Below are positions 1 through 48,524 of a stretch of DNA of 48,524 nt, in pieces. Within the stretch, counting starts at the first letter, position 1. Each line of letters begins with the position of its first letter. The stretch is from contig JAULBX010026086.1 in the NCBI GenBank assembly GCA_032358255.1, positions 1-48,524 of the forward strand, in the 5' to 3' direction. The notes beneath the pieces were generated by a model, which did not search any database, was not told the origin of the DNA, and saw nothing but the letters and a program-made list of their open reading frames with translations. This stretch comes from Heterotrichella gracilis. Taxonomy: Eukaryota; Sar; Xanthophyceae; Tribonematales; Xanthonemataceae. A program made the position numbers and the translations under genes.

Positions 1-524
1 AGCGCTTCGGGGCTGGGTGTCAGGACAGGTACGCCAACAGGCTGGCTTGCTACCGCGCTGGCATCAACCAATTCCCCTGCGAGGGGTCTGTAGTCATGTG
101 CCTGGGGCTGATGGGCCCAGAGGCGATGGGGTTTGCATGCGTGCGGGAGCCTACCATCCGAGTCACTGCCCAGGTGATGAGAGGAGACGGTGTGCGGGGG
201 TGAAATCGTTATGTCAGATAGGGAATGTGATATGCTTTGTGGCAATGTGTGAGCCCACCAACCCAAGGGCAACGCATATATGGGTGACTCTCGGGATCCC
301 CGCCCATTTGCCTCCTTTGTCCCTGGCGGGTTTCTGGTGTTCTAAGCTGGTTTGTTTCCACCAAATTGGGATCTCCTCTGCTTTCTGTATTCAAGACACC
401 CTGTCCCACACCCCAGCACCCTGCATCCCTTGTGCAGCCGCATGTGGTGGGCCAGGTCTTTATTTCCAGTCCATGCATTCTGATTTTGCGTCCCCGTTGG
501 CTCGAATGCCCACTCCACGCGCAG

Positions 525-3500
525 GTGCAGATGGTGGGCCTGATCGCCCGCAGCGAGGCCAGGCTGCGCATCCCCGGGATCAACCCACGGGCCGAGCACG
601 CGCACGCGCTGGCGGTGGCGGTGCCCTGGCTGGTGCATCGCGCCACCTACAAGGGGGCGTACTCTGTCGCGGTGCTGCCGCTGGACTCGGCCTGCGTGGT
701 CCTTGCTGAGGCGCTGCGGGTGGTGCTGCGGTTGTACCTGGACGGGCAAGTGGGGGAGCGGGTGATGGAGGTGCGGTGGTGGTGTGGGTGGGAAGGGGGA
801 AGTGAACAAACTGGAGCAAACAACCCTGCGCATGATTGTGCAAGGCCAAACCTCCTCTACTGCAGAACCGGTTCCAGGTTTCCGTGGTAGTTTCATGGCA
901 GCAGCACCAGGGCCTGCAATTAGGGTTTCAAGGTGCAGAGCAGGGTTATCCAAGGCATGAGTGCCATACCCTGTGTGCAATGCATTGGCAAGGCAGCACT
1001 ACAGCCCTCTCCTTCCTCCTCCCTCAAAACACACCGACCCCCACTCCTTGCTCGATCTAACCACCCTCCCCTCCCTGGCTCCCGCAGTCCAGGGCCCTGG
1101 CACCCACCTGCAGTCTGCTTGCAAGGATCCTCACAGAGTCGGATGCAACAGATGCCTCACGCGCTCCCGCCTTTGCGCCCTCCGTCACCCTGTTCTGCAG
1201 TTTTTCCCGCATGTGCCATGCCGCACTGCTTGTGCGCACCTCACCCGCGGGCGCAGCGGCGCAGTCCGCCTGCCCCACCACGCCACTGGCGCTCCTCATG
1301 CACCGCGCAGGCTTCAAGCGCGTCATCGGGGCAATCCTGGGCAGCAGGTGGGTGCTGTGGGTCTGCTAGGGTCTGGGTTGGGGTTTAGGGTGGAGGGCGG
1401 GCTTCACGAGCATCACCAGGGCCGAGGGGTTTGTTAGGGTTTGCTAGGGCCTGGTCCAGGGTTAAAGATAGGGACGCGCGTCATGCCTCTCATCGAGGGC
1501 CATATTTGCACAGCACAGGTTGACGATGGTTGGGCCTGCTCATTCTGAGCATTTCTGAGCAGACAAAGCAATTCAGAGCAGATGTGTACAAGGGTTTAGG
1601 GTTTGGGGTTTAGGGTGTCTCCACCGGGGTGCTGCAGCAGCAATGGTATGGCCAGTACATGCACATTGAGCATGATCAAGTAACCAGACCATGCAAATTC
1701 CATCAACCTGTTCAATTTTCCAGCGCATTGTTTTTACATCAAACCTGTTCCACGAGCCAGCATGTGCGGCCATATCACCAGAGGCGTTCGCTTGCTGTGC
1801 AGGAATAAGCCCTAAGCCCTGACCTCAAACCACGTTTTGCCCACTGTGCAGGAGTCTCTTCGAGGTGGAGTTGCTCGTCAAGGACCTCTTCCCCTGCACA
1901 CCCCAACATTTGTTGCCCCCTTGTCCCGCCTGTCCCCCCCACCCCCCGCCACCCTGGGCCAGCTGGCAGAGGAGTGCCTGTGGGACATGGTGGTGGAGGG
2001 GGAGGGGAAGGCGGCGCAGGGGGTGTACCATGATGCGAATGTAATGGGGGGCGCGCTCAGGTGGGTTGGGATGCGGGGGAGATGGGGCTGCGGCAGTGGG
2101 TTCTATAGGTTTACGGTTTAGGATGTACGGTGTAGGGGTTTGCTGTCTTTCACGGATCTCTGCCATATGGCAATCCAAAAAGTTCCAATCAAGCGCTTCC
2201 AGTTATTTGCACCTTATCACAGGTCATCACACATGATCGCACCTCATCCCATGTGCTCCTCCCAGGTACCTGCTGCACTGATTTTAATGAGAAATCATCA
2301 CACATGATCGCACCTCATCCCATGTGCTCCTCCCAGGTACCTGCTGCACTGATTTTAATGAGAAATCATCACACATGATCGCACCTCATCCCATGTGCTC
2401 CTCCCAGGTATCTGCTGCACCAATCAGGGTGCGAGCTCCGGCCCAACCTGTGGCACATGTGGGCGGCACTGTGCAGGGTCATACAGCTGGCAAGGAGGGA
2501 GGCAGGTGCGCCCAAGAAGTAATCAAGAGTTTAGGCCAGAGGGACTAGGGTAGGGTTGCAGGGATTAGCAAGGCAACTGCGCGTGGTTCAATAGGAAGGG
2601 CTTAGGGTTAGGGCAGGGGGACCTGAATAGGGTGTTCAAAAGTAGGGTTTAGGGGGACAGATGCGCATGGTGTGCACATGGGGAGGTGGGATGAAGCACC
2701 ATGCATGTACAGTATTTGATCACTTGATGCCATGTGTGTACTGTACATAATCACCGCATATTGAATGCGTACTGTACTTGATCACCGCATACTGGCCCTT
2801 CAATCCAAGCCTCGGATGGATATTTGGCACGACTGACCATCAGTGCCTGTGCCCCCCCCCCCCCCACGCCCATTCCCCACCCCGGGCTGTTGGTTAACAG
2901 ATTCTTCTGTTACAACAGGATGTTTTACTAAATCAATCATCATAATTTTGCTTACAAATTATGAAAGTTTTGAACCCCTCAGCGGCTACCCGACCCCTTT
3001 GTGACCCCGCTATGATCACTGCTGCCCACACCAAATGGTCCACTACTGACCAGTACACGGGCATGCGCCCCCGCACATGCGCTCTCTAAACCCTAAACCC
3101 TACCCCATCTTACCGCTATAGTGACCTGCTATTGGTGCGCAGGCTCGCTACCCCTGGCCCCCCCTGGGCAGGTTCCCGGTGAGTGGCAGCTGGCGGTGCG
3201 GGTGGACGCGGCGCTGCCACCTGGCGATGTGGTGTGGGAGCCAGCAAGTGCACGTGGCGCATAGGCAGCGATTGGGAGGAGAAGGTGCGGGGGCGCAGAA
3301 ACTGCATACTGGGGGTGTCAGAAAAGGGTACTTGTGAATGTGACAATGAGCAGTTGCCTTTTAGGTCCCTAGCGACCCTCTCGCGTTGGGCGGGCCTCCC
3401 AAACCGCACACCTAGGGGCAACAAGTTTTTAAGGTCTTTTCTATTGCAACACCTTTTGGTCCTCACTAGTGCTACAAGTAGCTGGGTAACCCTAGGGTAA

Positions 3501-4668
3501 AGCTCTGCTTGTTTTGCCACTACCAGACCCCTTGCCTTAACCATGCGCGCTACCCCCTTGCTGAATGTGCCTGCAGGCCGACCGCGTGTGCCGGGTGATG
3601 CACCGCGTATGCCACGAGCAGTGGGCAGCCGGCAGTGAACCCACCACCCACCATCCGGAGGTGCCACTGGCATCGGGCAAAGATGGAGGTGGAGGTGGTG
3701 GTGGTGGTGGAAGGGGTGGTGGTGATGGTGGTGGTGGTGATGATGGGGCCTCAACCTGCCACCTGGAGGTGGTGCTGCCAGGTGGCGCCAGCTGCAGCGC
3801 GGTGGTGCAGTGTGTGCGCTACGTGGACACACCACCTGGGATGCGGGGACTGGTGACTGCACTGGTGGTCAGCAGGAAATGGAGCAACGTGGCAGCGGTA
3901 GGGCGCCAAACCCTAAAACCTTATCTGAACGAAGGTGGCAGGGGTAATAGCCTAAAATCCTAATATAAATGGAGCGACGTGTCATGTCTGGGCATTGCCA
4001 AATAACGCCAGGCCTGGGGTGGATTGCTCTGTGGCTGTGGGGTTGATGTGGGGTTGCGCATGCATTTTTTTTTGTATTTTCCCAATTAAATGCCGAATGG
4101 ATGCTTCACTCCAGCTTGCTTGTGCTTGCAGTGCCAGCAGCGGGTGCAAGACCACCTGTCCCTTGATCACACAGCGATGGTGCTACGCTGGGGTGACTGG
4201 CTGGCGGGGGATCCAGAACCAGCACCCTGTGGAAGTCCCCTCGGCATCCTGCGCCAGGTGCTGGCGGCGGTGGCGCAGCAGTGCTTGGCGGCCCCCTCGG
4301 ATGATGATGCAGCGCGCTGGATGGAGCATGCCTGTGTGCTGTACGCCGTGCCCGATGCGGTGCGCGAGGATGGTGTGCACCTGACCGCATACTGCAGCAC
4401 CGCGCCGCTGTGGCCGCCGCTGGAGGGCGCACCACGGGGGTCCAATACTTCAGCCGCAGGGGAGGGGGTCAGCGGTGCGCACATGCGGCGGACGAAGCGG
4501 CGCGTGTGTAGCGCTTGCGGCGCTGCTGCGGGGGAGGATGGCGCGCCCCTGCGCAAGTGCCCATGTGGTAAAGCGCGCTACTGCAGCACCGACTGCCAGA
4601 ACCAGCACTGGCTGCAGCACAAGGCGGCGTGCAGGGAGGCGCGGCAGGCGGCGGAGAAACCCAGCTAG
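525..4668 (+). CDS. MYND zinc-finger protein (multi-exon; 5' end uncertain)
   Basis: The last exon ends in a clear MYND zinc finger (about 4508-4647). It has the CSAC pair, then KCPCG, RYCSTDC, QNQHW, and a final HKAAC, which is the Cys/His spacing of the family. MYND fingers bind proline-rich peptides in partner proteins. My exons are 525-749 or 525-770, 1088-1347, 1852-1876, 1963-2060, 2408-2505, 3143-3247, 3577-3897 and 4132-4668. Phases agree at all joins except after 3247, where the donor is uncertain; the 86-base intron at 1877-1962 is inferred to avoid a stop. The body contains hydrophobic helical stretches (for example SVAVLPLDSACVVLAEALRV) and a Gly/Asp-rich low-complexity run near 3683-3750. 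No SET domain is visible, so I do not call it a SMYD methyltransferase. The first exon may lie left of the window; 1-524 shows no exon I can support. Confidence 0.7.
1591..1616. repeat. telomere-like TTTAGGG tract inside an intron
   Basis: The tract carries imperfect repeats of the plant-type telomere unit (GGGTTTAGGG, then GGTTTAGGG). It lies inside an intron of the MYND gene, far from any sign of a chromosome end. Single or double copies of the same motif recur nearby, for example around 1385 and 2645. Confidence 0.8.
2225..2409. repeat. 71-bp tandem repeat carrying a splice acceptor
   Basis: Units begin at 2225, 2296 and 2367, an exact 71-base period. The first two are full length and nearly identical; the third runs into the real exon at 2408. 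Each unit contains a TCCTCCCAG acceptor followed by GTACCTGCTGCAC, nearly the same as the true exon start GTATCTGCTGCAC. Three alternative acceptors are therefore lined up in the intron. Only the last leads into a long open frame. Confidence 0.9.
3087..3103. repeat. CCCTAAA tract just upstream of an intron acceptor
   Basis: Two CCCTAAA-type units lie about 40 bases before the exon that starts at 3143. The sense strand is C-rich here, at the 3' end of the intron. Confidence 0.7.
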
Positions 4669-4710
4669 GGCATGCAGGAGGTGCGGCAGGCGGCGGGGAA
4701 CCCTAGCTAA
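4629..4710 (+). repeat. duplicated stop-codon end of the MYND gene
   Basis: Bases 4629-4668 (the last codons and TAG) are repeated with a few changes at 4672-4710, ending in TAA. Both copies contain GCGGCAGGCGGCGG and an AGCTAG/AGCTAA end. The second copy is past the stop and so lies in the 3' UTR. Confidence 0.85.
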
Positions 4711-4711
4711 G

Positions 4712-6419
4712 GCAGCTCGCGGTCTTGCCGGGAGGTCACCAATTGCCATCAGTGCGCACCATGAGGGGAAGGACCATAGTCCCCAGTGCTTCGATGGGAG
4801 CGTGTGTAAAAATGTGGGGGCGTGTGGTGTGCATCCCAGGGAGTTGTGTATATGCTGCAGGCCTTTGGCAATTCTGCACGATATGATAACTGTTTAATGT
4901 CCAACGACATCATGTGTAATTACCGGCATTCAATACTTTGAATGATATTGATTGCCATTTGAAATGGACCCGCCGTCGAACGTGCATGTGACTCCAAGGA
5001 TGACATGGGACTCCAAGGCATGTAATTACAGCCATCATGACCGGAAGAGGACTGGAGAGGACCTCTGGAGCTTGCTGTAACAATGTTACATGTCATGTTA
5101 CAGTCACTGTGTCACCTATTGAGGATGCAATGCCATCTGATGGCATGGTTCATGGTTGTCGTACATGCTTATAACTGTAGTTACCTGTCAGTGAATTAAT
5201 GATTAATCAAACCAATTAATATAGACTACACTAAACGCCAAGCCAATGATGTATATGACAAATCTCAACAACACTGAATACATATGCCTAAAAATGCTTG
5301 CCCAGCAAAGTTTGCTACGTGCACGTGGTGACAACCTGAGCAGCTATTGGTGGCGTCATGACGACAGTAAATAATAAACAACCGTTTTAATACCGCAATG
5401 GTTTTCAACTATGGCAAATCACAATGACGGGCTCATCGCTTCGCCTCCCACGCCATGCCCCAATCAACTCCTCTGCATCCCTCAAAATCTGCCCGGCCCG
5501 TTGAACGGTATGCGAACACAACCTCTAGCTATCAGCTTACAAAGGCACTGACCACCCCTTTTGCTGACATTCTGATTCCTGAAACCAGTTAAAATTCTGC
5601 CGCTGGGCCAACTGTGTCCCAAAAGGCCCCTGGGACCAGCTGCTGTCCAAAAAAGGGCCTTTGGGACCAGCCTCAGTTCCCATAGCACGTATTACGTGCG
5701 CCTGGGGCTGAAGCTGGTTTGCAAGGGCTGGGCCCTCCCAAATGTGCTGAAGGTGCCCCCCCGAATTCGCAGAAAACACCCAAAACGCAGCACCCGGCCC
5801 ACCCTCAAATGTGCTGCAGCCCATCCCCGAATTGCGCCTGGCCCATCAAAAAAATTGGGCACCTTTCCCCCACAATTGCGCTGGAAGCCATCCCCGAGAT
5901 GGATGTGCACACCGCCCCCACTGGCTCGATCAGCTTGCTGCAAGCTCGATGCTTGTCCAGCTGCTGCTGGCAGCTACATCACGGGGTGGTGCGCGGCTGC
6001 AGGCCGCTGGTATGCAGGCTTGCTATCGCTCATGCGCTTGCAGTACCTACGTTTCAAAATAGGTATTAAAGTGTTTTAGTGATGGAGATATGTTATTGCA
6101 GTGGAGAATTGACATGGCAAGATGAATTAAGAACACCGCCCCACGCAGTGATGCGTCATATGGCCCTTGACGCAAGTCAGGGATGGCAGGTGATACAGGG
6201 CAGGTGGTGCATGCACATGACGCACCAGCCCTTCCGTGCTAATTTCGAGCTCACAGTTGAAGGTTTCTTGTTCAAAAGTCTCATATGCTGGTTCAGGGAT
6301 TGGGGTGGGAGGTTTTGTGCTAAGCGTCTTCCATGCCGGTTTATGGTCCAGGGTTTTGTTCTACTGTTCTTCCATGCTGGAGCAGGGTTCAGGGCCTAAC
6401 AGGTTGTAGGGTGTAGGAT
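4712..6419. other. convergent intergenic region
   Basis: This region lies between the 3' ends of the MYND gene (+) and the RING1-like gene (-). It is AT-richer than the genes, and TGTAA, a common algal polyadenylation signal, occurs near 4803 and 4914. Open frames around 5480-5950 on both strands are short, Pro/Gly-rich and match nothing I recognise. I see no supported gene. Confidence 0.5.
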
Positions 6420-6485
6420 TCAATTACCAGGTCTTCCATGCTGGTTAGGGTTTAGGGTTACAATTACCAGGTCGTCCATGCTGTT
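6285..6485 (-). repeat. degenerate copies of the RING1 C-terminal codons
   Basis: The last RING1 exon encodes SMDDLVI near 6463-6485. Its DNA (read on + as AATTACCAGGTCGTCCATGCTG) recurs at 6423-6447 as AATTACCAGGTCTTCCATGCTG, separated by a GGGTTTAGGG tract. Looser CTTCCATGC(C/T)GG copies occur near 6329 and 6369, and a TCATATGCTGG form near 6285. The present stop codon (6420-6422) lies in the first duplicated segment, so the annotated C-terminus may have been extended by the duplication. Confidence 0.65.
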
Positions 6486-9400
6486 TGCCATGGCGAGGCA
6501 CAGCGTCCTCAATGTGGTGTCATCCCCCAAGAACCCATCAGATGTGACGCTGCTGTCCAATCGGCTGACGCTTGACAGCTGCACCACTGGACAGGAGCCA
6601 CACTGCTGCGACGCCTTCAGTGCCTGCAGCAGCAGCGGGCGTTGCAACATATTTTCATGTTTCATTTTTGGCTGCCAGAGCTGATCACCTACTCTCCTAG
6701 ATTCTAGGAGGTTAGATCAGTATGATGCGGTACGCCATGCCTTACTGCTAAGATAGGCTCGCCCCCAAATCACCCCCTTTTGGGGGCGATGTCTGTGCGC
6801 CCCCTCACATGTGTGCCCAAGCCAATGACCTACTAGGACACTCATCTCAACTATGGCGCGCATAGTGCTGCAATGGATCCAGTCATTGTGCTCAAACCCA
6901 GCTGTCAATACTACAGGCTCAATGTTCAAAGTGAGCCTAATCCGCTGTTTCCACCACCAGCCCCCCCCCCAAAACCTCACCTGCTTCAACTTGCCAATGG
7001 TGCAGTCCACTGGGCAGCACAGGTGCAGGCACCTGCTCCCAGCCATGCACCATCCATTACTCCCCTCCCCTGGCAGCTGCACCTTGACAATAACACTCTG
7101 CCCCTGGTACTCCCGCAACCTGCCCCGCGACTCCTGTGCCATCTTTGCGGCCAGCGCAGCGACAGCTTCCACGCTCTGCTCGTGCCACAGGATGTCGGGC
7201 TGGCCCTGTGGGCCTACACAAAGGAAGCACCATCTTTGGGTTTAGGGTTCAGGGTTTAGGCTGCCCCTTTGGGCATACAAGCAGGAAGCACCATTGTAGG
7301 GTTTAGGGTTGAGGGTGAAGGCTGGGGCTGTGGTCGTACACACAGGAAGCCGCATTTTGTTTCTGTTGACGCCAGTGGTCCTCCAGGCAATACCATCCAT
7401 TGCTATGCATTAATTAGGTATTGCCATGCCATACACCAGATCGACTTTCACCCCTAATATAATTCCGCATTTTTCATGTGTTTGCCGATTCCCATGGTAT
7501 GGACCACACAATTACGTACACAAAACCGATGACTTGTCATGACACCACCCACCAGCAAGTAAGCAACATTTGCAAGCCATGCTGTTGACGGGAAGATTAG
7601 CAGGGCATTGTTCTGCTGCGGCAACCGCGCCACCACCAGCACAGAAAACACAGAATTCCAAGTCGCAAAACGGGGTGAAGGGTAATCACTGCACTGTACC
7701 TTCAACAGCCACCTCCTCGCTTCGTTTCCGCTTCAAACCCCTGAGTGCAGCTGCTGCCCGTAGCATGTCCGACTCATGCGGGCTCTCCATGGATGTATAT
7801 GTGGATGTGGACGTGGATGTGGATGTGGTTGTGGTGGATGTGCGTGAAGGTGCTGCCCTGCCCCGAGGACGCCCCCTGCCTGCTGCCGAGGGGGGCCTGG
7901 GTGCTGGTGGGGTCGCTGTGCTCTGTGCATGGGCGTCCCCTGGCGCTGCATTGTACACCGCACCCCTTGGAGCCGTGGCGGTGACTACTGGGCTGACCTG
8001 CGCAAGGGGACTTCAATGAATTGGTAGTAAAGGGCGCAGGTCCTATGATGTAACATGGAGGATTCGGCAACATATTTGTTTTATCAGGTGAACACTGATG
8101 GCAATTCATTGCGAGCAGTGAACGCATGGCGTATTGCTGGTGTGTGCATAATATTGGAATTACGCCAATGTCGGCCGAATCCATTCAAAAATGAGAATGA
8201 GCAGCTCACAATTTCATGCAACATGGCCACCGGGGGCAAAATGAATTGGATGCGGGATGAAACCCCGGCTGGGCTGTCAGTTACTAAAGTGGATCGATGG
8301 CGCCATCTACCCACCCACCCACCGCACATGCATGTACCTGCAGGGGAATGATGGGCGCCACCATTACCACATCATTGGACCCCACAATCACCCCATTCCA
8401 AGAACAGGACCACCAATCCACCACCATGTTCACCACCAATTTCACAGCTTCAGCCACCCAACTCGAATGGGCCCTGAACTGGACATTACGTACCCGCGGT
8501 GGGCCGATGGGAGCCACCAATTTCACCCCAGCATATGGCTGCACCACCAATTTCACCCCAGCATTTGGCTGCGCCAGCTGATCGCTGCTGCTGACCTGCG
8601 CTGGTGTTGGGGCTGGGGCTGGTCGAGGGAGGCTTTGCTGTGGCAGAAGAGGTGGGGCTGTTGAGCCGCTGCTGACCCGGGCTGGCTTTGGAGGTAGGCG
8701 AGGGAGGTGCTGCAGTGGTGGGAGAGGTGGAGGCGTGGGGTTTCTGGCCAGGGCCAGCTTTGCACGCTGCGCCTCGATTTGTTGCAAGGCGTTCTTGAGT
8801 TGGAGGCCAGTCTTCATGCCAGCTTCGGTCACCTTCTGCAGCTCCTGGGCATCCTCCTGCAGCAGTGGAATGGTAGTTGTATATGTCAATATGTTGGATA
8901 CCAACGAGTGTGCCATATTGTCGTTTATGACAAAAACAGCCGGGAAACTGCTACAGCAACCTTGTTCAAAGGTTCTTCAGCCACACAGGCCAAAACAACT
9001 TACCTCTTCATACTTGTCAATGTCCACATAGAGGATCTGCAGCAGCTGCTCAAACCTTGCGTCCTGTGGAGGAGTTCAAGTACCTCAATAGCCAAACCTC
9101 AATACATATGCAAACAGGTTTCAGCTGGACAGGAAGTGCAGCAGCACTTGCAAGGTTGCTTACATGTTTACAGTCCCGTCTGCTTTGCATAGGAGCCTTG
9201 CAGAGAGGGCACTGTTTGCTCAACCCGCGCAAGGTGGTCTCAATACACTGTCCACAGAACCGGTGCAGGCAGGCCCCCACAGCCCTTGCTCCTTTCATAA
9301 TGCCTGCAAACCATACACTCAGTGACACTGCAGGGCAAACATAGCACAGCTTGCAGTTTTTTGCAGCTCTGTACAGGATACTATCAACTATGACTGAGCG

Positions 9401-9669
9401 AGACTGCGCACAAGGCGGCGACTGCAGTCCTTTTTCTGCAGTTTGCTTACCTCTGCATATTGGGCAAGAAGTCAGGTCCTCAAGCTTGTCTTTGTCGATA
9501 GTAACAACCCTGAACCGTTTAAACAAGGATGAGCAACCTGGCATTGGTTTCCTGTGTGCCAGACGGCTGACCATCGCTGTACTTACGCTGATTGGCCTTC
9601 AAGGTTGTTTGGGGAGGGAGCTACTTCCAAGGAAGCAGCAGCAAAGGGGCTCTGTAAAGACGGATCCAT
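6420..9669 (-). CDS. RING1-like E3 ubiquitin ligase of Polycomb PRC1
   Basis: Predicted nuclear ubiquitin ligase; RING1 proteins monoubiquitinate H2A in Polycomb repressive complex 1. My exons, high to low, are 9587-9669, 9451-9509, 9164-9303, 9004-9063, 8494-8856, 7700-7997, 6981-7213 and 6420-6623 (1440 nt, 479 residues), with all phases consistent. The RING finger is split by an intron: LTSCPIC, then ACLHRFCGQCIE and QCPLCKAPMQSRRD. It is followed by DARFEQLLQILYVDIDKYEE, which matches the (D)P(x)F(x)x-LYxxxDxYEE segment after the RING in RING1 proteins. The middle is Pro/Ser-rich, with an AT-hook-like GRGRPRGRAA and a KRKR basic patch. The C-terminal part (IVKVQLPG..., TLRTLCLAMANSMDDLVI) looks like a RAWUL ubiquitin-like domain. 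The start ATG sits before MDPSLQSPF. Exons 5-7 are less certain. Confidence 0.82.
7238..7260. repeat. telomere-like tract in a RING1 intron
   Basis: GGGTTTAGGGTTCAGGGTTTAGG on the + strand lies about 25 bases above the acceptor of the exon ending at 7213. On the gene's sense strand it reads CCCTAAA. A similar motif follows at 7296-7310. Confidence 0.8.
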
Positions 9670-10210
9670 AGCTAAATGTCTGGTCTCAAATTTGCAGCCA
9701 GAACCAAGTGTGGCTTGTGGTGGCAGCAGCAGCCAGCGTGTGACACAACTTTTCACCACTTCATACATACAGCATCTTGGATAACTCTTAGGTACAACAG
9801 AGAAGTTATCCAAGCTGAGGAACAACGAAATGAAGGAGCTAAACAGCTGATGCCATTTGAGGAGTTTCCACAAACCTGGCAAGCAGCAGGGCCAGCATCC
9901 AGATTTTGGTCCAAAATGACCATATGCATGCATATAGGGGGGATACTGGAAAATTTGACGGGGAGGTCACTTCCTGTCTCTCAAGCTAGACAGCTAAATA
10001 GTTCCGATATCACCTGCTGACAAGTCTTTTACCCGTCGGCAAAACGTGAGAGGTTTTGGACAGACTCCAGGCCGCTATACAAGCAAGCAGGAACCTGCCA
10101 TTGCTTCTCTTGCTGCCTCACTTCAACTGTCCACTGAGTGTTGACTAGGGTTTTGATTGGGATACCCTGAAGGACTCATACTCTCAACAGTCTGTACATA
10201 GCACCCAACC
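9670..10210. promoter_or_regulatory. shared upstream region of two divergent genes
   Basis: This 541-base interval separates the RING1-like start (-) from the small gene at 10211 (+), so it should hold both promoters and 5' leaders. I see no convincing TATA box or named element. Confidence 0.4.
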
Positions 10211-10492
10211 ATGGCCATCACTGTGCCTCAAGCGATCCTTTTTCTTGGCGGCAGCCTGTGCGTCAGCATGATTGGCTCGGCTCTCCTTTTGACTGGTGGG
10301 ATGGAAGGGGCTATCAGTAGGGGGTTCAAGGGCGCTGTGGACAACATTGCAGAGACCTACGTTGCTGGTGTCTCTTCCCAGAGGGAGAAGAGGGAGGCCA
10401 AGAAGAAAGCTTCTCGCCAGCAGCGCATCCCCCGGGGCCCGCTGCAGGCAGGCATCAAGGGCTGGGCGACGCTGCTAGCCCCAGTGCAGTGA
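10211..10492 (+). CDS. small membrane-type protein, unknown function
   Basis: This intronless frame encodes 93 residues. Residues about 7-29 are hydrophobic (AILFLGGSLCVSMIGSALLL), which would make one transmembrane segment or an uncleaved signal anchor. Then comes a lysine/arginine-rich stretch (QREKREAKKKASRQQR) at about 57-72 and a short C-terminal tail. The start is supported by an in-frame ATG in AACCATGGCC. I do not recognise the family. A single-pass protein with a basic soluble tail facing the cytosol, stroma or matrix is an inference. The gene is divergent from the RING1-like gene. Confidence 0.6.
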   Translation: MAITVPQAILFLGGSLCVSMIGSALLLTGGMEGAISRGFKGAVDNIAETYVAGVSSQREKREAKKKASRQQRIPRGPLQAGIKGWATLLAPVQ

Positions 10493-12314
10493 CTAATCAC
10501 CTGACTCTAAAACTATCAAGTACTTGTTGGGGCCAAGCTTGACTGGGTATATAAGGTCAGTCCACCTGGTGAGGTGGTGGACACTGCCTGAAGGAGCTCT
10601 GTACAATTAACCCCTACCACTGATAGTGATGCTATCGTGCGCAACAGGTTTCTGCAAGGGCGCTAAAAGCCCAGGGAGGGGTTGGTGGGAAGGTGACGGG
10701 AGTGAGGAGTGAAAGGGGATGGTCGTGATGCTGTGGGCCTGTGCTATGGGGAGATGACTTCTGGCAGGGGAGCTTGGCGGAAGCAGAGGATAGAGGGGGG
10801 AGCTGTTGGGGAATTTAGGGTTTAGGGTCTTTAGTGCCCTTGTGACGCCTGGGGTTCATGGGCCATTCCTATGTGCTCCTTTTGTTATTTCGTTGTCAAG
10901 CCTTGACAACAAAATGTAGTACAGGTATTCCATGCAAGACAGCCGTTACTGGCATTGTAAATATACTCGCGCAAGTGCTGTACCAACATGCATATTTGAA
11001 AAGCAACGGCTCAGAAGCTAGCTTTACTTTGGCCAAAATGTGCCTCCTCAACAACTTTTCATGAGCATTACTGTTCACACAGTCCACTGTGGACCTTGCA
11101 GAAATCATTTTGATACCCTGTTGCAAACGTACAAGCATTGGGGTAACGAAAACCCCGAATGACTACTGATATGACCACATGTACAGTTTGTCTAATGAAC
11201 AACATGGGTAGAGCTACAATGGCTGGCAGTGCCACACTTGCGGTGGTTAACGAGTTCCAACTTATTGCGTTGACAGCGTATGACTTGTAAAAACAGTGCT
11301 AGCGTCTGACTACATTCCCCAAGGCTCATTTACCCACTGGCATTTCAGATGCTGTTCATGCCATGGGGAAAGTTGTTGCAATGCAGAACTACAGCATTCC
11401 ACGACATTGCAAACCGGTTCAAGTAATTGCGTCATTTCATTACGTACGTAGTATACAGCAGGGGACACAACCCCGCAGTTGTGAAGACACTGCTGAGCCA
11501 TCTGAAAGTGCAGTATCGTGGATTCATTGTGCCTTGCCGTGAAAATTGCTGGGTAAAAGGCTATTGTACACTCTGCCTGCGAAGGTTATAAAGCTTTGCT
11601 GGCTGCCCAAGCTGCATGCGTCAGGAAGCAACCATAGACAGCCCCATGCAACATCCACACTGAGTGCTGAAATCACTACACATCACACCAATCCATGTAT
11701 TTTCAGTACATTGGTTTGGTCACAAACCTTCAATTGTACACCAGATGACTTTGGATCCTTTTGTCAACCCCAATTACTATCCCCGTTATTTTGGTCAATC
11801 ACCATCCGTTTGCAGTAGGCTGAAGTCTGCACCCTGGCTTGTCAATCGCCATCCTTTTGCAACCCGCTGAAATCTGCACTTCTGGGATGTCGATCGCCAT
11901 CCTTTGCAATAGGCTGAAATCTGCACTCCTGGGTTGTACACCATCATCCAGTGCGATAGGCTGAAACTTGTACTTCGAATTTATTTTTGCTGCCCCTGAC
12001 ACAACGTCTGTGAGGAACCCCCGTTTCCATTGTGATTTGCTGCCCCTGACCCAATCAGCAGCCTGGAGTGTTCATTTAGCGCCTTGCCCTTGATAGCCAC
12101 TAGCCATGCAGCTAGTTGGAAGCCGCATCACGCACCCAATGGCGGTCACCCACATCTGTTATCTGTATATCCGAATAGACATTGTGCTGCTCCACTCAAG
12201 GAACCCACGTGCATTAGCTTGGGCCTGCAGTGCGCCATCATCAGGAGTAGTCATCAGGCGTGAGGCGTGACAATTGCAGCCGTTGCTACGCATCAGCTGC
12301 AATTATCAGCTGTG
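10493..12314. other. intergenic region with a short tandem repeat
   Basis: Long non-coding stretch between the small gene and the 3' end of NYC1. It holds one GGGTTTAGGG motif near 10815 and the roughly 48-base repeat listed separately. I see no gene-like frame. Confidence 0.5.
11795..11980. repeat. about 48-bp tandem repeat, four diverged copies
   Basis: Units start near 11795, 11842, 11890 and 11937. The shared core is (A/G)TC(A/G)CCATCC...GC..TAGGCTGAAATCTGCAC.C.TGG. Copies differ by substitutions and small indels. The array is intergenic. Confidence 0.8.
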
Positions 12315-12458
12315 ATCATCTGTGGGGGCACAATGATTGCCGTCCGCGCCACTGAAACGGGTGTAATCATCAGCTCCAATCAGCTATTGGGCACAACGAT
12401 AGCCGCCCGCGCCACTGCAATCAGCTGTGGGGCACAATGATCGCCGCGCGCGCCACCG
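12315..12458 (-). repeat. three copies of the NYC1 stop-codon end
   Basis: The true end of the last exon (12418-12458 on +, with GGGGCACAATGATCGCCG) is followed on the gene's 3' side by diverged copies at 12377-12417 (TTGGGCACAACGATAGCCG) and 12315-12354 (GGGGGCACAATGATTGCCG). Each ends in CGCGCCACTG or CGCGCCACCG. The copies lie beyond the stop, in the 3' UTR or flank. Confidence 0.85.
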
Positions 12459-15400
12459 CATCGGCTGCGATCAGTAGGTAGCATGCCACGATGGATGCAG
12501 AGTAGGCCAGGCCCAGGCCGCTGCTGCGGCGGGCCGCGGCTGCCGCCAGGCGCTCGGTGCGGCGGGCCGCCTCCCCGAAGATGCGCTCGCGGTCACCGGG
12601 ATACACAGGGTTGCCTGGGGATGCACATAAAGTAACCATTTTATGTTTATGTGAAACAAGGGGAGGGATTGGCAAACAGGATTGGCGGGGAAATGAGAAG
12701 CACAAGCAAGCACATTGCTTTCGCGTTGAAACAAAGCTGATCCATTAAAACATGCATTGTGGAAAGAAGGACAAAACCTTGACGCATTCTTCCATAACAC
12801 ACGTTGTGGGGCCCTGTGAAGGGTGCTGTATAAACACCCACCTTCGCTGTCAAAAAACCTGTTGGCCCTGAAGGGCGCGCTGACAAACCTTGCCAGGGCG
12901 CGCGGCACCGTGAGGAAGCGTATGTAGCTGCCCTGCTGGCTGCGGGCAACCACGGTGCGGGCGCGCGGGACCAGGTAGGCCGCCACAGTCTCGGGCTGCT
13001 CGCACAGGATGTTGAACACCTGCGACCGAAATTAGGTTTAGGGTTTAGGGTTTTAGCTTAAGGGTTGTGATGAGGGCTTAACATTTAAGGGTTTGTGTGG
13101 GGTACAAGGTAGGCCGCCACAGTCTCGGGCTGCTCGCACAGGATGTAGAACACCTGCCAAGGGGAATCAGGGTTGAGAGTAGGGTTTCACAGATGTGAGG
13201 GGCGCTAGAGGGTTTACAGTCTAGGGTCTAGGGGCATATTTACCTGCTTGTTAGTGTCTGTAGCCCCCTCCAGCAGGAGCTGAGTGAGCACCATGCCTGG
13301 GGACAGCGTGTGGATCCCCACGGGGCGGGGCAGCTGCTCTGCCTCAACCTGAAGGCTGGACATGAGGTGGGAGATGCCTGCGTGGAGGGAAGTGGGTGAG
13401 TGGGGATTGCTGGTGGTAGCACAGGTGGTTAGGGACGAGCCTACAAGTATGCAAGACACAGCCCATATTATTGTCATTCATTCTTATTCACAACCCATGG
13501 CCGCCAGTCTAGGGCACCGCTACCAAAAGCCGAAAACCCATGAAATCATAACTCTGATCACCACTCCAGAACGCTCCCTGTTATTGCCGCCGCCCACCCG
13601 TCCACACCCACCAGCTTTGGTTGCGCCGTACGCCGCGTACATGGGCGTTGCCGCCCCGTCCGCCCCCGCCCCGTCCATGTTGAATATGTGGCCGCTGGTC
13701 TGCTGGCGGGACATGACGCGCATGGCGGCGCGGGTGCACAGCAGGGAGCCAATCAGGTTGGTCTGGACCACCTGCGGGTGGTGGGGGGTGGGTGGTGGGG
13801 TTGGTGACTGGGTGGTATGGGTGGTGCAATCGCAGTAGCCACACCACCTTCCGTTACCCTGTTGAGCCTTGCCCATCCCTGAGGCCGCGTGGAGCTGCTA
13901 CAAGGCTTAGGGCATAGGATAGAAGATTTACACTTTGACCATGCAGGGCCCTGAATGAGCGGCGCTGCCTGACCAGGAGAACCCTAAAACCTAAACCTTA
14001 AACGGCAAGTGTATGGCGATTCTTGTGGCCCACCCCCCTTCACCCCACCACCCCACCCGCTGAACCTGCTCAAGATGCATGTCCAAAATCGACTTGAACC
14101 CTAAAACCTAAATGGCAAGTGTATGATAACACTCGTGGGCCCACCCCACCTGCTGAATCTGCTCCGGCTGCATGTCCACAAACGACTTGAACGACCCGCT
14201 GTACCCCGCGTTGTTGACCCACATGTCGATGCCCCCAAGCTGCGTGAGCGCCAGGTCAGCAAGGCGGGCCACGCTGGATGGGCTGGACACGTCGCACTCA
14301 ATGCCCATGACCTAAGCAGCGGGGGGGGTTGATAGGGGTTAGTGATTAAAAGGGTTTCTTGAGGGATCGTACTCGATGCCCATCGCCTAAGCAGCGGGGA
14401 GGAGCAGAGGGCGCATGGTGAACCCTGGCAGCACAGTTTTTGCAGCCAGGATATAACAATGACCACCCAATGCAGGAGATTTACTACAAAGCACGTGACA
14501 CAACCTGAGCTTCCTATTTTCATAATTGCAAATTCGCAGACAGTCACACAAACCGCCGGCAAAGCAGCAAGCCCCCTAGGTGGCGGTGGTGTCACCCAGG
14601 ATCCCCACCTGCGCCCCCGGCCCCACTTCCTCCTTCAGCTCCTCCACCGCCTTGCGCACCGCGGCCTTGGATCGAGAGGTGATGCACACCCTGTCACCGC
14701 ACCGCAGCGCCTCCCTGGCCAGCGCCTTGCCGATGCCGCGGGTGGCGCCGGTGATGACCACGCGCAGCGGCTCGCGGGGCGCGGTCCACAGGCGCTGCAT
14801 GCCCATGCGGTTCAGGCTAGCATACAGACCACCTGCAGGGGCGGGAAACAGGGCGGGAGGTCAGCAAGTCGGTAGGGGTTTGGGTGGGGACGATGGGTGT
14901 TTGGTATGAGGGGTGATGGGGGTTGACCCGATGGGGGTGGCGCCTGTGATGGCCATGCTTAGTGGCTCGCGGGGCGGTGTCAACAGGCGCTGCATGCCCA
15001 TGCGGTTCAGGCTGGCGTACAGACCACCTGTGGAGGTGGGGCAAGGTTAAGCTGGTGGGGATATAACATGGACATGGGGTGGGTTTGGTGGGGGATTGGG
15101 TAGAGGCGGTGGTGCGGGTTGGTTCAATAGGGTGGCGCCTGCACTTGCGCATGAAGTGTAATTCTTTATTTCCAGCTCAAATGACACTTGCATTCAGTTA
15201 ATTTTAAACTGGACGCAAACTACTTTACTCCTTTTTGTAAAAATGTTGCTCACTCACCTACGACCCCCCCCGTCAGCACTGGTAGCCACATGTGGTCCGT
15301 GCACAGCTCTGACAGCTGGCAGGCAGTGAACAGGATGTGCGCAGAGGCAAGCACCAGGCCGATGGGCTTGTGGAGGCCGTCCAGATGACCCGGCTTGGGC

Positions 15401-17013
15401 TCTGCAATAAATGGGAAGGCCTTGTTACTGAAGACACCCAGCATGGTAATTCTTTTAAACATTTGTGCCCACTTGTGCCACACATGTGGTCAGCTGTCAG
15501 TTCAAGGTTTGGAAGGAGGGTCTGCAAAGTCTCACACAGATTGTAACGTTTTCATGCCCTCTTCCCCTTTTCAATGACCAGGGCCTAAAGCTGATTAAGG
15601 GGAGGGGCGATTGCTTACCTGTGAGGAAAGGAAAAGCCTTGTTTCGGAAGACAGGTGGCTGCTCCTGGGGGGCTGAGGTGCTGGAGGCTGGTGGTTGTGG
15701 GTTGAAGACCCGGGACAGGAAGTTTGCCGGGGTTGGCTTGTCAGCGCTGGGGAGGAGGGCTTTTGTGACGGCAGGCAGGGCTTTAGATGGTTGCGTAGGG
15801 TTCTGGGTGGTGGCTGGGGTTTTGGATGGGCCTGTGGGGTTCTGAATGGCGGTCCTGGGTGTTGGAGGGCTCAAGGCCTTCGCAAGGAGCTTGTCAGAGT
15901 TGAGGAGAGGGGCTCGTGTGGTTGCAGGCTGGCTCTGGGTGGTGCTGGAGGGCGCTGCTGAGCGTTTCCTCGTGGGTTTGGAAGGAGAGGAGGGGCCCCT
16001 GGAGCGGGGTGGTGCTTGAGATGACACCAGCGATGGGCGAGCGGTGGCTCCATTGGGTTTCTGTTTGTGGGTAGAGGCTGGCGGGGGTTTTCTGCTGCTG
16101 GAGGGTGTGTTGGCTGGGCCGCACACCACCACCTGGCGGTGTGGGTCCGCTCGATGGGGTGACATCTTGTGGGTGGGGCACCTGGGACGCGGATTGGGCT
16201 CACAAAGCGTGGCGCGCTGACACCTCTGCCACAGCTGCTGGCTGTGCATCGTGCCTCAGGGTTGGGCAGCAGCCAGCTGGGGATAGGGACAAGGAGGGGG
16301 GATGGGGAGTCAGGAGGCACGTGGGCACCTGCGACATGTGGGTGCACAGAAAGCGGGTCAATGCCAGCGTCAGTGGCTGCACAGGGCTCGGCAGCAGCGA
16401 CAATCTCACTCTTACATATGCAGCCGTGTCAGAGGTTGCTGCCAGTACGGCGCAGGCGGATCGGTCCGACTGGGACAGTCCGATGGCTGACAGTGCATGT
16501 ACGAAATGCAGCCGTATGGTTGGCTGCAGATGTGGCGCTGCATGCCGAGCAACAAAGCAGCGCGGGGGAGGAATTACGGTACAAAGTAACTATCTTAGTT
16601 ATGTTAAGGGTCAACGCAGGTACGCGCGTTGTGCGGCTGCAGGGCTTTGCAACTCAGGTGAGAACCCTCTATTCTCCTACATCCAGACCTGAGACAAAAC
16701 AGCAGCAAGGCTATTACATCCGCTGCAGAGCAACCGGCAACATACACAAGCACCGACTTTCTACCACTCACGTTGCGTTCATCGCCTGCGCATCCCTGTG
16801 CGAGCAGGCACACCGTCGCCCGCAGCCTGTGGCTACAAGGCACTTGCGAGGGCTGGCGTTTTCACAGGAAGCACAACAGCCCTGTAGGCAAACTCCATGC
16901 ACACGCTGGCCACAACAGAATACAGGGGAGCACGGCCTGAGCCTCTTTGCAATGCAACTCGAGCTGCGATGCGCACTGCACAACCTTTTGAAGGCAGTGG
17001 TTGGCAACTTCAT
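12421..17013 (-). CDS. NYC1: chlorophyll b reductase, NYC1 type (SDR family)
   Basis: Reduces chlorophyll b to 7-hydroxymethyl chlorophyll a with NADPH at the thylakoid membrane, the first step of chlorophyll b breakdown. Exons, high to low: 16772-17013, 15619-16181, 15258-15401, 14609-14832, 14150-14311, 13612-13771, 13244-13377, 12842-13019 and 12421-12614 (2001 nt, 666 residues), all in phase. SDR motifs are TGATRGIGKAL (about residue 346), NNAG (about 424) and YGATK (about 493); the HIFNMDGAGADG and LSPGMVLT segments match NYC1/NOL. Hydrophobic stretches before the SDR domain (IGLVLASAHILF and MWLPVLTGGVVG) and at the C-terminus (GLAYSASIVACYLLIAADAV) favour NYC1 over soluble NOL. The first exon (MKLPTTAFKRLCSAHRSSSC) looks like a transit peptide and joins in frame through a GTGAGT donor. 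A start at 16249 without it (608 residues) is the alternative. A Ser/Pro-rich linker of about 150 residues follows. Confidence 0.88.
13034..13056. repeat. telomere-like tract in a NYC1 intron
   Basis: AGGTTTAGGGTTTAGGGTTTTAG on + lies about 12 bases from the acceptor of the exon ending at 13019. On the sense strand it reads CCCTAAA at the intron's 3' end. Confidence 0.85.
13105..13158 (-). repeat. pseudo-exon copy of a NYC1 exon start
   Basis: This segment is nearly identical to the start of the exon at 12842-13019 (AGGTAGGCCGCCACAGTCTCGGGCTGCTCGCACAGGATG on +). It codes in sense for VFYILCEQPETVAAYL versus VFNILCEQPETVAAYL in the true exon, including an acceptor-like CAG. It sits about 85 bases upstream in the same intron. 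Confidence 0.9.
14056..14103 (-). repeat. pseudo-exon copy of a NYC1 exon end
   Basis: Diverged copy of 14149-14193, the 3' end of the exon at 14150-14311. Both share GCTGAA(C/T)CTGCTC, TGCATGTCCA and CGACTTGAAC. The flanking GGCAAGTGTATG and GGGCCCACC segments are also repeated. It lies on the donor side. Confidence 0.85.
14368..14402 (-). repeat. copy of a NYC1 acceptor and exon start
   Basis: ACTCGATGCCCATCGCCTAAGCAGCGGGG repeats the true boundary ACTCAATGCCCATGACCTAAGCAGCGGGG near 14297-14325. The TTAG acceptor is included. It lies on the acceptor side of the same exon. Confidence 0.85.
14930..15030 (-). repeat. pseudo-exon copy of the NYC1 Rossmann-start exon
   Basis: A copy of about 95 bases of the 5' part of the exon at 14609-14832. 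In sense it reads GGLYASLNRMGMQRL then a degenerate REPLSMAITGATPIG, compared with REPLRVVITGATRGIG in the true exon. It keeps a good acceptor (CTCCACAG|GTGG). If spliced in, it would lose the glycines of the dinucleotide-binding loop. Confidence 0.92.
15404..15445 (-). repeat. intron 3' end resembling the upstream exon end
   Basis: Read in sense, the intron end before exon 15258-15401 (FSNKAFPFIA-like) closely matches the end of the preceding exon (FRNKAFPFLT, near 15619-15655). In the exon the segment is followed by a donor; in the intron the equivalent point is used as the acceptor. Confidence 0.75.
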
Positions 17014-17506
17014 GTCAAGTGGAACTCGACTGCCCAGCTGCTGATGCGGACGGGGCAAAACCCTAGACCGGAGTGGATTGTGATAAAATTTGAATGCTCC
17101 GTGTATCTGGGTCAACACATGTTCCACATGCAACCCCTATCCGAGATAGGAACGGATGCTGATTCACGGATATTAGGGTTTACAATCGCCTCAAACCCTA
17201 CAAGAACCTTACCGCACAGCCCGGCCGCCAGAAACTGCTCGCGCCACCGTGGCTTTACAAGAAGTCTGGTTGTCAAGCGGATTGCAGCTTGATTTCGCAG
17301 CCCAATTACGAGCACTGTTGCCTACACGTTGCCTACTCTGCTTCCTTGTGTGTACAAGCAACCGCAAGCCTCAGCACGCACCTTGCCTTGCTCCGTTCCA
17401 CGAGGTTTGCAATGCATGCATGAGCCTGTAGAGCAATAGGGTTCTGGGCTGCGTGTTGCCAAAAGGCCGTTTGCCCATTGGTATCTTTTCCAGTTACGGA
17501 CCGAGG
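17014..17506. promoter_or_regulatory. divergent promoter region NYC1 / bL12m
   Basis: About 490 bases between the proposed NYC1 start (-) and the mitochondrial L12 start (+). It contains isolated AAACCCTA and TTAGGGTTT motifs near 17058-17201. I identify no specific promoter element. Confidence 0.4.
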
Positions 17507-18942
17507 ATGTTGCGACAGGTGCTCTCCAGGGCGGCCCAACGGCTAGCCAGGCCTGTAGACCAGCTATTGATTGCAGACACAGCAGCATCCACCACCCGAT
17601 GCAGAACAGGGCTGCAGCAAGCGGTGCGGTGGTACTCTGACCAGGCTGATGAGGAGAAGCGGGAAATTGGCAACGAGAGGGTTAAGAAGCTCGCTGATGA
17701 GATAGTGTCGATGTCGCTGCTGGAGGTGGCAGACTTGACGGAGATCCTGTCGCAAAGGCTAGGCATCCCATCTGGGGTGGGTATGGGCATGCCCATGGGG
17801 GGTATGGGGATGGGTATGCAGGCCGGCGGGCCCGCCCCGGCAGCGCAGGCCGCCCCTGAGGAGCCAGAACCAGTCAAGGACTCCTTCGATGTGAAGCTGG
17901 ATGGCTTTGATGCAGCGGCCAAGATCAAGGTGATCAAGGAAGTGCGGGTAATTACCGCCCTGGGGCTCAAGGAAGCAAAGGACCTGGTACGTGCGCTGCC
18001 CCTGGATACTCTGGTTGGCTGCAGGAAAGGGTGGGACAGTGTGTAGCCACTTGGTGCATGGGTGCGGACTGCAGCTAGCCTGGTGGGAGGGGTGCAAAAC
18101 CATTGGCAGCAGGTGTGCATTCAGCAGTTGTAGAGGTGTTCATAATTTGCTGTATGTCAGCAAGTGTGGCTAAAGTGGTACATGCATATGTGCGTACAGC
18201 TGTGAACAACGGTACCCTGGGTACCAGGGCAGGTGGGTGTTCAAAGGTACTTGCATGTTGTCCCGTTGTTTGAGCACAGGAGCAGTCTGATATATTCGCG
18301 GTGCTCGCAGAGCGTGCCTTGAGAGGTTCATGCATATGTATATCCAGCTGTTGGACTCGATAGCCTGGTGGGTATGGTGCAATATATCTGCTGTGCCCAG
18401 CAAAGCGCGCCTTGAGTGGAACATGCGCGCTGTGCAGCACTAACACTGGACCTCCGTGTGCACAGGTGGAGGGGGCACCCGCCATGATCAAGGCTGGGCT
18501 GAAGAAGGAGGAGGCAGAGGAGCTCAAGGCAAAGCTGGAAGCAGGTACGGCTACGAGGAAACCCGCATGGACCGGCAGCTTGGGCACGGTTGCGTTTGCT
18601 AAAAAGTCAGTTAATCAGTCAAATTAGATGGTCTGGAACATGCAGCCACCAGAATAGCAGTCAGCAGTGTACAAGCGTTAGCCACTCACCGTTCTAGCCC
18701 TGCCCTACCAAACCTGGCGGCATTACACACATACGGCACCGTGCATATCCTGGGTGGGAATTACGCACCCTAACAGTGGACACACGCCATGGCCTCCTAT
18801 TCCCTCACAAGGCGCTGCAAAATGCCAGCCTATGTCACCCTCTGCCGTGAACCTGCTTTCATGCACGTACGCCATCACGCCCAGGGTTGCTAACAAACGG
18901 CTTGTCATTCTTGCAGTTGGGGCCAAGATATCGTTGGTGTGA
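17507..18942 (+). CDS. mitochondrial ribosomal protein bL12m (L7/L12)
   Basis: Ribosomal stalk protein of the mitochondrial large subunit, which recruits translation GTPases. Exons are 17507-17986, 18466-18544 and 18917-18942 (585 nt, 194 residues), in phase. The start at MLRQVLSRAAQRLARP gives an Arg-rich amphipathic presequence ending in RWYS, a typical mitochondrial cleavage context. The in-frame ATG at 17453 would add residues that spoil this. The N-terminal dimer domain is VKKLADEIVSMSLLEVADLTEIL. A Met/Gly then Ala/Pro hinge follows. The C-terminal domain is FDVKLDGFDAAAKIKVIKEV, GLKEAKDLVEGAPAMIKAGL and KKEEAEELKAKLEAVGAKISLV. The tiny 26-base last exon restores the family's C-terminal strand. 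The introns show no exon-edge copies. Confidence 0.93.
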
Positions 18943-20560
18943 GCACCCAGGCCCATACTTTGCAAGGAGCCCACCTTAAAGGTCACCTTGGGACTCCCCA
19001 GTTGCGCCTCCTGGAGCAGGGTGCCAGTTTTGAGCTCCAAGTGAGCGCGCGTCAATAGGACCCTACCAGCAAGGCGGGGTTGGCCTTTACCACAGCCAGA
19101 AGCAGATGTGAGCAGCCTCTGCCCAACATTCTGCTGGACTAACACCATTGGACGCGGGCTGTGTATCAGCAGACAGTAGCAGCGGGTGGTTGGGATGAAC
19201 CGCCAAGAGGCAGCCACCCACTCGGAGTAGCAGCGGGTGGTTGGGGTGAACCTCAGTATCACGAATGTAGTTCAATTGTTTACGGCAGTATAAGCCACAC
19301 GGGGCGTGATGTGCTTCCGAGTAAACAGCACTCACGTCATGTTCACAGAGGACAACACACAGTCGGGTTGAGGCAGGTGAACATGCTCGACACGCTTTGG
19401 TGCCACGATATAGCACTGGGTAGCGTCCACTGCCTGCCTGGGTCTCACTGCAGTGATGTTCATAGTGCAAGTAGACAATAACCCACTCCCAACAAAGTGG
19501 GTGCACCTCTTTCTTTCCTGCAGCTGGCTGTGTCACTTGCCCATAGAACGTTTATGTCTTTTCTAGGATTGGCACTGCCAGCACCAACGAATTTGTACCA
19601 ACCAACCAACCAGAACATTCAGGCGTTGGAACTCCAAAGCACTTGTAATCCTACAGTTCTGTTTGTTTAAACTTCACCTTGACCAGCCAGCTTGCGAGCC
19701 CGTGGATAGGGCGCCATTGATTGGGCCACTCGAGCCAGTTATCTGATGCCACCATTGGGTTCAAACCTATCGTGGTACAGCCGCAGCAGGGTCCTTGTGG
19801 CATACAGGTACAGCTCCATTGGCCAGGATGACAGCGTTGACACCCATAAAGGGGCCACTGGCTCCCGGTAGGGCACCACAGCTGCTGAATTGCTGGGCAG
19901 GGAACCAGGACCCCAGCCTGTAGTGCCAATGCAATACACCCAAATGCATTACAGCCTTGAGCCCTGTTCGTGGGCCTTCCAACCCTGCAATTGCAAAACC
20001 AAGCTACCGACTGGAGTTGCACTTCCAACTCCAAGTGTGGTTTTGAAGCCAAGCTGACATGACTTAGGCAACTGGTAACCAGCAATTGAGTTGGTCTTGG
20101 CAAGTCTGGGCACTGGCCAAGTTTGACAGCTTGCAACACAGCCCCACACGGCCCAAGTCTGCAGTTGTCTGCAAGCTATACATGGGTTGCAGTTTTGCTC
20201 CACCATGACTTGGCACACTGTCTTCCATGCATTGTGGGTCGCCCATGCAAAGTGCTGCTGCTGCAACAATTTACTAGTACTGCTATTAGTGAGCTCTGTG
20301 CCATAGTTGGGAGTGCTGCAAAGCTCTGTCACTGTGATGCGTTTCCACTGCTTGGCTGGGGTGGGCTCCTTTCACTTTGTCAAGGCCTTGACAGGCAACC
20401 CACTGTATCGCCAATGTCCAGTTGCTGAGCAGACCATGGCCCAACCTGTACAAAGCTCGTTATCTGGCCATCCACAGCCGCTTCAGCGAGGCGCAAAATA
20501 AGCGATGGGTGGCCTGTTATAGCAGCAGAAACCTGCCAACTCGAGGGGCCCTTTTCAGTA
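18943..20560. other. intergenic region
   Basis: Non-coding stretch between bL12m and HSP70. A 51-base-spaced duplicate of TAGCAGCGGGTGGTTGGG(A/G)TGAACC occurs at 19177 and 19228. Frames at 19651-20428 on both strands are antisense pairs without recognisable domains. I see no supported gene. Confidence 0.45.
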
Positions 20561-20602
20561 AACCCTTAGCTAGGGTGAGCACGTGCAGTCGGAACCCGTC
20601 CA

Positions 20603-20616
20603 CGAACTTTCCAGAC
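20603..20616. promoter_or_regulatory. putative heat-shock element upstream of HSP70
   Basis: The sequence cGAActTTCcaGAc has two inverted nGAAn units plus part of a third, the pattern bound by heat-shock factor. It lies about 190 bases before the HSP70 start, as expected for a heat-inducible promoter. Function is inferred. Confidence 0.5.
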
Positions 20617-20802
20617 ACGACGGCCCGCCGCCCACCTTGTCGGCGGGGCACTCTGGAGCCTTCTCCCGGTCCACCGGCGGCGCGGTGCTGCAGGGCCCGC
20701 GAGTTTGCTGCACCTCAAAAGCAGCCAGCCGAATGCAACCGTTGTCTTTGCACAACCCAGGTCTGGTTTGTGTTGCTGATTTGACTCATACACGTTTCCA
20801 AG

Positions 20803-23515
20803 ATGGCTAAGGAAGCTCCCGCTATCGGTATTGATCTGGGCACCACCTACAGGTAAGCTCCATGTTCTGGAATCTGCTGAAGCCCGATTTGCGATGGCTG
20901 GTGTACGACGCTGACCCCGCCCTTGTTTTGCCGCAGCTGTGTGGGAGTATGGCAGAACGATCGCGTGGAGATCATCGCCAACGAGCAGGGTAACCGCACC
21001 ACCCCATCCTATGTGGGTTTCACCGACACCGAGCGCCTGATTGGTGACGCTGCCAAGAACCAGGTGACTGACGTTTGCCTTCGCTGCGGTCCCTTCGACT
21101 TTCTTGTCGCCCCTGCCCGCACCCCGGGTCCCTTGTATTGACAACTTTTGCTTTCTTTTCAGGTGGCTATGAACCCCGTGAACACCGTGTTCGATGCCAA
21201 GCGCCTGATCGGCCGCAAGTTCAGCGACCCTGCCTGCCAGCATGATATCAGTCACTGGCCCTTCAAGGTCACCGCTGGCCCAGGAGACAAGCCCCTGATC
21301 ACAGGTATGTTCCCCCACTGGTTTATTCCATATTGGGTCTTTGTTTTTCCCTTTCTGCCTGTCTGATGGGTGCATCCACAATTTGGCACATGTGGGCGGC
21401 AGCAGTCGCTCCGATTGCTCACCCATGCCCGAAATAACAAAAACACACATTTTCTTGTGCAGTGCACTACAAGGGCGAGGACAAGACCTTTAACCCCGAG
21501 GAGATCAGTTCCATGGTGCTCATCAAGATGAAGGAGATCGCACAGAACTACCTGGGCGCCGATCGTGAGGTGAGGAGGGCGGTCGTCACTGTCCCCGCCT
21601 ACTTCAACGACTCCCAGCGCCAGGCCACCAAGGATGCTGGCGTGATTGCCGGCCTTGAGGTGATGCGCATCATCAACGAGCCCACAGCCGCAGCCATCGC
21701 CTACGGGCTGGACAAGAAGGGGTCCACCCAGGGCGAGCAGAATGTGCTCATCTTCGACCTGGGTGGTGGCACCTTCGATGTGTCCCTCCTGACCATCGAG
21801 GAGGGCATCTTCGAGGTCAAGGCCACTGCTGGAGACACCCACCTGGGTGGTGAGGACTTTGACAACCGCCTGGTCAGCCACTTCACCCAGGAGTTCAAGC
21901 GCAAGTACAAGAAGGACATCACCGGCAACCCCCGCGCCCTGCGCCGCCTGCGCACGTCCTGCGAGCGCGCCAAGCGCACCCTGTCCTCCAGCACCCAGAC
22001 CACCATTGAGATCGACTCCCTGTTTGAGGGCATTGACTTCTACAGCACCATCACCCGCGCCCGCTTTGAGGAGCTGAACATCGACCTGTTCAGGAAGTGC
22101 ATGGAGCCTGTGGAGAAGGTGCTGCGCGACGCCAAGATGGACAAGGGCCACGTGAACGAGGTGGTGCTGGTGGGAGGCTCCACCCGCATCCCCAAGGTGC
22201 AGCAGCTGCTGCAGGACTTCTTCAACGGCAAGGAGCTGTGCAAGTCCATCAACCCCGACGAGGCGGTGGCCTACGGTGCCGCGGTCCAGGCCGCCATCCT
22301 GAGCGGGGAGGGCAGCGAGAAGGTGCAGGACCTGCTGCTGCTGGATGTCACCCCCCTGTCCCTGGGACTGGAGACCGCCGGCGGTGTCATGGTAAGTGAA
22401 CGCACAAGCTGGCCACGCTGCTTGCCTGTCGCAACCATGGCGACTGTTTGTGTAGCGCTGTTTATTGTTCAGGGCGTGCACAGTTCAACTGAATGGTGCA
22501 CTTCACTGCTGAGGCCAGTGCACGTTTTAAACTGTATGATACAGTTCGCTGTTTTGGGCAGTGCACATACCAGTTGTTTGTTTCACTTTGTGGTATTAGG
22601 GCATGCACAGCAGCACCATGTTGGTGGAAACCCACAGTTGCCTCAGTTTGTTGCACAGAAGATTCTGTATAGGCTGCACGCTGCTGTGTTGTGCCTGCAA
22701 CCCCTAGTTTGCACCTACAGCCTGTAGCACCACGCCTGCATGCCACCCAATGCTTCAACAGGTTACTGACCTGCTGTGTGCTCCTCCCCTTGCAGACCGT
22801 GCTCATCCAGCGCAACACCACCATCCCCACCAAGAAGGAGCAGGTGTTCTCCACCTACTCGGACAACCAGCCAGGAGTGCTCATCCAGGTGTACGAGGGC
22901 GAGCGCTCCCGCACCAAGGACAACAACCTGCTGGGCAAGTTTGAGCTGACCGGCATCCCCCCCGCGCCCCGCGGCGTGCCCCAGATCAACGTCATCTTCG
23001 ACATTGACGCCAATGGCATCCTCAACGTGTCTGCTGAGGACAAGACCACCGGCATCAAGAACAAGATCACCATCACCAACGACAAGGGCCGCCTGTCCAA
23101 GACCGACATTGAGCGCATGGTGCAAGAGGCGGAGAAGTACAAGTCCGAGGACGAGGAGCACAGAAAGAAGATTGATGCCAAGAACTCGCTCGAGAACTAC
23201 TCCTACAACATGCGCAACACCATCAAGGACGAGAAGATCGCCGGCAAGCTGTCAGCTGACGACAAGGAGAAGATTGAGAAGGCGGTGGACGAGGCCATTG
23301 AGTGGCTGGACGCCAACCAGCTGGGCGAGGTGGAGGAGTTTGAGCACAAGCTGAAGGAGCTGGAGGGCATCTGCAGCCCCATCATCAGCAAGATGTACCA
23401 GGAGGGTGGCGGCGCTGCACCCGACTTTGGCGGCATGGGCGGCATGCCGGACATGGGCGGTGCACCAGCAGGCGCCGGCGGCGCAGGCGGCCCCAAGATC
23501 GAGGAGGTCGACTAA
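20803..23515 (+). CDS. HSP70A: cytosolic heat shock protein 70 (HSP70A type)
   Basis: ATP-driven protein-folding chaperone of the cytosol and nucleus. Exons are 20803-20852, 20937-21063, 21163-21304, 21463-22391 and 22796-23515 (1968 nt, 655 residues), all in phase with good GT-AG sites. The N-terminus is [22 protein letters not shown], without transit or signal peptide. HSP70 signatures are [24 protein letters not shown] and [14 protein letters not shown]. The substrate-binding domain starts with [14 protein letters not shown]. The C-terminus is Gly/Met-rich and ends in KIEEVD, the EEVD motif of cytosolic members that binds TPR co-chaperones. Codon use is strongly GC-biased, as in highly expressed genes. 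The introns are plain, with no telomere motifs or exon copies. A heat-shock element lies upstream. Confidence 0.97.
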
Positions 23516-24427
23516 GCAGCTGGCCTTTGTCCCGTGCAGAGTGTTGTGTAGTAGCACCACCAGTGCAGGTGAATAACCCGCAGCTCCAATTTTTTGCGAT
23601 GAGCAGCAGGCTGGTGGGTTTGGGGAGGCAGTTTGCTTTTAGGACCCGGCAGCATGTGGCATGGTGCAAGCGCTGAAGTGCTCTGACGTTTGCTCATGCA
23701 CGTTGCGCGTGATTCTTTCCCTTGCAAACTATTCTGGGTTGCAGCTTGATTTAGTTGCAGAGTTTTTCTGCTGGCTTGTGTTGAGTGGAGCCCTTTTAGG
23801 GGCATGCTCAGCCTTTTCTGAGGCTTTCATGTAGACCTGATACGTTCGGCTCTGTATTGGTAGGGGACCAATTCAGGACTGCTGTTTGTTTACACAGGGT
23901 GCATCCGCAGTAGGTTCATGTAGCAGGGCGTTTGTTTACCAGAGTTTCTGTATTGTTTCCTGCAAGGGGCACTGGCTTTGCTACCTTGCAGCTTGTTGCT
24001 TGTTAACAAATTTGGCAAGCACTACACACAACGTGACTGGAAAGTAAAGCCACCATGGGCTGGCCTGTAGCTTGGCTCTGCCACTGGCATGCCATACTGT
24101 GGCAGCAGTGACAAATTGAACGCCCACAGCAGCTTGTATGGCAATGCAAAGTGTCAAAGAGTTGGGTAAACGAAGCCCCAAGCAGTGCTGTGAACAGCAG
24201 GTGGGCACACCTGGAAAAAGCCCTTGGTTCAAAGTTTAAGGGACCCAGTTCCTGCTTGGGCACCCAATTTCTGCTAGGGTACTTGTATACAAAGCCTGGG
24301 TATAGCCTCAACTCGAAGCATTTCTGTTTTCAATACTAGGCGTGACCCTTGCCTCAACGTTGATATGGTGAAGCACCCTGATCGATTCTCGTCCTAGACA
24401 CTGATGTAGTCAACCTGACAAGCCACC
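23516..24427. other. intergenic region (HSP70 3' UTR, PEX16 upstream)
   Basis: About 0.9 kb with the HSP70 3' UTR and the PEX16 promoter side. I see no open frame with recognisable protein character and no clear repeat. Confidence 0.45.
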
Positions 24428-27400
24428 ATGGTTGTGAACAAGTACACTGCATGGCTGCGAGCCAACGCCCAGGTGGTGGGTGCCATTGAGAGCGCACTGT
24501 CGGGCATTACCTGGTTCCTCCCTTCCCGTTTCGCAGAGTCAGAAATCATCTACGAGGGAATACACTCGCTGCTGAACCTGCTCTCCCTTGTCAACGAACG
24601 CCTGGTAACGGACAGTGACACAGGTGACAAGGCATGGGGCTGGAGACTGGCCCTGGGAGCAATTCAGCAGGTGACTGTCGCACAGTACCCCCCTTCTGTT
24701 TCAAAATTTCACCTTTCAAAAGGCTATGTGTTGGTGCTTTAGTCCTGAAACGGAACCCAGGCGTATTCTGCAAGTCTTTGTGTTGTTTGAACCCAACTGC
24801 TATATGCATGCATACGCAGGTTGAAATTTTAGCTGAGATTGGCGCGGTTCAGCTGGAGAGCACCCACAACAGGAACCGATACGACATCCTGGGTGCAATA
24901 GAAGCCATAAAGTAAGCTGCCTCGTCATGCTGTTTGGCAACACACTGTTATTAATCTGCATGCATTTGGCACATGCCAGACCTTGGCACTTGACACCCCT
25001 GTGCAGCCTCATGCCACTGCCTTGGCATCTGCCAGTCCTTTTGCTTTTCTCCTCATGCTCTACAACTCTTACAGCTGGAGATTTAACACTGCATTGAGCA
25101 CTGCATACTTGCCCCCAACATGACCCCCGCCACCTTGACAGAAACCTTTGGAACGCCCTCCAGGGCCGCTATCCGTCTCCTGGTGCTACACAAGTCCCAG
25201 CAGCGGCTGCTCATCCAAGGCGGGTCCCAGCTGCCCTTCCACCGCCCCGAGAACGACCCACAACAGGCAAGCCTGGACCCAAACCCTAAACCCTAAACCA
25301 CATACTTGCAATATTGTGGGTCCCGCGGTGCTTTTGCTTCCTGGTTATGACATGCATTTCAGCATTGCAAGCTGCATAGCAGTCAGCCTTACATCCCCAA
25401 ACCAAGCAGTTATAGCCGAGTAAACCTCGCGTCGTTCGCCCATGACATTGACCCCCCTTGGGGCTTTAGGTGTGGCTTTGACGTCAGCTCCCTTGTACAA
25501 CGCCCGTCCCCCTGTGCAATCTTTTTAAAGTCCCTTTACTTTTCCACCAGGCGGCCCTCGCGGTGCAGCAGGCCTTCACGCGCTTCCGCAACAAAAACTG
25601 CCAGCCAGCCAGCCAGCTACCCACAGCAGGCAGCGACCCCAGTCCCCCCGTGGGGATTGAACCCCCGACCTCCTCCTCCACGGCACCCCCCTCCTGCTGT
25701 ACCCCAAGCGGCGGCGAAGCATCGACACCGGGCGCCAAGGGGGGCGCACCCGGCGCGGGCCTCCAAGGGGTGGAAAGGAAGCAGTACTGGTGGGAGGAGA
25801 GCAGCGAGGCCACCAGCCTCTTGGATGACCCCGAGGCTCGGCAGCAGGGGGAGGCGGGGGGGTCCAGCAGGGTGGAAACCCTCGAGGGTTTGGCGCTGGA
25901 CCCCGCCCTGCAGCGGCTGGTGGCGCAGGGGAAGCGCGTTATCGCGGTGGGGGAGGCGCTGCACGTGCTGCGGCCGCTGGTGTATGTGCTCATGCTGCGC
26001 AGGTGAGGGGCTGGGGATTGGGGTTTGGGGTTGGGGTGTAGTGCTTGGGAGTTAGGGTCTGGGGTGCGCCGCGCCCTTGGGCTGCTGGCGTATGCGCTCA
26101 TGGCCATGCGACGCAGGTGCGGATTGAGGGAATAGGGTCTAGTGCGGGGTACGTGAACCCTAAACAGGGTGTGGGGTGCAGAGGAGCCTGGTGTGTGTTT
26201 CTTATGCTGCGCACGTGAGGGCGCCCAGGGTGTGGTGTTAGTTTAAGGGGCGCAGGGTGTAGGGTTTGGCGGGGCGTGGCTTGCTTAAGGGAGGAGGGGA
26301 CATGAGCGTCCCATGAGTAGACACCAGCCGCATATGCACAAGCTGGGGCTGGTGTACCCAATGCCATGCCACATGCCTATGCCAGACCATGCCCTGCAGG
26401 GGCAGGCGCAGGGGCAGGTGCAGGGGCCCTAAACTTTGGAAGGAAAACCATGTAGGATGGGAACGCACGCACTCCACGCCCCACCGCACCCCACCCCACG
26501 CTAAAATGGTTGATTATTGTGTCATTCGTATTGCATTAAATTGATGGGCCGCATGGGCTGACCTGACGCAGCATGAGTGATGTTGCATGACCTCAAGTTG
26601 CGGAAGATCACTGATCAATAGATGGTAGAAACCGTGGCAGGCAGAACTTGCTTGGCGATTTTAATTTGTAACGCCAGGTACAGTCGCTGCAGCTGGAAGC
26701 CCTGGTCCACTGGTTGACCTTGCCAGGAGTCAATAACGTGACATATTTTCAAAGAATACATTTTTTAACTGCTCTTTCCCCCTTTCCGCTAGGTACGGCC
26801 GCCATAGCTGGAAACCCTGGGCCACCTCCCTGGCGGTGGACCTCGCCAGCGGGAGGGCGCTTGCCATGGGCGAGGGGCTGTACCGCAAGGTGGGAGAGGA
26901 GCTGCGTCAGGGGTCGGCCAGGCACCTGAGCAGCCTGGCGCTGCTGTACAGCCTGCACGCGTTCAGGTGGGGCGGATGCAGGGTTGGTGGGGAGTTTCTG
27001 CATCATGTAGGCGGACCGATGCTGCTGTGCAGTCTGCACACATTTAGGTGGGGTTTGAGTTGGGTTGGGGCAGGGTTGGTGGGGGTAAAACCTGCATCGC
27101 GTGGGTAGCCTGGTGCCGCAGTGCAGGCTGCATGGATTCTAGGTGGAGACGGTGTAGGGATTGGAGGGGTTTGGGAGGCGCTGCGCCGCCGTGTGTCGGC
27201 CAGGGCACATGGGCAGTCTGGCGCTGCTGTACAGCCTGCACGCATTCAGGTGGGGTTCCAGTAGGGTTTTGGGGGTGTTTCTGCAACGCGTGGGTAGCCT
27301 GCTGGCGGCTTTGTGCATGCTGCATGAATGTTGGGTGCAGATGGAGTTGGGTTTGGAGGGGTTTGTGAGGCGCTGCGCCAGGGGTTGGCTACATTGAGGT

Positions 27401-28703
27401 GGGGCTGGTGGTTTTTCTCCCTCTTTTTTTGTAACGTCGTTTGGGGCGGCTTAGTCTGCGGTTCTTCTGGTGGGGCTAGGGGTAGGGTTTGTGTAGCATG
27501 TGGGAGGGGTATGGTTGGAAAGGAGCTGTGCCAGGGGGCTGCCATGCACGTGGCAGCCTGCGCCCCCTTTTCTCACAGCCTGCATGCATTCAGGTGAGGT
27601 TTCAGTAGGGTTTGAGGAGGGTTTGAGGGGGGTTTGTGCACCACGTGGGTGGTCAGCTCTTTGTGCATGCATGTCAGTGCTGTGATTGTGGAGGCGGTAG
27701 GGTTCTGTGAGATGGATTGTGTGACGTTCCTGCATCATGCCCTTCAGTTGGGCTTTGTGTGGGCTTTGTGCAGGGTTTGTCTGGGGTTTGTGCACTGCGT
27801 GGGCAGCCCGGCGCTGCTGTACGTACAGCCTGCATGTTGTCTCGCCTGGGATTGCAGTTGGGGTCTAGGGTTTAGGGTCTAGGGTCTAGGTTTTCCTCCC
27901 TTGTGGACGATCTAGTGCTACTGTGAGGGAGAACCAGAATAGGTGTCCCCCACGTTGTTTTGCTCACCATCCCTTCAATTAACAATTAACACGCGCCGCC
28001 CCCCCCCCTTCTCATCCCCGCAGCTGGAACGATGAGCAGCAGTGGGAGCTGACCCGGCGGCGGCTGGAGGGGGTGTTCTATCTGCTCAAGAGCCCATTCT
28101 TCGAGGGGTACACAAGGTGGGGGGTGTGGTGGCGAGTGGGGGGTGGGGGAAGGGGGAAAAGGGGAATGGATGGTGCGGCCTGCTTAGGAAACCCTGCTGG
28201 GGTACGTGAGATAAGGGATGGACGATGGTGGAGGGTGGGGCATTCTGTGCTCCCACTCGCAGGGCGATGCCCCATCCATCCCCGTGTGCCTGATGCATCA
28301 GGACCTTATTTTACTGCACCTGGGGGCATGCATGGTCATTGTGCGAGGTGCATTTAACCACCACCCCATGCATGCGTGCGTGGCAGAGCATTGAGCTTTG
28401 CCAGCCTGACCTGAACTGCATACCCCTGGGGGTTGCCCCTGAAGGTGTTTAACTCACTGCAATGGCAAAGGTTGGAATTGGCGACCCAACCAGCATCTGA
28501 TACAACTTGCACTGGCAGCAAAATCTAGCTTTTCAATGATTTGATTTCTGATGTTTACCCCTCCTTTCGCGCCCTGCAGGCCCACCATCGAGCTTGGCCA
28601 GCGCGGCTTGAATTATCTACCTGTGATGGGGGGGCTGTCACAAAAGCTGGTGGACATTTTGTACGGCATCCAAAAGTACTATTTCTACACAAGTGCCAGC
28701 TGA
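24428..28703 (+). CDS. PEX16: peroxisome biogenesis protein PEX16
   Basis: Peroxisomal/ER membrane protein that helps insert peroxisomal membrane proteins with PEX3. Exons are 24428-24670, 24820-24911, 25164-25266, 25551-26002, 26793-26966, 28024-28116 and 28580-28703 (1281 nt, 426 residues), all in phase. Family features are the N-terminal VGAIESALSGITWFLPSRFAESE followed by a helix (IHSLLNLLSLVNERLV), AIKAAIRLLVLHKSQQRLL, VLRPLVYVLMLRRYGRHSWKPW and RRRLEGVFYLLKSPFFEGYT with the final VDILYGIQKYYFYT. An unusual Pro/Ser/Gly-rich insertion of about 50 residues sits in exon 4. The donor of exon 3 is GC (CAG|GCAAGC), a minor but legitimate class. The introns after exons 4 and 5 carry many degenerate exon-edge copies, listed separately. 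Confidence 0.92.
25278..25299. repeat. CCCTAAA tract near a PEX16 donor
   Basis: ACCCAAACCCTAAACCCTAAAC begins about 12 bases after the GC donor. Here the C-rich strand is at the 5' side of the intron, an exception to the usual orientation in the window. Confidence 0.8.
26080..26220 (+). repeat. two partial copies of the PEX16 exon 4 end
   Basis: CTGCTGGCGTATGCGCTCATG...CGACGCAGGTGCGG (26080-26122) and GTGTGTTTCTTATGCTGCGCACGTGAGG (26190-26220) are diverged copies of the exon 4 end (GCTGGTGTATGTGCTCATGCTGCGCAGGTGAGG). Each keeps a donor-like G(C/T)(A/G)(C/G)GTG or GCAGGTG. Confidence 0.8.
26674..26713 (+). repeat. partial copy of the PEX16 exon 5 start
   Basis: CAGGTACAGTCGCTGCAGCTGGAAGCCCTGGTCCAC mimics the true boundary TAGGTACGGCCGCCATAGCTGGAAACCCTGGGCCAC at 26790. 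It codes YSRCSWKPWST versus YGRHSWKPWAT and keeps an acceptor-like CAG. It lies about 117 bases upstream. Confidence 0.85.
27010..27845 (+). repeat. array of degenerate PEX16 exon 5 ends
   Basis: After exon 5 (ending LALLYSLHAFR at 26966) the intron holds successive copies of its last 30-90 bases plus donor. Near 27010-27052 it reads MLLCSLHTFRW; near 27110-27150 a poor copy; near 27171-27253 a long copy with the GQGSARHLSSL region and ALLYSLHAFRW; near 27362-27402 a truncated copy; near 27510-27597 a long copy ending HSLHAFR; near 27805-27835 GCGCTGCTGTACGTACAGCCTGCATG. Spacings are irregular (about 80-250 bases). Most keep TTCAGGTGGGG or TTTAGGTGGGG. Confidence 0.9.
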
Positions 28704-29715
28704 GAGGGTGGAATACCCCCTGCGCATGGGCAGCGGGCAGCAAATACTTACTGCTGAGTAGGAATAATATTCCTTGCGCATCCGACAGCAGCCAGCCAAT
28801 TTATGGATGTGACATTTTCCCTTGGCTCTTGAACTGGGGCGAGGCATAACCAGCAATGCAATGCTACGCTGGCTGTACCCAATTAGTGACTGTTCCAGCA
28901 ACAGGCTGATGCATTGCTGGCACATGTACAGCGGACAGCCAATAGACTGATGCCACATGTGCATCATGTATGTAACGCTGCCAGATGTGTATACAACAGC
29001 AAATGGTTTTCCCCCTTCATGCGCTGTACATACACAGCCAATAAAAGCCCGGGATGTCATTTGCAGCACCGCAGCCTGCAGGCTGGATACCGGGCCCATC
29101 GTGTTCAGAACCTGAGAATCTCTGATGGATATAATATTACATACAAGCCTACCTGCCATGCACTAGTTATTGACAACACCGGCATTGTCCCAGTTTCTAC
29201 ATTTGAAGCCCTGACTGCTGTAGGATTAACCCCACGTATGATTGCCACCCTTATCCCCGAGTTGCAACTCCTTGCTATTCAAGGCTCCTATGCTGTGTAC
29301 ACTAAACGCCAAACCCTTTTGCATGCCATGCCTGCGGGCATTGGCTAATTAGGCCTCCAGGCCTATCCTTGACCAGCCGTTCTGGCTGGTGTGGTGCCCT
29401 GGTGCGAGCCAGTGGCCCCCTAACTACGCCTCTGTGCGTTCCCTTTCTTTCTTTCTTTCTAACAATCAGCCTGGGGGCACTCACTTTTTTGGGCCTCAGG
29501 CGGAAACCACCAAGTCTTGGTAACATTAATGATAATCATTCCTTACAAAATTGGCCTTGAAACTGGTGGTCAGCGCTGTGCGCACTCTGTGCATTCAGCA
29601 ATATATAAGCATGGCAGCATTTCATATTTATCAAGCAACCCACTGGGGACTACTGAGCACCATTATATAGTCAGCATCAATCGCTGTCGAGCAGGAGCTG
29701 GGGCTCCCCACTGCG
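28704..29715. other. convergent intergenic region with weak ORF
   Basis: Lies between the 3' ends of PEX16 (+) and the LRR gene (-). A + strand frame at 28914-29348 has a mildly protein-like stretch (FEALTAVGLTPRMIATLIPE) but no recognised domain; I treat it as unsupported. A (CTTT)n run lies at about 29442-29461. Confidence 0.4.
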
Positions 29716-30909
29716 CTAGTAGTATGCCTGCTTCAGCAACCAAGCCTTAGCTGAGGCAAACTCCGCATCCTCTGCAGCAATAGCATCTGGGCCCAGCATC
29801 TGCCTGCCCCTCACCTTGCACACCTGGCTGATGGTCACTGATTCTGATTCACCATCCAGCTGCTGCATTGTGTACCTGCCATAGCTGCCCTGCAGGCTGA
29901 CCCGTGGACCTGGACCCTTAGGTAGGAGGAGCCCCACACCCTGGGGATCCTTGCGTGGGTCAGGGACCCTCTCCCAGCTGTGGCAGCGCAGGTCTGGGTG
30001 CATCTGGTGGGGCATGGGGAAAACAAAGCTGGATGGAGGGATGTTCTCCACGAGCTGCTCTGCAGACCTCGGCAACACAATGCTCGTTAGATTTGGCATT
30101 TTATTGACCGGGATGGTGACCTCCTCCTGGATCTCCTGGTAGTGCGTCACCCCAAGCTCCTCCAGGTGCGTGAGGCTGGACAGTATTGCGGCCATGTCGC
30201 TGACGGGGAAGCACAGCAGGAGGAGCCTGCGCAGGTTGCGCAGCGGGGCGAGGGCGGGCAGGAGCGCTGGGAAGGGGGGCTCAATCCAGTGCTCCTGAAT
30301 GGCGCCCTGCTCATCAACCGTGATCAGCTGGAGCTCAACCAGGGAGGTAGGGAGGCAGTCGCCTGGGAGCCGCACGCCGGGCGAGGCGCTGTCAAAGTTT
30401 GTGCGTATGCTGAGGCTGAGGAGGGAGGTCAGCAGGGTGAAGTTGGCGGGGACCGCGCAGGCCCCAAACGCGGTGTTGAAATGCGCCAGGTCCAGGACGC
30501 AGCGCTGCAGATTGGGCACGCTGCGCACCGCCTCCTCGGTGAGCATGAAGTCAACCCTAAGGGTTGTGACGCTGGGCAGGTAGGGGAGGCACCGCAGCCA
30601 TCCCGGGGTCAGGTGCTGGGGATCGAGTGTTGAGATGTGCAGCTCCTTCAGCTGGGTCAGGCCAGCGAGCTGGGCCATGCTGCCCAGCTGGTCCATGACC
30701 TTGAGCTCGCCGGGCAGCTCGAACAGGTCGACCCGCACTTTGAGGCGGGTGAGGCCGGTGAGGGCGCCCAGCTGGCTGAAGCCAGGGCTGTCGGTTGGCC
30801 ACAGGTGCAGCTCCAGGTCCCCGAGGGACTGCAGCACAGTGGGGTCCATGGCGGCCAGGAGCTGTTGGTGATCCCGGCGAGCTGCTTTGCTGCTGCACCT
30901 GTGCATCAC
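29716..30909 (-). CDS. leucine-rich-repeat protein
   Basis: A single open frame of 397 residues without introns. From about residue 30 it shows irregular leucine-rich repeats: LTGLTRLKVRVDLF, LAGLTQLKELHISTL, LPSVTTLRVDF, VPNLQRCVLDL, LTSLLSLSIRT, LPTSLVELQLITV, LRNLRRLLLLCFPV, LTHLEELGV and MPNLTSIVLPR. The last 110 residues have no repeats and include SYGRYTMQQLDG. No signal peptide, membrane span or kinase domain is visible, so an intracellular binding protein of the type common in green algae is likely. The N-terminus is basic (HRCSSKAARRDHQQ); no F-box is seen, but an upstream exon cannot be excluded. No partner or pathway can be named. Confidence 0.75.
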   Translation of the reverse strand: MMHRCSSKAARRDHQQLLAAMDPTVLQSLGDLELHLWPTDSPGFSQLGALTGLTRLKVRVDLFELPGELKVMDQLGSMAQLAGLTQLKELHISTLDPQHLTPGWLRCLPYLPSVTTLRVDFMLTEEAVRSVPNLQRCVLDLAHFNTAFGACAVPANFTLLTSLLSLSIRTNFDSASPGVRLPGDCLPTSLVELQLITVDEQGAIQEHWIEPPFPALLPALAPLRNLRRLLLLCFPVSDMAAILSSLTHLEELGVTHYQEIQEEVTIPVNKMPNLTSIVLPRSAEQLVENIPPSSFVFPMPHQMHPDLRCHSWERVPDPRKDPQGVGLLLPKGPGPRVSLQGSYGRYTMQQLDGESESVTISQVCKVRGRQMLGPDAIAAEDAEFASAKAWLLKQAYY

Positions 30910-32711
30910 AAGTGATATGTAGTCAGTGCGGAGTGTAGGGCGGGTACGTAGACTGTATATTACTTATTGGAACTCTAAACCAATATACTTTGACTGAAAA
31001 CTGAAGGGAAATGTCCCATATATGCTTGTCAGTCCACACAACGCCACACCAACCAATTGAACAGTGATGAACACTGGTAGTAGGAAAAACTCACGAGTCA
31101 CACCGATCTACGGAAGTCCAGACAATGCATACCTGGGCCTACAAAAGCCCATATGACAGGGGACACTCGATACCACTGGAACTTTCAGCTGGCCAGTCAT
31201 GGCAACGTGATTGGTGCCACCCACACACGCGTTCCGACCTTCTCAAAAGGGGTACTGGGCACTTCTATATACACATCATTCAAAGAACAACCATGCGGGC
31301 CAGGAAACGATGATAGGCCTAGCTAGGCAGGTGCCCAGCCTGATAGTTCACCCCCTAGCACTACCTCAATTGGGAAAGTCCTTGATGAGGGTTAGGTTGG
31401 CAACGCTCTGGTGTACTGCATGGAGAGGAGAAGTTATAGTCAACAAGGCCACAGTACGCTCCGAAGCCACACCCACCTTGCTAACTTGAGAGGATGGCTG
31501 AAGAACTGGCTCTGAGGCGACGGCTAGCTGCGGTGGAGTTCAACCCCTGCTGGAGCGCGCAGTGTTGTGCAGTAGAAAAAGCACGTATTTATCTGCAGTA
31601 AAGCAGACAGCGGGTGTTTGGATTTTCTCGTCAGCGTTGATGCGACGCAGTGACACCTCGTGGTTGCGTGTGTGTCAGGCATGCATGCCTCAAGTTGCAG
31701 CACTCACCTCACCGCACCCCAGCTAGCTCACCCATGTGCTAAAACAAACCCCACTTCTGCATCGGTGTATCTCTAGTTTTGAACAGCACTGGAGGACTGT
31801 GAATAAAACATGTGTTATGGTTGCTTGAAATACCCCCTTTGAGAGTCGCGCGGTCCAAGAGGGCTGTCAAGCTGACAAGCTGCGACCCCTCGACATGCAC
31901 CCCTCCGACTTGCATCTGCAGCCTGGCAAAGCGCCCACCTGGTTAAACCTAACCCTTCTGTCGCAAAGAATTCGCATGTTCAACGTACTGACCTCCGATT
32001 ACTTCGCCACTGAAGTGATTTGTGTTGGGTTGCGTTGAACCCGAGGGGACCCGAGATGCATGCATGCATGTTTCCTGAGTTGGATGCGTGCGTACAATTC
32101 TCTCTGAAGAGTGGTTGACGACAGTGATGGACAACGGGCAAGGGTATTAGTGTGAGACGGGGTGTTGGTTTGCTTCCTAACCGTGTGGCCATGCCGGTAG
32201 CCGCGAGGCGGGGTTGCACCCATACCCTACAAGGGTTCATGAAAACCCTGTCTGCCAGTGTGTGGGCCATTTGGCGGGGCAAAAGTTTGCGCATATATGC
32301 GGTGGACCACGCCATCAGCGACACGTGAAAAACTGCATTCGTCCGCTGTCCTGCGCTAGAGCTAGCGTGTAGGTTGGAACTTCCAATGGAAGCTAGGTTG
32401 AAAGCTGTGGCAGAGAATACGGCTGTGCATGCTCCAGAGGTATTCCAGCAGTCTGTAACCTCATAATCCACCTCATAACTCCGCTGTGTTCACATTTATT
32501 TTTCTGTTGTGAATACTCATCGACTGCACGGGGCACACGCCACCGATTCGATCCAGCACTGCCATATGCATGCATAGGCGAGCCACAAAGATATACACAC
32601 AGGGCATCGCCGCACCCTCCAACAAAGGAAAGCAAGGTCTATCCACCGTGCTACCGATGTATCCCCTCTTGCCTCTTCTGTGGACGTTGCTGGGGAAGTA
32701 AGCCTCCAGCA
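30910..32711. other. divergent intergenic region
   Basis: About 1.8 kb between the LRR gene (-) and the helicase (+). Open frames here (for example 31980-32471 on -) are short and low in protein character. GCATGCATGCATG runs occur near 32057. I see no gene. Confidence 0.45.
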
Positions 32712-35700
32712 ATGGAGGAGGGGAGCACCGACAAGTTGCTGCGAACTGTTCTGGCATGGAATTATTTTGACACCGAGAAGAGCGTAGTGGATGGCGTGGG
32801 GGTGGTCAAGAAGCTACCCACCATCCCAACCACATTCAACTCCGTGGAGGTGATCTGCTATTGGTTGGGTTCCATGCCTGGAACCATATGCATCATGCAG
32901 CGTTGGGAGGACCTAAACCCTAACCAGGCCTGGCATATGCTTGCATGCGAGGGGCCTAACCGCTGTCGTTTCAGTATTGTATCGTGCTGCAGTCCACGCT
33001 TGCACTGTAGAAAGTGCAGTGCACACTTGCACACACTGCTCAGCCACCCTACCTGTGCAACTGCTGCTGAGGCCCTTGTGGAAGCTAACCCACCCGAACA
33101 CCAGTGAGTATTTCACTAGCCAGTGCCAACAATGTGTGCGCCTTTTCAACCCTGCTGCCTTGTGTACAACCCTCCCCTCCCCCCCTTTCCTTGCAAAACC
33201 CTATGGCGTGGTTTCGCAGGAGTATGTGGGCGTATTCGAGCCCCTGCTATTGGAGGAGATTGCTGCCCAGCTGCTGAGGGGAAATGAGGAGGGCGCATAC
33301 CCCACACCGCACATGGCGATCGTGGCCATGCATGAACCGGTACCAAAACCCTAGGAACCCTAAGCCCTACACCACACAAGGACACTGTGCACATGCATAC
33401 GCCTGCACAAGGAACCCTATCCATATTGCATTGTCATAGATTGCCAGGGATTTCAAAAAGGCAACCAGTTGCACGCTCCACATGAATGCTGCACTATGCG
33501 CTGCACAAAATACCCTCTTTGAGGGTTCCACTGCCAGGACCACTGCCTAGCACTGACACCAACCCCCTTGCGTGCCGCAGAAGGGGGAGTCGCTGTATGC
33601 CCGCATTACCCTTCACGAGGGTGTGAGCCGTGAATACGCAGACAACGACATCGTGCTGGTCACATCGGAACACCCAGATGTACGTGTGTGGTGATGGGGG
33701 GAGGGGGAGCATGTGGGTGCATATGTCATCCGAGCCCCGGTGCATGCATCCCACCCAGCACCCATCTCAACCCTCACATTACCCACAGAAACCATGCTTT
33801 GGGTGTGGGTGTGTGGGTGTCTGTGGGTGGGCGGTGTGGGCGCACCATTGTTCATTAGGCTGTGAGTCGGGAACATGTAGACAGTAATGTTGTGCTGGTT
33901 CTGGCAGGCCACCCACATGGAGGTGTGAAGGGGGTGGTTGTGTCTGGTTGCACGGGTGTGTGCATGCTGTATTCAGGAGTTGTCGACACAAACCGCGGTG
34001 GGTGAGGTATCATAATCTGTTATCCTGCTATGGGTGTGGATATCATATCATATTGGATGATATGATACTCAAGCGCAGGGCTGCATATGACTCTGATCAC
34101 ATGGGCATGGGGGCAAAATGGGCAGAAACATATAGAGCTCATATCTATGCTGCACTGTATGTTCCCATATAGCTACCTAGCTTACTACACCACAATGCTC
34201 GGCACAAACCCTATTTTTGTGGTTTGCGCAGAAGCACGGCGAGGTGCATGCCATGGGCCTGGTTGAGTCCCACGAGGGGGAGAGCAGCCTGCGGGTGCAC
34301 TTCAGGTTGACTGAGGCGGCGCATGCGGGGAACCGCAAGGAGACCGCGCGGTAGGGGTGGTGTGGTGGTGGTAGTGGTGTAGAGGTTGTGGGGGCGGTGG
34401 TGATTGTGGTGGTTGTCGTTCACAGAGGGTTTTGCATGGGCCTGGCTGAATCTCACGAGTGGGGAGGCAGGGAGAGGGTGCTGTTCAGGTCGCCTGAGGC
34501 GTGCATGCAGGGGAATTGTACTGGTAGGTGGTGGTGGTATGGGCAGGGGGCGCCTTGGCTGGCACTGAAACGCAGGTTCATGCCATGTGGCGCCACTGTC
34601 GGTGGGATGTGGGATGTGGATGCATCCCACATGGGGCACGCATGGGGCACATATGCACCCATAGTTTGTTCTGCAAAGAGGACAAGGACTCCAAACAACC
34701 CTCCACTCCCCTTTCAACAGCATGTGCAGCGTGCACCTGCACCTGCCCCTCATCCCATCTGCCCATGCTTCCATCCCTGAACCCTAAATCTCTTACATCG
34801 TAAACCCTAACTCATCAAACCCTCAACGTGCAACCTCAGCACCCCGCCACCCAACAATACATACATGCAACAGCACGCCATCATTGCAGGAAAGACCCAC
34901 AAGGCACCCAATAACGAGACACACCACACACGCATCACCCCTGTACGCCCGCAGGGTGCGCAGCGTGCGCCAGTACCTCACCCGGCGCGCCGCCTCGCCC
35001 GACGACTCCCCCCCTGTGTGGATGTGCAAGCTCAGCAACCTGTCTACCATACTGCGCGAGTGGACCGCGCTCCACAGCCTGGGTGGGGTACCCTTCAGCC
35101 AGGTGCTGCTCACTGGGAAGGTACGTGTGATCTTGCCATTTGAGCAAGGTTTGGGTTTGGGCTTTTGAGTATTTTTAGGGTCCCTTGGGTGCTGTTCTAA
35201 TGCAATCTCGAGGCTTTGTTTTGATTTGGGCTAAATTGAATGCTGAGGTGGGAGTGCGCCACGTTGCACAGTCTGGGTGTGGTGCCCCTTAGCCAGGCGC
35301 TGCTGACTGGGAAGGTGCGTGCAGGTGTACCTTTAGGGTGTACGGTTTTGGAAATAAGGGTGTTTTTCTGAGACTCTAATTTTTTGCTCTTGCGTGAAAG
35401 CTTTAAATCCTGGCAAAGAAGGCTGCATTCAGGGAAAGTAAGTGGGGATTTGGGGTGCAGGGCTCTGGGCCTAGGGAGTTTGTATGCGAACGGCAAGGGT
35501 ATTTTCAAAACACTGCCAATGTACAACCACAACTTGAGGGTGCACGCTGCTTCGCCTGCCTCACACCCGCAACTCATCTTTGATCTAACCCCACCCCTCC
35601 CCTCCCACAGCCCGCGCCAGCTGGCAGCCACATGGAGGTCCCCGAGGCCATGCGCGGTGCCATGTCAGCGCAGTACAACGCGTCGCAGATGGCGGCGGTG

Positions 35701-38700
35701 ACCAGCGGGCTTGATGGGACGCCGGTGGTGCTGATACAGGTAGGGGTGTAGGGTTCCCGTACGGCCTGCAAAAGTTGCAAAGGTATTGGCAGGGCTACCA
35801 CAAAAGAACTCCATAGAAAGCCCTGAAACCAATGAAGCAATAAATCAGAATTTCAGGTTTTCCTCAGGAATGTGCGACCCCTAAAAAACTTCCATCCCCC
35901 GCTACTGCAGGGCCCTCCTGGGACCGGCAAAACCCGCACCATCCTGGCCCTGTTGAGTATCATCCTGCACTCGGCACCCAAGGGCAGCGTGGGCCTCACC
36001 ACCTACACACCGGCTGAGAAAACACAACCAAGCGCGGAGGATAAGCAGCGGCTGTGGCAGCTCAGCTGTCCCTGGGTGGCGGGGGGCGTGGATGTACGGT
36101 GCGTCCTTTTTGGAACACGGAAAATACCTCACCATACCCTACGGAAGACCCTAGGCGCTGTTCAAGGGGTATAGTTCAGCACGCTTACAGCGTGCATGCC
36201 ATCATCCCCACCCCTTCACCCCTCCAAGGGTAATAAGATAATAATAGGCCCTTTTATTATCTTATCACCTTTGACATTTCCTATCACCCTTGAGCCCTCC
36301 GCCACACCTATTATTATTTTCATAACCTTGACCCCCCACACCCCCACCTCCACCCCCACCCCTCCAGGGACGCGACCCCCCCCAGCCAGGTGGGGGACCC
36401 CTCCACTGCCTGCGGGCTGCTGGACCGCCCACCCCCCACCGCAGTGGGTACTGACACCGGCTGCCGGGCGCGCGTGCTGGTGTGCGCCCCTTCAAACTCC
36501 GCCCTAGATGAGATCGTGCTGCGCATTAGCAAGGGGCTGTACAATAGGTGGGTGCCATAAACCCTAATCCTGATTCCTAAACCCTACAGGTCCTAGGTGC
36601 ATTGGGGTTTCATGCGGGAGAGGTCCTTGGTTGCTTGAATGTGGGGTGCCGGGCGCGCGTGCGCTGTGTGCGCCCCTCCAAGTCTCGCCTTTAATCGTGG
36701 CTGTGATGTAAGTCTTGATTCTCCTGCTTGTATCTCATTCCTAGTGATCTAATTTCCATTTTTTTCCCCACACAGGGCAAGAGTTGTACCCCCAGCGTGT
36801 GGAGAGCTGCGCCTAGTTCTATGACTGACTGCCCCTTTTTCACTGTTATCAACATACTGTATTATGATGCCTTTTTTTATAACTGTGATTCTGTCCCCCA
36901 GGCAGGGCAAGAGGTTCGCCCCCAGCGTTGCACGGGTGGGTGTGAATATGCATCACTGGGTAATTACCAGATACCCGATGTCATTATGATCCGCTGTGAC
37001 TGATCTTTTGCCTTCCATTTTGTGCCCCCCAGGCAGGGCAAGAGCTTTACCCCCAGCGTGGCGCGGGTGGGTGTGAACGTGCATCACTCTGTGGCGCACC
37101 TGTCGCTTGAGGCGGCTGTGGAGGGGCGGGTGGGGGCGGGGGCAAAGGACAAGGTGGGTGTGAATTGGGGGGTGGGAGGTTGGATGGGAATGCGTGGCAG
37201 AAATGGCTTTTACTCAAATTGCATAGACATAAATCCTCACAACCCACCACCAACCCACCCGCTCCCTCCTCCGCCCACCCCCTCCCCCTCCCTCACCCCC
37301 CAATCCCCCACTCCCCTCAGACTGGCCGTCCCCTGGGGCGCCACGAGCGGGACCGCCTGCGCCTGGCCATCCTGGAGGATACCAACGTGGTGTGCTCGAC
37401 GCTGTCCTTTGCTGGCTCCTCGGTGTTTGCGCGGCTGCGGCGCAGGTTCGATGTGGTGATTATTGACGAAGCCGCGCAGGCGGTGGAGCCATCTACACTG
37501 GTGCCCATAACGCACGGGTGCAAGCAGGTAAGGGCGGCGCATGGAAACCCTGTCAAAACCCTAAGGATCCATAGCTATAGTAGGATGCCCAGTGGTGTTT
37601 GCGCGGCTGCGGGGTAATGACGAATGGGTGCAGGCAGGTAAAGGGCGCTGCTTGGACCCTAAATCCTAATGGTTACCGCATAGGAACCCTAATATGACCC
37701 TGGCGGAGAACCCTATGGTAGAAACCCTTACATAAACCCTAAACCCTGGTCGCAGGTGTTCCTTGTGGGCGACCCTGTGCAGCTCCCTGCAACAGTCATA
37801 TCCACACGCGCGGCAGCACATGGCTACGATGGATCCATGTTCAAGAGGCTGCAGACGGCGGGCCACCCGGTGCAGGTGGGGTGAAATGTGGATGGGGGGG
37901 CTGGGGCTGGGGAGTACTCTAGGGTTTGGTTAACATCCAGCTAGGAATTTATCGCTACATAACCACACCAAAGCCAGGGATTCCCCGTCCCTCGTCGCAA
38001 GTCTAAACACCCAGTACCGTATGCACCCCGCCGTCTGTTCTAAACCCTATTCTAGGGTTGCAGCAACCGATCGCCCCTCCCCCTCCAGCACCGCCTGCAC
38101 TCCGCCATCTCAGAATTTCCACTCCAAGCAGTCCAGAACCCTACCCAAGGGTTTGAAGCAAAGCCCTGCCTTCAGATTTTGTTTTGACACAGGGTTCTGT
38201 CCGCCCGCAGGTCCCAGACACCCTGCACCGCATTTGCATCCACAATCTGTTCTAAACCCTGCCCTAGAATTGGTCCAAATCTCATACCAAGCCCTCCTAC
38301 CCTCAGGTCCTGGATACCCTGTACCGCATGCACCCCGCCATCTCCGCCTTCCCCTCCAAGCATTTCAAAACCCTGTCCCAGGTTTTTGAACAAAATCCTA
38401 CCATTAGGGTTCGTGAAATCCAGGGGTTTCCCTCCCCACAGGTCCTGGACACCCAGTACCGCATGCACCCCGCCATCTCCGCCTTCCCTTCAAAGCAGTT
38501 CTATGGGGGCAGGCTCAAGGACGGGGAGGGGGTGCAGGAGCGCAACACCAAGCCGTGGCACGCCATCCCCTGCCTGGCGCCGCTGGTGGTGTTTGACGTG
38601 CGAGGTGGGTGGCAGTGGGGTGGGGGGTGGGGTGGGTGGGGGAGGCGTGCGGGGTGGGTATGGTGGTGGTGGTGCTTGTCATGTTTGGCGCACGGTGGTG

Positions 38701-40581
38701 GTGGTGGCGATGGGGTGGGTGGTGGCGATGGGGTGGGTGGTGGCCGTTACAAGTTGATTCCTCACGGCGGGTAGGTGGTGGTGCTGGGGTTCAGGGGTAG
38801 GGTTTGTGTAGGCATTCGCCTCTTTTTCATCCTCCCTGATACCTGAAACCCCCACTCCCCGCAGGCAAGGAGAGCATCCCCACCAACAGCGTTTCCCTTG
38901 TAAACGAGGTGGAGGCAACCTTCGTGCTGCACTTGTACAGGGAGCTGGTGGGCAGGCACCCGCAGCTGGCGGCATCAGCGGCCCTGGGCATCATCGCACC
39001 CTACAAGGCGCAGGTGAGTGTGGATGGTGGTGGGATTTGAAACTCTGTAGGTATACAGGGTGCGATGGGTGTGGCGGTTGGGGTGGTTGAAATGCAATTA
39101 TTGGCCCTGGTAGGTTGTAGGAACGTGATGTGTCCTGACCCTAGTCCTTAAATCCCAGACTCCAATGCTTGAGGCTTAAGAGACCCTGCACTCGCCACTT
39201 CTGTGAATGGATCCCCAGATGAATCCCTCACGGAAGCACATGTGGTGTTGTTATGGCCGCCCTGGCCGACGCCTGCTACCTCAAACCCTAAACCCTAATT
39301 CTTCCTCATCCCCAGGTGAATCTCCTGAAGCACAAGTTCAAGGCTGCCCTGGGTGATGCCTACCACACAGTGGTGGATATAAACACAATAGATGGATTCC
39401 AGGTGGGTGGTGGGTGTGGTGGGTGGTGGGTTAGTGGGGGAGGCAGGCAGGGAAGAAGAGGGGTCCTTTTGTGCATAGCTGCATGTGCAGCCAACCGTGT
39501 GCAGCCTAGTCATTAATCACTCGTACCCTCTACCATACTCTCCCCTCTTCTCGATCCCCAGCACTGGGCCGCAAGGAGAAATCCCTCGCCTTCTCCACCA
39601 TCCGCAGCCCATCCCCACCCAAGGGTTTAGGGTTAATGGATTGTAGCCTGATACTCGAAACCTACATTGCCTTGGAAACCCTGCCAAAACCCCCGCAGGG
39701 CCGGTAGGAGGAGGCTGCCAACCCTAAACCCGAATACCCTAAACCCCTAAACCCCTAAAACCCTAAGGTCCCCACCCCAAACCCACTGCAGGGCCGCGAG
39801 AAGGAGGTGGTCATCTTCTCCACCGTGCGCTCCTCCGTGGGCCGCTCCATCGGCTTTGTGGCGGACGAGCGGCGGGTGAACGTGGGGCTCACGCGCGCCC
39901 GCGCCTCGCTGTTTGTGGTGGGCAACGTGCGCGCGCTGGCGCAGGACGAGCGGTGGCACAACCTCATGCGCCACGCGCGGCTGGGGGGCTGCATGTACCA
40001 CGCCACCAAGCCCTTCCCTGAGTTCCTGGAGGGCGCGATCGCGGGCGGTGTGGCGCCGGTGGCGGTGCTGCCGGGGGACAGGGTGCGTGCGGGGTTTGGG
40101 GTAGGGCTTAGGGTTTTGAGTTTGGGTACATGCGGCCCTTGTGCATCCCTCATTGTTTCGCTAGTGGCACCTTGTGTTGGATTAGGGTATAGGGTTTAGG
40201 TTTTTCATCAACTCGCATCCCTACTGGACCAGATTATATTCTATTGGATTTACTTGCCTTGCAGAAAGGGGAGTTTGTGCCAGAGGTGGGGCCAGGGGTA
40301 TATGACGACGAGGAAACATTGTTTAATTATTATATTGGATTATAATTAACTGAGTTCACTTTCCTTTTTCCCAGGAGGAGGAGTTTGTGCCCGAGGCGGA
40401 GCCAGGGGTATATGATGACGAGGATGCGTACAGCGACTATGAGCACATGCCGGAGGAGCATGTGGGTGCTGGTGCACTTGTCCCAGTTGTTCCTGCTGCG
40501 GGTGGGGGTGGTGGGGGGCGCAAGCGGGGTGCGGGTGGGGCGGGAGGTGGTGCGAAGCGGGGGCGCAGGGGGAGGGGCTAG
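32712..40581 (+). CDS. MAA3: Sen1/MAA3-type superfamily 1 RNA/DNA helicase
   Basis: ATP-dependent Upf1-like SF1B helicase; family members resolve RNA-DNA hybrids and aid transcription termination in the nucleus. Sixteen exons: 32712-32849, 33220-33339, 33581-33679, 34232-34350, 34955-35120, 35611-35739, 35911-36098, 36368-36547, 37033-37153, 37321-37527, 37756-37875, 38442-38604, 38865-39013, 39316-39402, 39792-40082 and 40375-40581 (2484 nt, 827 residues). Every join keeps frame. The N-terminus matches MAA3/senataxin (VLAWNYFD, EPLLLEEIAAQL). Helicase motifs are GPPGTGKT (about residue 258), RVLVCAPSNSALDEI (358), VVIIDEAAQAVEP (467), VFLVGDPVQLPAT (490), LDTQYRMHPAIS (532), QGREKEVVIFSTVRS (about 663) and RRVNVGLTRARASL (695). 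The tail is Gly/Arg/Lys-rich (RKRGAGGAGGGAKRGRRGRG). Exon-edge copies fill many introns. Confidence 0.94.
33858..33927 (+). repeat. pseudo-exon copy of helicase exon 3
   Basis: GGCTGTGAGTCGGGAACATGTAGACAGTAATGTTGTGCTGG resembles exon 3 (GGGTGTGAGCCGTGAATACGCAGACAACGACATCGTGCTGG), followed by a CACCCACATGGAGGTGTG version of CACCCAGATGTACGTGTG. It lies 180-250 bases downstream of the exon. Confidence 0.85.
34431..34528 (+). repeat. pseudo-exon copy of helicase exon 4
   Basis: Contains ATGGGCCTGGCTGAATCTCACGAG, GTGCTGTTCAGGTCGCCTGAGGCG and GCATGCAGGGGAA, matching exon 4 (ATGGGCCTGGTTGAGTCCCACGAG, GTGCACTTCAGGTTGACTGAGGCG, GCATGCGGGGAA). It is followed by a GTAGGTGG donor-like site. The protein reading is MGLAESHEW. 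Confidence 0.9.
35250..35322 (+). repeat. pseudo-exon copy of helicase exon 5 end
   Basis: TTGCACAGTCTGGGTGTGGTGCCCCTTAGCCAGGCGCTGCTGACTGGGAAGGTGCGTG copies the exon 5 end (CTCCACAGCCTGGGTGGGGTACCCTTCAGCCAGGTGCTGCTCACTGGGAAGGTACGTG). The donor is retained. Confidence 0.9.
36645..36692 (+). repeat. partial copy of helicase exon 8
   Basis: GTGCCGGGCGCGCGTGCGCTGTGTGCGCCCCTCCAAGTCTCGCC copies exon 8 (GCTGCCGGGCGCGCGTGCTGGTGTGCGCCCCTTCAAACTCCGCC), the segment coding motif Ia. It lies about 100 bases past the exon. Confidence 0.85.
36773..36959 (+). repeat. two pseudo-exon copies of helicase exon 9 start
   Basis: Copy one (36773-36800) reads CAGGGCAAGAGTTGTACCCCCAGCGTG. Copy two (36894-36959) reads CCCCCAGGCAGGGCAAGAGGTTCGCCCCCAGCGTTGCACGGGTGGGTGTGAATATGCATCACT. 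The true exon at 37033 starts AGGCAGGGCAAGAGCTTTACCCCCAGCGTGGCGCGGGTGGGTGTGAACGTGCATCACT. All three carry an acceptor. Confidence 0.93.
37593..37647 (+). repeat. composite copy of helicase exon 10 pieces
   Basis: GTGTTTGCGCGGCTGCGG (exon 10, near 37423-37442) is joined directly to a GGGTGCAGGCAGGTAAAGGGCG version of the exon 10 end and donor (GGGTGCAAGCAGGTAAGGGCGG). The middle of the exon is missing. Confidence 0.8.
38000..38366 (+). repeat. four degenerate copies of the QYRMHP helicase exon start
   Basis: Copies at about 38000-38038 (TQYRMHPAVC), 38086-38136 (degenerate, with CACCGCCTGCACTCCGCCATCTC), 38204-38245 (acceptor GCAG|GTCCCAGACACCCTGCACCGCAT) and 38299-38366 (VLDTLYRMHPAIS then AFPSKHF). 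The true exon begins at 38442 with VLDTQYRMHPAIS. Several copies are followed by AACCCTGCCC or CAAAACCCTG linkers. Confidence 0.95.
39211..39243 (+). repeat. copy of helicase exon 14 acceptor and start
   Basis: ATCCCCAGATGAATCCCTCACGGAAGCACATGTGG resembles the true boundary ATCCCCAGGTGAATCTCCTGAAGCACAAGTTC at 39308, about 96 bases downstream. Confidence 0.8.
39558..39718 (+). repeat. two degenerate copies of helicase exon 15 start
   Basis: The first (39558-39612) carries GGGCCGCAAGGAGAAATCCCTCGCCTTCTCCACCATCCGC, a version of GGGCCGCGAGAAGGAGGTGGTCATCTTCTCCACCGTGCGC. The second (39691-39718) carries CCCCGCAGGGCCGGTAGGAGGAGG. Both lie upstream of the exon at 39792. Confidence 0.85.
39721..39768. 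repeat. CCCTAAA tract before helicase exon 15
   Basis: Five CCCTAAA-like units in 48 bases, about 25 bases before the acceptor at 39791. Confidence 0.9.
40265..40345 (+). repeat. copy of helicase exon 16, possible alternative last exon
   Basis: After a good acceptor (CCTTGCAG) this segment codes KGEFVPEVGPGVYDDEETLF, then NYYIGL and a stop at 40343-40345. Exon 16 codes EEEFVPEAEPGVYDDEDAYS. The copy is in phase with exon 15, so it could serve as an alternative terminal exon without the Gly/Arg tail. Confidence 0.8.
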
Positions 40582-40852
40582 GTACCACTTGGGTGAGCAT
40601 GGGGGAGAGGTAGGGGGTCAGGCCAGGCCCTGGTTGGGTCATCCCGTGTGATGGGATAGGAGGTGGTATCTGCCTGGGTGCGTCCCCATTCTTCAGGGTT
40701 TTTGTAGGGTTTTGGGTTAGAGAACTTGCCATGTGCCACCTTATCTTGACACCCTTAGGGCTGTCTGTCTCAAAAGCATCTAGGGTCCAGGCTAGACCCA
40801 AAGCACGCAGGGCTAACAGCAGTACACAGTTTAGGCTTCCAGGCTGTAGGCT

Positions 40853-42156
40853 TTACAGGCAGTAGTCGACAGCGTGCGTGAGAATGTTTTCAAACACACG
40901 GTTGCCAGGCAAGTGCCACAGCAAGTCAGCAGAGTGGCGTCGGATGGCCTTCAGCCTCTGTTGGTGCTGTTCCAGTGGTAGGTCCAAGATGGACTCGAGG
41001 TGGTGGAGTGTGAAGTTATGCGGCAAGCTGTACGCCAGGTTTGCCCAAGGCACTTTACCCATAAAAGGCAAGCCTGTCACCCACAACTGTTCGCTGACGA
41101 TGATGGGTATTGCACCCACGCGGAGTATATCGTACAGCCTCGAGGTGCTGGCAGTATCGCCGTGGAACACAAAACCAAACCGGGAGTTGCGCAGGAGGTC
41201 GCGGTAAAAGTCGTCACCTAATAGCCTCTTTAGGCAGCATACACACCGCCTCGTCGAGAGGCACTCCTTCTCGTCACACTCGTCGGGGAAGCTGGTGCAC
41301 GCCTTGCCCCATTCGTTGCTCGCAAACATATACGTGAACTTGTACCGTGAGCCCTCTGCCTGAAGGAGCCTGCCAATGTTTCGGTGCGTTCTGTAGTTGG
41401 GGTTGCGGTCAGTGCGGCCAACAAAAAACACGTCGAACGCTCGCTTGGTGAAGGGGATTGCGGCTGGCAGCGGCACGTCAGCCCTTTCGGCCACATAAGG
41501 AAAAGAAACATAGCATCGCCCAAACTGCTTCACTGCCAACGTGGCGTGGCCATTGGGCCTACTGACTCATAGTGGGCCACAGTCATCCTGGCTGCCAGTT
41601 TCCTGAACCCTTCAGGCAGCGGCACTCTGAAGGACTTCCAGTCGAACATCACGATCATGTGGTCCCTCCCCTGGCGAGCCTGGTAGCTGGGCTCACGCAG
41701 CAGCGCTGTGGAAGTCACACTGAGCATTTGCAGTGGGCTGAGGCCGCTGCAGTTGCCCACCCTTGCCGCATATCCCAGTAAGATGGCACAATGAAGAGCG
41801 CAATGGCGGGGTCGGAAGGGTCGCGAACGCGTGCCAAATGCTGCAGCGCGGCCTCGAGAAACCAGACAGGGGGGGAGTTGCAACCGAGCGAGTATTTGAA
41901 AGCAGACACAGTCAGTTCCGATGTGGTCACTGACGAGGAGCAGTTGCCAAGCCAGTCATATTCTGGCCCCTCATACACATAGAAACTTTGTAAAAAACCA
42001 TAAACTTTGTAAGAAAGGTACCGAAGCAAGACCGAAGGAGCCCAAGACGGCCAGCAGCGCAACCCCACCCCACCCCACACATTTGGCATGTGCCAGATGC
42101 CAAGTATTCAAGCGATGCATGCATGCATTATGCATGCGTACGCCCATATATGTCAA
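40853..42156 (-). pseudogene. frameshifted exostosin-family glycosyltransferase copy
   Basis: A tandem homologue of the intact gene at 44809-46077. Three frames hold consecutive parts: YVYEGPEYDWLGNCSSS (from about 41973), then YAARVGNCSGLSPLQML (to about 41540), then FGRCYVSFPYVAERADV to the stop at 40853. Against the intact copy there is one base missing near 41787 and a net two-base gain near 41540. At the N-terminus an AT-rich insertion near 41972-42012 disrupts the signal-peptide join (GWGGVALLAVLGSFGL). Most of the rest is well conserved, including RLYDILRVGAIPIIVSEQL, so loss is recent or some breaks are sequence errors. The 3' UTRs of both copies are also similar. Confidence 0.8.
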
Positions 42157-42544
42157 GACACTGCTGGTAAGTGGGACACTGTTAAGGCTATTGTACCGCT
42201 TGGTTTCAGTGGTTTACGGCCAGTACATACAAGAACCGCCGCCACAGAATGCAAAAACAAATGAAAGGGGAAGGCAAACAAGCAAACGGGGCGGGCAAAA
42301 CAGGCAAGACAGGTGGGCCCCACCTGGTGGGGGACACTGGGTAAGCAGGGGAGCGAAAGACCGCGACCAACTCTACGCCAACGCAACCTGGGAACAAACC
42401 TGCAGAGGCAGCAAACGTTGGCTGTACGGTCAGTACATGCCCCTGCATAGTCACTGTGTGCGGCTGCCAGTGTGGGACATTGTGTGATTGCAATGCCCAA
42501 AACTCAATAGGCCAGGTGGCACCGCAAACGTCCAACTATGGTAA
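42157..42544. other. short intergenic region with no supported gene
   Basis: The strands hold overlapping short frames without domain character. CGGTCAGTACATGC and CGGCCAGTACATAC (near 42427 and 42219) are similar short pieces. I see nothing else. Confidence 0.4.
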
Positions 42545-42931
42545 CTACCTGCACGCTACGTTGCCCAAACATTCAAGGAGGGAGCGCAACTGCGACTGGT
42601 AAGACTTCACTGGACTGGCCCTATTGATATGCAAGGTAATATTAGCGAGTTCTTCTGCAATGGCCATGATTTGTGAGGGACTGCAGTACTTATAGATGTC
42701 GTGCAGCAGTGCGTCAGACCTAGGCAGCCAAGCGTCACGTTGGGGTCCGTAGTCTTGCTTTCTTACTAAGTGGGCCGGTACCCTCTCGCTTGTATTAGCT
42801 TGGAACTGCAGTTGTTGTGGGGACTGCCTTTGGAACCTTGGAGCGAGAAGGCCCCTAGGGTACTCCTGTCTTTGCTGCTGGCTGCATAGACTGGCACAAA
42901 CTGATTTGTGTACCTCACCCACCATGACCAC
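42545..42931 (-). CDS. hypothetical protein or first exon, unknown
   Basis: This 128-residue frame has a protein-like composition in its last 70 residues (WLPRSDALLHDIYKYC, SPSQIMAIAEELANITL). It starts one base before the ATG of the fucosyltransferase-like gene on the other strand. The end (NVACR then a GTAGTT) could be a donor, making it a first exon of a gene I cannot follow further. I do not recognise the family, and it may be a chance frame. Confidence 0.25.
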   Translation of the reverse strand: MVMVGEVHKSVCASLCSQQQRQEYPRGLLAPRFQRQSPQQLQFQANTSERVPAHLVRKQDYGPQRDAWLPRSDALLHDIYKYCSPSQIMAIAEELANITLHINRASPVKSYQSQLRSLLECLGNVACR

Positions 42932-44386
42932 ATGATCAACAATAGCTCAGTCACGTTGTGGCTGCTGCTCCTGGCGGGTGCTTGTGGTGTCCAGCCTTGG
43001 GGGCATGAGGGTGTTCCTGGTGACTTCGTCAAGGGAAGGTAAGGGGAGGTATTGCAGTTGCTTACACCTGGAAGTGCCTGCTCCCCACCTCACAAGCTAA
43101 CGGTCACAGCTTTCAAGTGTGTCAACAACCTAGCGCGGTGCTCCTTTACTAGGACACAAGTGTAGTGTGCACACCGAAGTACCCCTTGCACCCCTTGCAC
43201 CTCCCCTGAGCAGGTCGCCTGCCCTGATTGAAGCTTTGGCTGCATACAAGCTGAAGCATGCCAACGTCACAGCTCAAGAGGCCTGTACACAGCGGTACAT
43301 TGTGGTAGGCTTCTCTTCGGGATGGGGCAACAGGCTACCATCAGCGGTGACAGGTCTGGTGTTTGCGATGCTGACAGGCAGGATTCTACTCATAAATTCC
43401 AAGTCGTATGACCATTTTTTTCAACCATCGTTTGTGGACTTCAGCTATAAGCGCTGGCGTGCTAGCCACAATTGCACATTTAAAGAGGAGTCAGCCAGCA
43501 ACTTCACCCTTTACCCCAAGGGTAACTTTTCAGCTATGCGCCACTGGGCCACGGATGACTTGGCAGCCTTGTATGAGAGCCACAAGCTCCTGTTTTACAC
43601 AGACTGGGACTACAGCATTCTGCTGTTGCTGAGCAATGCACGTTACAACAAGCAGCTGCTCGACTGGTTCCCAAGGGGTGAATTCTTTTGGTCGCTGGCT
43701 CCTTTTGTGTTGCCATTTGCCGCTGAGGTCGTGCAGGAGGCTGACACCTTTGCTGCAAACCATTTTTCAGCATACACCATGGGGATTCACATCCGCAGGC
43801 ACAAGGCTTGTGTGGCCGCAATAATAGTAGCGCTGTGGGAGGGGACCACATACTGCCTGCCATGGCACCGGTGTGCGAGAGTCTCCGAAAGACACCACTG
43901 CGCCACTATGCAGATGTTGCAGTGATGATGGCAAGGCGTGTAGCCCTGGTGTATCCGAATGTGACATTCTTCGTCTCCATGGACGATATAGACATCCTTG
44001 ATGATTTTCGGGAGCTGATGCCTAATATGCATGTTGTATTTTCTGAGGATAGGCTGCTCAACCTGCACCTCCCTGACCATGCCGCAGCTGATGTGGATGT
44101 TGGTGCATTAGTGGATATGCTCCTTTTGAGCAGGTGCAACCAGACAGTGGTTACGTTTGCCTCAACATTTGGTTGGGCGGCAGCAAGTCTCCGTGGTGTG
44201 GCTCCCGTGAGCATAATATTTTCCCTACAGAACACGTTGTCGGTCAATTTCTATGGCGCAATTGTTGCGGAACCTGTACACTACCTCTCAGCACGATACT
44301 TGTTGCTAGAATCAGAGGAGCAACAAGACCACGCTCTGTTGGACTCGGATCCCTCCTGGATACAATATGCTCAGACTTACATTTAA
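42932..44386 (+). CDS. secretory fucosyltransferase-like protein with one frame break
   Basis: Predicted Golgi or secreted glycosyltransferase related to the GT37/O-fucosyltransferase superfamily. Exon 1 (42932-43038) codes a signal peptide (NSSVTLWLLLLAGACGV) and joins in phase to exon 2 at 43214. The key segment YIVVGFSSGWGNRLPSAVTG then LVFAMLTGRILLI matches the GxGNR donor-binding loop of GT37. GIHIRR (43782-43799) is the arginine motif of the superfamily, and VTFASTFGWAAASLRG near the end is the C-terminal S-T-F-G loop. There are several N-glycosylation sites (NVT, NCT, NFT, NFS). Just after GIHIRRH the frame shifts between 43798 and 43850, and the rest (DHILPAMAPVCESLRK to WIQYAQTYI) continues in another frame. 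This is a one-step frameshift, either real (pseudogene) or a sequence error. No plausible intron explains it. Confidence 0.65.
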
Positions 44387-44808
44387 TTAGTTACCGTATT
44401 GTTGGACAAGTTGTCCACACATGACCAGTGCCACCAAACTTGATATTTATTCTCAATGAGCCAAGCTCGTTGTTGCTGCCCCAGTGTTTGACATGGTGGT
44501 CCCGTCATAATTCCTTTTACAAAATATTTATAATTATTCCGAAGGCGCGCCTAGGAGTCCTTCCACACTGCTCATCAGTGGTGGCAACCGTTGACTCCCT
44601 GAAATGTCGCCATAGTTTGAAAGGCTTGCTGAGTTTGTCATGCACAAGTTGGTGGTACAGGAAGCTGGTAATGGACATGCACCACCTTTTGTGCAGTGCT
44701 TGTTGAAAACCCTTCAGGTTGTCTGACAGTGTCCCAAAAACACTGTCCAGGGTCCAGGCTAGGCCCAAAGGGCACTCAGGGCCAACAGCAGTATACACAC
44801 AGTTTAGC
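44387..44808. other. convergent intergenic region
   Basis: Lies between the 3' ends of the fucosyltransferase-like gene (+) and the intact exostosin gene (-). The part at 44740-44808 resembles the 3' flank of the exostosin pseudogene (40780-40852), with AGGGTCCAGGCTAG in both. Confidence 0.5.
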
Positions 44809-46077
44809 TTACAAGCAGTAGTCCACAGCGTGCGTAAGAATGTTATCAAAAACACGGTTCCCAGGCTGGTCCCACAGCAGGTCAAGCAAGTGGTGCTGAA
44901 TGGCCTTCAGCTTCAGTTGGTGCCGCTCTGCAGGTTGGTCCAAAATGGCCCGCAGTTGGTTCAGGGTGAAGTTGTGTGGCAGGTTGTACACCATGTTTGC
45001 CCACGCCACTGTACCCATGAAGGGCAGGCCTACCACCCAGAGATGTTCGCTGACGATGATGGGGATTGCACCCACGCGGAGTATATCGTACAGCCTCGAG
45101 GTGGTGGCAGTATCGCCGTAGATCACTAAACCAAACCGGGAGTTGCGGAGGAAATTGCGGTAAAACTCGCTCCTCCCCGGGGGATGTACGTACGGGAGAC
45201 AGCACACGCACCGCCGCGTCAACAGGCACTCATCCTCGTGGCACTCCTTCTGGAAGCTGGTGCACTCCTTCCCTTTTTCGTTGCTTGCAAACACATACGT
45301 GAAGTTGTAGCGTGAGCCCTCTGCCTCGATGAGCCTGCCAACGTCACGGCGGGTCTGGTAGCGTGGGTTATGGTCGATGCGACCAACAAAGAACACGTCG
45401 AACGCTCGCTCGGTGAACGGGACTGCAGCTGGCAGCGGCACGTCAGCCCCTTCGACCACGTATGGAATAGGAACGTAGCAGCGCCCAAAACTGTTCACTG
45501 CCAGTGACACTGCACCTGGGCCGTTTGTCGTTGAGTGGGCCACTATCATCCGGGCTGCTGCATCCCTAAACACATCGGGCACCGTCACTCTCCAGAACAT
45601 CCAGTCGAACATCACGATCACGTGGTCCCTGCCCTGGCGAGCCTGGTAGCTGGGCTCACGCAGCAGCGCTGTGGAAGTCACGCTGAGCATCTGGGTTGGG
45701 CTGAGGCCGCTGCAGTTGCCCACCCTTCCTGCGTACCCCAGTAAGTTGGGCACGATGAAAAGCGCTATGGAGTGGTTGGACGGGTCTCGAACGCGTCCCG
45801 GATGCTGCAGCGCGGCCTCGAGGAACCAGATTGGGGGGGATGTGGTACCGCTGAGATTCTCTCCCAACGAATACTTATAAGTAGATACTGGCATCACCCC
45901 TGACGCGGAGCAGTTGCTAATCCAGTCATATTCTGGCCCCTCGTACACATAGCATGGTGCCGAAGCTGCAAGACCGAAGAAGCCCAAGACAACCAGCAGC
46001 GCCACTCCACCCCACCCCACCCCAGCCAAACTGTTCAAGCATTGCATGCATGCATGCATATGCGTGCGTGCACCCAT
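44809..46077 (-). CDS. exostosin-family (GT47-like) glycosyltransferase
   Basis: An intact intronless gene of 422 residues. A signal peptide or anchor is visible (GGVALLVVLGFFGLAASA) followed by PCYVYEGPEYDW, the usual exostosin opening (xVYExP). The middle has FVVG-type FDVFFVGRIDHNPRYQTRRD. The exostosin donor-site block is NSRFGLVIYGDTATTSRLYD then ILRVGAIPIIVSEH, with LPF after it. Six or more N-glycosylation sites and paired cysteines (CVCC) fit a secretory-pathway enzyme. In plants and algae GT47 enzymes build cell-wall polysaccharides or protein-linked arabinose/galactose chains; the sugar specificity cannot be read here. The ATG choice among MGARTHMHACMQCL is uncertain. It is a close paralogue of the broken copy at 40853. 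Confidence 0.88.
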   Translation of the reverse strand: MGARTHMHACMQCLNSLAGVGWGGVALLVVLGFFGLAASAPCYVYEGPEYDWISNCSASGVMPVSTYKYSLGENLSGTTSPPIWFLEAALQHPGRVRDPSNHSIALFIVPNLLGYAGRVGNCSGLSPTQMLSVTSTALLREPSYQARQGRDHVIVMFDWMFWRVTVPDVFRDAAARMIVAHSTTNGPGAVSLAVNSFGRCYVPIPYVVEGADVPLPAAVPFTERAFDVFFVGRIDHNPRYQTRRDVGRLIEAEGSRYNFTYVFASNEKGKECTSFQKECHEDECLLTRRCVCCLPYVHPPGRSEFYRNFLRNSRFGLVIYGDTATTSRLYDILRVGAIPIIVSEHLWVVGLPFMGTVAWANMVYNLPHNFTLNQLRAILDQPAERHQLKLKAIQHHLLDLLWDQPGNRVFDNILTHAVDYCL

Positions 46078-47021
46078 TAGGACATGGTGGTTTCAAGCCA
46101 CCCTGGCAGCAGTGCAGTGCTGCCAAGTCGTGCTGACATGTCGTGCTGACAAGCAGTGCTGACAAGTCGTGCACAGTTCTATTGTCAGCACTGGTGTACT
46201 GCTCGGTGCTTTTGCATGCATTATGAATGGTAGAACACCGTAAACGGGCGGGGAACTATATAACAGAACATGTTATTCTGCAGAACAACGGAATAGTTGA
46301 TGGGTGTCCTCTGTATTTCTTACTACAGTCATGTTATTCAGAAGAAAGAACGAACAAAACGCCCCCAGCCACAGACAGGCCAGGCCAGTGGAACATGTCA
46401 TGGCATCGGTAACAAGGGCATAGAAAGAAAGGAAGGAGGTGCACAGAGGAGGAGTCGGGGGGCAACTGGCTCCCACCAGAGCACCAAATAAATCAAATGT
46501 CTGTCAGTGTATGAATAACGGAGAGCAAAGGACAAACTGGCACTGGTGTACAGCTGGGCCGAGTGCGGCGCCCCCAGTGAATGATAGGCTGACGTGGCGA
46601 GGGGAGACTGTGTGGGGTGGGCCTGAGGCTCAACAGAGAGGCCAGGGGAGTGCAAAGGCTGCGATACATGGGGGCGATCATCGTTACAGGAACTGCTGGT
46701 GGTGAAGATAAAATTTTCTTGATTATTTTACCTTTATAAATGTTCAAACCAGACGAACACTATCGAAAGCTATCTAATTGCCTGGGCTGTGTTACAGGAA
46801 GTACAGGAATACCACAAAAATGGTGGAGCCATACATAGGTAGCCAGGATAGCCTGTGACGGGAGATGCGTCAAAACCCTCCAGGAGGGTTCCAGTTGCTT
46901 CCAAACCCCCTCACATGAGAGGGTGCGGCCTCAGCTGTGATGGCGGCCTAGACTGCGGCGGCGCCTGATCGACAACCCTATCCTAGGGTTGCGGCGATGC
47001 TGCAAATACTCAACATGCACT
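46078..47021. other. intergenic region with microrepeats
   Basis: Upstream of the exostosin gene, with (GCAT)n runs near 46040-46060 just inside its start and about four short units of (A)GTCGTGCTGACA at 46126-46176. No gene-like frame is visible. Confidence 0.5.
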
Positions 47022-47160
47022 GAAAAACTGCCGTCGGCTCCTGCTGTATGGGGGTTGAGCTTGCCTGTACTGTAGCATTGCGCCACCTAGGGTGCGTGTC
47101 TCGCTTTAGGGTTTTGAAAACTACCCTCAGCTCCTTTGGCATGGGCTTCAGCTTGACAGC
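47022..47160 (-). repeat. two copies of the right-edge gene's stop-codon end
   Basis: 47107-47160 (TTTAGGGTTTTGAAAACTACCCTCAGCTCCTTTGGCATGGGCTTCAG) and, more diverged, 47022-47092 copy the true end at 47213-47270 (TTCAGGGTTTTGAACATCGCCCTCAGCTCCTGCGGCGTGGGCTTCAG). They lie on the gene's 3' side. Confidence 0.85.
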
Positions 47161-47210
47161 GGGTAGTCATGTGGCGACCCCAAACTAGGGTCCATGCCTC
47201 CTCCTTCACC

Positions 47211-48524
47211 TCACTTCAGGGTTTTGAACATCGCCCTCAGCTCCTGCGGCGTGGGCTTCAGTTTGACGGTGTTGTAGCACTGCGCCACCTGCTGCTCCAG
47301 GCGTGAGTAGCTGTCGCCAAGCTCCTCCTCGATCCTGCACACAATGGTTTAGGATTTAGGGTTTAGGATTTAGGGTTTCGAAGGGGCATACGAAGGGGTG
47401 TGGCGAGTAGCTGCTTGCCCAGCACCTCCTCGATCCTGCACACACAAGGGTTTGTAGCGTATTTAAGACAGGTAAGTAAAGGGTGGATGCAAGTGCGGCC
47501 TTCATCGCAACAGGTAGGGTATTGGTAGGGTTTGCAAGTTTGTAGAATGTGAAGGGAGTGGCAAGCTTTGGATTGGCATGTAGCCCTGTGCCACCTGCTG
47601 CTCCAGGCGGGAGTAGCTCTCGCCAAGCTCCTCCTCGATCCTGCACGCACAGGGCTTTGGGGTTGAGGATAGGGTTCGTGGAGGGAAAATGAAGGGGATT
47701 GGAAGGGTGAGCATGTTGTCAACTCTGCAATCTTGCACACACAGGGGGCCGCCGGTGTTTTGGGAAGGTAAGCGAGGGACGGGATGGGCCAGCAAGCTGG
47801 CCATTACACTAGGGTTCCAAACAGGATATCCCTTTGGGTTTCCTAACCGCTTCACACACCCCCATGACCATGTGTGGGCTGCTTCTCTCCATGTGCTTGT
47901 GCACCAAACCCCAGTAGGGTCCCAATACGGTTTCCCTAGGGTTTCATCAGAATTGCCAACGGGGTCCTACCCAGGCACTGTACCAAGATCACCTCTAGGG
48001 TTTTCAGGAGGGTTTGCGCACCTCTTCCACACCCCCGTGACCATGTGCGGGGAGCTGCTCTCCATGTGCTTGTGCACCCGCCCCTAGTAGGGTCTCAGTA
48101 GGGTTTCCACCAGGGGTCTATCCATGCACTGTAACAAAATCACCACTAGGGTTTTTCTTAGGGTTTTCCCACCTCTTTCACACCCGCGTGACCATGTGCG
48201 GGCTGCTGCTCTCCATGTGCTTGTGCACCCGCCCCCAGTAGGGTCTCGGTAGGGTTTCCACCAGGGGTCTAACCAGGCACTGTACAACACCACTACTAGG
48301 GTTTTCAGTAGGGTATCCGCCGCACCTCTTCCACACCCGCGTGACCATGTGCGGGCTGCTGCTCTCCATGTGCTTGTGCACCCGCCACCAGTAGGGTCTC
48401 AGTAGGGTTTCCACCAGAGGTCTAACCAGGCACTGTACAACATCACCACTAGGGTTTTCAGTAGGGTATCCGCCGCACCTCTTCCACACCCGCGTGACCA
48501 TGTGCGGGCTGCTGCTCTCCATGT
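47211..48524 (-). CDS. 3' end of an unrecognised multi-exon gene (partial)
   Basis: The last exon is 47211-47334, coding IEEELGDSYSRLEQQVAQC, then YNTVKLKPTPQELRAMFKTLK and stop. The preceding exon codes VHKHMESSSPHMVTRVWKR and joins in frame (AAGAG|G ATC) through a GTGCGG donor. It exists in several similar copies in the array to the right, so I cannot tell which one is used. The protein end is helical and charged, perhaps a coiled coil. I do not recognise the family. The rest lies beyond the right edge. Confidence 0.6.
47347..47378. repeat. telomere-like tract before the last exon
   Basis: TTTAGGATTTAGGGTTTAGGATTTAGGGTT on + lies about 12 bases from the acceptor. On the gene's sense strand it is CCCTAAA at the intron's 3' end. 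Confidence 0.88.
47401..47645 (-). repeat. two pseudo-exon copies of the last exon's start
   Basis: 47582-47645 codes RIEEELGESYSRLEQQVAQG, almost the same as the true exon, with the acceptor CTGCGTGCAG. 47401-47441 codes RIEEVLGKQLL and is degenerate. Both lie in the intron upstream of the true last exon. Confidence 0.9.
47853..48524 (-). repeat. about 152-bp tandem array of an exon with its splice donor
   Basis: The anchor TGACCATGTG occurs at 47865, 48038, 48189, 48342 and 48495, spacings of 173, 151, 153 and 153 bases. Each unit codes on the minus strand (V)HKHMESSSPHMVTRVWKR followed by a donor (AGAG|GTGCG or similar), and each spacer carries CACTAGGGTTTT and CAGTAGGGT motifs. The array runs off the window edge. 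Confidence 0.93.

Follow-up and report, generated by a model that had tools for sequence, protein, structure and literature searches.

Duplicated Exon Edges in the Window

The stretch of DNA analysed here (48,524 nt; the window) contains several genes with duplicated exon edges. At 2224–2420 on the plus strand, three tandem copies of an acceptor and the start of its exon (cag|GTAYCTGCTGCAC) follow one another with a period of 71, the last being the predicted working edge. The end of a MYND-finger gene lies on the same strand at 4626–4714, with the stop codon at 4668 and a copy that begins 9 nt past it. On the minus strand, a donor edge is present as a dead copy at 12315–12369 and a predicted working copy at 12420–12473. 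The predicted working acceptor edge at 12967–13023 (gcag|GTGTTC...) is 95% identical to its dead copy at 13101–13157, which lies beyond a 77-nt telomere-like spacer and is also mostly called coding by the gene finder. A short-chain dehydrogenase gene has its donor edge at 14048–14192 (dead 14048–14099, predicted working 14141–14192). Two acceptor edges follow on this strand, one at 14292–14402 (predicted working 14292–14327, dead 14367–14402) and one at 14740–15030, where the predicted working copy (14740–14835, 93 nt of exon plus 3 nt of intron) is 89% identical to the dead one (14935–15030). Several diverged exon-end copies with a donor-like GTGGGG (...TACAGCCTGCACGCGTTCAG|GTGGGG) were recognised by eye at 26889–27834 on the plus strand and left unclassed by our script.

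The gene for a SEN1/MAGATAMA-3-like helicase (plus strand) offers a comparison with homologues: 13 of 13 match its working donor edge at 35058–35127 and none of the 13 its dead copy at 35252–35321. The working acceptor edge of the QGKSFTPSVAR exon (37013–37088) has two dead copies within 36754–36957 (36754–36799 and 36889–36957), the second of which retains a match to homologues, one weaker than that of the working copy. The edge of the QYRMHP exon occurs in at least three copies between 37970 and 38366 (37970–38036, 38085–38132 and 38296–38366), and a working acceptor edge with the VLDTQYRMHPAISAFPSKQF exon start lies at 38431–38501; compared with the working copy, the nearest copy is 90% identical and the farther stretches 79–83%. 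Near the predicted C-terminus of the helicase, acceptor and exon-start copies at 40232–40314 and 40338–40424 (40232–40424 in all, plus strand) are 77% identical. Motifs duplicated in SEN1 and MetRS are single copy in homologues. The helicase region is represented by one haplotype in the assembly, and no protein from the same species was among the 120 matches listed. Paralogous stretches of the window lie at 40.8–42.1 kb and 44.7–46.1 kb. On the minus strand, acceptor-edge copies cluster at 47030–47697, interspersed with telomere-like stretches.

Copies had originally been noted in at least six genes. Five could be placed in the window, namely the MYND-finger gene, the short-chain dehydrogenase gene, the gene at 26.9–27.8 kb, the helicase gene and a gene near 47 kb.

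Number and Classes of Duplicate Pairs

We aligned the window and 22 algal 10-kb loci from this assembly with themselves and kept pairs with E<1e-3, a period of at least 25 and a gap of up to 1 kb, more distant pairs being outside the search. This yielded 144 direct local pairs, 36 of them in the window, and 1 inverted pair. Dinucleotide shuffles, three for each 10-kb piece, gave 0 pairs; chance similarity is thus ruled out, and the excess over shuffled sequence on which the original prediction depended is present. Identities of pairs within the window range from 69% to 99%. The data support the proposal that such events recurred at different times and exceed mere microsatellite growth.

Before edges were counted, we excluded 23 pairs with a gap below 10 bp (tandem or overlapping) and gapped pairs below 78% identity. 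Among the 92 gapped pairs retained, 65 have a working copy that includes a predicted exon edge (a donor in 34, an acceptor in 29 and a stop in 2), in line with the claim that introns hold copies of adjoining exon edges. The remaining 27 are intra-exon copies, purely noncoding pairs, protein repeats and unassigned cases. The density of scars is ∼60 exon edges per about 270 kb.

Three low-GC, bacterial-looking loci, one with a single direct pair (L005) and two with none (L009, L024), were removed from later counts. Loci L029–L031 were chosen for telomerase and PCNA and are hence non-random; they contain 12 pairs, of which, by eye, 10 concern exon or stop edges, 1 is doubtful and 1 is purely noncoding. 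L027 and L028 have one pair each. All gene models come from our own gene finder, run without RNA, which merges some adjoining genes and scores some dead copies as exons.

Layout of the Duplications

The common layout is A-x-A', in which a spacer x separates a working exon edge A from a dead copy A' that lies to its noncoding side. Over the 65 edge pairs, A has medians of 42 nt of exon and 16 nt of intron, the intron overhang being mostly 3–40 nt. Its intron-side end lies close to the splice site (quartiles 7–25 nt past it) and its exon-side end is broad (29–63 nt). Copies are mostly 23–150 bp long, lie at one end of the intron and include exon sequence; spacers are mostly 20–165 bp, and within the 1-kb limit of the search copies lie mostly ∼20–300 bp from their source.

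All 53 non-overlapping pairs with at least 85% identity have a gap of at least 19 bp, and pairs with a gap below 10 bp are a minority (23 of 144). In the young pairs inspected by eye (at least 88% identity), spacer and outer flanks bear no resemblance to each other, evidence against tandem duplication and subsequent decay as the source of most pairs. Where an edge has multiple copies, 30 comparisons show the nearer copy as the more similar one, 11 as the less similar, and 1 is a tie; across the full set of 84 copies, there is no significant drop in identity at greater distances from the edge (rho -0.14, p 0.20).

Decay of the Dead Copies

Coding indels in the dead copies of 70 pairs comprise 16 frameshifts and 3 in-frame changes, and over 1035 codons there are 182 synonymous and 181 nonsynonymous changes and 4–7 stops. 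The dead copies thus decay almost neutrally and are relics rather than alternative exons; mutually exclusive exons are rejected because 16 of the 19 coding indels break the frame and 4–7 of the 1035 codons have turned into stops. The frameshifts, the near-neutral substitution and the single haplotype of the helicase region also rule out chimeras of haplotypes or species as the source of the copies. Divergence had been taken to point away from an assembly artefact, and judging from these frameshifted, nearly neutrally decaying copies an artefact does appear unlikely. Gene finders will call pseudo-exons in genomes of this kind, as happened here in SEN1 and MetRS.

Selective killing of dead splice sites was not seen: GT is retained in 26/32 and AG in 27/29, the latter above the neutral expectation of 22.2 (p 0.02). 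With these dinucleotides retained, the spliceosome could still recognise the dead sites, as putative decoys in the sense first suggested. Median intron length is 420 with a copy (n=63) and 174.5 without (n=300), which fits the suggested growth of introns, although longer introns also offer more room for copies. G-runs are found at 24/27 acceptors with copies and 223/491 others, a baseline that possibly includes false exons, and we do not rely on seeding by them; near donors they do not differ (15/28 with copies, 231/493 others).

Telomere Words in the Spacers

Telomere 6-mers make up 4.9% of the spacers and 2.4% of the 60 nt beyond the dead copy, with the spacer richer than the flank in 30 pairs and poorer in 9 (p=0.001). 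They occur in 37 of 61 spacers and are absent from 24. Across 27 segments, the number of edge pairs follows the density of telomere words (rho 0.785), a correlation that is partly circular because the spacers themselves add to that density. The words show no clear tendency to sit directly next to the working copy (mean relative position 0.38–0.66), and no clear priming side emerged. The assembly contains a telomerase gene (Telomerase_RBD). Among the 61 spacers, 23 between-locus matches involve telomere words and 1 does not; apart from telomere words, the spacers share no family sequence, unlike introner or other mobile intron elements.

Anchoring at Exon Edges

In copy-rich loci, 68 of 81 pairs have an exon boundary inside the copies, compared with 41.5 of 77.1 under shifted annotation, and none of 300 shifts reached the observed value. 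This control, based on 11 copy-rich sources, holds under three stringencies of the gene models. A copy spanning the stop codon within 800 nt was found at 3 of 42 predicted gene ends over all loci, and copies spanning the start at 0 of 35 predicted gene starts. Copied stop-codon ends had been claimed for four genes; in the window we found one, at 4668, and further cases were seen by eye outside it, in the PCNA gene of L030 and at position 4761 of L020.

The distribution is patchy, with 11 of 27 10-kb segments lacking a classed edge pair, and a genome-wide mode is thus not supported; one of the 11, window 20–30 kb, contains the copies at 26.9–27.8 kb that the classifier missed. A mixture of two algae in one assembly is a candidate cause of this patchiness. 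Two PCNA genes with stretches about 47–72% identical would fit a mixture, but codon usage in copy-rich and copy-poor segments correlates at 0.995, and TBP and telomerase each have a single locus.

Possible Origin of the Duplications

The reading we prefer, at roughly even odds, is that staggered breaks were repaired with duplication of the target and often with telomeric filler, that this was anchored at exon edges, and that introns grow from their ends as a result. Each A-x-A' unit would then mark a place where DNA had broken at an exon edge and been repaired. The offset ends (overhang A) would be filled in on both sides, duplicating A, and joined with filler x, often in the form of repeats added by telomerase. 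That x was inserted is something we infer, because neither an empty-site allele nor a close relative was found. Survivors would be events after which the frame is intact and one splice site still works; if only these persist, the outermost copy stays functional and the other ends up in the intron. With further events at the same edge, older copies would be displaced deeper into the intron, which would grow longer at its ends. Random breaks and selection predict many purely noncoding pairs and few are observed, so that an extra edge-targeting step is needed; as the simplest guess, the break-prone zone may comprise exons and about 25 nt beyond, through transcription or splicing.

The absence of targeting would mean that local duplications arise at random and edges stand out because a constrained copy stays recognisable. 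Such ascertainment must exist, and under the loosest definition a circular shift of the annotation alone gives edge overlap in about two thirds of pairs. However, simulating random duplication with selection and decay, on our own gene models and assumed decay rates, gave more noncoding than edge pairs (959 vs 727 at ≥85% identity), whereas 3 of 52 observed pairs are noncoding (p about 5e-15). The exon part exceeds the intron part in 52 of 65 observed pairs and in 48% of simulated ones (p 2.7e-7), and random placement gave medians of 38 for the intron overhang and 37 for the exon part, compared with 16 and 42 observed. Together with the shift control in the copy-rich sources, these values make untargeted duplication improbable. 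In an RNA-linked origin, transcripts (nascent or mature) or exon-limited R-loops would serve as template or trigger and thereby fix one end near the splice site. The tight intron-side and broad exon-side ends of A suit such an origin, as does the almost exclusively direct orientation, but stop-codon edges are copied as well and, in passing, no spliced exon-exon junction was noticed in any copy; we consider it rather unlikely.

Repair of an intron break by copying a nearby exon edge, in a Pol theta-like or synthesis-dependent manner, would make x old intron. The short distance between copy and source agrees with such templated insertion, and a short overhang would bring in the acceptor without its own upstream signals and hence harmlessly. 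The pyrimidine fraction of the 20 nt upstream (0.634 at working and 0.638 at dead acceptors) fits x as old intron and equally the opposite. Template switching is expected to yield both orientations, yet 1 pair in 145 is inverted; the specific telomere richness of the spacers and the restriction of copying to exon edges are also unaccounted for, and we see this route as a possible but unlikely one. Duplicated AG|GT sites could instead lead to intron gain or recursive splicing, because a copy pair supplies donor and acceptor at one point and the extra piece could be removed as a small intron adjoining the existing one. Duplicated acceptors show an excess of AG|GT (13/28 vs 101/641, p 2e-4), with a baseline that may include false predicted acceptors; dead AGs are retained in excess; and CTRAY occurs in the last 50 nt of 13/29 acceptor spacers, compared with 6/29 on the far side of the dead copy and 19.5% in a set of 174 introns. 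The enrichment at donors is not significant (17/31 vs 261/638, p 0.14), many pairs lack AG|GT, and the idea accounts for survival of copies rather than their origin, which leaves it highly improbable as an explanation. Nor was the suggested creation of introns seen, since despite the acceptor enrichment 0 of the 65 edge pairs have a working edge in both copies.

Intron lengthening is usually attributed to transposons and slow drift. Returning to staggered-break repair, we tentatively propose, with the balance somewhat against it, a splice-boundary-directed intron growth in which recurrent break repair through the telomere machinery (fill-in and telomerase) may deposit edge copies and telomeric filler layer by layer. 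Neither such growth nor such a pattern in an alga was described in the leading matches of our literature search, which covered few subscription journals. With datable scars at ∼60 exon edges, one can test directly whether break repair and telomerase are linked to intron growth.

Comparison with Known Systems

According to the available parts of the papers cited here, the closest parallel is the interstitial telomeric sequence (ITS) of mammals, in which telomeric repeats are inserted at staggered double-strand breaks with target duplication (PMC7215372, PMC2246262). As there, the break site would be duplicated directly around filler, often telomeric, in one step, and the direct orientation and A-x-A' layout observed here agree with target duplication. 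In those accounts duplication alone is found at a minority of loci (3/66 in horse, 6/130 in rodents and 4/25 in primates), whereas here duplication is dense and located at exon edges. The telomere complex CST, acting with Pol alpha, fills in 3' overhangs and thereby produces small duplications (PMC8355091, which also cites paired-nick duplications in plants). These resemble our pairs as short direct duplications from filled overhangs, but the portion available defines them as directly adjacent copies, and ours are usually separated by an unrelated spacer.

Intron gain by AGGT duplication likewise duplicates a splice boundary and shares the AG|GT excess at acceptors, but no new intron was seen here between coding flanks; instead, introns already present become longer. 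Short direct repeats at intron borders (PMC11782384; Daphnia gains cited in PMC3443670) are comparable as marks of break repair near splice sites. As far as the available text describes them, they measure 4–30 bp and compare both intron borders, whereas our copies are longer, lie at one end and include exon. For the [D] stwintrons of Lipomyces, donor duplication has been proposed to result from break fill-in (PMC7138796), as we suggest here; in the part of that paper at hand, the duplications are 4–7 nt long and concern the introns of one gene, with no mention of telomeric filler.

Sampled loci and host

The window (C358:1-48524 of a 68.5-Mb assembly of 903 contigs) was analyzed together with 22 of 25 additional 10-kb loci. 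The three others (L005, L009 and L024) show low GC content and long open frames; they were excluded as bacterial-looking and probably represent bacterial companions in the same assembly. The SEN1/MAGATAMA-3-like helicase gene of the window has its best protein match in Myrmecia bisecta (52% identity); the next matches come from other green algae, and no same-species protein was present among the 120 matches listed. These matches place the host among the green algae, probably within the trebouxiophytes. This one assembly contains two PCNA genes (L030, L031) that are clearly diverged, unlike TBP and the telomerase domain, which were found in one place each.

Gapped direct duplicates

The original prediction that introns carry diverged copies of the adjoining exon edges was borne out. 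Local self-alignment of the window and the 22 loci revealed 144 direct pairs versus one inverted pair, and dinucleotide shuffles gave no local duplicate pairs. The copies, mostly 23-150 bp long, are separated by at least 10 bp in 121 of the 144 direct pairs; among 53 non-overlapping pairs of at least 85% identity, all gaps measure at least 19 bp and 48 are no longer than 165 bp. Spacers do not resemble the outer flanks in the printed pairs of at least 88% identity, as judged by eye, and we therefore reject decayed head-to-tail duplication for most pairs. True tandem arrays do occur, for example at 2224-2420 of the window.

Further repeats were also seen. At L010 (4354-5255), amplification of an exon end of a methionyl-tRNA synthetase (MetRS) gene has produced several copies in tandem. 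Up to the window end, 47961-48524 consists of a tandem repeat of 153 bp in 3.7 copies (90% matches), and a 49-bp element at 36225-36273 that matches both strands is a small palindromic dispersed repeat with at least about 30 other genomic places (84-93% identity). The window also harbors a tandem gene pair (40766-42147 and 44730-46077, 76% identical) with relatives on C697, C835 and C60.

Copies are anchored at exon edges

Based on models from a self-trained gene finder, 65 of 92 gapped pairs (at least 78% identity) have a working copy that includes one exon edge, which is a donor in 34, an acceptor in 29 and a stop in two. The exon part (median 42 nt versus 16 nt of intron) is the larger in 52 of these 65. 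For pairs with 80% identity or more, sliding the annotation 300 times around the 11 copy-rich sources placed a boundary inside 41.5 of 77.1, compared to 68 of 81 observed; restricted to long, high-scoring exons, the values were 18.5 of 79.1 and 53 of 82. None of the 300 shifts reached the observed count. A simulation of 4,000 random duplication events with selection and neutral decay produced more noncoding than edge pairs, with parts of equal size on either side of the edge (38 and 37 nt). At 85% identity or more, we observed three noncoding pairs, 49 edge pairs and one within exons, the edge class here comprising any predicted-coding overlap and thus being looser than that giving 65 of 92.

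Such pairs are unevenly distributed. Classed edge pairs are lacking in 11 of 27 segments, and their number per 10 kb correlates with telomere-word density (rho 0.785, 27 segments), while codon usage is nearly identical between rich and poor segments. At the telomerase locus L029, five local direct pairs lie within 3.2 kb, and most of them are located at predicted exon edges. At 17 of the 60 edges having a copy, at least two are present; the nearer copy is more similar in 30 comparisons, less similar in 11 and tied in one, comparisons within an edge not being independent. Across all 84 copies, identity and distance show no significant correlation (rho -0.14, p 0.20).

Extra copies are dead

PDB homologues align to a single copy of the KFSKS exon in MetRS and of the QYRMHP exon in the helicase, each of which has extra copies in the raw gene models. 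QYRMHP-like motifs occur once in 112 of 120 homologues, not at all in eight and twice in none; in the window, this edge is present at least four times, the working copy counted. For the donor pair 35058/35252, the first copy is matched by 13/13 homologues and the second by 0/13. The dead helicase copy at 36754-36799 is likewise matched by 0/13, and those at 36889-36957 and 37970-38036 give weaker matches to the same residues in 13/13 homologues each.

Could the copies be alternative exons or false haplotype duplications? Substitutions and indels in 70 pairs (1,035 codons) argue against both: 182 codon changes are synonymous, 181 are replacements and four create stops, and 16 coding indels shift the frame versus three in frame. 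This is close to what a constrained copy paired with a neutral one would show, with synonymous change estimated to be somewhat above that expectation. The extra copies are dead. Selective destruction of their splice dinucleotides was not found, since GT is retained in 26 of 32 dead donors (24.8 expected) and AG in 27 of 29 dead acceptors (22.2 expected).

Spacers are rich in telomere words

Of the spacer words, 4.9% are telomere 6-mers, versus 2.4% in the next 60 nt past the dead copy (spacers richer in 30 pairs, poorer in nine) and 0.9% in mid-introns without copies at rich loci. Between loci, spacers share only telomere words and one other short match. CCCTAAA words alone occur in 13 acceptor spacers and TTTAGGG words alone in three, compared to eight and eight for donor spacers. 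This bias may reflect selection for a usable acceptor, because the telomeric C strand is pyrimidine-rich and lacks AG. A branch-point-like CTRAY is found in 13 of 29 acceptor spacers versus 19.5% of 174 ordinary introns, and beyond the dead copy in six of 29.

Possible mechanism and relation to known systems

The layout of working edge, spacer and dead copy fits the repair of a staggered break through fill-in of the overhang at both ends and addition of filler. A putative zone of frequent breaks, comprising exons plus ~25 nt beyond, together with purging of events that disrupt exons, would explain why intron overhangs are short and noncoding pairs rare. AG/GT is found at 13 of 28 duplicated acceptors versus 101 of 641, an excess suggesting better survival of events at these sites.

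The exon-edge copy pattern is real, dense and patchy. Its components are individually known already; the combination of edge anchoring, gapped copies, telomeric filler and event number was not found in the literature searched. That introns grow here by a distinct mode directed at exon edges is a tentative reading that we lean somewhat against. Excerpts on mammalian telomeric insertions describe staggered-break fill-in duplication with filler as a minority outcome (PMC7215372, PMC2246262), and an excerpt on CST and Pol alpha reports fill-in at 3′ overhangs leading to small duplications (PMC8355091), but neither explains the anchoring at exon edges. The proposed survival at AG/GT sites resembles, as far as the excerpted models go, intron gain via AGGT duplication (PMC3443670, PMC4974935) and stwintron formation (PMC7138796).
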